Part shown: positions 1 to 64,000 of the stretch, in pieces
Layout of the letters: each line of letters opens with the position of its first letter
How positions within the stretch are numbered: the stretch's first letter is position 1
Assembly: GCA_023053575.1 (NCBI GenBank)
Contig: JAKZAP010000001.1
Location: forward strand, 24,818,533 to 24,882,532
Origin: Branchinecta lynchi
Lineage: Eukaryota > Arthropoda > Branchiopoda > Anostraca > Branchinectidae
Direction: 5' to 3'
Length of the DNA stretch: 64,000 bases
Notes under the pieces: model-generated
Told to the model about the DNA's origin: nothing
Seen by the model: only the letters and a program-made list of their open reading frames with translations
Database searches by the model: none
Position numbers and translations under genes: made by a program

Positions 1-984
1 GTCGACAATGTCAGTCGACTGGATAAATTGAACGCTATCAGTCAACTGAGAATAGCAAATGAAACAGCGAAATGATGATTTCAGTCGACTGGAAATGTGG
101 ATCGAACCCAGCTCTGGTGAGCGATGATAGGTACATTGAGCGTTACTTGACCGCTTACTGTAGCTTAACCGCTTAACCATGGAACGAATGAACATTTATT
201 CTCGGTTGTCAAAAGTCAAATTTTAGTCCAAAATCTCAGTCGACTGGATAAATCGAACGCTATCAGTCAATGCAAATCAAACGCAGCTCTGGTGAGCGAT
301 AATAGGTTCCATTAAGCGATTACTTAACCTCTTACTGTAGTTGTGTAGAGACAGCCTCAGAATAGTAGTTTAAGCATGGAAAATGCATGGAAAAAGAATG
401 GAACAAACTAATACCGTCAGTCAGGTGAACTGAACAGTGAGGCGACAAAACATTCAACAGTATCAAGCAGGGTAGTTAAAAAAAAACAGCTAATGAGTTT
501 ACCATAGGAACCCAGCAACAAACTGACTAAGCCAGTATCAGAGATACATGGATTTGTGGAAAACTCATGCTTAAATCTACCAAAACTGGTCGCAAAGTTA
601 GAAAATTCCAAGAAATCGCATAGACAGCCTAGAAATTTCATTTGTTTACCAAAACAGTTTTTTCAAAGCCACCCAATGTGACACTTGGTAATCCAGTAAC
701 AGTGAATCATATATCGTTTGAAAGCCCAGGCTTCACTTTACCTGTTGTAGTTGGCAGAGTAGCAGAATTCTATTAAACAACACAGAAAACCAAAAAAAAA
801 AATTTGTTTGCTTTTTCAGAGCCCTATTCACTGAGAAGTACCAAGCCAATAGCAGAGATGAATACATGTATTGAAAGCCCAAGCTTCACTCTACCTGTAG
901 TGCTGACACAAGCGCGTAATTCAAGGGACTGACAGAGAAAAACAAAGAAAACACTTTTTTACTTTAAAAAAATTGGAAATTAGA
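1..984. repeat. Decayed repeats at left edge, probably intron
   Basis: No gene is supported here. A segment starting CAGTCGACTGGATAAAT near position 12 recurs near 237 with the same order of landmarks (GAACGCTATCAGTCAA, then AGCTCTGGTGAGCGAT, then CTTACTGTAG), so 1-350 is about one and a half copies of a roughly 225-bp tandem repeat. Segments near 715-745 and 870-900 share GAAAGCCCAGGCTTCACT-type sequence and are another diverged duplicate. The 74-codon minus-strand frame at 417-641 lacks recognisable domains or codon bias. The region is probably part of the intron 5' of exon A, because the gene's N-terminal exons must lie further left. Confidence 0.5.
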
Positions 985-1110
985 TGAGACTGTTGGTCTG
1001 AATTTGAGACTGTTGGTCTCGTTTCCGAGACTGCTGGTTCCCGGCGCCATTTTTATGAGACTGGTGGTTCGAAACAGTGAGACTGGTGTGTTCGATTTTC
1101 AAAACGGCCA
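985..1110. repeat. Short tandem GAGACTG-KTGGT repeat
   Basis: About six degenerate copies of GAGACTGKTGGT occur at irregular 20-30 bp spacing. The array lies just outside the left end of the segmental duplication and has no counterpart before unit 2 or unit 3, so it helps mark the left breakpoint. Confidence 0.6.
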
Positions 1111-1225
1111 TGAGACTGGTGGACCACATTCCCCACCCTGATATTTGTGAATTTTTTATCACAGATAATCGTTTCTGCTATATAGATCTTCGGTCTTTGC
1201 AGACCCCCCCCCCCCTCCGATTTTT

Positions 1226-2905
1226 TGGCACTTGCCCTTCGTCCAAGTGCCGTATATCGATCGCAATTTCTGTCCGTCCTTCGGTCGGTCCAGGTTCTGC
1301 TAATTCGGGCACTTCCACATAAGCTAGGAAGATGAAGCTTGACAGGCATATCTGAGACCTCAAATGATTATGTTGGAAATAGTCACTTTCCCGGTAGGAT
1401 CATCTGGGGGGGGGAGTGGAAGGAGGGGGAATCCCGAAAAATTATGTATTTTTTACTTACGACCTGGTGATCAGATCTGAATGAAACTTGATACAAAGAA
1501 AGACCTCGTGTCTCAGACGTCCCATTTTGAATCCGGACCGGATCCGGTGACATTCGGGTAGTTGGAACGGGTGAACCGGAAAGTTTGGGAAACGCTTAGA
1601 GTGGAGAGATTCGGATAAAAATTGGTGGAAAGAACAAGCACGAGTCCTAGATTCGTGATTGACATAACCGGACCGGATTCACTCACTATGGGGAGTGGGG
1701 GGGAGTCTGAATTTCTAGTGGTCCCGCGAGTTCGGTACTTTCTGATGTGCTAAGATGATGAAACTTGTCAGGCCTTTCAGGGACCCGAACAGATTGACTT
1801 GAGAATAGTCGTTTCCCCGATCCGACCATCTTGGGGGGGGGGTGAAGGGGGAATCCGGAAAAGTGAGGTATTTCTAACTTGAGAACGGGTGATCGGACCT
1901 TAATGAAACTTGATATATAGAAAGGCATTGTGTCTCAGACGCCCCATTCCAAATATGGAGCGGATCCGGTGACATTGAGGGGAACTGGAGGGAGAACTGG
2001 AAATCTTGGGAAACGCTTAGAGTTGAGGGTTCGGGATGAGCCTTGGCGAGAAGAACAAGTACAAGTCCTAGATACGCGAATGACATAAACGGACTGGATC
2101 CGGTCACTGTGGGGGAGTTGGGAGGGGGGGGGGGGGGGGGCAAATTTCTAGCGATTCCGCGAGTTGACCCGAACAGATTGACTTGATATTGTAGTTTCCC
2201 CGATCTGACCATTGTGGGGGTGTAGAAGGATGGAGAATCCGGAAAATTTAGTAGTGCGTGCTCAGCTATTTAACGGGTGATCCGATGTAAATGAAACTTG
2301 ATATTTAGAAACACCTCGTGTGGAGGGATCTGGATGCAATTTGGTAGGAAGAACAAGCATTAGCCCTAGATACGTAGTTGATAGAACCAGATCGTGTCGG
2401 GGCTCTGTGAGGGGAGTTGGAGGGGGTTTCCCGGAATTCCAGTGATCGCGAGTCTGGGTACTTCCAGATTTACTAAGAGTGATAAAACTTGGAAGTCATA
2501 TTAGTGATCCGACCAAATAGACTTAAGGACCCGACACAATGCCCTAGGAAGACTTCCATTCTTGGATCAGACCATTTTCGGGGAATTGAGGGAGGGGGAA
2601 TCCGGAAATTACTGACTTCCATAGGTTGCGAACAAATGGTCCGATTCAAGTGAAACTTTATGGGTGATAAGAACTGGTGACCTAGGTGTGCAAAGCATGT
2701 GTCCGAACCCTAGGCTGCCATGGTTGAGGGAATTGGGGGGGGGGGGGGGTCCGAAAACTTTGTGACATGCACAAAATACGAACGGATCGGCCCAATGGGA
2801 TGCAAGTTGGACAGTACCAAGTTTATGCGGCCTAGATTTGTCATTTGGCGTCCGAACCGGATCCGACCAAAGTAGGGGGAAATGAAGCGGGAACTGAACT
2901 GAACT
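1226..2905 (+). mobile_element. Family 2 element, right end missing
   Basis: It starts with the hairpin GGCACTTG...CAAGTGCC (1226-1250), then a short GTCC/GTCG tract, then degenerate repeats carrying GATGAAACTTG and CCGGACCGGATCCGG. The terminal AGCTCTTG seen in complete copies is absent. In unit 2 the homologous element runs on to 25997, so unit 1 appears to have lost the stretch between about 2905 and the true end. A 21-bp-scale GAACTGAACTGAACTG tract marks the junction. This copy lacks the Family 1 insertion that units 2 and 3 carry. Confidence 0.7.
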
Positions 2906-3071
2906 GAAAGAAACAAAATATACAAAATAACGCTTAATGCCGCAACTTCCCATCCTGCGAAATAAGTCGGTCTGTGTCTTGAGCACGCATTTGTATGTTT
3001 TGTTTAGCCTTTTCAAGTTGGCCTAACACTGAAACACTGAGAGAATCACTATTTCCTTATTTTCTTTTCAG

Positions 3072-3115
3072 GTACAGGAAGTTGTGGACCTGGTATCCCC
3101 CGAAGAAAAACAAGG
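3072..3115 (+). CDS. ARID1: ARID1/Osa-like gene, small exon A (copy 1)
   Basis: This 44-nt exon is bounded by a strong acceptor (TTTCTTTTCAG) and a strong donor (GTAAGTCG). Read in phase 0 it gives VQEVVDLVSPEEKQ plus two bases, so the following intron is phase 2 and joins exon B (16533) in frame. The core EVVDLV followed by SPEE resembles a SUMO-interacting motif (hydrophobic V-V-D-L-V next to acidic residues); this is inference. The exon has a partner at 26397 in the duplicated unit. There both splice sites, the length modulo 3 and the EVVDLV core are kept, while 13 of 44 bases differ and 3 bases are inserted. Flanking introns are nearly identical between copies. I assign it to the ARID1 gene from strand, phase continuity and position; no transcript supports this. 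Confidence 0.62.
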
Positions 3116-3534
3116 GTAAGTCGTACACTTTCAATTGCTTAGGTGAGTGCTGAGAGAAAAGCACGCGGTTCATACCTGCAGTGAAAAAATATTGAGTTTA
3201 CAAAATTCCAGTTAAATTGTAGAAAGATTCACACGTCCGACATATGTTTTGGGTCCCCACCATTCCGTCTACACGTCAGTTCGCCTGAAAATCCGTTACT
3301 ACGCCCAAATTTTCAGAGAGTTGGCCCATACGCCAGTTAGCTCACGCGTCCGTTGGTCCACAAGTCACGCGTCCGCTGGTACTCAAGTAAGTTCACCCAC
3401 ACTTCATTTGACCCAATGTCAGTTTTCTACCAAAGGGTCAGTTCGTCCACACGTCAGTTTGTCAAATCCTCAAATCCGACAGTTTGTCCACATGCCAGTC
3501 CGTAGGGAAATAATACCCGCATGGAAATAATTCC

Positions 3535-6140
3535 AGTAATTGTATTATGGAACATTTTTCCAATCGTAAACAATTGGAAACAATCGTAAACAATTGTTTT
3601 TTTTACAATTGGAAACAGTTGTTTACGATGGTAAAAAGTTGTTTCTAATTGTTTACCATCGTGAACAACAGTTTCAAACCGTAAACGACTGATTCCGGTC
3701 GGAAAAATGTTACAATAACTTGAATTATTTCCACACGGGTACGTCGTAAATGATTGGAAATGATCCTTTTTTCAGTTGTGTTATTGGACATTTCCGCAAC
3801 TGAAAACAATGCAAAACAGTTCGAAATAATGCAAAAAAAAAGATTTTTTGTATTATTTGCCGATTGAAAACGATTGTAAAAAGTTCAAAATAACTGTGTT
3901 CGCCCAAGTCCTAAAACATTTTTTGTTTTTGTTTTTACAAAATGATTATAGGACATATTTCCCTCTGAAACTAAAATGTAAACAATGCAATAGGCTACAG
4001 CTGTAAACGATAGTATTTTGACAACTAAAAATAGTTATTCCCCAATTGATAGCAACTGCATAGCTTGTAATACATTTTCCAGTTTTGTACCAGCTGGTTT
4101 CATACTTTTATTTTTCAAGCATGACAACGCTACATTTCCAGCTGTAAATTTGCAAGTAGAAATAGTTATTTTCAATTGTTTTCCTACTATTTTTCCCAAC
4201 AGGATTATTTGAAAAATTTCTGAATGTAGATTTCCGTTTTAATGATTGTTTAAATATACTTCTATGCAAAAAACACTCACACTTGTAAACAGTTGTCGAG
4301 TTAATATTGGAAATCATGGTACCCAATTGAAACTTTACAACTAGTTACAGCTATTCTGTTTCCGAAACCAGGTCAATTGTTTCCAATGGAAAACAACTGA
4401 AAACTATGGTAACGGTTGTTTAATTGGACTTGAGAAACAACTGTAAATAGTTGAAGAATTGGAGTCGGAAACAACTGGAAAAAATTCTACCCAATTGTAA
4501 TTTTATAACTGTTTATAGTTGTTTTTGTTTACACAGTTCGAACAAGTGTTTTCGACCAAAAGCAACTGAAACGACTGGAAGCAGCCATCTAAATAAACTT
4601 GAACAAAAACACTTGTAAACAATTGTAAACTTGCGACTGGAAACAACCGGAAAGAATCGTATCCATTTGTAATTTTTCAACTGTTTCGAGTTTTTGAAAC
4701 AGTTTGAAACAATTTGAAAAAGGGTCCTACGAGGACCCTTGGCAAGAAGGGCCGAAATATCGCTGATGAAGAATCGTAGCTGACGTATCCGTTAAAAAAA
4801 TTGTTTGAATACATATTTCCTTCTGAAAAAAAATGTAAACAATGCAATAGGCTACAGTTGTAAGCGATAGTATTTCGATAACTAAAAATAGTTTTTCCCA
4901 AATTGATAGCAACTGCATAGCTTATCATACATTTTCCAGTTTTTACCAGCTGGTTTCATACATTTATTTTTCAGGCATGACAACGCTACATTTCCAGCTG
5001 TAAATTTGCAATTAGAAATAGTTATTTTCAATTGTTTCCCTGCTATTTTTCCCAACAGGATTATTTGAAAAATGTCTGAATGTAGATTTCCGTTTTAATG
5101 ATTGTTTAAATATACTTCTATGCAAAAAACACTCACACTTGTAAACAATTGTAGAGTTAACATTGGAAATCATGGTACCCAATTGAAACTTTACAACTAG
5201 TTACAGCTATTCTGTTTCCGAAACCAGGTCAATTGTTTCCAATGGAAAACAACTGAAAACTATGGTAACAGTTGTTTAATTGGACTTGAGAAACAACTGT
5301 GAATGGTTGAAGAACTGGAGTCGGAAACAACTGGAAAAAATTCTACCCAATTGTAATTTTATAACTGTTTATAGTTATTTTTTTTACACAATTCGAACAA
5401 GTGTTTTAGACCAAAAGCAACTGAAACGATTGGAAGCAGCCATCTAAATAAACATTAGTAAACAATTGTAAACTTGCGACTGGAAACAACCGGAAAGAAT
5501 CGTATCCATTTGTAATTTTTCAACTGTTTCGAGTTTTTGTTCTAAGCCTCTCAAAGCCGCTCAGCGACTTTGAGCCTGAAGAGGACCCTTGCCAAGAAGG
5601 GGGCCGAAATATAGCTCTAATAAAATTCAGTTGACTTCTCCGTTTTGCACCATCAAATATGATTCGCAGTCAGCTTTGGCTGAAGGAATATTTAAGTTTT
5701 TGTTTCATTTCATTTCATTTCATTTATTTCTGACCGCCAAAGCTGGCGAGTTTATGCAATCAGAACAACTGTTTTCGAAAGTCAAAAATGAAAACAATTG
5801 GAAAGATCTATTTTTAAAGATACTTGAAAAACAAAATGTAAACATTTTTGAAATTACAATTAAACCAAACCAATTATTAGATTGCAAACAACTGAAAACG
5901 ATCGGAAATATATGGTTAAAATACAGAAAGAATACAGTTGCAAAGTTTCCTACCAAACGATTGGAAACAGCTGTTTAAACGGATGTGAAAAAACGATTGG
6001 AAACAGTTGTTTCAATGAATAAAAAAACGATTAGAAAATTACAATCGGCTGCAGACAGCTCTTGAAAACTGTTAACAACTGTGTACAGTTGTTAACAATA
6101 GGCAGCAGCTGAAAACGACTGAAAAGGACTTAATTTCTTT
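3535..6140. repeat. CAATTG/AAACAATTG-rich degenerate repeat
   Basis: The stretch is built from dense degenerate copies of GGAAACAACTG, GTAAACAATTG and their complements, so it is full of small inverted repeats around CAATTG. On a larger scale about 3955-4811 and 4812-5530 are an 857-bp tandem duplication (both start near a GTAAACAATGCAATAGG landmark). The first block ends in AGGACCCTTGGCAAGAAGGG and the same phrase closes the second near 5582. Reading frames such as 5589-5978 are open because the sequence is AT-rich and lack domains. Unit 2 carries the homologous region at 26860-29220. Confidence 0.7.
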
Positions 6141-6890
6141 TCATGCGGGTTTGTCTAACGCCAATCCATCTACCGTCAGTTCACAGAATTCGATATATGA
6201 TTTCATACAAACGTCAGTTGAGGCCCAATTATTTTTAAATAAAAATATGATCTTATGAAATGTGCAGATGTAGCACATTTATGTATGTATTGTACACGGA
6301 GAGCCCAAAAGGCCATGGTACAAAAAGATGAGATGCAAAACATATTTAACAAACTTTGTGAAATAGAAAACGAAAAAAACTAACTATCTACTTAAAAAAC
6401 TTTGGGTAAAGAGGGACCTATGTGACTATGTCTCAGTCCCAACTAGAAAAACACTGACATGCTTTGGATAGTACCCAAAGATCTGCTACTGAGCAGACCA
6501 TTTTAACTCTTCTGTCTTTAACCCCTCTTTAAAATACACTTCTTCCCTACACTCTCTTCCACTGTGAGTATTACTTAAATGAAAGCGACGCCAAGACCTC
6601 ACATGTCAACTTTTGGACATCATGGCAATCCAGAATCCTTTTAGTACAGTCAATTTTTAGCGTTTTCTATTTAATTTTTATTTTTCAGCTGAATTTTTTT
6701 ATTTTCTCAAGGCTCAGTGTTTACTTCATGTGAAACACGTTTCTTATGTAGTTTTGTGTGCTGAACTCGAATATCACATCGGATTTAAAGATACAGTCAA
6801 CCAAAAGTGTTTCACATTCATCACTATTCCAGAAATCCATATTTCTATTACATTATCCGTTGCTCGCACTTTCGACCAAATACAGACCCA
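6141..6890. other. Intron sequence without recognisable feature
   Basis: This stretch of about 750 bp is specific to unit 1. It holds AT-rich DNA with a GTACACGGAGAGCCCAAAAG phrase near 6292 that could be the tail of an old retroelement, but I see no reading frame, poly-A tail or target duplication to support that. No exon with matching splice sites is apparent. Confidence 0.35.
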
Positions 6891-6892
6891 AA

Positions 6893-7908
6893 TGGGCTTA
6901 CCGACGAAACGTCCCCATGACAAAATGTCCCCAGGAAACGTCCCCGTGACAAAACGTCCCCGTGACAAACCATCCCCATGACAAAACGTCACCATGACTA
7001 AACGTTCCGGTGGCAAAATGTCCCCAAGCATAGATTTTTAAGTTCGCCTCAATCTTCAGGTGCATGATCGAGGCAAAACAACTTCAGAGTTTTCATTATA
7101 GATGTGTGATTCCTTATAAACAGGGAAGATCGGACATGAGGCGGGTTGCTTCACAAATGTATTGTTTTCAGTTAAAATATATAGTGTAATATGTCTTGCA
7201 ATGAACTCGTACCTGATCATTTTAATGTCGTTTGAAGCAGCGTGCACAATCTGAGAAGCACCAATATGCTCCTCAGAGAAAAGGGAAGACCGCTATAGCT
7301 CAAAGAGAATTAAACAAGGAGAATCCAAAAATTAGCGTAGTGCCGTTAAGGTGGTTAAAAATGACATGGGAAGCGAGGAAGCGAAAGTGGATGGAACGTT
7401 TAGTTAGGTAGAGAGACACAGTAAATCTAGGTTAGAAGGGTTTGATCCTTCAAGAAAATACTTTAAATATCCCTAAATTAAATATCGAACAAAAGCGACA
7501 TCAATGAATTTTATCGAGCGTAAACCAAAAAACAAATAAAAAAATTACATAAGGATAAAATAAAAACTTACAACTGCTAAACCTTTGCGCTTTCTGTAAG
7601 AAATGGCTATAGCCGGGAGCAACACTTTGGTTTGTTTCTTGACTACCGGTTAAATGCTGAAGTAGTCTACCCGTCGTGATTTTAAAATGTTATATTCCAA
7701 GAACGTTTATTGTCCGAACTGATAACGCAATCAGTAATCTCATAGGCCTAGCTATCCCTCAGTCATGGAAACAAAAATCTGTAACCGGGGACTTTCCGCC
7801 ATGGGGACGTTTTGCCAGGGGACGTTTCGATTGGGGATGTTTCGCCACGGGGACGGTTTGTCGTGGGGACGATTTGTCACGGGGACATTTCGTTGGGGAC
7901 GTTACGAT
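6893..7908. mobile_element. Foldback-like element with tandem-repeat inverted ends
   Basis: The left arm (6893-7028) is about seven copies of a 16-18 bp unit ACAAAACGTCCCCRTG. The right arm (about 7783-7908) is about seven copies of the reverse complement, GGGGACGTTTYG-type. The arms are inverted and separated by roughly 750 bp. Inverted ends made of short tandem repeats are the hallmark of Foldback (FB) transposons. The interior has no transposase frame. A fragment resembling the end of Family 3 lies inside near 7614. Target duplication is not obvious. Confidence 0.6.
7614..7700 (+). mobile_element. Family 3 left-end fragment
   Basis: GAGCAACACTTTGGTTTGTTTC followed by CGGTTAAATGCTGAA matches the left end of the Family 3 element at 53213-53290. 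The outer half of the terminal hairpin is replaced by AGCCGG. It is an isolated end within the foldback-like element, so it is either a nested insertion or part of that element's origin. Confidence 0.45.
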
Positions 7909-8000
7909 GACCACAGTAGTCTTAGTATTAAAGACACAACGACATTTCCTATCTAAATGACGCGTTTTTTTAACATGGGATTTCCTATCTAAATGACGCG

Positions 8001-9563
8001 TTTTTATGGCACTTGCCTTCCGGCCAAGTGCCATATACCGATCACTTTTCCGTCGGTCTGTCTGTCGGTCTGTCGGTCTGTCGGTCGGTCGGTCGGTCGG
8101 TCGGTCGGTCAATCAATCAATCAATCAATTTATTTTGCCAATATCATTATAAGATAGTTTGGACGCGTCACAAAGAAGACAATGATACAAAACACGGTCG
8201 GTCGGTCGGTCGGTCGGTCGGTTAGTCCGGTGTTTGCGAGTTAGGGTACTTTCAGATATGCTAGGACGATGAAGCTTGGCAGACATATTACTTGGAAATA
8301 GTCACTTGCCCGATCCGACCATCGTGGAGGGAGGGGGAGGTTGCGGAATCCAGAAAATAGGGACATGCGTAACTTTCGAATGGGTGATCGGATCTTAATG
8401 AAACTTAATACCTGGGAAGACCTCGCTTCTCAGATGTCTCATGTCAAGTCCGGACCGGATCCGATGAATCGAGGGGAGCCGGAAATCGTGTGAAACTCTC
8501 GGAGTGGAGGGATCTGGATGAAACTTGGTGGGAAGAACTAGCACAAGCTCTAGATAAATAACTGACAGAACTGGATCGGATTCGGACACTTTGGGGGGAG
8601 TTGGAGGGGGGTTCCGGAATTCCGGCGATCCGTAGTTGATCTACTTCCAGGTGGGCTAGGACGATAAAACTTGGCAGACATATCAGAGACCCGACCAGAT
8701 TAGCTTGTAAACAGTCACTCGCCCGATCCGACCGTCGTGGGAGAAGGGGGAGACGGCGGAATCCGAAAATTAGTGGCATGCATAACTTTCGAACGGGTTA
8801 TCGGATCTTAATGAAACTTGATATCTTGAAAGAACTCATGTCTCAGATGTCCCATTTCAAGTGCGGACCGAATCCAATGAACTGGGGGGGGGGGTGGAGG
8901 GGAGAACCGGAAATCTTGTGATACGCATAGAGTGGAGCGATCAGGGTCAAATTTGGTGTGACGTACAGGCACAAGTCCTAGGTGCATCAGTGACAGTATT
9001 GGATCGGATTCGGGTACCAAGGGGGGGGGGGCTGTAGGGGGGTGTCCGGAATTCCGGTGATCGTGAGTTAATGTACTCCCAGATTTGATAGGACGATCAA
9101 ACTTTTCTGGAGCATTAGAACCTTGACATCGTCACTTCTCCGATCCACTATTCCTTAAAGAACTCATCTTAACCGCAAAATACAAAAAATACTTTTAAGC
9201 AAAATTTACTTTTTGAAGATTGCCATGAGTACATGAACCTTTTTGCCTCAAGGGTTTTGCTTAGAAATTAATTTTTAGCACCCTTACAGTGCGCATCTTA
9301 ACCGAAAAGTAAAAAAAAACTTTTGACCGTCACTTCCAATCTCTGACCCAGCCTTGCAAGTTTGGCGCATCTGAACCGAATACTTCTATCTGACCCAGCC
9401 TTCCGCGTTTTTGTTTTCCTTCTTGTTTCCTTTTGCTTTCTGTCTCCTATTTTTATATTTAAAGTGAAACCATATGTTGAATTTTCAGCCCCCTTAATTT
9501 TTTCTTGCTGGGGTATTTCTTATACATATGCTTGCAAGTGCCATATGAGCTTACAGCTCTTGT
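8001..9563 (+). mobile_element. Family 2 element, complete, about 1.56 kb
   Basis: The left end is TTTTT then the hairpin ATGGCACTTG...CAAGTGCCAT (8006-8034), followed by a GTCT/GTCG microsatellite. Internal repeats with GATGAAACTTG and CGGACCGGATCCG follow, and the right end is CAAGTGCCATATGAGC...CTCTTG (9535-9562). Flanking DNA is informative: a phrase of about 36 bp, TTAACATGGGATTTCCTATC and onward, is tandemly repeated left of the element and occurs again right of it (TTAACATAGGATTTCCTATC). The insertion therefore sits in a T-run between copies of a pre-existing short tandem repeat. Confidence 0.8.
8041..8222. repeat. (GTCT)/(GTCG) and (AATC) microsatellites
   Basis: GTCTGTCGGTC grades into pure GGTC repeats (to 8108), then AATC repeats (8109-8130), and GGTC repeats resume at about 8197-8222 after a 65-bp interruption. 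This is the GTCY-type tract of the Family 2 element, expanded. Translations rich in TDRPTDRQ are readings through it and are not genes. Confidence 0.85.
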
Positions 9564-10347
9564 TTTTTAACATAGGATTTCCTATCTAAATGACTCGGCT
9601 CCTGATTGGTTGATTTGAAGGCGGGCCCCCCTTTCATTGATCATTTTGACGTCATATTTCGGGGGAATAGAACACCTGTCTATTTCCGAGAACATGGGGG
9701 AAAATAGCGTTGTGTTTTTGAGGGGGGCCATTTGAATGTTGTTGTATTGTTGGAGGGATAGTATTTATTTGTTAGATCTTTCCGTATAGGGCTATGGTTC
9801 CGGATTAATTTTTGGGGAATGGCTCTTTAACTGAAGGATTACTAAATGGCTCATCTTTTGATTGGTTGATTTGAAGGCGGGGACGCCGTTTGTTGTAGCA
9901 TTGTGATCCAGCCGGCTATTCCCGGCGTTTGCTCTTTAAATGCTAGGGGATGCATTTGAATTGGGTGTATCGTTTGAGTATTGATTTGTTGAGTTCCACC
10001 TGTCAGGCGGGGCAAAGTGAATCTGGTAGCCCCTGTATGTGGGCATTATTAAGAGTGATCGCTTGCTTGAAAGATTAATACACCTGTGAGCGTTGCCGAT
10101 TTGCGAATATTTAGGAATAACAAGTTTCTGCAGATATTTTTTGGTACCTTTTTCTAAAGATGGCTAGTTGTGATGAGGTTGTGATGAGACCAGCTTAATA
10201 TTGGACTACTCGCTGAAAGCTTTCTTATTAACGAAAGTAAGTATTGTGAGTACATGATTGGAATTAGTTTATGCTAGGGTTATACGTTAGTTCCACGCTA
10301 AAATCATTTGCCGTTTAATACAAGAGTAATCTGTCTATCATGCGAAT
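9564..10347. repeat. Duplicated intron DNA with a 260-bp internal repeat
   Basis: CTGATTGGTTGATTTGAAGG at about 9601 recurs near 9858, giving an internal tandem repeat of about 260 bp. From 9916 onward the sequence is shared with unit 2 at 29225. Nothing here looks like an exon of the ARID1 gene. Confidence 0.5.
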
Positions 10348-10443
10348 ATGTTGGTCTACGAAAAGTTCTTGAGATGGGGTGGAGATAGCCTGCAGGCACT
10401 ACAAATTAAAACATTAGTAGATACAACAGTATATATAAAACCA
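10348..10443 (+). pseudogene. Relic resembling a carrier-protein (PCP/ACP) core
   Basis: The frame reads LVYEKFLRWGGDSLQALQIK. It resembles the 4'-phosphopantetheine attachment motif of peptidyl/acyl carrier domains (F-x-x-x-GGDSL-x-A), where the serine carries the prosthetic group. Only about 30 codons remain: a stop lies upstream at 10327, and the frame runs into unrelated repeat after 10443. The copy in unit 2 (29647-29767) keeps the same frame but changes the key serine to isoleucine. It may be a captured exon scrap inside mobile DNA. The match is short and could be chance. Confidence 0.3.
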
Positions 10444-10965
10444 GGGGTGGCCCGAAGCAGTCAGGCCAGGGGGGGTGAGACCCCTCATTTCAACGACTCC
10501 CGGATCGCAATATACGACTCGCACGTACCAACAAAAATGACCGGTTGCGACTACGCGGCAATGGCGGACGTTCCCACCAACAAATAATAGAGCCGGTTAA
10601 AAGTAGGTGCAGTGTATCAGATGAAACTATTCGTGTAATCAACATTTTTGTACACATACCTTCATAGCCTCAGCTTTACATTTCAACTTTCGCTAAAGAG
10701 GAAAGCTTTTCAACGGTTATCCCCGGACAAATTAAAGCAAGCGCCGCAGGCGAAATTTGTTAAATCTGCCTTTGTCTAGTAAGATTTTAGCCAGCCTTTA
10801 ATGTGTTTCAGATCTAAAAAGTTCCAAGCCTAATCGCCAAGTAAATGACACACCGTTCCTCTAAATAGAGAATACTATGTAATGCGCCGCAGGCGAAATT
10901 TTGTGAAACGCCGAGGAGCAGACCGTCTTTTTGCGATCCCATTGAAATAATAGCTTTGAAATGCT

Positions 10966-10997
<32 letters not shown>

Positions 10998-11610
10998 ATG
11001 TTGTCAACCAGCCGGTAAAAAATTGCTGAATCGGCGCGAAGCGCCGCGATTTTTCTTAAAAACAGTCGATTTTGGGGGGGGGGAGAAACAGTCGTTTTTT
11101 CTTGAAAACAGTCAGTTTTTCATAAGTCGATTTTTCTTAAAAACGGTCGGTTTCCAGTCGTGTTTTCGTCAAATAGTCGTTTTTTCCGCAAAAAAAAGCC
11201 GGTAAAAATTACCAGCCAGTCGGTAAATATCGAGCTCTTCCCATACTTGATAGTGCTATGATGCGCAGTCAGCAGTGATAAATATGGTTCCCAGTCAGCT
11301 TGGGCTGAAGGAATATTTCTGCCCTCCCCCCCCCCCAAACCAAAAATTTTGGATAGTAACGCCTCTGATGGCATAGAGGCCAAAAATTTACCTACCGACT
11401 AGAATGAGCTATTCTAGCGTCTGCAGAACCCCTCCTGTCCTGGGAAACGAATTTCGGGTGTATATTAAAATCTTCCTTGTCCTTTTCAAGCGTTGTAACC
11501 ACCTCAACCTCTCTTTGTAATCGACATTTTTCTATCTGTTCTGGGCACACTTGTTTCGCGGGTTTCCTGTCATTTGATTGCTGATGGCTTTTCCATTCTG
11601 TTCAAAAATT
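10444..11610. other. Repeat-derived intron with long poly-C tract
   Basis: No gene is supported. Two copies of GCGCCGCAGGCGAAATTT (about 10740 and 10881) belong to a dispersed motif also seen in degenerate form near 11030, 56620, 61110 and 62325. A 31-nt poly-C run occupies 10967-10997. A tandem AGTCGATTTTTCTTAAAAAC-type repeat fills 11060-11185. Segment 10815-10950 is a diverged copy of 52400-52520 (shared CTTTTTGCGATCCCA). Confidence 0.5.
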
Positions 11611-11614
11611 CTAT

Positions 11615-12047
11615 CTTTCTTTTTTCACTTGTAGCCAAAGTTTGACCAACAATCAATGCACATAACCTTGTCTCTCGCTTTTGGTCTAGAAGGTATATCA
11701 ATGTTATCCAGTCAGAGTGCACTTTAACAACTAACCTATTTTGCCTATTGTAATTTTGACAGGCTAAAATCTGAAAGACCTGTGTGAGGCAGATCCAATT
11801 CACACGGGAGTACAACAGGTAGCCGCATTGCTGCCCCCATGAATCATGTCTCGGACCTATCGGGGATACAGAACCTAGTTTAAACGACCCGACCTGTCTT
11901 AAGGGACGGGCTTCCGACTGAAGCTGTGCAGAGACAAAATTAACAATTTTTTTTAAACGACTCGGATTGTTTTTATTAAAATGAATGCCCGGGACCTCGG
12001 CGAGGCCAAAATAAACGACTGATACGACTTAGCAAAAGGCAGGGGGG
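11615..12047. repeat. Dispersed repeat, second copy at 40955-41395
   Basis: Landmarks CACATAACCTTGTCTCTC, TATATCAATGTT, GAATCATGTC and AATGAATGCCCG occur in the same order here and in unit 2 at 40955-41395. The two copies are not at equivalent positions of the duplication, so this is an independently dispersed repeat of about 430 bp. Confidence 0.6.
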
Positions 12048-13199
12048 GGGGATCTGATACCATTTCTCTACCGCAAACCCAAGTGCAAAAAAACGAATGA
12101 TAAACTCAGCTGAAATCGCGTACACAAATGGAACCAAATTGTTCTTACCATCGAATACACCGGAAACAAATAACAGGTACACCAACTAGCAAAAGCTGCA
12201 AGGCCCTCATTACCGAAGATGATTATGAGCTAACAGTCGACTGTTGCTTAAAAGTCCCCTACATGGCTCATAACTGCTATCGCCTATTTTTGGTTTCAAT
12301 GTACCTTACTACTGAAGTTGTCAACCCCTTTGAAATTTTCAAACTGGTGTATCTCATGAAGGAATTTTTGTACCAAAAAATGGATGACATATACTTTGAT
12401 CAGCTCATCAGTGGCTATCGATTGCCGTCGAAAAAAAAATTCTACCTGTCTTAGTTCAAAAGTTGACTTTTTTGCCGTAGGCCAACTTTCTAACGTCACG
12501 ACTTAGAAAGGAGCAAAGGATAAGCTCTAGTTTCTTTAGCAATGAGAGAACTTTTAAAGTTTAAGGGGCACATCTGATACCGTTACTCTACCGCAAACCC
12601 AAGTGCAAAAAAAAAAAATTATAAACTCAGCTGGAACCGTCACAGACATGGACAGAAACAATAGATGGCAGCACTTTCGGACCCGTGGGAAAAAGCCACT
12701 TTTTTGTCTCTGTAGATTTTTCTATTTATCACTCAAAGAAGATATGTTGGCTGTGGGGCCGGGTAACTGCCGCATATATTTAACACTTATAGATTTTAGT
12801 CCATCTTCAATTTGAAACTGGTGCCTGCCTGCTAGCGTGCTAGAACGGAGCTTTCCACTCGAAAGCAGAAACATGGTTTGATGAAACGAAAGGTTCGCTA
12901 CACAACTTGATATGGTCCTCTCCGACATAGGCTATACAACTCCACTTCACTTCGCAAACCGTATGCTCTGGCTCGATGACAAGCAAAAACCATCCTTATT
13001 GGCCCCAGGCAAGAGTTCTACGGAGCTTTCCAAAATGTAATGTCATATTCATCAATCCGGCCTAAGGTCCACGCTTTCCGTAAAAACCGCACAGGTTAGA
13101 CCCTTCCCAGTTACCAGGAATAAAATGAAATCGGAGTCATGGAAAAAAAAAAAAAAAAAAAAAAAACGAGGACAAAACCAAAGTGTTGCTCTCGCAACA
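12048..13199. mobile_element. Family 3 element, right part
   Basis: This is highly similar to 54329-54406 and 55312-56384. Shared landmarks include TGTTCTTACCATCG, the poly-A run (13143-13166 here, 56324-56349 there) and the end GTGTTGCTCTCGCAACAC, a 7-bp stem with a 4-base loop at 13181-13198. The sequence just past it (AACTAGG-AAAGCACC) continues in unit 2 at 31352 without the element, so the right insertion boundary is about 13199. The 108-codon frame at 12128-12454 is part of a repeat shared with 55207-55635 and shows no domain. Confidence 0.7.
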
Positions 13200-13320
13200 C
13201 AACTAGGTAAAGCACCCTTTCTAGAGTCAACAGAGACATTTGAGTGTTTTCTGAAATCTTAAGAGGCCCCCAACTAAGAAAGCACCAACTCACTTGTGAT
13301 TTGCGGAATGATTATTTGTT

Positions 13321-14712
13321 TTTGGGATCCCAAAACGCAAGTGGAGGGATACCTATGACATCGCAAAAGTTGTCCGTCTGTCCGTCTGTCCGTCTGTCCG
13401 TCCGTCCGTCTGTCCGTCCGTCTCTAAGTACGATAACTCTCGAAGGGAATGAGATATTTTGATGAAACTTGGTGTGAGGATTCGTTGGGTCGTCGGACCA
13501 GTCAAGTTCGCAGATGGGCTTTGGATTCAAATTAAGGGGCAAACAAAATATTTTGAAACAGCTAATGTGATAGTCGATTGTGGGCTAAGAAGACATGCTG
13601 ATCACGGTGGTGAAAATCATTCTGTCATCGGACAAGTAGTTCAGCCGGAATCCGGCCAAAACCGGAAAGTTTGTAAAAGTTTTATTTGAAGTTGATTAGA
13701 TGTTCGATTTAGGGGTAGGAAGACATGCTGAAGACGATGGTGAAGACAATTTTCTCGACTGACAAGTATTTCGCCCGGAATCCGGCCCAAACCGGAAAGT
13801 TTGTTGAAAGTAAAAGTTTTATTTGAAACTGATTAGAGGTTCAATTTAGGGGTAGGAAGACATGCTGAAGACGATGGTTAAAACTATTTTCTCGACGGAC
13901 AAGTATTTCGCTCGGAATCCGGCCCAAACCGGAAAGTTTGTTGAAAGTAAAAGTTTTATTTGAAGTTGATTAGATGTTCGATTTAGCGGTAGGAAGACAT
14001 GCTGAAGACGATGGTGAAAACTATTTTCTCGACGGTCAAGTATTTCGACCGGAATCCGGCCCAAACCGGAAAGTTTGTCAAAATTAAAAGTTTTATTTGG
14101 AATTGATTAGATGTTCGATTTAGGGCAAGAAGACATGCTGAACACTTATGTGAAAACAATTTTCTACCCGGACATGTAGTTCGCCCGGAATCCGGCCAAA
14201 ACCGAAAAACTGTTGGAAGTCAAAGTTTTATATCTAGTTGATTAGGTAAGCGATTTAGGGGTAAGAAGAGATTCTGAGTCCCTGTATGACAATCATATTT
14301 TACCCAGACATATAGTTCGACCGGAATCCGGCTGGAATTGGAAAATTTGATATAAGCTAAATTTCTATTTGAAGTTGATTAGATGTTCATTACTGCGAAA
14401 AGAAGATACCCTGCGTCTTTGAGCTTTCTTTTTTCGCCGGACAAGTAGTTCTGGAGTTCGGCAGGAACCGGGAAATTGGCAGAAGATGCAGGAAGTTTTC
14501 GTTAAAACAGATATGACTTATAGGGGTAAACACACATGCTGAAACCATATCTGAACTTGGTTTTCTCAGGTGATTAGCTATTTGGCCTTAATCTGTTTCT
14601 GAGTTTTAATTATAAAAATGTTCAAGGAGTCTGGCGATGACTGGATAAAAGACCCAGTTGTCTGGATCAGATATTGGATTTTTGGGATCCCATCGAAACC
14701 TTTGGTCTTGTT
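13321..14712 (+). mobile_element. Family 1 element, complete, about 1.39 kb
   Basis: It starts TTTTTGGGATCCCAAAACG (perfect palindrome TTTTGGGATCCCAAAA), then has a (GTCY)n tract at 13373-13423. After that come tandem copies of a 137-bp unit with GAAGACATGCTGAA, GGACAAGTA and CCGGAATCCGGCC, and it ends GGGATCCCATCGAAACC then CTTGTT at 14712. It is non-coding, and the 137-bp period cannot hold one frame. Structure and (GTCY)n core match Helentron-associated HINE/DINE-1/pearl-like elements. In unit 2 the same site is occupied by a Family 2 element (31466-33132). Confidence 0.85.
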
Positions 14713-14910
14713 CTTAAGTGGAAAGGTTGCGTTAGTAGATACCGACTAAGGTGAACCAGTTTGAATAGGCAGGAAATCATTTTTTTGTTGCCCCTCGATC
14801 TTTGCACCCTTCCTAGAGTCAAAAAAGGCATTTGAGTGTTTTCTGAGATCTTAAGAGGTCACCAACTAAGAAAGCACCAACTCACTTGCGATTTTCGGAA
14901 TAATTTTTTG

Positions 14911-15472
14911 TTTTTGGGACCCAAAACGTAAGTGGAGGGATACCTATGACATCATAAAAGTTGTCCGTCTGTCCGTCCGTCCATCCGTCTGTCCGTCTGT
15001 ACGCACTATAACTCTCGAAGGGAATGAGATATTTTGATGAAACTTGGTGTGAGGATTGTTTGGGTCAAGAGTAAGGTCAACTTCATAGATGGTCTCTGTA
15101 GCCCTACATTTAGGTGTGGGGGAGGGGTTTAATTTAAGGGACAAATGAAATATTTTAAAACATATAATGTGATAGTCGATTGTGGGGGAAAGAAGACATA
15201 CTGAACACGATGGTGAAAACCATTTTGACAAGTAGTTTGCCAGGAATCCGGCCAAACCGGAAAGTTTGTTAAAAGTAAAAGTTATATTTGAAGTTGATTA
15301 GATGTTTGATTTAGGGATAAGAAGACATGCTGAAAATGATGGTGAAACACATTTGTTCGCCGAACAAGTATAGTAAGCCCGGAATCCGGCCAAAACCGGA
15401 AAGTCTTTTAAAAGTAAAAGTTTTATTTGAAGTTGATTAGATGTTCGATTTAGGGATAAGAAGACATGCTGA
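14911..15472 (+). mobile_element. Family 1 element, truncated at right
   Basis: It has the left-end palindrome (TTTTTGGGACCCAAAACG), a (GTCY)n tract and about two and a half 137-bp repeats, but no CTTGTT end. It stops at GACATGCTGATATCC. Unit 2 has the same truncated copy at 33333-33893 with the same junction, so this insertion and its truncation predate the segmental duplication. Confidence 0.8.
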
Positions 15473-15843
15473 TATCCTACTTTCGACTCACGTTCCTCTT
15501 TCTCTCTCTGCTTCTCAAAGCAAGTAAAAATAAATCCTTTGTAATTCAGTAAGTACCTCACAAGACTCAGAACGTGATTAAATTTCCATCGGGCCAAAAC
15601 CTAGAACATGGCGTCGTACAAGTCGTGGTACCAACGAATATCGAACCACGCTAAATATCTTTGGAACACTGACGACCAAGATGGCGTCGGCGTTCCAAAG
15701 CGTATTATCTGTCCACGTAGATTGGATCTGACGAAAAGGAAAGGGGCATCCACCCGCAACAGTTTCCTTGTCTATAAAACCGTTTAATGATTTCTGTTGT
15801 GATTTATACGGAGTCAAACGATTTTGCCATAATGAGCCTGTTC

Positions 15844-15941
15844 CATCCTACTTACCGTAGTTACTGCGCATGAGGTCACAAATTCCGGCTTTTTGCCGTC
15901 AATGCTAATAGTTACTATTGATAAGAGGGTGGAACACGCTC
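15844..15941. mobile_element. MITE with GAGCSTGTTCCAYCCT ends, internally deleted
   Basis: Terminal inverted repeats are GAGCCTGTTCCATCCT on the left and AGGGTGGAACACGCTC on the right. The full-length copy in unit 2 (34256-34565, 310 bp) and a third copy in the ARID intron (57766-58041) show that about 212 bp is missing here between GTCAATGCT and AATAGTTACTATTG. Confidence 0.75.
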
Positions 15942-16532
15942 AATATGAACGCGAATTTCTTGTATGGTGATGAAAGTGAAACACTTCCATTTGACCGTAT
16001 CTTATACCTGATGTGTATTCGAGTCCAGAACGTAAAATCACACCAGTAACATGTTCCCCATGAAGTAAAATGTCAGCTGGAAACCTAAAAACAAAATAGA
16101 AAACATTAAAAACACGAATTTTGTACCTCTCTGGGTTTCTTAACTTGTACAGTTTTTTTTCTCTACAATATGGTGTAAAAATCATTTCTGTTGCAGTTTG
16201 TTTGCGGTCGAGTCATATCTGCCGCGATTGGCTGTACTGGCTGAACTAGTATTAGGCTATAGGCAAGATAGGTCCTTTAAGATTATCAGATTAAGGGAGA
16301 AGTCAATCCTCCGCTTTGATTAGCTTGAGATTTTGGAGCTCAGACAGCACTGAGCTAGTTACACCATTACCGGTGTCATAACGTCTTACGAAAGAGGGAA
16401 CGAAGTTCTTGTAGCACTCTTTTTTAGTATTATAGGGGGGTCAAAGTGAGTCTTCTGATTTGGCTTGGGTCATCTGCTTTTAGCATTTCCTTCGTGTTCG
16501 CGTGAACTAAATATCTGCCCTTTATATTTCAG

Positions 16533-16569
16533 CCTCGGAAGAATACACTCAACGGTGCAAGAAGTGGAG
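16533..16569 (+). CDS. ARID1: ARID1/Osa-like gene, small exon B (copy 1)
   Basis: This 37-nt microexon has acceptor TTTATATTTCAG and donor GAG|GTTAGT. Its first base completes the codon left by exon A (GG+C, glycine). It then reads LGRIHSTVQEVE and ends in phase 0, exactly what the ARID exon at 57328 needs. A plus B is 81 nt (27 codons), so the pair is frame-neutral. The copy in unit 2 (37074) keeps length, splice sites and phase. Yet 16 of 37 bases differ, including an unbroken block of 12, while about 50 bases of intron just upstream differ at one position. The product is a short linker with several acidic residues before the ARID domain; function unknown. Assignment rests on phase and duplication logic, not on homology of the peptide. 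Confidence 0.6.
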
Positions 16570-16822
16570 GTTAGTAGACACTACCCCTGATTCCCTCTCC
16601 CCCTCCCCGGCTCACAAATAATAATACTGGGTCGGGCTAGCCACAGAAAGTAAAATTTGAAAAATTTAATTTCGAAAAGAAGATGCTACAAACCTGCACT
16701 GTCAGAAGTTTCATAACAGACAACACGAGGATGAGCGGTTTCTACAGATAACGCACAACAGATAACACTTGGGATGTTATATCTTTTCGTGACAAACGTT
16801 ATGCATGAAACGTTATGCACCA

Positions 16823-16947
16823 CAAGCATTGCCAGGAAAAGCCGAATACCGCCAAAAAACATCTGCTGAATTTTCCATAGCATATGACAAACAAAAAAGT
16901 CAGCAGATGCTTTTTTGGCGGTTTTTGCTCTACCTGCCAATGCTTGT
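16823..16947. other. Long imperfect intronic hairpin
   Basis: The arms ACCGCCAAAAAACATCTGCT and AGCAGATGCTTTTTTGGCGG pair over about 22 bp with one bulge. Outer arms CAAGCATTG/CAATGCTTG extend the stem, and flanking TTATGCA repeats extend it further. It lies about 250 bp after exon B. The unit 2 copy (about 37364-37488) has TAACTGCTGA in the left arm, which breaks two or three pairs. A palindromic MITE remnant is the simplest reading; a small-RNA precursor is less likely because pairing is not preserved. Confidence 0.6.
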
Positions 16948-17156
16948 TATGCATAACATGCATCCACTTTCTGCCCAATCAAACCTTTCATCGTGTTGTA
17001 TTTAGAAAGGGCTAGACCTATCTGTCCTCTGTTATGCACATGATGATAAGCAGAATCTAGCCTTGAAAATTATTTCGAGAATATTTTTGCAAATTATCAC
17101 GGAATAGGATTGTCTATGCATATTGTCTATGATAATCAGGGGTGTCGCTATCGGGG

Positions 17157-17533
17157 CCTTCGAATTAAGAAAAAAAGCTAATCTGGGCGCTCGCAGAGTG
17201 CCCGACCAAATAAATTAAGCTAATCTGGGACATATTTCGAAAATAAATATAACATTTTCGTGGTTGCCCGTTATTCTTAAACTGACGTACGATCTAATGC
17301 AAAATGACAAGCTGAAAACCAAAATGAAGTCGGATCTAGCGTATACACCACCAGACAAAAGTTAATGTAATTTTTTCAACCTTTTTTGCAAAAAAGTAAA
17401 AATTTTCGTACTCGTCCGATTTTCTTGAACAAAAGTACGATGTCCAGTGTACCAGAAAAAAGTTTCATAATCATCAACGTATAATCTCTACAAATTTGAG
17501 TAAACAAGAATATTATTAAGAAAAGTGAATTAC
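17157..17533. mobile_element. Unit 1-specific insertion of about 375 bp
   Basis: Unit 2 reads straight from GATAATCAGGGGCGTCGCTA to TTACGGACCAAACTGG (37668-37725), while unit 1 has this extra block between the same flanks. Part of the block (about 17281-17330) matches the reverse complement of 48760-48805 (CAGCTTGTCATT...CATCGTAC), so it is a dispersed repeat. No terminal repeats or coding capacity were recognised. Confidence 0.5.
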
Positions 17534-19936
17534 GGACCAAACTGGTTTTCAAGGTCAGTGTTTGAAATCGTGCTCAACATCCTTCGTACACCTTATAAAT
17601 TGTTTTTCAAAAGAGATAATCAAATTGCAACTAGTATTGACTAGTGTTCACAGCTTCGTCTTGTGCAACGGATTAAGCTATCGACTAAGCTTTTGGGTTT
17701 TCTGCATGATTGGAGCTATTAGTTTTGTAGAGTTTCAACACAGAAGTGAGAAGTCCACCAAAAGTCTCGACTTCCAATAAACCAGATCGTTCGCTTTTTA
17801 TGAAGTTTCTCCAAATACTTGAACTCAAGCTTTAACATCCGATACTAGAGCAGTCCTGATCAATTCCTGTATATTTTCTAAGGAATGATTACCTTCTACA
17901 TCCTCAACACTTACTGCCTTGTTCATCAGCTTGATGTGCAAGCTTTTTAGTTCCATGACGTAGAGTGACATGGCCACGTAGGCTATGGTTCTTGCGATCG
18001 CTTTTCCGCTGGGCGTTGAGGGACATCTCCGAGTCCTGACTCCCAGTCCTGACTCCGGATATCTTCGGACTAACTCAATCTCAGAGTCCTGACTCCCAGT
18101 CCTGTCTTCGGGTCCTGAGATATTTGAGTCCTGATTCCTCTGAACAAGCTCATCGTGGTATGGAATCCTTTAAGTTTCAGGACAGACTCTGAAAGCCAAC
18201 TTCCTGGTGAAGGTGCTTCGACCATTTTCATGACTTCCCACCAGGGGTAGGTCAAAGGTTACATCGAGAGTAAATATGCGTCGGCTCGCCTGGTCTGGAG
18301 AAAACGCATAACCGAGTAAATAGATGTGTCTTCAATAGCTGGAAGATCAATCGTTGAGATGAAAAGCGTAAACTATTTTGCTGTGTTCCATTCCAACACA
18401 GGTTTGTAATATATTCCGAATCCAAACCGCATGAACCCGTCCTTGGCTGTTAAGTATCGGAGGGTAGAGGCCGCATTTAAGCGAAACGCGGAACCGGTTT
18501 AACCAGGACGGTCTGCGCCAAGATGGATATTTTCCGAATCTTCTCTACTTCATTTTACCATAAAACTTATAAACACATATCAGGTATCTTTCTTCTCTAT
18601 AATAATAATGTGTAAGTTCTGAGCTTGACACTGCTCCGGTTGCCAAGTTTTCCCTTTTGTTCACTTGAACATGGGTACGCTAAAGCCCATTTGGCCGAAA
18701 AATCGGCAAACTGGGTAAGCCTCTCTGTGCCAGTATATCTTTCAACCAAACCGTTTGATTTTCATCCCGTAAAGGCTTGGACTACTGCATCGTCTGATTT
18801 AATTATTTGATTGCTGCCCCTGCTCAAAGCCCGTGAGGCGTTAACCCGCCATACAGGACCATGTCAGACAACAGTCTTTTCAGTGCCAATCGGGGCGTCA
18901 TCAGTGTATACATTTCCCCCTGAATTTTCTCCACCTCTTTTCTTGGGGAACAAAATAATTTATGTGGACCGAAAATTCGTCATTCGAACGGCAAGATTTC
19001 ATGTAGTCTTCTAGCACTGACACGGGCCAAGCATGTGAATCTGAATTTTTTGTTTTTGTTTTTTCTTTATGGCAAAAAAGTCGACATAAAATGTTTTCAT
19101 GGTTTTCCCTTTCTACTTTGGAAACACCAAAACGCTCTATGAAAACTTCCGGACAGCCGCCGTTGGGATCCTCTGTGTGTCAAACAACCGCGAAACAATA
19201 CAAAACTATACCAAATAGAGAACTTGGTTTCCAAATGTGAACTGTTTTGAAACGTTTTGTTCCTTATCTGCCAATCATTTCAGGGTTTTCGCAATATATG
19301 TAAATTTTGCCAGTGACAAGGGAACTGCGTCTTTAACTGTCAAACGTCCGACCGCCAGCTCGTCAAAAGACGCTTAGTTTCGAAAACACCCGACCCAAAA
19401 GGTACAGTCAGTCTGACGATACCATTTTGTAGGCCAAAAAATCCTGATTCAGAATATGCTTGGAACGGTGGTATCCGACGCTGGCTTAACTCCTAAAAAC
19501 ACTTTTTTGTTTTTGTTTATACTTGCTTTTTGAAAGTGTTAGACCCCTTCTCGAAAAGTACCTATTTTAGTTGAGAATTGCTCAACAGGTAGTGCGCACA
19601 AGCAAGAATCGCCGCTAATTAGTTAACCCACCCTACAGAGAAGACACTGAAGAGGAGATAAAATTGCGAAACAAACATGACAGTAAAAGCAACTAAAGAT
19701 CAGACTTTCTTGCTACTTACTCAGAGAACACCTCCCCCCTTCGGGTCACCCCTGCCCATACCAGTACAAACTGAACAAGCCAAACCAGCCAACACTAGCA
19801 AAGCCGGGATATGGCACTTGAGTATGCTCAAATGCCATAAAAACTAATATCCAGGTATATCACTAAGGGCTAAACTTTCTCACAATTTGACAAAATTTGA
19901 TGAAAGTGAGGTGACCGTTCAGATAGCACGGTCAGT
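17534..19936. other. Duplicated intron; GAGTCCTGACTCC repeat, no gene
   Basis: The block is shared with unit 2 (37718-41580, which contains extra DNA at about 38755-39030 and 39800-41395). At 18028-18140 GAGTCCTGACTCC-type units recur six or so times and form partial palindromes; unit 2 has the same array at 38206-38312. CTTGGCTGTTAAGTATCGGA and following sequence around 18442 is repeated in degenerate form in unit 2 at 38907. No exon-like segment with splice sites stood out. Confidence 0.45.
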
Positions 19937-20022
19937 TACCACGGTCGAACCGTGGTATCTGAATATTAGATATCATGATAACTGCAAAAACACCTTTTGA
20001 CCGTGGTATCAGATACCACGGT
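19937..20022. repeat. Two adjacent near-perfect CCACGGT palindromes
   Basis: TACCACGGT-CGA-ACCGTGGTA (19937-19957) has perfect 9-bp arms. ACCGTGGTATC-A-GATACCACGGT (20000-20022) has perfect 11-bp arms with a single-base centre. Both are preserved base for base in unit 2 (41623-41643 and 41687-41709). They could be a palindromic transposon end or a binding-site pair; the sequence alone does not decide. Confidence 0.65.
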
Positions 20023-20349
20023 AACTGCGAAAACGACTTTATCTGCAACGACGCAACTATCGTTTTTCTGAGCGAGTTTTTCTTGACGTGTGGACTATCT
20101 GTATACACTGGTGAAGGAAGACACAGACACAAAAATTAACACAAGGTTTTGATTGGGTCCCAAACGAAAATACTTGTTGACTTCTTTTTAATGCAGACAC
20201 ATCAGGTCTTGCAGATTTTTGGTATTCATAGCAAACGGTGAATTCATTGATTTTTGCCTGGCTAAACGATTGCGAACAAATACCATAGAAACCTTCAGCA
20301 ACAAGACCAAAGGCTTAGACTGGATCCCAAAGGAGAATATTTGTTGATT

Positions 20350-22644
20350 TTTTATGGCACTTGATCTTACTCAAGTGCCATATAGCGATTGTAATTTCTG
20401 TCCGTCAGTCGGTCTGTCGGTCTGTCGGTCCCGGTTTTGCTAGTTCGGGCACTTCCAGATAAGCTAGGACGATGAAACTTGGCAGGCATATCAGGAACTG
20501 GACCAGACTAAATTAGAAATGGTCGCTTCCCCGATCCGACCATCTGGAGGGGAGTGGAGGGAGGGGGAATCCGGAAAAAATAGGGAAAATGAGATATTTT
20601 TAGCTTACGAACGGGTGATCGGATCTTAATGAAACTTGATACATGGAAGGACTTCGTGTCTCAGACCCTCCATTTTAAATCCAGACCGGATCCGGTGACA
20701 TTGGAGGGAGTTGGAGGGGGAAACCGGAAATCTTGGAAAACACTTAGAGTGGAGGGATCCGGATGAAACTTGGTGGAAAGTACAAGCAAAAGTCCTAGAT
20801 ACGTGACTGATATAACCGGAACGGATCCGCTCACTTTGGGGGAGCTGGGGGGGGGGAGAAGTCCGAATTTGTAGTGATCCCGCGAGTTCCGTGCTTCCTG
20901 ATGTGCTGGGACGATGGAAATTGACAGACATGTCTGGGACCCGACCAGATTAAATAGGAAATCGTCAATTCCCCGATTTGACCATCTGGGGGGGGGGGGA
21001 GTGAGGGAGGGTGAAGCCAAATTTGAGGTATTTTTAGCTTGCGAACGGGTGATCAAATCTTGATGAAAGTTGATATTTAGGATGACCTCGTGTCTCAGAC
21101 GTCTCACTTTAAATCCGGGCCGGATCCGATGACACTGGGGGAAGTTGGAGGAGGGAACCGGAAATTTTGAGAAACGCTTAGAGTGGAGGGATCGGGATGA
21201 AACTTGGTGGGAAAAACAAGCACAAGTCCTAGACACGCCATTGACATAACCGGACCGGATCAGGGCACTGTGGGGGAGTTGGGGTGGGGGTCCGGATTTC
21301 TAGCGATCCCGCGAGTTCGGCATACTTCCTGATGTCCTAGGGCGATGAAACTTGGCAGGTATGTCAGGGATCCGAACAGATTGACTTGAGAACAGCCGTT
21401 TCCCCGACCCGACCATAGTGGGTGGAGTGGGTGGATGGGGAGTCCCGAATCTAGTGGCGTGCATAACTTTTGAACGGGTGATCGGATTTGAATGAAACTT
21501 GTCTGGTGAGCTATCGCCTCGGACGTTCAGTGTCACGTCCGGGTCGGGTCCGATACCTGTGGGGATGGGGGGGGGGTGGAAAACTCAAGAAACTCTAAAA
21601 GCAGAGGGATTGGGACGAAACTTAATGGATGGAACAAGCATTAGGCCTAGATGAAATTGACGGAGCCAGATGGTTTCGGGGCTCTGTGGGGGGAGTTGGA
21701 GGGGGTTTCCTGGAATTCCGGTAGTCGTGAGTTAGAATAGTTCCAGATGTAAAACGACAACGAAACTTTGCAGGCATATTAGCGACCCGAATTATCTTGA
21801 CTTAAGGTTCTGACACAACATACCCCCGGAAACTTCCGTTCCTAGATCCGAGCATTTTTGGGGGAGCAAGAGAAGAGAAATATGGAAATTGACTTCTATA
21901 AATTGGAAACGAGTGGTCTGATTCGAGTGAAACTTCATGGGTGATACGAATCGATGGCCTCGACATGTAAAACATGCGTTCGAACCATATGCGACCACGA
22001 TTAGGGGAATTGGGGGTGGGGGGACTTTTGACATGCATACAAACCAAACGGATGGACCGAATGAGATGCAAATTCGACAGTGCCGAGTTTATGCGGCCTA
22101 GATTTGTTTTTTGGCGTCCGGGCCGGATTCGGCCAAGGTAGGGAGGGTACTGGAAACTTGCAGATAGGCTATGCTCCAATTTCAGTAAAACTTGATGGAC
22201 AGGAACAGGGAATTAAGAGATTGGGCCCGAACCGGCTCCGAAAACGTTGGTGGGAGGGAGGGGGGGGTACCGGAACTTTCCAAAAATGCTCAGATTCGAG
22301 AGAAACTTGATAGATGGTATAAAAGAAGATGCTTTAGGTGGTCGATTTTTTTTATTCCGAACCAGATTCGGCCGCGGTAGGTGGAGATAGAGTGAGTACC
22401 GGAAATCGTGTAGCACGTCTAGGGATCAAACAAATGGATTTATTGGGATGAAAGTTTAAACAGTCATGTGCATTTGCTACAGACAATCGAAACGATGCCG
22501 GAACTGCTCAGAAATGAGTGAAACTAAATATCCTCTTTCTATTTCCAAACCGCATTTGTCGATGGCGGGTGTATTTTGTGACGTTCTCTTCTACTTTCTT
22601 GTATAGCCTACTCGTACAAGTGCCATATGAGCTCGTAGCTCTTG
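20350..22644 (+). mobile_element. Family 2 element, about 2.3 kb, at unit 1/unit 2 junction
   Basis: The left hairpin is ATGGCACTTGATCTTACTCAAGTGCCAT-type (20353-20383), then GTCGGTCT repeats, several internal repeats, and a right end CAAGTGCCATATGAGCTCGTAGCTCTTG-type at 22617-22644. The empty site is visible at the end of unit 2: TTGATTTTTT runs directly into ATCACAGG (42030-42044), whereas here the element lies between the T-run and TTATCACAG. Confidence 0.8.
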
Positions 22645-22714
22645 TTATCACAGATAATCGGGTCTGCTATATAGATCTTTGGTCTTTGCAGACCCCCCCC
22701 CCCACCGATTTTTT

Positions 22715-25700
22715 GGCACTTGCCCGTCGTCCAAGTGCCATATAGCGATCGCAATTTCAGTCCGTCCGTCGGTCGGTCCAGGTTTTGCTAGTTCGGGCAC
22801 TTCCACATAAGCTAGGAAGATGAAGCTTGACAGGCATATCAGGGACCTCAAATGATTATGTTGGAAATAGTCACTTTCCCGATCCGATCATCCAGCGGGG
22901 GGGGGGTGTATTATGTATTTTTGGGATCCCAAAACGTAAGTGGAAGGATACCTATGACATCGCAAAAGTTGTCCGTCTGTCCGTCCGTCTGTCCGTCCGT
23001 CTGTAAGCACGATAACTCTCGAAGGGAATGAGATATTTTGATGAAACTTGGTGTGAGGATTCGTTGGTTCGTCGGACCAGTCAAGTTCGTAGATGGGCTT
23101 TGTAGCCCTACATTTAGGGGTGGGGGAGGGGGTTCAAATTAAGGGGCAAACAAAATATTTTGAAACAGCTAATGTGATAGTCGATGATGGGGTAAGAAAA
23201 CATGCTGAACACGATGATGAAAACCATTTTGTCATCGGACAAGTAGTTCGCCAGAAATCCGGCCAAAACCAGAAAGTTTGTTGAAAGTAAAAGTTTTATT
23301 TGAAGTTGATTAGATGTTCCATTTGGGGGTAGGAAGACATGCTTAAGACGATGGTGAAAACTATTTTTTCGACGGACAAGTATTTCGCCGGGAATCCGGC
23401 CCAAACCAGAAAGTTTGTTGAAAGTAAAAGTTTTATTTGAAGTAGATTAGATGTTCGATTTAGGGCAAGAAGACATGCTGAACACTTATGTGAAAACAAT
23501 TTTCTACCCGGACATCTAGTTCGCCCGGAATCCGGCCAAAACCGGAAAACTGTCGGGAAGTTAAAGTTTTATTTCTAGTTGATTAGATAAGCGATTTAGG
23601 GGTAAGAAGAGATGCTGAGTCCCTGTATGACAATCATATTTTACCCGAATCCGGGATCCGACCGGAATCCGGCTGGAATCGGAAAATTTGTTATAAGCTA
23701 AATTTTTATTTGAAGTTGATTAGATGTTCATTACTGGGGAAAGAAGATACCCTGATTTCGTCTTTGAGCTTTCTTTTTTCGCCGTACAATTATTTCTGGA
23801 GTTCGGCCGAAACCGGGAAATTGGCAGAAGTGGCAGGAAGTTTTCGTCAAAACAGATATGACTTATAGGGGTAAACACACATGCTGAATTCCTACCTGAA
23901 CTTGGTTTCCTCAGGTGATTAGCTATTTGGCCTTAATCTGTTTCTGAATTTTAATTGTAAAAATGTTCAAGGAGTCTGGCGATGACTGGATCTGGCTAAG
24001 AAAAGACCCAGTTGTCTGGATCAGATATTGAATTTTTGGGATCCCATCGAAACCTTTGGTCTTGTTTACTTACGACCTGCTTTTCAGATCTTAATGAAAC
24101 TTGATGCATAGAAAGACCTCGTGTCTCAGACGTCCCATTTCGAATCCGGACCGGATCCGGTGACATTGGGGGAAGTTGGAACGGGGGAACCAGATATTTT
24201 GGGAAACGCTTAGAGTGGAGAGATTGGGATGAAGCTCGGTGGAAAGAACAAGCACGAGTCCTAGATTCTTGATTGACATAACTGGACCGGATTCTCTCAC
24301 TATGGGGGAGTTGGGGGGTGGGTCTGAATTTCTAGTGATCCCGCGAGTTCGGTACTTTCTGATGTGCTAAGATGATGAAACTTGGCAGGCGTGTCAGGGA
24401 CTCGAACAGATTGACTTGAGAATAGTCGTTTCCCCGATCCGACCATCTTGGGGGGGGGGAAGGGGGAATCCGGAAAAGTGAGGTATTTTTAACTTGAGAA
24501 CGGGTGATCGGACCTTAATGAAACTTGATAAATAGAAAGGCTTTGTGTCTCAAACGCCCCATTCCAAATATGGAGCGGATCCGGGGACATTGAGGGGAGT
24601 TGGAGGGGGAACTGGAAATCTTGGGAAATGCTTAGAGTTGAGGGTTCGGGATGAAACTTGGCGAGAAGAACAAGCAAGAGTTGGGAGGGTGGGGGGGGTA
24701 AAAATTTCTTGTGATTCCGCGAGTTGACCCGAACAGATTTACTTGCTATTGTAGTTTATCCGATCCGACCATTGTGGGGGTGTAGAAGGATGGAGAATCC
24801 GTAAAATTGAGTAGTGCGTGCTCAGCTATTTAACGGGTGATCCGATTCAAATGAAACTTGATATTTAGAAACACCTCGTGTGGAGGGATCTGGATGCAAT
24901 TTGGTAGGAAGAACAAGCATTAGCCCTAGATACGTAATTGATAGAACCAGATCGTGTCGGGGCTCTGTGGGGGGAGTTGGAGGGGGTTTCCCAAAATTCC
25001 AGTGATCACGAGTTTGGGTACTTCCAGATGTGACACAATGCCCTAGGGAGACTTCCATTCTTGGATCAGACCATTTCGGGGAATTGAGGGAGGGGGAATC
25101 CGGAAATTACTGACTTCCATAGGCTGCGAACAAATGGTCCGATTCAAGTGAAACTTTATGGGTGATAAGAACTGATGACCTAGGTGTGCAAAGCATGTGT
25201 CCGAACCCTAGGCTGCCATTGTTGAGGGAATTGGGGGGGGGGGGTCCAAAAACTTTGTGACATGCACAAAAAACCAACGGATCGGCCCAATGGGATGCAA
25301 GTTGGACTGTACCAAGTTTATGCGGCCTAGATTTGTCATTTGGTGTCCGAACCGGATCCAACCAAAGTAGGGGGAGGATGAAGCGGGAACCGGAAATTTG
25401 AAGATATGCTCCAGTTCGAGTTAAACTTGATGGACAGGAAGAGGAGATGTTAGAGATGCGAGGTTTATGTGTCTGAGTCGTATTCGGCCACAATGGGGGG
25501 AGTTGGAGGGGGAGTCCCGGAAATGTTGTAGCTCGCATAGGGGTTAAATGAAACTTGGAGAGCACAGAGATTGTAGGCGTCAGATGAAATATTTTAGGGT
25601 CCGGACCTGGTCCGGACGGGTCCGAGCACGGTGGGGAGGGGTACCGGAATTTCCGGGAAAATGCTTAGATTTACTTTTCGTTTCTCACATGGACGGGAAG

Positions 25701-25997
25701 AGGAGATTTTAGATATGCGAAGTTTATGTGGGCGAGTCGTATTCAGCCACAGTGGGGGGAGTTGGAGGGGTAGCCCCGGAAATGTTGTGGCTCGCATAGG
25801 GGAAACGAGTGGAGTGATTTGAATGAAACTTGGAAAGTAGAGAGATCGTATGCGTTAGATGGCATATTTTAGGGTCTGGACCGGATCCGATTACGGTGGG
25901 GAGGTGTAATGGAATTTCCGGAAAAATGCTCAGATTTACTTCCTCGCTCCTCACACCACCTACTCGTAACAAGTGCCATATGAGATCGTAGCTCTTG
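22715..25997 (+). mobile_element. Family 2 element interrupted by a Family 1 element
   Basis: It runs from the hairpin GGCACTTGCCCGTCGTCCAAGTGCC to the end AGATCGTAGCTCTTG at 25997. The Family 1 element at 22917-24065 is nested within it. It is the counterpart of the right-truncated copy at 1226-2905 in unit 1 and keeps the 3' half that copy lost. Confidence 0.7.
22917..24065 (+). mobile_element. Family 1 element nested in Family 2
   Basis: Left end TTTTTGGGATCCCAAAACG, (GTCY)n at 22973-23005, 137-bp repeats, right end GGGATCCCATCGAAACC...CTTGTT. The empty site is in unit 1 at 1443-1456 (ATGTATTTTTTACTTACG); here and in unit 3 the element splits that T-run. No larger target-site duplication is visible. 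Confidence 0.85.
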
Positions 25998-26396
25998 TTG
26001 ATATCGCGGATTGAAAACCGCATCCAAAATAGTTCTTATGGTGCAAATAAATGTGCACTTCTTCGATAGGCTACCCGTATCCCGTACTTTTCATGCTTCA
26101 GAGGGTTGACCCAAGTTTATAAGCTCTAAATAGAGAATACTCAAAGGGATCGGCATATACTAGCAAAAGGCTTTCGGTTTAGTGGGTCCCAGTTTAGTAT
26201 AGAACGAAAAAGAAAAACAAGAGGAACGAAAGAAACAAAATATACAAAATAACGCTTAATGCCAAGACTTCCCATCCTGCGAAATGAGTCGGTCTGTGTC
26301 TTGAGCACGCATTTGTATGTTCTGTTTAACCTTTTCAAGTTGGCCTAACTCTGGAGAAACACTGAGAGAATCACTATTTCCTTACTTTCTTTTCAG

Positions 26397-26443
26397 ATAT
26401 TAAACGAAGTTGTGGACTTGGTGACCCCCCAGGGGAAAACGGG
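26397..26443 (+). CDS. ARID1: ARID1/Osa-like gene, small exon A' (copy 2)
   Basis: This 47-nt exon has acceptor CTTTCTTTTCAG and donor GTAAGTCG. It reads ILNEVVDLVTPQGKT plus two bases, so it has the same phase 0 entry and phase 2 exit as exon A. Compared with A it has one extra codon and 13 base changes in 44. EVVDLV is unchanged at the protein level: GAA GTT GTG GAC are identical and the L and V codons differ synonymously. Residues outside the core are almost all replaced. Intron flanks differ at about 1 in 39 bases upstream and about 7 in 170 downstream. Used with B' it adds 28 codons. Whether A/B and A'/B' are spliced together or as alternatives cannot be told from DNA. Confidence 0.62.
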
Positions 26444-26859
26444 GTAAGTCGTACACTTTCAATTACTTAGGTGAGTACTGAGAGAGTAGCACGGTTCATA
26501 CCTGCAGTGAAAAAATATTGATTTACAAAATTCCAGTTAAATTGTAGAAAGATTCACGCGTCCGACATATGTTTTGGGTCCCCATCATTCCTTCTACACG
26601 TCAGTTCGCCTGAAAATCCGTTACTACGCCCAAATTTTCAGAGAGTTGGCCCATACGCTAGTTAGCTCACGCGTCCGTTGGTCCACAAGTCACGCGTCCG
26701 TCGGTCCTCAAGTTAGTTCACCCACACTTCAGTTGACCCAATGTCAATTTACTACCTAAGGGTCAGTTCGTCCACACGTCAGCTTGTCAAATCCTCAAAT
26801 CCGACAGTTTGTCCACATGCCAGTCCGTAGGGAAATAATACCCGTATGGAAATAATTCA

Positions 26860-29220
26860 AGTCATTGTATTATAGAACATTTTTCCAATCGTAAACAATT
26901 GGAAACAATCGTAAACAATTGTTTTTTTACAATTGGAAACAGTTGTTTACGATGGTAAAAAGTTGTTTCTAATTGTTTACCGTTGTAAACAACTGTTTCC
27001 GACCGTAAACGACTGATTCCGATCGTAAAAAAACAATTGTTTACGATTGGAAAAATGTTACAATGACTTGACTTATTTCCACACGTGTAAGTCGTAAATC
27101 ATTGGAAATGATCCTTTTTTCAGTTGTGTTAGTGGACATTTCCGCAACTGAAAACAATGCAAAACAGTTCGAAATAATGGAAAAAAAATGTTTTTTGCAT
27201 TATTTTCCTATTGAAAACGATTGTAAACAGTTCATAATAACTGTGCTTTCTCAACTAAGTCCTAAAACACCATTGTTTTTGTTTTTACAAAATGATTATG
27301 GGACATATTTCCCTCTGAAAACAAATGTAAACAATGCAATAGGCTACAGTTGTAAGCGATAGTATTTCGACAACTAAACTATAAAACAAACTATAATTTT
27401 TTTTTACAACTATAAAAATTCCCAAATTGATAGCAACTGCATAGCTTATAATACATTTTCCAGTTTTTTAACAGCTGGGTTCAAACATTTATTTTTCAAG
27501 CATGACAGCGCTACATTTCCAGCCGTAAATTTGCAATTCGAAATAGTTATTTTCAATTGTTTCCCTACTATTTTTCCTAACAGGATTATTTGAAAAATTT
27601 CTGGATGTAGATTTCCGTTTTAATGATTGTTTAAATATATTTCTATGCAAAACAAGAGCTACGAGCTCATACGGCACTTGTTACGAGTAGGCACGGCTCG
27701 GTTATGTCAATGATATATCTAGTGTTTGCTAGGTGTCTTCCCACCAAGTTTCATCTCGATCCCTCCACTCGTAGCGTTTCCCAAGATTTCCGGTTGCCCC
27801 CTCCAGCTCCCCCCAAAAGTCACCAGATCCGGTCCGGACTTTAAGTGGATCGTCTGAGGCATGAGGTCGTTCCAAATATCAAGTTTCATCGAGATCCGGT
27901 CACCCGTTCAAAAGTTATAAATACCTCAAGATTCCGGATTCCCCCTCCCTCCACTCCCCCGACAGTGCCCGAATCGGCTCGGTCATGTCAATGATGTATC
28001 TAGTGTTTGGTAGGTGTCTTCCCACCAAGTTTCATCTCGATCCCTCAACTCATAGCGTTTCCCAAGATTTCCGGTTGCCCCCTTCAGCTCCCCCCAAAAG
28101 TCACCGGATCCGGTCCTGATTCTAAGTGGGTCGTCTGAGGCATGAGGTCGTTCCAAATATCAAGTTTCATCGAGATCCGATCACCCGTTCAAAAGTTATA
28201 AATACCCCATGATTCCGGATTCCCCCTCCCTCCAATCCCCCCACGGTGCTTGGATCGGGGAAGTGACTATTTCCAACTTAATCATTTGGGGTCCCTGATA
28301 CGCCTGCCAATTTTTATCGTCCTAGCTTATGTGGAAGTGCCCGAACTAGCAAAACCTGGACAGACCGACGGACGGAGAGAAATTGCGATCGCTATATGGC
28401 ACTTGGCCGAAGGGCAAGTGCCATAAAAAAACTCACACTTGTAAACAGTTGTAGAGTTAACATTGGAAATCATGGTACCCAATTGAAACTTTACAACTAG
28501 TTACAGCTATTCTGTTTCCGAAACGAGGTCAATTGTTTCCAATGGAAAACAACTGAAAACTATGGTAACAGTTGATTAATTGGACTTGAGAAACAACTGG
28601 AAATAGTTGAAGAATTGGAGTCGGAAACAACTGAAAAAAATTCTACCCAATTGTAATTTTATATCTGTTTATAGTTGTTTTTGTTTACACAATTCGAACA
28701 AGTGTTTTCGACCAAAAGCAACTGAAACGATTGGAAGCAGCCATCTAAATAAACTTGAACAAAAACACTAGTAAACAATTGTAAACTTGCGACTGGAAAC
28801 AACCGGAAAGAATCGTATCCATTTGTAATTTTTCAACTGTTTCGAGTTTTTGAAACAGTTTGAAACAATTTGGAAAAGGGTCCTGACGTGGACCCTTGGC
28901 AAGAAGGGCCTAAATATCGCTGATGAAGAATCGTAGCTGACGTATCCGTTGAAAACATTGTTTGAGTACATATTTCCCTCTGAAAACAAATGTATAGGTT
29001 ACAGTTGTAAGCGATAGTATTTCGACAACTAGAAATAGTTATTCCCAAATTGATAGCAGCTGCGAAGCTTATAATACATTTTCCAGTTTTTTACCAGCTG
29101 GTTTCATACATTTATTTTTCAAGCATGACAACGCTACATTTCCAGATGTAAATTTGCAATTAAAAATAGTTATTTTCAATTGTTTCCCTACTATTTTTCC
29201 CAACAGGATTATTTGAAAAA
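26860..29220. repeat. CAATTG-rich repeat, unit 2 copy
   Basis: This is the counterpart of 3535-5090 and shares its order of landmarks, including the TGCAATAGGCTACAG block twice (about 27336 and, shortened, 28990). A Family 2 element (27653-28428) interrupts it. At about 29221 the sequence jumps to what is 9916 in unit 1, so 4.8 kb is absent relative to unit 1 (deletion here or insertion there). Confidence 0.65.
27653..28428 (-). mobile_element. Family 2 element, reverse orientation, about 0.78 kb
   Basis: It reads CAAGAGCTACGAGCTC at the left and GGCACTTGGCCGAAGGGCAAGTGCC at the right, with two internal repeats of about 285 bp and a short (GTCY) remnant. Unit 1 at 4262-4280 is the empty site (TCTATGCAAAAAACACTC); the element splits the A-run, equivalent to a T|T target on the other strand. 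Confidence 0.85.
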
Positions 29221-29224
29221 TTTC

Positions 29225-29948
29225 CCGGCGTTTGCTCATTAAAAGCTAGGGGGTGCATTTGAAATGGGTGTGTCGTTTGAGTATTGATTTGTTGAGTTCC
29301 ACCTGTCAGGCGGGGCAAAGTGAATCTGGTAGCCCCTGTATGTGGGCATTATTAAGAGTGATCGCTTGCTTGAAAGATTAATACACCTGCGAGCGTTGCC
29401 GATTTGCGAATATTTAGGAATAACAAGTTTCTGCAGATATTTTTTGGTACCTTTTTCTAAAGATGGTTAGTTGTGATGAGGTTGTGATGAGACCAGCATA
29501 ATATTGGACTACTCCCTGAAAGCTTTTTTATTAACGAAAGTAAGTTTTGTGAGTACATGATTGGAATTAGTTTATGCTAGGGTTATACGTTAGTTCCATG
29601 CTAAAACCATTTGCCATTTAATACAAGAATAATCTGTCGTTCATGCGAATACATTGGTCTACGAAAAGTTCTTGAGATGGGGTGGAGATATCCTGCAGGC
29701 ACTACAAATTAAAACATTAGTAGATACAACAGTATATATAAAACTGGATCTATTTGCTGTAAATTAAGTTGAATACATAAAATGCCAAGATATCACAGAA
29801 CAAAGGCTTTTGTGATGCTAAGTATTGTATTACTGCTTTTGAAAGGTGAATTAGTAAGAAACTGTGAACCAATGAACCAATAAAAATAAGCACACTTAGA
29901 CAGAGACAACAAATATAGTAACAGTGTAGGGTTCTTTAGATGGGTTGT
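29225..29948. pseudogene. Carrier-protein-like relic, copy 2 (serine lost), and flanks
   Basis: The frame at 29652-29767 reads TLVYEKFLRWGGDILQALQI then KTLVDTTVYIKLDLFAVN and stops. It is colinear with 10348-10443 in unit 1, but the GGDSL motif is GGDIL, which would abolish prosthetic-group attachment if this ever encoded a carrier domain. Flanking sequence to 29225 is shared with unit 1; 29768-29948 is unit 2-specific and featureless. Confidence 0.28.
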
Positions 29949-31110
29949 TTTTGGGATCCCAAAACGTAAGTGGAGGGATACCTATGACATCGCAAAAGTT
30001 GTCCGTCCGTCCGTCTGTCCGTCCGTCTGTAAGCATGATAACTCTCGAAGGGAATGAGATATTTTGATGAAACTTGGTGTGAGTATTTGTTGGGTCGTCG
30101 GACCAGTCAAGTTCGTAGATGGGCTTTGTAGCCCTACATTTAGGGGTCGGGGAGGGGGTTCAAATTAAGGGTCAAACAAAATGTTTTGAAACAGCTAATG
30201 TGATAGTCGATTATGAGGTAAGAAGACATGCTGAGCACGATGGTGAACACTATTTTGTCATCGGACGAGTAGTTCGCCCGGAATCCGGCCAAAACCGGAA
30301 AGTTTGTTAAAAGTAAAAGTTTTATTTGAAGTTGATTAGATGTTCGAATTAGGGGTAGAAAGACATGCTGAAGACGATGGTGAAAACCATTTTCTCGACG
30401 GACAAGTAGTTCGCCCGGAATCCGGCCGAAACCGGAAAGTTTGTTCAAATTAGAAGTTTTATTTCGAGTTGATTTGATGTTCAATTTAGGGCAAGAAGAC
30501 TTGTTAAACACTTATGTGAAAACACTTTTTCTATCCGGACATGTAGTTCGCCCGGAATCCGGCGAAAACCGGAAAGTTGGTTAAAAGTAAAAGTTTAATC
30601 TGAAGTGGATTAAATCTTTGATTTATGTGTAAGAAGACATGCCGAACACGATGGTGAAAATCATTTTCTCGCTGGACAACTAGTTCGCCCGGAATCCGGC
30701 CAAAACCGGAAAATTTGTTAAAAGCAAAAGTTCGATTAGATGACAGATTAAGTGGTAAGAGGAGAGGCTGAGTCGGTTTATGACAATGGTTTTTTACCCG
30801 GACATATAATTATTCTGGAATCCGGTTGTAACCGGATTTTTTTGAAGTCAAACTTTTATTCAAAGTTGATTAGATGTTCTTTATAGGGATAAGGAGATAC
30901 GCTGGTTTTGTTTCTGTATTTTTTTTTGCTGGACTAGTAGGAAATTGGCAGGAAGTCTCGGTCGGTATCGTCAAAATAGATATGGCTTATCTGTACTTGG
31001 TTTTCTCTGATGATTAGCCTGTCCAAGACTGGATCTGGCGAAGACAAGACTCGATTGTCTGAATCAAATATTAGATTTTTGGGATCCCATCGACACCTTT
31101 GGTCTTGTTC
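29949..31110 (+). mobile_element. Family 1 element, about 1.16 kb
   Basis: Left end TTTTTGGGATCCCAAAACG, (GTCY)n at 29998-30030, 137-bp-type repeats that become more divergent toward the right, then GGGATCCCATCGACACC and CTTGTT. It sits in unit 2-specific DNA, so no empty site is available here. Confidence 0.85.
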
Positions 31111-31465
31111 TGAAGGAGCTTAAACACACCTGCAATTTCAGATAGCACGCCCAATAACAAGTAATGTAAACTATATTGGATATGAAAGTAGGCCTACATT
31201 CAGTTGTTTCTTCTTTTGAGTGACTAAGAGTGAAAATTGGGGCTACATCTTTTCAAAGGTGCATGTTTGCCTTTTTTCGAAAGCACAAGATTGACTAAGA
31301 AAAATGCATCGTCTAGTTTGTTCATCCTTGTAAAACAAATCGAACTAGGAAAAGCACCCTTTCTAGAGTCAACAGAGACATTTGAGTTTTTTCTGAAATC
31401 TTAAGAGGCTCCCAACTAAGAAAGCACCAACTCACTTGTGATTTGCGGAATGTTTATTTGTTTTT

Positions 31466-33132
31466 TATGGCACTTGAGCTTACTCAAGTGTCATATAGCG
31501 ATTGTAATTTCTGTCGGTCTGTCGGTCCCGGTTTTGCTAGTTCGGGCACTTCCAGATAAGCTAGGACGATGAAACTTGGCAGGCATATCAGGGACCGGAC
31601 CAGCTCAACTTAAAATTAATCATTTCTTCAATCCGACTTTCCCCGGATCCGGGAGTCCGGAAACTATAAAGCAAAAGTGGAGCGAAAAGTAGCAAAAAAA
31701 GGGCTGCCCGAATGCGGGAGCGAATCAGGAACCTCTGAGTTCTAAGGCCAACGCTCTACCAACTGAGCCACGAGTCCATGTGTGAGAGAGCGAATGCGGG
31801 AATACAAACAAAGTGGATAATCTAAACAAATTACATTGTTAGGATAATGGAACTTGTCAGAAATATTGGATGTATTAGGGAGCGTATGCGGGAGTATATA
31901 TTGTTAAAAGATTGACGACCTGATTAACCTGGACATAGTCAAGAAACATAAATAATAGTTTGGGCACTTCCACGCAAGCTAGGACGATGAAACTTCGCAG
32001 GCATATCAGGGACCCGACCAGACTAAGTTGGAAATAGTCACTTGCCCGATCCGACCATCGTGGGGGAGGGGGCGGAATCCGGAAAATAGGGACATTCATC
32101 ACTTTCGAACGGGTGATCGGATCTTAATGAAACTTGATATCTGGAAAGATCTCGTGTCTCAGATGTCTCATTTCGAGTCCGGACCGGATCCGATGAATCT
32201 TGGGGGTGAGTCTTGAGGGGAGTGGAGGGACGGGGAATCCGGAAAAATTTGGAAAAATTAAATATTTTCAGCTTACGAACGGGTCGTCGGATCTTAACGA
32301 AACTTGATATATGGAAGGACCTCATGTCTCAGACGCCGGTGACATTGGGGGGAGTTGGAAGGGGAAACCGGAAATCTTGAAAAACGCTCAGAGTGGAGAG
32401 ATCCGGATGAAACTTGGTAGAAAGAACAAGCACAAGTCCTAGACGCCTGACTGACATAACCGGAACGGATCCGCTCACTTTGCGGGAGTTGAGGGGGGGG
32501 AGTCCTAATTTCTAGTGATCCCGCGAGTTCGATGCTTCCTGATGTGCTAGGACAATGAAAATTGGCAAGCATGCCAAGGACCCGACCAGATTAAATAGGA
32601 AATAGTCACTTCCCCGATCTGACCATCTGGGGGGGGGGGTGGAGGGACGGGGAAGCCAAAATTGAGGTATTTTTAACTTGCGAACGGTTGGTCGGATCTT
32701 GATGAAAGTTGATATTTAGCATGACCTCGTGTCTCAGACGTCCCACTTTAAATCCGGACCGGATCCGATGTCACTGGGGGGGGGGGGGGGAGCTGGTGGA
32801 GGGAACCAGAAATCTTGACAAACGCTTAGAGTGCAGCGATCGGGATGGAATTTATTCGGCCACGGTAGGTGGAGATAGAGTGAGTGCCGGAAATCGTGTA
32901 GCACGTCTAGGGATCAAACAAATGGATTTATTGGGATGAAAGTTTGAACAGTCATGTGCATTTGCTGCAGACAATCGAGACGATGCCGGAACTGCTCAGA
33001 AATGAGTGAAACTAAATATCCTATTTCTATTTCCGAATCGCATTTTTGGATGGCGGGTGTATTTTGTGAGGTTCTCATCTACTTTCTTGTACAGCCTACT
33101 CGTACAAGTGCCATATGAGCTCGTAGCTCTTG
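31466..33132 (+). mobile_element. Family 2 element at the site holding Family 1 in unit 1
   Basis: The left hairpin is ATGGCACTTGAGC...CAAGTGTCAT and the right end is GTAGCTCTTG at 33132. Left flank GATTTGCGGAATG-TTATTTG and right flank CTTAAGT-GGAAAGGTTGCG are the same as those around the Family 1 element at 13321-14712 in unit 1. It contains a tRNA-like segment (31701-31777) and its surrounding about 300 bp, which is not Family 2 sequence and looks like a nested insertion. Confidence 0.8.
31701..31777 (-). tRNA. tRNA-like relic (pseudogene or SINE head)
   Basis: On the minus strand, GGACTCGTGGCTCAGTTGGT contains a good A-box (TGGCTCAGTTGG) and a perfect D-arm (GCTC/GAGC). A seven-base loop CTTAGAA would place TAG as anticodon, and a degraded B-box GGTTCCTGATTCG follows. 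The acceptor stem does not close (the 3' side is CGGGCAGCCC, not CGAGTCC) and the anticodon stem is poor. It is thus not a functional tRNA; a tRNA-derived SINE or decayed copy fits better. The phrase GCGAATGCGGGA recurs on both sides. Confidence 0.45.
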
Positions 33133-33332
33133 TCTTAAGTTGGAAAGGTTGCGTTAGTAGATAGCGACTAAGGTGAACCAATCTGAATAGGCAGAAATAC
33201 ATTTTTTTGTTGCCCCTCGGTCTTTGCACCCTTTCTAGAGTCAACAAAGGCATTTGAGTGTTTTCTGAGATCTTAAGAGGTCACCAACTAAGAAAGCACC
33301 AACTCACTTGTGATTTTCGGAATCATTTTTTG

Positions 33333-33893
33333 TATTTGGGATCCCAAAACGTAAGTGGAGGGATACCTATGACATCATAAAAGTTGTCTGTCTGTCCGTC
33401 CGTCCATCCGTCTGTCCGTCTGTACGCACTATAACTCTCGAAGGGAATGAGATATTTTGATGAAACTTGGTGTGAGGATTGTTTGGGTGAAGAGTAAGGT
33501 CAAGTTCATAGATGGGCTCTGTAGCCCTACATTTAGGTGTGGGGGAGGGGTTTAATTTAAGGGACAAATTAAATATTTTTAAACATATAATGTGATAGTC
33601 GATTGTGGGGTAAGAAGACATACTGAACACGATGGTGAAATCCATTTTGACAAGTAGTTTGCCAGGAATCCGGCCAAAACCGGAAAGTTTGTTAAAAGTA
33701 AAAGTTATATTTGAAGTTGATTAGATGTTGGATTTAGGGATAAGAAGACATGCTGAAAATGATGGTGACACACATTTGTTCGCCGGACAAGTAGTTAGCC
33801 CGGAATCCGGCCAAAACCGGAAAGTCTTTTAAAAGTAAAAGTTCTATTTGAAGTTGATTAGATGTTCGATTTAGGGATAAGAAGACATGCTGA
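33333..33893 (+). mobile_element. Family 1 element, truncated (unit 2 copy of 14911-15472)
   Basis: Same left end, (GTCY)n tract, repeat content and truncation point (GACATGCTGATATCC) as in unit 1, so it was inherited through the duplication and not inserted twice. Confidence 0.8.
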
Positions 33894-34255
33894 TATCCTA
33901 CTTTCAACTCACGTTCCTCTTTCTCTCTCTGCTTCTCAAAGCAAGTAAAAATAAATCCTTTGTAATTCAGTAAGTACCTCACAAGACTCAGAACGTGATT
34001 AAATTTCCATCGGGCCAAAACCTAGAACATGGCCTCGTAGAAGTCGTGGTACCAACGAATATCGAACCACGCTAAATATCTTTGGAACGCTGACGACCAA
34101 GATGGCGTCGGCGTTCCAAACCGTATTATCTGTCCACGTAGATTGGATCTGACGAAAAAGGAAAGGGGCATCAACCCGCAACAGTTTCCTTGTCTATAAA
34201 ACCGTTTAATGATTTCTGTTTTGATTTATACGGAGTCAAACGATTTTGCCATAAT

Positions 34256-34565
34256 GAGCGTGTTCCATCCTACTTACCGTAGTTACTGCGCATGACGTCA
34301 CAAATTCCGGCTTTTTGCCGTCAATGCTGGAAAGATTTTTCTATTTTCCAGAAGAATATCATACCACGGGCGAATCAGACAAATCACGTTTCAGAGATCC
34401 GTAGTTACTCCGCTTACTACGCTCCCGAGCGTGGTAAGCAAATAGTTACTATTCTATTAGTTACTATTTCGAGAAGGTTGGAACGGTCAGCGTAATAACT
34501 TTTGGTGAGGTTGGAACGGAAATAGTAACTAAAAGTTACTATTGATAAGAGGGTGGAACACGCTC
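34256..34565. mobile_element. MITE, full length 310 bp
   Basis: Terminal inverted repeats GAGCGTGTTCCATCCT and AGGGTGGAACACGCTC flank a non-coding interior with GTAGTTACT/AGTTACTAT repeats. AAT precedes the left end and follows the right end, a possible 3-bp target duplication. It is the reference copy for 15844-15941 and 57766-58041. Confidence 0.8.
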
Positions 34566-34733
34566 AATATAAACGCGAATTTCTTTTATGGTGATGAAAG
34601 TCAAACACTTCCATTTGACCGTATCTTATACCTGATGTGTATTCGAGTCCAGAACGTAAAATCACACCAGTAACATGTTCCCCATGAAGTAAAATGTCAG
34701 CTGGAAACCTAAAAACAAAATAGAAAACATTAA

Positions 34734-36652
34734 CAAGAGCTACGAGCTCATATGGCACTTGTTACGAGTAAGCACGGCTCGGTTTGTCAATGATATATCT
34801 AGTGTTTGCTAGGTGTCTTCCCACCAAGTTTCATCTCGATCCCTCATCTCATAGCGTTTTCCAATATTTCCGGTTCTCCCCTCCAGCTCCCCCCAAAAGT
34901 CACTGGATCCGGTCCGGATTTTAAGTGGGTCGTCTGAGGCATGAGGTCTTTCCAAATATCAAGTTTCATCGAGATCCGGTCACCCGTTCAAAAGTTATAA
35001 ATACCTCAAGATTCCGGATTCCCCCTCCCTCCACTCCCCCGACAGTGCCCGAATCGGCTCGGTCATGTCAATGATGTATCTAGTGTTTGCTAGGTGTCTT
35101 CCCACCAAGTTTCATCTCGACCCCTCCACTCATAGCATTTCCCAAGATTTCCGGTTGCCTCCTCCAGCTCCCCCCCAAAAGTCACCGGATCCAGTCCGGA
35201 TTTTAAGTGGGTCGTCTGAGGCATGAGGTCTTCCAAATATCAAGTTCCATCGAGATCCGATCACCCGTTCAAAAGTTATAAATACCTCAAGATTCCGGAT
35301 TCCCCCTCCCTCCACTCCCCCCCACAGTGCCCGAATCGGCTCGGTTATGTCAATGACGTATCTAGTGTTTGCTAGGTGTCTTCCCACCAAGTTTCATCAC
35401 GATCCCTCCGCTCATAGCGTTTCCCAAGATTTCCGGTTGACCCCTGCAGCTCCCCCCCAAAAGTCACCGGATCCGGTCCAGATTATAAGTGGGTCGTCTA
35501 AGGTATGAGGTCTTTCCAAATATCAAGTTCCATCTAGATCCGATCACCCGTTCAAAAGTTATAAATACCTCAAGATTCCGGATTCCCCCTCCCTCCACTC
35601 CCCCCACAGTACCCGAATCGGCTCGGTTATGTCAATGATGTTTCTAGTATTTGCTAGGTGTCTTCCCATCAAGTTTCATCTCGATCCCTCCACTCATAGC
35701 GTTTCCCAAGATTTCCGGTTGCCCCCTCCAGCTCTCCCAAAAAGTCACCGGATCCGGTCCGGATTTTAAGTGGGTCGTCTGAGGCATGAGCTCTTCCAAA
35801 TATCAAGTTCCATCGAGATCCGATCACCCGTTCAAAAGTTATAAATACCTCAAGATTCCGGATTCCCCCTCCCTCCACTCCCCCCCCACAGTGCCCGAAT
35901 CGGCTCGGTTATGTCAATGACGTATCTAGTGTTTGCTAGGTGTCTTCCCACCAAGTTTCATCTTGATCCCTCCACTCATAACGTTTCCCAAGATTTCCGG
36001 TTGCCCCCTCCAGCTCCCCCCCAAAAGTCACCGGATCCGGTCCGGATTTTAAGTAGGTCGTCTGAGGCATGAGGTCTTTCCAAATATCAAGTTCCAACGA
36101 GATCCGATCACCCGTTCAAAAGTTATAAATACCTCAAGATTCCGGATTCCCCCTCCCTCCACTCCCCCCACAGTGCCTGAATCGGCTCGGTTATGTCAAT
36201 GATGTATCTAGTGTTTGCTAGGTGTCTTCCCACCAAGTTTCATCTCGATCCCTCCACTCATAGCGTTTCCCAAGATTTCCGGTTGCCCCCTCCAGCTGCC
36301 CCCAAAAGTCACCGGATCCGGTCCGGATTTTAAGTGGGTCGTCTGAGGCATGAGGTCGTTCCAAATATCAAGTTTCATCGAGATCCGATCACCCGTTCAA
36401 AAGTTAAAAATACCTCAAGATTCAGGATTCCCCCTCCCTCCACTCCCCCCACGGTGCTCGGATCGGGGAAGTGACTATTTCCAACTTAATCATTTGGGGT
36501 CCCTGATACGCCTGCCAAGTTTTATCGTTCTAGCTTATGTGGAAGTGCCCGAACTAGCAAAACCTGGACAGACCGACAGACCGACAGACCGACGGACGGA
36601 CAGAAATTGCGATCGCTATATGGCACTTGGCCGAAGGGCAAGTGCCATAAAA
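34734..36652 (-). mobile_element. Family 2 element with six 282-bp tandem repeats
   Basis: The landmark CGGCTCGG recurs at 34774, 35054, 35337, 35619, 35901 and 36183, giving spacings of 280, 283, 282, 282 and 282. The array is followed by a short tract complementary to (GTCY)n and the hairpin GGCACTTGGCCGAAGGGCAAGTGCC. The empty site is in unit 1 at about 16103-16117 (AACATTAAAAACACG). The near-identical repeats suggest recent array expansion. Translation frames with TDRPTDRRTDR are artefacts of the microsatellite. Confidence 0.88.
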
Positions 36653-37073
36653 ACACGAATTTTGTACCTCTCTGGGTTTCTTAACTTGTACATTTTTTTG
36701 TCTCTACAATATGGTGTAAAAATCATTTCTTTTGCAGTTTGTTTGCGGTCGAGTCATATCTGCCGCGATTGGCTGTACTGGCTGAACTAGTATTAGGCTA
36801 TAGGCAAGATAGGTCCTTTAAGATTATCAGATTAAGGGATAAGTCAATCCTCCGCTTTGACTAGCTTGAGATTTTGGAGCTCAGACAGCACTGAGCTAGT
36901 TACACCATTACCGGTGTCATAACGTCTTACGAAAGAGGGAACGAAGTTCTTGTAGCACTCTTTTTTAGTATTATAGGGGGGTCAAAGTGAGTCTTCTGAT
37001 TTGGCTTGGGTCATCTGCTTTTAGCATTTCCTTCGTGTTCGCGTGAAATAAATATCTGCCCTTTATATTTCAG

Positions 37074-37110
37074 CTTCGGAAGAGTGCCAAATCTCACCGA
37101 AGAAATGGAG
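37074..37110 (+). CDS. ARID1: ARID1/Osa-like gene, small exon B' (copy 2)
   Basis: This 37-nt microexon has acceptor TTTATATTTCAG and donor GAG|GTTAGT. The first base completes the exon A' codon to glycine, then FGRVPNLTEEME, ending in phase 0, which matches the ARID exon at 57328. Against B, FGR and the final E hold and nearly everything between is replaced. Intron flanks are about 94-98% identical over the bases I compared. Because A'+B' is 84 nt, inclusion or skipping does not disturb the frame. The next supported exon lies 20 kb downstream. Confidence 0.6.
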
Positions 37111-38750
37111 GTTAGTAGACACTATCCCTGATTCCCTCTCCCCCTCCCCGGCTCACTAATAAGAATACTTGGTCGGGCCAGCCACAGAAAGTAAAATTTG
37201 AAAAGTTTAATTTCGAAAAGAATCTGCTACAAAAGTGCACTGTCTGAATTTTCATAACAGACAACACGAGGATGAGCGGTTTTTACAGATAACGCACAAC
37301 AGATAACACTTGGGATGTTATATGTTTTCGTGACAAACGTTATGCATGAAACGTTATGCACCACAAGCATTGCCAGGAAAAGCCGAATACCGCCAAAAAA
37401 TAACTGCTGAATTTTCCATAGCATATGACAAACAAAAAAGTCAGCAGATGCTTTTTTGGCGGTTTTTGCTCTACCTGCCAATGCTTGTTATGCATAACAT
37501 GCATCCACTTTCTGCCCAATCAAACCTTCAATCGTGTTGTATTTAGAAAGGGCTAGACCTATCTGTCCTCTGTTATGCACACGATGATAAGCAGAATCTA
37601 GCCTTGAAAATTGGTTCGAGAATATTTTTGCAAATTATCACGGAATAGGATTGTCTATGCACATTGTCTATGATAATCAGGGGCGTCGCTATGGGGGGCG
37701 GGGGGTTACGGACCAAACTGGTTTTCAAGGTCAGTGTTTGAAATCGTGCTCAACATCCTTCGTACACCTCATAAATTGTTTTTCAAAAGAGATAATCAAA
37801 TTGCAACTAGTGTTGACTAGTGTTCACAGCTTCGTCTTGTGCAATGGATTAAGCTATCGACTAAGCTTTTGGGTTTTCTGCATCATTGGAGCTATTAGTT
37901 TTGTAGAGTTTCAACACAGAAGTGAGAAGTCCACCAAAAGTCTCGACTTCCAATAAACCAGATCGTTCGCTTTTTATGAAGTTTCTCCAAATACTTGAAC
38001 TCAAGCTTTAACATCCGATACTAGAGCAGTCCTGATCAATTCCTGTATATTTTCTAAGGAATGATTACCTTCTACATCCTCAACACTTACTGCCTTGTTC
38101 ATCAGCTTGATGTGCAAGCTTTTTAGTTCCATGACGTAGAGTGACATGGCCACGTAGGCTATGGTTCTTGCGATCGCTTTTCCGCTGGGCCTTGAGGGAC
38201 ATCTCCGAGTCCTGACTCCCAGTCCTGACTCCGGATATCTTCGGACTAACTCAATCTCAGAGTCCTGACTCCTAGTCCTGTCTTCGAGTCCTGAGATATT
38301 TGAGTCCTGACTCCTCTGAACAAGCTCATCGTGGTATGGAATCCTTCAAGTTTCAGGACAGACTCTGAAAGCCAACTTCCTGGTGAAGGTGCTTCGACCA
38401 TTTTCATGACTTCCCACTAGGGGTAGGTCTAAGGTTATATCGAGAGTAAATATGCGTCGGCTCGCCTGGTATGGAGAAAACGCATAACCGAGTAAATAGA
38501 TGTGTCATCAATAGCTGGAAGATCAATCGTTGAGAGGAAAAGCGTAAACTGTTTTGCTGTGTTCCATTCCAACACAGGTTTGTAATATATTCCGAATCCA
38601 AACCGCATGAACCCGTCCTTGGCTGTTAAGTATCGGAGGGTAGAGGCCGCATTTAAGCGAAACGCGGACCCGGTTTAACCAGTACGGTCTGCGCCAAGAT
38701 GGATATTTTCCGAATCTTCTCTACTTCATTTTACCATAAAATTTATAAAC
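37111..38750. other. Duplicated intron of unit 2 (hairpin copy, short repeats)
   Basis: Colinear with 16570-18560 of unit 1. It contains the second copy of the long hairpin (about 37364-37488, pairing partly broken), the empty site for the 17157-17533 insertion (37680-37710), and the GAGTCCTGACTCC repeat (38206-38312). No coding sequence is supported. Confidence 0.5.
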
Positions 38751-41445
38751 ACAGATTAGTTATCTTTCTTCTCCCCTCCTTTTTTCTCTCTCTCTCTACC
38801 CCTAATCACAGCTCGGCTGAGATTAGGGAAGCGACTAAGCTCGTCCGGGTTGCAGCGCTTCAGATTCGGAATAGTAATATTTTCCAAGTCCAAACCACAT
38901 GAACCAGACCTTGGTTGTTAAGTACCGGAGGGTAGAGCCCGCAACCACCTCCTCTTTCCCCTTTTCTCACCATTTCTCCAAATCCAAATCCAATCCCAAA
39001 TGGAATAACGCGATATACCGTTAAGTTATTATTTCATATAATAATGTGTAAATTCTGAACTTGACACTGCTCCGGTTGCCAAATGTTCCCTTTTGTTCAC
39101 TTGAAAATGGGTACGCTAAAGTGAGAAAGTGAGGGTGTGTGGCCGTAAAGGTGAGAACCGCGCTTATCCCAGCCCATTTGGCCAAAAAATCGGCAAACTG
39201 GGTAAGCCTCTCTGTGCCAGTATATCTTTCAACCAAACCGTTTGATTTTCATCCCGTAAAGGCTTGGACTACTGCATCGTCTGATTTAATTATTTGATTG
39301 CTGTCCCTGCTCAAAGCCCGTGGGGCGTTAACCCGTCATACAGGTCCAATCTGGGCGTCATAAGTGTATACATTTCCCCCTGAATTTTCTCCACCTCTTA
39401 TCTTGGGGAACAAAATAATTTATGTGGACCGAAAATTCGTCATTCGAACGGCAAGATTTCATGTAGTCGTCTAGCACTGACACGGGCCAAGCATGTGAAT
39501 CTGAATATTTTTTTTTTTTTTTTTCTTTATGGCAAAAAATTCGACATAAATTGTTTTCATGGTTTTCCCATTCTACTTTGGAAACACCAAAACACTCTAT
39601 GAAAACTTCCGGACAGCCGCCGTTGGGATCCTCTGTATGTTAAACAACCGAGAAACAATACAAAACTATACCAAATAGCGAACTTGGTTTCCAAATGTGA
39701 ACTGTTTTGAAATGTTTTGTTCCTTATCTGCCAATCGTGTCATGGTTTTCGCAATATATGTAAATTTTGCCAGTGACAAGGGAACTGCGTCTTTTACCGT
39801 CAAACAAAGCATTTTTCTGCTTAAACGTCACTGATTTTGCGTAGTTTCGTACCTCATAACAAGAAACTGGATTCCCGCATCTTAACTGACTAATATACTC
39901 GCTTGTCACTCCCAACTCATTCAATACAACTGATGATTCACCACGCAAAGTCTTTACAGTTCTTACATTCAATCGCTGTGACAACCACATTCTGCCAGGG
40001 CAGACTTTCCCTTAACCCTGCAATTCTCCGAATGAACGATCGTCCGCCCTCCTCTTTCTTTTGAAATCAAAAACCGTCCTATAGCCGACGGGCCCATTTG
40101 CTTAACTCAAATCGTGAGCTGTACCAAACTCCCAAGAAGTGACCCAAGGCAATACTTAAGGGCAGCTTTTGTCACCTATATTGCCGTTTGTTTGTGGTCT
40201 CTTGAAACTGTTCTTGACGTCGTCTTTCTACAAAACAAAAACGAGGAAACTCTAAAAAGAGAAATGGAAAACAATCTTTATTTATCAATCTTTAATTATT
40301 TACTCTATGTACCGTAAATAATTAATAGGATCCAATGCACATTCTGACCGCATAGAAATCACACCGCAAAGTCTTCCGAACATATCCCTCAGCCGAAGGG
40401 AATAGCAACGGCCCTACTTGCCGACGTTTGCCCGGTCTTCAACCATGTTTCAGCTCTTGCAAACATCATGGGGCAACAAAAAGATGCTTCCAAGAATACC
40501 AGAATTACCAGCGTGTATTCACAAGACCGGTGAGATTTGCTGGGATATGAGGTTTCCATTGAAAATGGTGGGAAAACGTAAGCCTTCCCTTTCGGCACTC
40601 TATATGCGAAGGGAACGGAAAAAGCGAAAAAATCTGGAATGGTCGACCCCTCATTTTTCTCATTGCATTTCAGTCCAGGCCATCAGATCGACCGTATGAC
40701 CATCAATTCCCCAAAATCAGTAGCCTACTGTATTTTCCTTCCACGAGTCCTTTGGCAGAATTGCAGACACGGTTGCAAAACCATAGACCAATGGTCAGCC
40801 AAATTAGCTTCCGAGGCGACGTGAGCCAACTCTAGTCAGAGCTTCAACCTAATAGATGCAAAAAAAAAAAAAAAAATCAATTTGAACACTTCTTCTGTTT
40901 CCTCGGAATCGCCTCGTCCTGTTTTCCATCGGTTTATAATAATTTATTCCTTCTTTTTTCACTTATACCTTTGACCTTTGACAGCAACAATCCATACACA
41001 TAACCTTGTCTCTCACTGTTGGTCCATAAGCTATATCAATGTTGTCCAGTCAGACTACAATTTAACTACTAACCGATTTTAATTTTGACAGTCTAAAATC
41101 TGAAAGACCTGAGGCAGATACAAATCACATGGGAGTAGAACAGGTAGACGTATTGCTGCCTCCATGAATCATGTCACCGACCTATCGGGGTTACGAACCC
41201 TGATTTAAACGACTCGACTCGTCTTTAGAGACGAGCCTACGACTGAAGCTGTGCAGAGCCAAAATTAACAAAACAAATTTGAACGACTCGGATTATTTTT
41301 AATGAAAATGAATGCCCGAGGCCTCGGCGAGGCTTAAATAAACGACTGATATGACTTAGCAAAATGCGGGGGGGGGGGGGGGGTGAGGTCACCTCCCCCC
41401 TTCGGGCCACCCCGGCCCATACCAAGACAAACCGAACCAGCCAAA
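38751..41445. other. Unit 2-specific insertions, no gene supported
   Basis: 38755-39030 contains CTCTCTCTCTCT and a second GTTAAGTACCGGAGGGTAGA phrase not present in unit 1. 39800-40950 replaces a shorter unit 1 segment (19338-19738); frames at 40114-40317 and 40418-40699 overlap on opposite strands and lack domains. 40861-40876 is poly-A. 40955-41395 is the dispersed repeat also found at 11615-12047. Confidence 0.4.
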
Positions 41446-41528
41446 CCAACCAAACTAGCAAAGCCGGGACAGACCGACAGAAATTACGATCGCTATATGG
41501 CACTTGAGTATGCTCAAGTGCCATAAAA
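41446..41528 (-). mobile_element. Family 2 hairpin-end remnant
   Basis: Only the hairpin end survives: a short (GTCY) complement, GCGATCGCTATAT-like sequence and GGCACTTGAGTATGCTCAAGTGCC. The unit 1 copy near 19810-19841 is shorter still and has a mismatch in the hairpin (CAAATGCC). The remnant predates the duplication. Confidence 0.7.
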
Positions 41529-41622
41529 ACTGATATCCAGGTATATCACTAAGGGCTAGACTTTCTCACAATCTGACAAAATTTGATGAAAGTGAGGTGA
41601 CCGTTCAGATAGCACGGTCATT

Positions 41623-41709
41623 TACCACGGTCGAACCGTGGTACCTGAATAGTAGATATCATGATAACTGCAAAAACACCTTTTTGACCGTGGTATCAGA
41701 TACCACGGT
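41623..41709. repeat. CCACGGT palindromes, unit 2 copy
   Basis: TACCACGGT-CGA-ACCGTGGTA (41623-41643) and ACCGTGGTATC-A-GATACCACGGT (41687-41709) are identical to the unit 1 pair, although bases around them have changed. Confidence 0.65.
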
Positions 41710-42035
41710 AACTGCAAAAACGACTTTATCTGCAACGACGCAACCATCGTTTTTCTGAGCGAGTTTTTCTTGACGTGTGGACTATCTGTATACACTGGTG
41801 AACGAAGACACAGACACAAAAATTAACACAAGGTTTTGATTGGGTCCCAAACGAAAATACTTGTTGACTTTTTTACTGCAGACACATCAGGTCTTGCAGA
41901 TTTTTGGTATTCATAGCAAACGGTGAATTCATTGATTTTCCCCGGCTACACGATTGCGAACAAATACCATAGAAACCTTCAGCAACAAGACCAAAGGCTT
42001 AGACTGGATCCCAAAGGAGAATATTTGTTGATTTT

Positions 42036-44031
42036 TTATCACAGGTAATCGGGTCTGCTATATAGATCTTTGGTCTTTGCAGACCCCCCCCCCCCCCCCT
42101 CCGATTATTTGGCACTTGCCCTTCGTCCAAGTGCCATCTAGCGATCGCAATTTCTGTCCGTCCATCGGTCGGTCCAGGTCTTGCTAGTTCGGGCACTTCC
42201 ACATAAGCTAGGAAGATGAAGCTTAACAGGCATATCAGGGACCTCAAATGACTATGTTGGAAATAGTCACTTTCCCGATCCGATCATCTGAGGGGGGTGG
42301 GGGGTGGAAGGAGGGGGAATCCGGAAAAATGATGTATTTTTGGGATCCCAAAACGGAAGTGGAGGGATACCTATGACATCGCAAAAGTTGTCCGTCTGTC
42401 CGTCCGTCCGTCCGTCCGTCTGTCCGTCCGTCTGTAAGCACGATAACTCTCGAAGGGAATGAGATATTTTGATGAAACTTGGTGTGAGGGTTCGTTGGGT
42501 CGTCGGACCAGTCAAGTTCGTAGATGGGCTTTGTAGCTCTACATTTAGGGGTGGGGGAGGGGATTCAAATTAAAGGACAAACAAAATATTTTGAAACAGC
42601 TAATGTGATAGTCGATTATGGGGTAAGAAAACATGCTGAACACGATGGTGAAACCATTTTGTCAACGGACAAGTAGTTCGCCCGGAATCCGGCCAAAACC
42701 GGAAAGTTTGTTGAAAGTAAAAGTTTTATTTGAAGTTGATTAGATGTTCGATTTAGGGGTAGGAAGACATGCTGAAGACGATGGTCAAAATTATTTTCTC
42801 GACGGACAAGTATTTCGCCCGGAATCCGGTCCAAACCGGAAAGTTTGTTGAAAGTAAAAGTTTTATTTGAAATTGATTAGATGTTCGATTTAGGGGTAGG
42901 AAGACATGCTGAAGAAGATGGTGAAAACTATTTTCTCGACGGACAAGTATTTCGACCGGAATCCGGCCCAAACCGGAAAGTTTGTCAAAATTAAAAGTTT
43001 TATTTGGAGTTGATTAGATGTTCGATTTAGGGCAAGAAGACATGCTGAACACTTATGTGAAAACAAGTTTCTACCCGGACATGTAGTTCGTCCGGAATCC
43101 GGCCAAAACGGGAAAACTGTTGGAAGTCAAAGTTTTATTTCTAGTTGATTAGATAAGCGATTTAGGGGTAAGAAGAGATGCTGAGTCCCTGTGTGACAAT
43201 CGTATTTTACCCGGACATATAGTTCGACCGGAATTCCGGCTGGAATCGGAAAATTTGTTATAAGCTAAATTTCTATTTGAAGTTGATTAGATGTTCATTA
43301 CTGGGGAAAGAAGATACCCTGATTTCGTCTTTGAGCTTTCTTTTTTCGCCGGACAAGTAGTTCTGGAGTTCGGCCGGAACCGGGAAATCGGCAGAAGTGG
43401 CAGGAAGTTTTCGTCATAACAGATATGACTTACAGGGGTAAACACACATGCTGAATCCAAATCTGAACTTGGTTTTCTCAAGTGATTAGCTATTTGGCCT
43501 TAATCTGTTTCTGAATTTTAATTATAAAAATGTTCAAAGAGTCTGGCGAAGACTGGATCTGGCTAAGACAAGACCCAGTTGTCTGGATCAAATCTTAGAT
43601 TTTTGGGATCCCATCGACACCTTTGGTCTTGTTTACTTACGACCTGCTGATCAGATCTTAATGAAACTTGATACATAGAAAGACCTCGTGTCTCAGACGT
43701 CCCATTTTGAATCCGGACCGGATCCGGTGACATTGGGGGGAGTTGGAACGGGGGAACCGGAGATTTTGGGAAACGCTTAGAGTGGAGAGATTGGGACGAA
43801 ACTTGGTGGAAAGAACAAGCACGAGTCCTAGATTCATGATTGACATAACCGGACTGGATTCACTCACTATGGGGTAGTTGGGGGGGGGGGGGTCTGAATT
43901 TCTAGTGATCCCGCGAGTTCCGTACTTTCTGATATGCTAAGATGATGAAACAGATTTACCCAAACAGATTTACTTCAGAATAGTCGTTTCCCCGATCCGA
44001 CCATCTTGGGGGGGGGGGGAGGAAGGGGGAA
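42036..44031. repeat. Third, partial copy of the duplication start (R repeat)
   Basis: It repeats the beginning of units 1 and 2: TTATCACAGGTAATCGGG, the poly-C tract (42086-42098), a Family 2 hairpin at 42111, a Family 1 insertion (42337-43631) at the same point as in unit 2, then Family 2 repeats. Homology stops at about 44031, where GGGGGAATC runs into AAATTTTAAAAAAAAA. It ends before exon A would occur, so there is no third A/B pair. It is most simply the original right-hand flanking repeat that recombined with the left one. Confidence 0.8.
42337..43631 (+). mobile_element. Family 1 element in the third R copy
   Basis: Left end TTTTTGGGATCCCAAAACG, a (GTCY)n tract at 42387-42435, seven or so 137-bp-type repeats, right end GGGATCCCATCGACACC...CTTGTT. 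It shares its insertion point with 22917-24065, so the two are copies of one insertion, but it has about 150 bp more internal repeat. Confidence 0.85.
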
Positions 44032-44392
44032 TCAAATTTTAAAAAAAAATAATTATTTCTCCTGCGACGACGGGTTTGAATGACCGCCGGTCAGAACAGT
44101 GCGGGCAATCGTGGACAAAAACGCGTGATGACATTAGACTTCAAACATCCCTTGACCTCCGAATTTCTTATAACTTGGATACTCGGTGGCTCTCTTCTGC
44201 CAGTTACTCTTGGTGTGGCATTTCTGCGCTTCCAGTCTGTGCGTACTCCGACTCAATATATACGGTGACGTGACCTCGTCCCTTGTCTTTTTAGCTTCTG
44301 CTATCAGGTATGTTTTAATTCTTCCAGACGACTTGCTTATGTCCCTGGCTTCCCGCCAGCTTTTGGGTTTTGACAATTTTTCCTGTAACCGC

Positions 44393-45480
44393 AGGAAAGA
44401 AACACACCTTAGTGAAAACTTTGGTGTGGCGGAAATCGGGCTCAGAACAACCCACAGCTTACACAGCCTCGCCGATGGCCAAATGACTTTAAAGTTAAAT
44501 TGTTTCGCTAGAATCCAAGCATGATTGAAATCATGATCTAGGCAGGGAGCTATACTCGGGTTTCAGAGCAACCTCCAGCTCACACAGTCACCCCTCGGCC
44601 TCTACATGAAATGTAGCAGAAAAAACTCGGGTGTTAGAGCAACCTCCGGCTCACACAGCCTCCATACTGTAGGCCCAACAGCAGTTTAATTCAGCACAAG
44701 CAATCGGGCTTCAGAACAACCTCAACAGGACTTTGCTCACAGCTATCTCGCCTGTAACTGCAGGAAAGAAACACACCTTCGTGAAAAGTTTGTTGTGGCG
44801 GAAATCGGGTTCAAAGCAACCCCCAGCTTAAACAGCCTACGACAGGCCAAATAACTATAAAATAAAATTCTCTCGCTAGAATCCAAGCATGTCTGAAGTC
44901 ACGATCTACGCAGAAATCTGTACTCGGGTTTCAGAGCAACCTCCAGCTCACACAGTCACCCCTGGGACTCTACATAAAACGTAGCAGAAAAAACTCTGGT
45001 TTTAGAGCAACCTCCGGCTCACACAGCCTCCATACTGTAGGCCGAACAGCAGTTTAATTCGGCACAAACAATCAACCTCACAGGACTTTGCACACAGCTA
45101 TTTCTCCTGTATCTGCAGGAAAGAAACACACCTTCGTGAAAATTTTGCTGTGGCGGAAATCGGGTTCAGGGCAACCTCCAGCTTAAACAGCCTACGACAG
45201 GCCAAATGACTTTAAAGTTAAATTCTCTTGCTAGAATCCAAGCATGACTGAAGTCATGATCTACGCAGAAATCTATACTCAGGTTTCAGAGCAACCTCCA
45301 GCTCGTAAGTCACGCCTCGGTCTTTACATGAAAATTGAGCAGAAAAACTCGGGTTTTACAGCAACCTCCAGCTCACATAGCCTTCATACTGTAGGCCCAA
45401 CAGCAGTTTAATTCAGCACAAACAATCGGGTTTCAAAACAACATCAACAAGACCTCGCCCAAGGCTTTAAAATTATAATC
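44393..45480. repeat. Satellite-like array, three units of about 360 bp
   Basis: AGGAAAGAAACACACCTT begins units at 44393, 44762 and 45117 (spacings 369 and 355). Within each unit AGAGCAACCTCCAGCTCACA recurs two or three times at about 90-bp intervals, indicating a shorter ancestral repeat. No long frame crosses the array. It starts 360 bp right of the segmental-duplication breakpoint. Confidence 0.8.
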
Positions 45481-47263
45481 TTTCCTTTACTTTCACCAGC
45501 ACCGTGGCATTTCCTTTAGTATAAGAAACGACACAGCACTGAATTTTTTTTTTTTTTTTTTAGATAGAAGAAAATAAACAACAGGAATAACATTGAAAGA
45601 GGTAAAGAAATATAAATAAATGGATGCGTAATATAAAATATGAAACTTAATATAGAACATTATAAGAGAACTCGCCCTTAAATGTATGGAAACGACCCAA
45701 AACTGGATTAGAACGAAAAAATAAATAACAGAAATAGAGAATGAAAAGCGTAAAATAATTGAATGTGTAATACAGAATTATGGTACGTAATACAGAACCA
45801 ACCTTGTCATCATTATTATGGTTCTTCCCATTCAACCAACAAATACCCAAAAGTCCCCCAGTCCTTCGTGGGACCAATTTACTTTCTCTTTCTTCGTTTT
45901 TAGTCCTTCGTGGGACCAATTTACTTTCTTTTTCTCGTTTTTAGCTCAATATACTACCGTGGCAACCAGCGCCATGTCAACGAACCGTCCTTTGTCGTCC
46001 TGACTCTGTCAGCGAATACGACACAGCAACGTTTCGACGAACACGCGTTGAAACAAATCGATTACGAACAGCATACGCAATATCTGAACAATTAACGTGT
46101 GTTTTGGTATCCACCTGAAACCGTGCCGAATAAACGGCCTCCCTCCATAAGATTTTCATCTCAAACTTCCTTGTCCGTCTCAAAAAAGAAGTAACCATTA
46201 AAAGCTGGCACTTCTTTACAGAAATCGTAACGGTCTTTACCTGCGAATTTTCTCCGCTTGTTCCTGGCTCAAACACAGAATCGTTTGGCTTGCACCTAAT
46301 GAAGGTGCACCAGATTGGGACTCAAGATCACCAGTAGCGACGTGTGCTATCTGTGTCACTCTCGAGAGTGTCACCGGCTTCTCCTTCACCAGCAACACCG
46401 AGTGACGTTCACTGATTCCGGACGTGTCCGAAATAAATTTTTGACAATCGTGGGCGATCCCAAGCGCCCACCCCCACTCCGTTCAACCTCTTTCATTTAA
46501 ATCCAAATCAAACTTCTCAATAAAATCCTACCAATGTCCATCTTGGCGCAATGAGCCTTTTCACTCTATCACTGATCCAGCCCGGCTGAGATTCGGGAAG
46601 CGATGGTTCGGGTTCGGAATAGGGTGTCAGAACGAAAGCCAGAGGATGTCATGACTAGAGTAAAGAGTAGATGACTTGATGAAATTCTCCGAGACTTTCG
46701 GATCTAAGGCTTTCCGATTTCTTGATTGCGGGATATCGAATCATCTGACTTGTGGTACACAGTGCGTAAAAAAAAATCAGAGGCAGTGGGTTAATCATGG
46801 GAATACGTTTGCTCGCATAAGTTAAGTAGATTCCGATATGGCAGAAATATCGAATAAACTTTAGTGTAGTGTAGATAGGTCTCAGGGCAACCAGGGTGAA
46901 GATATGTGCTTTTAAAAGCAGATATTTAACACACAGAGTTTCATTTAAACGCCTCAGAAACGCCAAAAGTATAATTCAAAAGACAGATGGCGACTAATCT
47001 AACATAATAACGCTAAGCTTCAGATGGCGGTGGAAATTAGTTGCTGTTGTCCCGAAAAGTGCTGATCTCTGTTATTTCGAAGAACTTTTTTTTCTTACAT
47101 TGATTGACCAGAACTAAATTTCTATCCGACTTCATTGTATTAGTTGAGCCTTCTTCTCAGGTATATATTTTTATTTTCGAACAATCGATCATTTTGATGG
47201 ATAATAAATGCTGACTAATCTTTACAAAAATATTAACTGTGCATATTAACGATAAATAATCTG
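45481..47263. other. AT-rich intron, no gene recognised
   Basis: It contains a poly-T run (45546-45563), a duplicated phrase AGTCCTTCGTGGGACCAATT (45860 and 45901), and a fragment near 46575 (GGCTGAGATTCGGGAAGCGA) resembling 38815. Frames of up to 103 codons exist but overlap on both strands without domains. Confidence 0.4.
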
Positions 47264-48725
47264 TTTTTGGGATCCCAAAACGTAAGTGGAGGGATACCTA
47301 TGACATCGCAAAAGTTGTCCGTCTGTCCGTCCGTCCGTCCGTCCGTCCGTCCGTCTGTCCGTCCGTCCGTCCGTCCGTCCGTCCGTCCGTCTGTAAGCAC
47401 GATAACTGTCGAAGGGAATGAGATATTTTGATGAAACTTGGTGAGAAGGTTCGTTGGGTCGTCGGACCAGTCAAGTTCGTAGATGGGCTTTGTAGCTCTA
47501 CATTTAGGGGTGGGGGAGGGGATTGAAATTAAGGGACAAACAAAATATTTTGAAACAGCTAATGTGACAGTCGATTATGGGGTAAGAAGACATGCTGAAC
47601 ACGATGGTGAAAACCATTTTGTCATCGGACAAGTAGTTCGCCCGGAATCCGGCCAAAACCGGAAAGTTTGTTGAAAGTAAAAGTTTTATTTGAAGTTGAT
47701 TAGATGTTCGATTTAGGGGTAGGAAGACATGCTGAAGACAATGGTGAAAATTATTTTCTCGACGGACAAGTATTTCGCCCGGAATCCGGCCCAAACCGGA
47801 AAGTTTGTTGAAAGTAAAAGTTTTATTTAAAATTGATTAGATGTTCGATTTAGGGGTAGGAAGACATGCTGAAGACGATGGTGAAAACTATTTTCTCGAT
47901 GGACAAGTATTTCGCCCGGAATCCGGCCCAAACCGGAAAGTTTGTTGAAAGTAAAAGTTTTATTTGAAGTTGATTAAATGTTCAATTTAGAGGTAGGGAG
48001 ACATGCTGAAGACGATGGTGAAAACTATTTTCTCGACGGACAAGTATTTCGACCGGAATCCGGCCCAAACCGGAAAGTTTGTCAAAATTAAAAGTTTAAT
48101 TTGGAGTTGGTTGGATGTTCGATTTAGGGCAAGAAGACATGCTGAACACTTATGTGAAAACAAGTTTCTACCCGGACATGTAGTTCGTCCGGAATCCGGC
48201 CAAAACCGGAAAACTGTTGTCAAAGTTTTATTTCTAGTTGATCGCATAAGCGATTTAGGGGTAAGAAGAGATGCTGAGTCCCTGTGTGACAATCGTATTT
48301 TACCCGGACATATAGTTTGACCGGAATCCGGCTGGAATCGGAAAATTTGTTATAAGCTAAATTTCTATTTGAAGTTGATTAGATGTTCATTACTGGGGAA
48401 AGAAGATACCCTGATTTCGTCTTTGAGCTTTCTTTTTTCGCCGGACAAGTAGTTCTGGAGTTCGGCCGGAACCGGGAAATTGGCAGAAGTGGCAGGAAGT
48501 TTTCGTCAAAACAGATATGACTTATAGGGGTAAGCACACATGCTGAATCCAAATCTGAACTTGGTTTTCTCAGGTGATTAGCTATTTGGCCTTAATCTGT
48601 TTCTGAATTTTAATTGTAAAAATGTTCAAGGAGTCTGGTGAAGACTAGATCTGGCTAAGACAAGACCCAGTTGTCTGGATCAGATATTGAATTTTTGGGA
48701 TCCCATCGAAACCTTTGGTCTTGTT
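47264..48725 (+). mobile_element. Family 1 element, about 1.46 kb, left arm of inverted pair
   Basis: It has a long (GTCY)n tract (47314-47393), which includes a run of pure GTCC. At least four 137-bp repeats follow, and the standard ends are TTTTTGGGATCCC and CTTGTT. It is the longest and most regular copy here. Confidence 0.88.
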
Positions 48726-49567
48726 TCTGGTGCAAATACACGAATTCTTACCTCTTTTTAAGTTTCAGCTTGTCATTCTGCATCAGCATCGTACTTCAGT
48801 CCAAAAAACTGGACGACCTCGAAAATCGTACTGTTTGTTCTTCAAACGTACAAAATGGCTCTAAGAGCCGAAAAGGGCTTATTTTCAGTAGACTCAGCAT
48901 CTACAACTTTGGATATGTTGTATTTTGTTTTTGAATATTGAGTATTGAGAAGCAGTTTCATTCGTACTTTACTTTTCTTAATCATTGTCTTGTTTTTCTT
49001 AAGAAATCGTAAGCATTTATGGTTACGAGACTTCTTTCAGGCTTAGTAGACACTCGTTTCCATTTCCGGTCCCAGCTCTTAATTCTATGCAGGATCGCAC
49101 TTTCGTTCACACAAATCGGGCCACATAGAAAATTGCACTTTTTTAAAATCGTAAGGAATTCTGGTGACGAAACTTTTCCAAAACGAATCAGCTGATGTTC
49201 CAAGCCACACAGAGCAAAATAACACTAGGGAGCTGAAAAGTGACACACACTCGAATAGCAGGGACACTACCAACACTAGCGATAGAGAACGTCCCTACTA
49301 AAACTCAATCAGTCGTGTACTAGCGCTGGCTCAGATAGCAACCAAAATATACAGCCTCCCCTGTTTCCACGTCATGCGAAGACCAAATCTAAGCTGAACT
49401 TAAAATTTCTAACCCTGAAAGGACACCTGAACAATGAAACCATACTTGAAAACACCATGGAGAATGCATTTACAGGCATGGCCACGGAGAGCATTCTTCT
49501 CCTGTGCGTGTCATTTTCAAAATAGGGATGTTCGTTCCTGGAGATTTGCACATGCAGACTCCAAGAC
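48726..49567. other. Spacer between inverted Family 1 copies
   Basis: 840 bp with no gene. 48760-48805 is the reverse complement of part of the unit 1 insertion at 17281-17330. An acceptor-like AAGTTTCAG|CTTGTC at about 48765 opens a short frame, but no usable donor follows before the stop at 48934, and the repeat match argues against an exon. Confidence 0.4.
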
Positions 49568-50988
49568 AACAAGACCAAAGGTTTCGATGGGATCCCAAAA
49601 ATTCAATATCTGATCCAGACAACTGGGTCTTGTCTTAGCCAGATCCAGTCTTCGCCAGACTCCTTGAACATTTTTACAATTAAAATTCAGAAACTGATTA
49701 AGGCCAAATAGCTAATCACCTGAGAATTTGGATTCAGCATCAGATTTGGATTCAGCATGTGTGTTTACCCCTATAAGTCATATCTGTTTTGACGAAAACT
49801 TCCTGCCACTTCTGCCAATTTCCCGGTTCCGGCCGAACTCCAGAACTACTTGTCCGGCGAAAAAAGAAAGCTCAAAGACGAAATCAGGGTATCATCTTTC
49901 CCCAGTAATGAACATCTAATCAACCTCAAATAGAAATTTAGCTTATAAGAAATTTTCCGATTCCAGCAGGATTCCGGTCGACTATATGTTCGGGTAAAAT
50001 ACGATTGTCATACAGGGACTCAGCATCTCTTCTTACCCTTAAATCGCTTATCTAATGAACTAGAAATAAAACTTTGACTTCCAACAGTTTTCCGGTTTTG
50101 GCCGGATTCTGGACGAACTACATGTCCGGGTAGAAACTTGTTTACACATAAGTGTTCAGCATGTCTTCTTGCCCTAAATCGAACATCTAACCAACTCCAA
50201 ATAAAACTTTTAATTTTGACAAACTTTCCGGTTTGGGCCGGATTCCGGTCGAAATACTTGTCCGTCGAGAAAATAGTTTTTACCATCGTCTTCAGCATGT
50301 CTTCCTACATCTAAATCGAACATTTACTCAACTTCAAATAAAACTTTTACTTTCAACAAACTTTCCGGTTTGGGCCGGATTCCGGGCGAAATACTTGTCC
50401 GTCGAGAAAATAGTTTTCACCATCGTCTTCAGCATGTCTTCCTATCCCTAAATCGAACATCTAATCAATTTCAAATAAAACTTTTACTTTCAACAAACTT
50501 TCCGGTTTGGGCCGGATTCCGGGCGAAATACTTGTCCGTCGAGAAAATAATTTTCACCATCGTCTTCAACATGTCTTCCTACCCCTAAATCGAACATCTA
50601 ATCAACTTCAAATAAAACTTTTACTTTCAACAAACTTTCCGGCTTTGGCCGGATTCCGGGCGAACTACTTGTCCGATGACAAAATGGTTTTCACCATCGT
50701 GTTCAGCATGTCTTCTTACATCATAATCGACTATCACATTAGCTGTTTCAAAATACTTTGTTTGTCCCTTAATTTGAATCCCCTCCCCCACCCCTAAATG
50801 TAGAGCTACAAAGCCCATCTACGAACTTGACTGGTCCGACGACCCAACGAACCCTCACACCAATTTTCATCAAAATATCTCATTCCCTTCGAGAGTTATC
50901 GTGCTTACAGACGGACGGACGGACGGACAGACGGACAACTTTTGCGATGTCATAGGTATCCCTCCACTTACGTTTTGGGATCCCAAAA
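49568..50988 (-). mobile_element. Family 1 element, reverse, right arm of inverted pair
   Basis: It reads AACAAGACC...GGGATCCC at the left, 137-bp repeats (the frame motif MGRIP starts at 50233, 50370 and 50507), a (GTCY)n complement at 50910-50937 and CGTTTTGGGATCCCAAAAA at the right. It is highly similar to 47264-48725, so the two form inverted arms of about 1.4 kb. Confidence 0.88.
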
Positions 50989-51544
50989 AGCGCTATTCAT
51001 TCAAATCTTGTACAGCGCTGGCCGGATCGTATTCGAATTTCTTCTAGATATACGTCTGGGCTTAACTGGTTAAAAAATATTCCAGAAGAAGTTTTGATTG
51101 GAGACATTTGTTCATTTCTAAATTGTTTGGTACTGAAATAAGGACAGATGCAAAATGGAGGAAAAATCATAGCTTGGAAACACTTTTCGTTTTTGGATTG
51201 GGTTTTCTGCAGGCAATGTTAACGGAAGTCATACAGATAGGGATGGTACTTGGTACTCTTCATTCAGGTATCCTTTAAGTTAGTCTCGCTTTAAATGTCC
51301 CCAAAGGCGAGGGTGACGCTTCGAGTAAGTCCCGTTTCTGATACATGGAAAGCAAAGGTCTTGGCGCTACTCCCTAGTGTTATTTTGCTCTTAAGCTACG
51401 TCTGGAGGAGCTTTGACCTTTTAAAAAGCCCTAACGTGCGTATTTCAAAGAAATAGTGGCACCAGGAAAAGGCACTCAGTCTAAAAAGTAGTTCCTTTTT
51501 GATGGCGTTATTTGTGATATTCATTCTCTTTGGGTACTCGCAAG
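50989..51544. other. Single-copy intron, nothing recognised
   Basis: I found no repeat counterpart, splice-bounded exon or reading frame of note here; a minus-strand frame at 51396-51641 has no domain. Confidence 0.4.
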
Positions 51545-51641
51545 AATGAGGAAGACGACCCGCGAGACAAACAAACAAGCTGATACTCCAAACACTCCGA
51601 AAAAAGTGGATACTCCAAAGCAAGCAGATAGTCAGAAGCAA
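51545..51641 (+). CDS. Weak candidate exon, Lys/Thr/Asp/Pro-rich
   Basis: The frame ATG AGG AAG ACG ACC... encodes RKTTRETNKQADTPNTPKKV and then DTPKQADSQKQ, ending at a possible donor CAA|GTGGGT (51642) in phase 0, the phase needed by the ARID exon at 57328. A possible acceptor is TACTCGCAAG at 51544 after a short pyrimidine run; it would need a phase 2 upstream partner. Alternatively the ATG is a first-exon start. Lysine-, threonine- and proline-rich low complexity is common just N-terminal to the ARID in this family. Both splice sites are poor and the repetitive DTP/KQAD composition could be fortuitous. Confidence 0.25.
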
Positions 51642-51699
51642 GTGGGTGCTCCGCTGTGGGAACCTAAGAAAATTGCCTTATGGAAGAGACATTCAGGAC

Positions 51700-52980
51700 C
51701 CTTTTTCTTTTTTTTCTTCTTTTTTTTTATCCCGCGGAGCTTCTTTTTCATTTATTCTTGCTTTAGATTGAACTAAAACAAGTGGCTACGTCTCCACCTC
51801 CAATTCAGTGACGTTAGTACAAAATTTACCTGACAGTTTATCCAACTTTAATGTCATTTACAATTTTGTCTTAAACTTATTATCTTTTTGTACTTTATCA
51901 ACTCTAAATTTAACTTCTCTTTTCAAAATTTTAATTTTTCTATTAAATATTCTCCTAAAAACTCAGTCCCTCATTAAAAAAACCTTCCACCATAGGGTCT
52001 ATAACCTACAACCGAAATTTACCCTTCTTACCCTTTCAGGACCCTGTTTCAGGTCTAGTGCAATTGCTCTATGCTCTGGGCAGGGGCGTCCCGAGCCTTA
52101 TGTAAAAAGTTGGATAGTATGTACAAAATCAAGTCTAAAGAGAAAATTTGGTGTGTTTTCACGCTCTTCCACTTCTGTTTGTTTTTCAGGAATACGCCGT
52201 CACTATAGCCTTTTACCGTTGGGGGACGTCCAGTTTGGCAACAGGACTTGAAAATGTGCCGACAAAAAACGCAGTTGCTGCCAAGCGACAACGTCGTGAA
52301 CGGCTGTACCCAGGAAAAATTAAAGCGGCGCAGACAGAAATTTTTTGAATCCACCTTTTTTTGGCAAATTCTAGCTTTTAACGGGGTTCAAGCCCCCCAA
52401 AATTCCAGGCCTCAAACGCCAATTAAATGACTTACCCTTCTTCTAAATAGTGAAGACTGCGAAATTTTTTGGAAACACTCATGATCAAAGTGCCTTTTTG
52501 CGATCCCAAGGCTACCTATTAAACCCAAGAGCTGCCTGGCGATAAAAGGGTCCATCCAGGGTAAAGTAGATGTAAAGTACATCTATTCTGAATTTACAGC
52601 AAACAAAAATAGGCTAGTTTTCACGTCAAGAGACGTGCTTATTCCTGAGGTTTTGCAATCAATAGAAGTAAAAGTTAAGGTAATGAATGGAACCAGCCGA
52701 AGCTACGGTTAAATGGTGAAGAACAAGAGCTAAATAAATGCCACGTAAATTACCAAGCTCAGTAACTGGGGTGAACCAAATAATGAATTCGTATTACCGG
52801 AATGGAATAAAACTCTTGGTAGAGCCACCTAAAACAACCGAATGTGATAAGTCTGGTAACAGATGCGGACCAAAAAGAAATCAGGTGAATTACCGAATTC
52901 GGTAACGAATTAGAACCAGATGAATCTGATTAAACGCCGAATCATGAAATGGATTGACCGAATGCGATAGAACAGAGACG
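51700..52980. other. Low-complexity and decayed repeat, no gene
   Basis: 51703-51750 is T-rich. The 147-codon frame at 51808-52251 is low complexity (L/F/N/T-rich) and overlaps frames on the other strand, so I do not call it. 52400-52520 is a diverged copy of 10815-10950. From about 52750 repeated ACCGAATTCGGTAACGAATT phrases form a degenerate satellite. Confidence 0.4.
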
Positions 52981-53150
52981 AACTTGAGAAAGGTCCGGTG
53001 AACAACCGAATTCACTAACGAATGAGACCAAATAAATACGTTAAATCACCTAATTTACGTAGGGACGTACCGAATGCGGTGAAATCGACTCGGATTGAAC
53101 AAAAGCTGGATGAATTGTCGAATTCGGTCACGAATTAGAACCAAACTAGA
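52980..53150. repeat. Direct repeat flanking Family 3 element (left)
   Basis: About 165 bp starting GGTCCGGTGAACAACCGAAT are repeated at 56400-56565, immediately right of the Family 3 element. Both belong to the AATTCGGTAACGAATT satellite, so the element most likely inserted into a tandem array; the length is too great for an ordinary target-site duplication. Confidence 0.65.
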
Positions 53151-53154
53151 CCTA

Positions 53155-56100
53155 CGTTGCCCGGGCAACGTGAAGTGTTGCGGCAACCTTTGCCCGGCTT
53201 CGCCGACTAAAGTGTTGCGAGAGCAACACTTTGGTTTTGTTTCTTCGCTGTCGGTTAAATGCTGAAATTGTCAACTTATCGAAGCTTTTAAAACGGTATG
53301 TTCTAAAAAGAATAATCACATGATCAAAAGCTGTTCTTTAGCGTTGTAAAACCAACAACAAAACAATATCGGAAGAAGGGACTACATTGACTTTGCGGTC
53401 AGTTGAACTTTATCCTTTTCAATTTTTCAACTTTATCCTTTTCAATTTTTCAAAATTTCAAAACTTTTCTAGCTTTTAGCTATTCGGATTAAACTTGATT
53501 CATTGATTGATTATAAAGCTATCCGTAACTTTTCAGGATTAAAATACCATAGATGACACTATTAATTATTACAAAACTACCTTATTTTTTTACATTACCG
53601 TATCGTTTGTACCCGTTGCGTAAACAGTAAATCCTAGGTTACAGATAGACCATCGATACAAACTTTCTTACCGTCAGATTTATATTAATCGAATACAATG
53701 TGCAACAATTTGCACAAATTTCTAGCCCCTCGTGCACCGATTCTACTGACAAGTCCCTTTCCCGTGATAGACATCAAGCTCACCGGATAAAAATAATGGG
53801 TACACCGGCTAGCAAAAGTTGCAAACCCCTCATCGCTGAAGATTTTTGTAGCATAAAAGCCGATTATTACTAACAAGTCCCTTGCATGTCTTACAATTGG
53901 GAACCAAGCTGTTCTTACCATCAAATGACAGGTAAGACAACTAGCGAAAGCTGCAAACCCCTCAATGCCGAAGATGATTATGAGGTAACAGTCGACTGTC
54001 GCGTACAAGTCCCCTACATGTCTCACAACTGGTATCGCCTATTTTCGGTTTCAGTGTGTACCTTACTACTGAAGTTGTCAACCCCTTGAAACTTTCAAAC
54101 TGGTGTATTTCATGATGGAATTTTTGTGCCAAAAATGGATGACATATACTTTGATCAGCTCATCAGCGGCTATCGATTGCCGTCGAAAAAAAAATTCTAC
54201 CTGTCTTAGTTCAAAAGTTGACTTTTTTGCCGTAGGCCAACTTTCTAACGTCACCACTTAGAAAGGAGCAAAGGATAAGCTCTAGTTTCTTTAGCAATGA
54301 GAGAACTTCTAAAGTTTAAGATTTCATCTGATACCATTTCTCTACCTCAAACCCAAGTGCAAAAAACCGAATGATAAACTCAGCTGAAATCGCGTACACA
54401 AATGGATAGTTGCGTAAACAGTTAATCCTAGGTTACAGCGATAGACCATCGATACAAACTTTCTACCGTCAGGTTTATAGAAATCGAATACAATGTGCAC
54501 CAATTTACAAAAGTTCTAGCCCCTCGTGAACCGATTCTTACTTACAAGTCTCTCTCCCGTGATAGACATCAAGTTCACCGGATAAAAATAATGGATACAC
54601 TAGCGAGCAGAAGTTGTAAGCCCCTCATCCCTGAAGATGATTGTAGCATACAATGTGCACCCAATTGCAAAAATTCCTAGCCACTCGTGAACCGATTCCT
54701 ACTTACAAGTCCCTCTCCCGTGATATACATTAACCCTTGAAGGACAACTCTTACTAAAAACGATCTTTTCATTATGAAACGCACAAGAAAGAACGTTTCT
54801 CGAAAATGCCATTACTTTCCATTTCAATTTAGCCATCTTATTGTTATCGCTTGTCGATTCTATCCAGCCTTCCTGCTCTCCGACGCGGCGGCTGGGCGCA
54901 AAAAGTTTGAAAACTAATGCGCCGTGGTTAAAAAGTAGGAAAACTAAGCAAATAAAAGAAGTCAAAAACAGAAGATTCTCATATCCTTGTTTGTGAAAGA
55001 GTTGTCAGCGAACCTTGAAAATTCTGGCAAACGTTGCGTTGCGTATCGGGAAAACTCGGCACGGTCAGAAAGCCATAAAAATTCGCAGGCACAAAACGGA
55101 TCAATGAAGAAAGGTGGGGATTTTAGAAGCTTATATCCCATAAGGGAGCTAGGTATATTACAAAAGGCAGAAAAAGCAAGAGGGGTCCTTTAACCGAAAA
55201 CAAATAATGGGTACACCAGCTAGCAAAAGTTGCAAACCCATCATCGCAGAAGATGATTGTAGCATAACAGCCGATTATTACTTACAAGTCCCTTGCATAT
55301 CTTACCATTGGGAACCAAATTGTTCTTACCATCGAATACACCGGAAACAAATAACAGGTACACCAACTAGCAAAAGCGGCAAACCCCTCATTACCAAAGA
55401 TGATTATGAGCCAACAGTCGACTGTTGCTTAAAAGTCCCCTACATGTCTCATAACAGGTATCGCCTATTTTTGTTTTCAGTGTACCTTACTACTGAAGTT
55501 GTCAACCCCTTTGAAATTTTCAAACTGGTGTATCTCATGAGGGAATTTTTGTACCAAAATATGGATCACATATACTTTGATCAGCCCATCAATGGCTATC
55601 GACTACCGTCGAAAAAAAAATTCTACCTGTCTTAGTTCAAAAGTTGACTTTTTTGCCGTAGGCCAACTTTCTAACGTCACGACTTAGAAAGGAGCAAAGG
55701 ATAAGCTCTAGTTTCTTTAGCAATGAGAGAACTCTTAAAGTTTAAGGGGCACATCTGATACCGTTACTCTACCGCAAACCCAAGTGCAAAAAAAAAAATT
55801 ATAAACTCAGCTGGAATCGTCGCAGACATGGACAGAAACAATAGATGGCAGCACTTTCGGACCCGTGGGAAAAAGCCACTTTTTTGTCTCTGTACATTTT
55901 TCTATTTATCACTCAAAGAAGATATGTTGGCTGTGGGGCCGGGTAACTGCCGCATATATTTAACACTTATAGATTTTAGTCCATCTTCAATTTGAAACTG
56001 GTGCCTACCTGCTAGCGTGCTAGAACGGAGCTTTCCACTCGAAAGCAGAAACATGGTTTGATGAAACGAAAGGTTCGCTACACAACTTGAGATGGCCCTC

Positions 56101-56384
56101 TCCGACATAGGCTATACAACTCCACTTCACTTCGCAAACCGTAGGCTCTGGCTCGAGGACAAGCAAAAACCATCCTTATTGGCCCCAGGCAAGAGTTCTA
56201 CGGAGCTTTCCAAAATGTAATGTCATATTCATCAATCCGGCCTAAGGTCCACACTTTCCGTAAAAACCGCACAGGTTAGACCCTTCCCAGTTACCAGGAA
56301 TAAAATGAAATCGGAGTCATAGGAAAAAAAAAAAAAAAAAAAAAAAAAACGAGGACAAAACCAAAGTGTTGCTCTCGCAACACA
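53155..56384. mobile_element. Family 3 element, about 3.2 kb, hairpin-ended
   Basis: The left end has GTTGCCCGGGCAAC (14-bp palindrome, 53155-53168) and the hairpin GTGTTGCGAGAGCAACAC, then TTTGGTTTTGTTTC. The right end is the inverse, GACAAAACCAAAG then GTGTTGCTCTCGCAACAC at 56384. Inside are several copies of a repeat of about 140 bp (landmark ACACC-GCTAGCAAAAGTTGC at about 53790, 54598, 55213, 55366) and a poly-A run (56324-56349). The 142-codon frame at 55207-55635 spans two of these repeats, is matched in degraded form at 12128 and 53886, and has no recognisable domain. 54715-55190 is non-repeat filler. Confidence 0.65.
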
Positions 56385-56399
56385 ATGAATTGAAAAAAG

Positions 56400-56570
56400 T
56401 CCGGTGAACAACTGAATTCGCTAACGAATGTGACCAAATAAATACGTTAAATCACCGAATTTACGTAGGGATGTACCGAATGCGGTGAAATCGGCTCGGA
56501 CTGAACAAAAGTTGGATTAATTACCAAATTCGATTAAGAATGGGAACGAATAAACACGTTAAATCTCCTA
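56400..56570. repeat. Direct repeat flanking Family 3 element (right)
   Basis: Matches 52980-53150; see that entry. Order of landmarks: GTCCGGTGAACAAC, ACCAAATAAATACGTTAAAT, CGAATGCGGTGAAATC. Confidence 0.65.
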
Positions 56571-57327
56571 ATTTGGAAATGTGGGTACACAAGATTTTTT
56601 TTTAAAGGCATCACAGCTTCGCCGCGATGCCCGTTCTGACCGAATTTTCGACTTCGGCGAAAATTTGACCGAATGCCCAAAACGTAGGGGGGGGGGTGCT
56701 GCGCCCCCCCCCCTTTGGGACGCCCGTGGCTCTGGGTGCCACTCTCTTTTATCATTCACAACCAAGAGAGAGGGAATCGACCCGTTATGGTAACTAGTTG
56801 GTCAATTCCACCCGCTCGGTTACTCGGTTCGTCAGACTGCATGCTCTAGCTTACTGCCTACAACATTTCTTCCTGAAAACGTAGCTAGTTGCTAAGTAGA
56901 AATGATATAAAAAAAAAAAAAAAAAAAAAAATTATTGAAAGAAACAAACACTGCCAAATATTTAACTACCTTACTGCTTTTTTGTTACTTTTTCTTTTGT
57001 CTAATTTTCTTGCTAGGATCTGTTTCGAGCATTCCCGTAAGAGTCTTCCCAATCGCCCCACTAGATGATCTCACGGTCGTACTGAGCCCCGGGTCGAGTG
57101 TGCAACTCAGAGAGGGGTGTGGGGGGAGGGGGGGTCTAGACATACTAGATAATAGAATGAGTCCGATTAATCTCCTTTGATTAGGAAGCATGCTAGGTAG
57201 ATCGGCAGTGTCATTTCCTCGGTCCAAAATCCGTATACGCTTCGTCCCAGTGCTTGAGAAGTTACAAGCAATCGTGATTAGATCATGAAGTATTTTTTTG
57301 GTTGATTGACGGTCTTTTAATTTTTAG
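56571..57327. other. Intron before the ARID exon; G10/C10 hairpin
   Basis: At about 56685-56712 a run of about ten G, then TGCTGCG, then about ten C forms a strong GC hairpin within a decayed repeat (TTTGGGACGCCC). Poly-A lies at 56910-56930. The final 25 bases supply the branch/pyrimidine region (GGTCTTTTAATTTTTAG) for the next exon. No gene is supported. Confidence 0.45.
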
Positions 57328-57525
57328 CGTTTGAATATATCCGACGGAATCCAAAGGTTCTGCAACTTCGATTATAACCCTGAACGACGTCCGTTCGTTG
57401 AACAACTTCTTCGTTTTATGGAAGACGAGGGACACCCGATCACTTCTTGTCCAAGGATCAGCAAGAAGCCATTGGACCTTTGGCGACTTTACATTCTCGT
57501 CAAAGAGCACGGGGGCTTCATAGAG
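57328..57525 (+). CDS. ARID1: ARID1/Osa/BAF250-like protein, ARID domain exon 1
   Basis: This 198-nt exon (66 codons, phase 0 at both ends) has acceptor TTTAATTTTTAG and donor GAG|GTAAGC. It encodes the first two thirds of the ARID (AT-rich interaction, DNA-binding) domain. NPERRPFVEQLLRFMEDEG gives helix 1, then PITSCPRISKKPLDLWRLY and ILVKEHGGFIE with the conserved proline, L-D-L, R-L-Y, V-K and G-G positions. PERR, KPLDL.RLY, VKE.GG and the following exon's ECRFDRGG are typical of the ARID1/Osa subclass, not ARID2-5. ARID1 is the DNA-contacting subunit of nuclear SWI/SNF (BAF) remodelling complexes. RLNISDGIQRFCNFDY precedes the first helix. The upstream small exons A/B or A'/B' join here in frame. 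Confidence 0.93.
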
Positions 57526-57765
57526 GTAAGCAGATTCACCTAGTAAGAGTTTCCGGTAAGTGTTACCGCCTGTCCCCGGGTCCTGTTACCCGAGTAAGGG
57601 TCCTGTTCATGCTGCAGGTATTTTATTCCTTTGGAATTTATTGATATGACGCTTTGATCTAGCTAATAACTGTTTCTTATACACTTCCGTTATCCACAGT
57701 ATGTGCTAAATGTCGAATTCTGACGGTAGATTTCGCCAACCATTAAATAGTTAGGAAATTCAAGG

Positions 57766-58041
57766 TCGTGTTCCAACAATAGTAAATACTAGTTACCGCT
57801 TTCGTTCCACCCTTATGAAACGCTACTATGCTGGCCGTTCCAACCTTCTCGAAACAGTAACTATTTGCTTACCACGATCGGGAGCGTAGTAAGCGTGGTA
57901 ACTACAAATCTCTGTGATGTGATTGACCCGATTAGCCCATGACATGATATTTTGTTGGAAATAGAAAAAAGCGTTCCACCAAGAAGCCAAACTTCGTGAC
58001 ATCATGCGTAGTAACTAAGGTAAGTAGGGTGGAACACGCTC
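57766..58041. mobile_element. MITE inside the ARID-splitting intron, 276 bp
   Basis: This is the third member of the GAGCGTGTTCC family, in opposite orientation to the unit copies: its interior (TTACTACGCTCCC-type, GTAACTATTTGC) matches the reverse complement of 34400-34500. Left end CGTGTTCCAAC, right end AGGGTGGAACACGC. It occupies a third of the 800-bp intron. Confidence 0.7.
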
Positions 58042-58325
58042 CAAGCCTCAACTTCAGTTTCTGAAATTTGAATTTCTCGCTAAGATTTGTTAGCCTGCCT
58101 TACTCCAGGCCATGGTAGTTAATAATTATAGCAGAACTGAAACTTGATAGTATTCCTTTGTTTTCACTCTCAATAACACCATCACTGGTCCGCCTATTTT
58201 CGATGACTCGGCTATTGAACGAATATCTTATCGGAATTGGGGAAAGAATTGTAACGGGAGCTATTGACCGTCTGCATGTCCTTGACAAACCGAGAGTTAA
58301 AAAATAACCTGGCCTTCCGTATTAG

Positions 58326-58515
58326 GTGACAAATACAAAAACATGGCAAAAGATTGCTGTGCTACTTGGCCTCGGCGCATCGCGTGATTCCTATTCTGTG
58401 CGCAGAAGTTACTTCCGGAACCTTCTTCGATGGGAATGCCGCTTCGATCGTGGCGGAGTAGATCCAAACCCGATCATTCTCGGGGAAGGCAAGAAAAAGA
58501 AGCCGGAGCAAGCAG
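58326..58515 (+). CDS. ARID1: ARID1/Osa/BAF250-like protein, ARID domain exon 2
   Basis: This 190-nt exon has acceptor CGTATTAG and donor GCAG|GTGAGA. It reads VTNTKTWQKIAVLLGLGASR, then DSYSVRRSYFRNLLRWECRF, then DRGGVDPNPIILGEGKKKKP and EQA, ending with one base of a glycine codon (phase 1). It completes the ARID fold: the K-x-W strand/turn, the helix around YSVRRSYFRNLLRWE, and the conserved E-C-x-F-D-R-G tail of ARID1 proteins. A lysine-rich GKKKKP stretch follows and may add a basic patch. The phase 1 end is matched by the exon at 63472. The joined domain (about 95 residues) is of normal family length with no frameshift or stop, so the gene looks intact here. Confidence 0.93.
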
Positions 58516-58685
58516 GTGAGAGCTTAGACACGTACCCAAGACCAGGCTACCGCGATTTTGTGATTGACAGCGCTTCCGACGTACCTGAAACTCCGGCACC
58601 CACGAAACTATCTCGACTCTACAGACAGTAAGAAAGCAGGGCTTGCTGTAGAATCCGAGTGATCCCAAGCAATTCAGACCACCAG

Positions 58686-59099
58686 CAGGGTTCGTGCGGC
58701 TCTGGAAATCAGGGAAAAGTCAGGGAATTTTTTTTTGGACAGGGAAAAGTCCCAGAAGGTCAGGGAAATTAATGAAAAGTTCAGTCTATACTTATGCATC
58801 GAGTTTTTTTTTACTGGAAGTTTCTTTTTCGTCGGTTCTCTGCCCAAAGTTTGTCAGTTGATAACTCTGTTCTTTGAGCCGTCCCAGTCTGTGCTTCAAC
58901 GTATACGACGGCTTATTTGTTCAGGAAGAAGTCGAATAAATCTTTGCTATTGTATGAGTCGTATCATAGATTTTGGCGGTATTTTTTACTGAGGTAATCG
59001 AAAGGTGTTAGAAAACTGCTGGAAAAGGTCAGGGAAAATCACCAAAAAAGCTCAGGGAAGTCAGGGGAAAACGTTGAAGAGCAAGCGCACGAACCCTGA
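58686..59099. mobile_element. MITE with CAGGGTTCGTGCG ends, 414 bp
   Basis: Perfect 13-bp terminal inverted repeats CAGGGTTCGTGCG and CGCACGAACCCTG. Subterminal CAGGGAAAAGTCAGGGAA and GGTCAGGGAAAATC repeats occur just inside each end. The CAGGG-start termini and the AGTCAGGGAA subterminal motif resemble non-autonomous hAT elements, but I see no matching 8-bp target duplication, so the superfamily is uncertain. It lies 170 bp past the second ARID exon. Confidence 0.7.
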
Positions 59100-59408
59100 C
59101 TAGGGACACTAGTACACATGCCTTGAGTCAGGAGGAACGAATGATTACTTATGCCAATTCTCTAGGATAAGAAACATGCTACAAAACGACACTCCGGTAC
59201 CTACTTAGGATTAGGGTCACTGTCCCTGTGATTTTGCTTCCGCACGTTTAGCCTTTTCTGGGAGTTTGTTTGTCATTGCCTGTCCAATAGGCGTTAATCT
59301 TGGATTTTGAGAGGTTAGTCGTCTTTGCAACCGTTCGTGTAGTGCGTTCACGGTCATAGATCAGTCCTGAACGTTAGAAGCATGCTATTTGGCGGGTATT
59401 GGCTGAAG

Positions 59409-60456
59409 GTTTTCTGAATCGAGGAACAGAAAGGGGTTCCGACAGAAACAGAGTCCCACCAAATTTCAGGTTTCTGTCGGACTCCGGGCGAATTACTTGT
59501 CCGTTAAAAAAAAAGCTCAAAATGGAATACCCCTTACCCCTAAATTGAACTTCTAATCAACTTCAAATAAAACTTTTAGCGAATTTTTCAGGTTTTCGCC
59601 GGATTCCCGGCGGAATATTGGCTAGGCAAGAAAATAATTCACATGTATGGGTTCAGCATGTCTTCTTACCACTATCTTCTCCGAAATCAACTATCTCATT
59701 CTACCCTCATTAGCTTCTAAAAATATTTTTGTCTTCCCTTAATTTGGACCCCTACCCTTACCCCTAAATTGGTCATATATGGGCTACAGAGCCCATCTTC
59801 AAACTTGATCTGTACTTTGACCCAAAGAGTGCTCGTGCCAAGTTTAAACAAAATATCTCAATTCAGGTTTTGGGAACCCCATCGAAACCTTCGGTCTTGT
59901 TAATTTTCTGAATCGAGGAACAGAAAGGGGTTCCGACAGAAACAGAGTCCCACCAAATTTCAGGTTTCTGTCGGACTCCGGGCGAATTACTTGTCCGTTA
60001 AAAAAAAAGCTCAAAATGGAATACCCCTTACCCCTAAATTGAACTTCTAATCAACTTCAAATAAAACTTTTAGCGAATTTTTCAGGTTTTCGCCGGATTC
60101 CCGGCGGAATATTGGCTAGGCAAGAAAATAATTCACATGTATGGGTTCAGCATGCCTTCTTACCACTATCTTCTCCGAAATCAACTATCTCATTCTACCC
60201 TCATTAGCTTCTAAAAATATTTTTGTCTTCCCTTAATTTGGACCCCTACCCTTACCCCTAAATTGGTCATATATGGTCTACAGAGCCCATCTTCAAACTT
60301 GATCTGTACTTTGACCCAAAGAGTGCTCGTGCCAAGTTTAAACAAAATATCTCAATTCCGTCGAGAGTTATAGTGATAACAGACGGACGGACGGACAGAC
60401 GGACAACTTTTGCGATGTCATAGGTATCCTTCTACTTGCGTTTTGGGATCCCAAAA
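59409..60456 (-). mobile_element. Diverged Family 1-like element, tandemly duplicated
   Basis: Two nearly identical copies of about 490 bp (59409-59899 and 59903-60391) start at TTCTGAATCGAGGAACAG. Each contains GGATTCCCGGCG, ACATGTATGGGTTCAGCATG and TACAGAGCCCATCTTCAAAC, a Family 1 layout in reverse. The first ends in GGGAACCCCATCGAAACC...CTTGTT. The second runs on into a (GTCY)n complement (60383-60408), CTTTTGCGATGTCATAGG and TTTTGGGATCCCAAAA, the normal Family 1 left end. The end motif recurs at 60643-60676. It is an older, diverged subfamily that duplicated locally. Confidence 0.75.
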
Positions 60457-63400
60457 ACCATGTACTGAATCTATATCTGAATATTTGACAGTACAAAATG
60501 GATATCTGAATATATCTGAACTTGGTGAAATTCAGCTGGCGTATCCGTTTTGCAATTTGCCTTGGCCTTAATTTGTTTCTAAATTGTTAAAAGTAAAAAT
60601 GTTTAAGAAGTCTGCTGAAGACCGCATTGTCTGGAGTAAAAGTTTTGGGAACCCCATCGAAACCTTCGGTCTTGTTAATTTAGCACCGTCAGATATAACT
60701 CGCAGTCAGCTTGGGCTTATGGAATCAGTGCTTCCACTTCTCCCGATTTTTCGGGAGATCTCCGGGCTTTTTTGGAAATCTCCCGACCAGAATCTTTTTC
60801 CGATAATCTCCCGTTTTTCGTAATTTTGCTAAAATCATAATAACGTTACAAATTTCACAACTGGGTATTATACCAAAATCTCTTCAATATCTTTAGCAGA
60901 GAGAAGGCCGAGTTGGAAATTCTAGCCTGCAGCGCATGGTACCAACATTATACATTATTTGATTTTGTACAAATATATCTCTGTTTTTGTAAAAGAAAAA
61001 TAAATTGATTTTTTTTTTAGCTCCTGCTAAGATGGTGGAGTAAAACTCCGGTCACTGCTATTTCATTTGGGATCCCAAAAGGATGATCGATCATGAATGT
61101 TTCCCAAAACTTCGCCCGCGGCGCCTTCCGTAGTAGTCTCCTTTTTTTTTGGATGGCATGTCATTTAGTCAGGGTTTTCGAGAGTTTTAGGCTAAAAAAT
61201 TACAAACTAGGATATGTGTGGGAAATAGTTGAATTTTGGCAGAAAAAGCCGAATTACAAATTTTCGCCGAAGGCGCTAGCTTTAATATAGCCTTGGAAGC
61301 TGCTGTTCGAGCCTCGCTCTCTCCGGTTTGAAATATTTCTGAAAATCTTTGGGATCTTAGGGTTTCACTAAGTTTAAAAGCCATTTGCATGGGAAACAGT
61401 TGTGCGAAATGCCAACGCATGGGGGCGGTGCAGCACCACCCACTTTTTAGAGATTCGGTAAAATTTCAGTCCGGACTCCGGAGGCCTAAAATTTGACTAA
61501 AATTGTTAGGTCTTTTTTCCATATCAGAACTATTCGATATATTTACGGGGATTCGGTGGTTGTAAAGAATCCTAAACAGGCTGTCGGTACAGATCTCTTC
61601 GGTATAACGATCAGGACTTAGTATAGTTGTCAGTATTCGGTAGTTATCACAAATTTGGTGAGAGAATTTACTGAAACTATTTAGTAATTTATCGATGCCA
61701 GAACTATTCTGTTTACTTATGGAGATTTGGTAGTTACACAGAATCCCGAATAAGCTATCGGTTCAAAATTATTCGGTATAATAACTGGGATTCGCTAATT
61801 TATTCGTTATAATTGCCAGGATTCCGGAGTCACCACGAACCTGGAAACTCGGAAAAGGTCGAGTGAAGCACTGGGCGCGGACAAAAGGGATGATTTCTGA
61901 TTTCATCGATAGTTCTTACTTTTATTTGGATCCCTAAAATAATATCTAATCATAAATATTTCGAGAATTCCGCCTGCATCGCTTTTCGTAATATTCTCTA
62001 ATCTCTGGAAGGGCGCATCAGTTGAATGCAGGGGTTTTAAGCCTGTTTTCGGATTTAGATTTTGAAATAATAAAAGGTAGAATCTGGATGGAAATTAAAT
62101 TTGGCAGGGAAAAACAAAATAAAACCTCGTCTGCGGCGCTCACTTTATGTGATTATGGGTAGTATTGACTAGACTACCGTTGCTGCTGCTGCCGGACCGT
62201 CGCTCAATTCGGTTCCTGGAGCTTCTTAGAGTCTCAGTCTTTAATCCACGGTTAATGATAGAATTTGTAAGAGAAGCAGTTAAATTTTACCCTACTGGAC
62301 AAAAAAACTGGATTTCGAAAAAATTTCTCCTGCGGCGCTCGATTTCATTTTCTATTGGCTATGATATAGATAGAGCTGTTACTGTAATATATTCTCCAAG
62401 TGGAAGACGCCGCCTAATAGTTGGCTTATCGTCTTTTCATGCTGCCCTTTAATGTTACTCTTCCTACGAAATCCTTTCTGTTCCATAATTCAAAGCTCGA
62501 ATTATCAGTTTCTAGGATTCGGTAAAAGTTTTGAGAGATATGCACTTGCGACGCCCCTGCTAACGCCTGATGGTTGCTTTAACAACTAAGGGCTTAAGAA
62601 GTAATTTACGGCAACCCTGTTAAGCTTGAAGAGTTTCCATCGGCTGGTAACGTGCTGGTAACGTGACGATTTAGATCCTTTACTTTCGATCTGCTCACTG
62701 TCCTCAACGTGATATAAGGTCAGGTTTCCAATGGATTTTCAGTTTCCTCACGGACGGACGTACCCATTTCGTAAAACTGCACAGAAAAATTGGCGAAATT
62801 TTATTCCAGAAATCCGCGCTGTTTCTGAAATTTGCAAAATCTGGTGCCCTTACTCTTACGGAAACGGAAAGAGAAAATTTTCAGCAGACGTCAAAGCACC
62901 AAGTGTCCTTTAAATTTTAGAGGTGCAATGGAGATCGGAAGTTTTCTATCAGCCTTGCTGGCAAACCGGTCATATACTAAAGTATGTCATTTGCGCATCG
63001 AAATTACAAGTATGAGGACTTAAATGAGTATTTTTACACGCTAACAAGTTGAATGCAGTTACACAATGCCTTTTTTTGTTACAAAGCTAACTCTAAAATT
63101 GCTTTGTCAGACATAATCACTGTTTTGAAACTCCCGATTTCTTAAAATTATCTCCGGACAATCCTCCCGATTTTTTCGAAGCAGTTCCTGATTTTCAAAA
63201 AAAGAAAGTGGAAGCACTGTATGGAATAGTCACACTTTATTATTATTTGTCTTTGAAAAGATAAAAGTCAAACAGGCTGTTGATTTTTTTTTAACGATGT
63301 ATCAGGGAGCTTGTAACGCGAATTCCGGTGACCACTTTTTAGGATATAATTTTTTGCGTAGCGGTAAAAATGAGAACGGAGGGAGTGAAAACTTTGTTCC

Positions 63401-63471
63401 TTCAAAGTTGGTGGTGGTGGGTTGAAACGGTGAAACTTGACTAAGCAATTAATCATCCGGCTCCTTTTCAG
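60457..63471. other. Intron between ARID exon 2 and next exon, decayed repeats
   Basis: No exon is supported. A dispersed motif around CCTGCGGCGCTC or its relatives recurs at about 61110, 61262, 61970, 62128 and 62330, each followed by AT-rich sequence, so 61080-62460 is a diverged tandem family. Around 61440-61860 ATTCGGTA-TTA phrases recur. 63150-63230 repeats the TCTCCCGATTTTT-like sequence of 60740-60820. Frames such as 62165-62452 span these repeats and have no domain. Confidence 0.45.
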
Positions 63472-63646
63472 GTCCTGCTGATCTACGGGTCTCTCATCCT
63501 CCCGCTGATCAGCATCCTGCTCGAACGATTATGACTCGATCGATGACTGCGGCGCAGACTACCTCCGCATCAGGCGTATCCGACAGTCGGTCGAAGCTGG
63601 ATCAGCCGATTCCATTGGTTCAGAAAGAAGTGCCTTCGATGATGCC
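63472..63646 (+). CDS. ARID1: ARID1/Osa-like protein, exon after ARID domain
   Basis: This 175-nt exon has acceptor CTCCTTTTCAG and donor CC|GTAAGT. The first two bases complete the glycine codon left by 58326-58515 (phase 1 match). The frame then reads PADLRVSHPPADQHPARTIM, TRSMTAAQTTSASGVSDSRS and KLDQPIPLVQKEVPSMM, ending with two bases of a codon (phase 2). It is open throughout and proline/serine/threonine-rich, as expected for the disordered linker after the ARID in ARID1 proteins. Assignment rests on strong splice sites, exact phase continuity and composition; the linker is poorly conserved, so homology cannot confirm it. The downstream phase 2 acceptor lies outside the window or was not recognised. 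Confidence 0.75.
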
Positions 63647-63760
63647 GTAAGTATGTCCGAATAGTATCTCAGTATCGCCGTATATCGTAAGTACCAACTT
63701 TTTTAAATTAGACTGCATAAACAAACCTTTTAGAACATTTTTATTACTCTGTGCACATGT

Positions 63761-63922
63761 ACACTGTAAAAAGAAAATCTTGCAATATTTGCTACTGGGA
63801 TTAAATCTTGTCTTTATTGAGATAAGATTATCCCTAATTCGGATTAATTTTTCCCCAATAGAGATAAGATTAATGACAATAGCAAATACTGCATCCTTAT
63901 TCGGAGAAACTTTTTACAGTGT
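63761..63922. mobile_element. Small MITE, 162 bp, ACACTGTAAAAAG ends
   Basis: Terminal inverted repeats ACACTGTAAAAAG and CTTTTTACAGTGT. Inside, AATATTTGCTA pairs loosely with TAGCAAATACT, and GATAAGATTA occurs twice. A TA at each border could be a TA target duplication. It sits 115 bp past the last exon. Confidence 0.7.
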
Positions 63923-64000
63923 AGTTGGTACTTATGACTGCAGGAAAGCCCGAATGGGCCTATGAAGGAAGCCAAGCAAATCTTCACTTCAAACTAATCT

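Follow-up and report, generated by a model that had tools for sequence, protein, structure and literature searches.

Predicted micro-exons more diverged than their introns in a tandem duplication of Branchinecta lynchi, upstream of ARID1/Osa-like exons

Introduction

Exons that outpace their introns have precedents among secreted effectors and venoms, and are usually read there as a sign of positive selection. In the SSSGP families of the Hessian fly, tandem copies combine conserved introns and other non-coding parts with a super-diversified coding part; dN/dS is above 1 in 16 of the 16 pairs of Table 2 of that study, which proposes positive selection together with concerted homogenisation and discusses sequence heterogeneity as affecting conversion tracts (PMC2955719). 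In the phenomenon named ASSET, found in snake three-finger toxins, short exon segments have been switched to dissimilar sequence between introns that are >85% similar (PMC2711939, PMC2474615), by a mechanism that the sections cited state is not understood (PMC2711939). Aphid bicycle genes have many micro-exons, the internal ones almost all in phase 2, and very fast coding divergence (PMC9168663).

Here we describe a locus in Branchinecta lynchi, within a stretch of 64,000 nt (the window), where an earlier note had pointed out two pairs of very short exons, A/A' and B/B', that differ between tandem copies far more than the introns touching them. Excess change in duplicated exons over their non-coding surroundings is the reverse of the usual pattern. 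Insofar as the sections cited describe these systems, SSSGP genes resemble A/B in having tandem copies with introns more conserved than coding sequence, but there whole mature-protein regions of secreted proteins are concerned, while here it is two micro-exons with a dN/dS of about 0.6 over 26 codons. The likeness to ASSET is that a short exon segment has changed between similar introns, with a block in B changed at 14 of 16 positions, but the replacements lean conservative. ASSET, however, was described in venom multigene families, with all but one of its segment changes away from intron-exon boundaries, whereas here the cassette is apparently intragenic and the change in A reaches the acceptor. 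Micro-exons and fast coding divergence also recall bicycle genes, although here there are two micro-exons and their phases do not follow the bicycle pattern, A being read in frame 0 (phase 0) and B in frame 1. Mutually exclusive exons of the Dscam type are tandem, frame-compatible copies, as A/B and A'/B' are, but in the present case a two-exon cassette is repeated within 20 kb units. The locus thus differs from its known relatives in apparent constraint and in its neighbouring gene.

Results

Duplication units and repeats

Comparing the window with itself by BLAST, we found colinear blocks that make up a tandem duplication of ~20 kb, whose units each differ by many insertions that the other lacks (Table 1). 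Both exon pairs lie inside this duplicated DNA, just as the earlier note had claimed. One repeat is present at each unit start (1141-1453 and 22642-22908) and again after unit 2 (42021-42341), and the 2.3 kb separating the units has only repeat matches of 78-81%, within 41800-46500. Over 16 blocks, exons included, 371 of 9,132 aligned sites differ between the units (4.1%). With the exons set apart, divergence is 5.65% in the left part (1153-4271) and 2.88% in the right part (14706-20355; P 1.7e-9), a gap that agrees with uneven homogenisation or exchange but also with uneven mutation.

Table 1. Predicted exons and duplication units, in positions of the window
Feature	Position	Strand	Remarks
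Tandem duplication unit 1	about 1141..20355	.	colinear blocks with unit 2, self-BLAST
Exon A (predicted)	3072..3115	+	44 nt, VQEVVDLVSPEEKQ + GG; AG/GT bounds
Exon B (predicted)	16533..16569	+	37 nt, C + LGRIHSTVQEVE
Tandem duplication unit 2	about 22642..42039	.	carries insertions without counterpart in unit 1
Exon A' (predicted)	26397..26443	+	47 nt, ILNEVVDLVTPQGKT + GG
Exon B' (predicted)	37074..37110	+	37 nt, C + FGRVPNLTEEME
Partial third unit start	42021..44033	.	repeat, then satellite, then match to 1446-1855
ARID exon a (predicted)	57328..57525	+	198 nt, phase 0-0; Pfam ARID; best PDB match ARID1B 2cxy
ARID exon b (predicted)	58326..58515	+	190 nt; donor rank 3/3,593; acceptor score 1.4

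The window is rich in other repeats. Arrays of a 137-bp satellite are found at 13574-14388, 23188-23618, 30221-30732, 42612-43296, 47571-48388 and, in opposite orientation, 50020-50719; the satellite pattern had 0 matches in viral contigs and 0 in genome contigs, a set that may omit the window's own genome. A tandem repeat of 281/282 bp (27694-28249 and 34775-36466) occurs as two copies at one site and as six at the other, with 93% matches. A near-adjacent duplicate further downstream (59410-59864 and 59904-60358) has 99.56% identity over 455 nt and is much less diverged than the 20 kb units.

Candidate micro-exons

Splice sites were scored with a generic frequency-based model and ranked over all 3,658 AG and 3,593 GT sites of the window. 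Exon A has the top-ranked acceptor and the donor ranked 9, and for A' the two sites come 5th and 11th; B and B' are identical in rank, at 65 for the acceptor and 72 for the donor. Open splice-bounded candidates of 20-80 nt that are at least as good as B make up 108 of the 9,183 nt of aligned unit 1, and 81 of these 108 nt are A and B themselves, the remaining 27 running from the end of A to its alternative donor at 3142. The thresholds were fixed at the level of B post hoc, after B had been seen, so as evidence for exon candidates these figures are strong for A and fair for B.

In both copies, A is open in two frames (0 and 2) and B in three. Frame 0 of A leaves two bases that are completed by frame 1 of B, which itself closes in phase 0. 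Provided that they are adjacent, A and B form a frame-neutral cassette of 81 nt (84 nt for A' and B'), with phase 0 in and out. That length modulo 3 and phase are kept between the copies, also claimed before, holds in that the lengths agree and the phases fit A in frame 0 followed by B in frame 1. A further strongly scored exon candidate (34352-34433, sum 12.4) is present in a segment of unit 2 that is missing from unit 1, and 34256-34453 is an inverted match to 57853-58041.

Exon and intron divergence

The hand counts in the earlier note proved right: 13 substitutions in 44 positions plus 3 nt separate A (44 nt) from A' (47 nt), and B and B' (37 nt each), aligned without gaps, differ at 16 of 37. 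So did the low divergence of the touching introns, since the flanks differ at 58 of 1076 sites around A and 30 of 1013 around B, that is 3-5% against 30% in exon A and 43% in exon B. Even the nearest 40-column bins have few changes (1/40 to the left and 2/40 to the right of A, 1/40 on each side of B), and the excess of exon over flank has a Fisher P of 1e-6 for A and 8e-14 for B with sites treated as independent. By substitution counts, the introns between the tandem copies are therefore more similar than the coding parts, a result that is partly alignment-dependent for B.

The two exons differ in the shape of their divergence. It had been claimed that the excess runs from splice site to splice site, and this is the case for A, where the maximum-scoring mismatch segment (3072-3113) is essentially the whole exon. 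It is not the case for B, where low divergence extends about 10 nt into the exon from both sides and the maximum-scoring segment is central (16543-16564). The changed positions in B are 16534, 16543, 16545, 16547-16558 and 16564, so that 14 of the 16 changes fall in 16543-16558, 12 of them consecutive. As the change in B is a central block, it may stem from one or a few events, far fewer than 16.

How exceptional B appears depends on the alignment. A standard aligner opens two 4-nt gaps in B, leaving 6 substitutions in 33 sites. We considered compensating indels in B and set them aside, as opening the gaps brought no significant gain over chance (P 0.09 and 0.44). When substitutions and gap openings are counted together per 40 columns, A comes first with 11, an intronic spot at 3888 second with 9, and B third with 8. 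With substitutions alone in the standard alignment, at least 8 per 40 sites is reached only by windows at A, and there are zero gap-free windows of 16 columns with at least 7 mismatches. In a gap-averse alignment, such 16-column windows occur only in A and B, and mismatch runs longer than 3 are confined to them. A is thus an outlier in both counts, and B is an outlier if its change is read ungapped. In the intronic spot (3888-3930) the units are set apart by scattered substitutions together with short gaps. The other windows of high divergence turned out to be gaps (27 nt at 18858, 24 nt at 3698, 10 nt at 4809 and 12 nt at 5450).

Codon changes and selection

Over the 26 codons of A and B together, the NG86 method gives pS 0.47 and pN 0.34 (dS 0.74, dN 0.46), and for B alone dN is 0.69 and dS 0.63. 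The ratio of about 0.6 for the two exons together, from 26 codons of which many are multi-hit, is not above 1. The estimated pS of 0.47 exceeds the intron rate roughly tenfold. The differences fall on the three codon positions at 13, 6 and 10 of 26, and 14 of the 26 codons carry replacements, against a background divergence of 4%. If silent sites had changed at the intron rate, omega would have to be about ten or more.

We simulated selection with single-base steps, in 2,000 runs for each omega. The observed synonymous count has P 0.73 at omega 0.6 and 0.35 at omega 1, falling to 0.009 at omega 3, 0.002 at omega 5 and a printed value of 0.000 at omega 10, 15 and 30 (2,000 runs each). The 10 changes at third positions reach P 0.011-0.002 for omega 10-30, and the two clean silent codon changes taken alone, P 0.12-0.05 over the same range, are not decisive. 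Purely omega-driven diversifying selection by single bases is disfavoured, as runs at omega of at least 10 did not reproduce the synonymous count. The simulation was limited to single-base steps and for this reason leaves room for block mutation.

Judged by BLOSUM scores in the frames that agree in phase, the replacements in A and B are more conservative than three nulls predict (P 0.033, 0.006 and 0.0008, the third also reflecting clustering). Taken singly, A has P 0.11, 0.18 and 0.02 and B has P 0.11, 0.005 and 0.02; in this test frames 0 and 1 of B perform about equally (P 0.044 and 0.066, respectively), and if B changed through indels its codon alignment is wrong. Transitions make up 13 of 29 exon changes and 168 of 355 intron changes, which is no difference, and transition bias was set aside.

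Downstream ARID exons

ARID1/Osa-like exons are located about 20 kb downstream. The predicted ARID piece matches Pfam ARID at 3.7e-20 and, in the PDB, ARID1B (2cxy) at 9.6e-25, which identifies an ARID1-type domain; fly Osa is of the same kind (ARID1/Osa, BAF250, a SWI/SNF subunit). A homologue search with this piece gave 3 candidates, none at E<=0.001, with a length filter that excludes full-length ARID1. At 63453-63647 the plus strand has an open stretch, noticed by eye, with many S, P and A residues, which is a possible further exon downstream of the ARID exons.

ARID exon a can be read in phase 0 from its very first base, and in phase the A/B cassette fits a position upstream of the ARID exons, of whose gene it may be part. 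The earlier label of a chromatin-remodeller gene stands for the ARID exons, by Pfam and PDB matches, while A and B are tied to it only by strand, distance and phase. The locus resembles ARID1/Osa (BAF250) in its downstream ARID domain with ARID1B as the best PDB match, and differs in A/B peptides that match no Pfam family. When the A/B and ARID peptides were joined, the PDB matches fell in the ARID part, which begins at residue 28: of 26 matches, 25 had their start at residue 34 or beyond and the remaining one at 26.

ORFs of at least 48 aa, of which there are 273 on the plus and 320 on the minus strand, were searched against Pfam after excluding those mainly in repeats. On the plus strand, the search covered 136 of 148 low-repeat ORFs and gave ARID and a weak WAP. 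A second set, with 114 stretches of the minus strand (3 besides 111 of the 142 listed) and 2 of the plus strand, yielded nothing but a DnaG zinc ribbon under its cut-off. An Rfam search had zero hits at gathering scores.

Discussion

The reading we prefer, more plausible than each rival but at less than even odds, is that a micro-exon cassette was copied in the ~20 kb duplication and that its exons are older than the DNA around them, through either exon replacement or intron homogenisation. A and B resemble older coding sequence under mild constraint, set in younger DNA, and from the sequence we infer a deeper history for the exons than for their surroundings. A ~20 kb tandem duplication, whose units start with copies of one repeat, would have duplicated the two-micro-exon cassette. 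By one route, exon segments would later have been replaced from an older related cassette, with conversion confined to the exon because the old introns shared no homology. By the other, selection would have maintained the difference between two old cassettes, and recombination would have homogenised their introns as far as the heterologous exon. Either way one protein, possibly the ARID1/Osa-like one downstream, would have two segments of ~27 residues, used as alternatives or in tandem, and a frame-neutral cassette such as this putative one permits mutually exclusive use of its copies. Conversion has the difficulty that it must stop near four exon edges. A search of the window for a donor of A or B, with k-mers of 16, 20 and 24 nt on both strands and with the exons and 30 nt around them set aside, was negative; real exon k-mers matched no better than those of shuffled exons (15 shuffles each). 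Among the three options of the earlier note, simple diversifying selection is the weakest, given the synonymous change and the simulations, while either replacement or homogenisation may apply.

Strong diversifying selection after a recent duplication, with complex or clustered mutations playing a part (compare venom and gall-midge effector genes), is nevertheless a serious if doubtful alternative. It would account for 14 of 26 replaced codons against a 4% background and for change that is block-like in B (16 nt) and clustered in A together with a 3-nt indel, and there are precedents in the sections cited (PMC2955719, PMC2711939). It sits poorly with synonymous sites that are equally raised, which omega of at least 10 with single-base steps fails to reproduce, and with replacements that lean conservative. 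We think it unlikely that chance or local hypermutation, as one complex mutation in B plus a mutation cluster in A, happened to fall between splice-like sites. The change in B is almost one contiguous block, its splice ranks of 65 and 72 are good rather than outstanding, the candidate thresholds were placed at its level post hoc, and the intronic spot at 3888 has 9 events against 8 in B when gap openings count. A, however, surpasses every other 40-site spot of the unit in density, whichever of the two counts is used, and no acceptor in the window outranks its own; both exons preserve length modulo 3 and open frames.

An assembly origin seems still less probable: the units would be haplotypes misplaced in tandem, with A/A' and B/B' as old alleles under balancing selection whose introns have recombined. 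Divergence of 4% with unshared insertions is within the range of heterozygosity in some invertebrates and could be just that. Against this, the partial third unit start after unit 2 fits a real tandem array better, and so does the 2.3 kb between the units, with only its 78-81% repeat matches in 41800-46500.

At its most specific, the older-exon reading would describe a conserved chromatin-remodeller gene with two old alternative micro-exon cassettes ahead of its ARID exons, in which coding bases are exempt from exchange or its sole target while ~20 kb of intron around them evolves in concert; in this full form we consider it improbable. Should the exons indeed be spliced into a nuclear regulator and the excess extend to silent sites, selection on amino acids alone would be insufficient to explain it. 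In that event the locus would offer a small and testable example of exon-limited replacement or of heterology-limited intron homogenisation.
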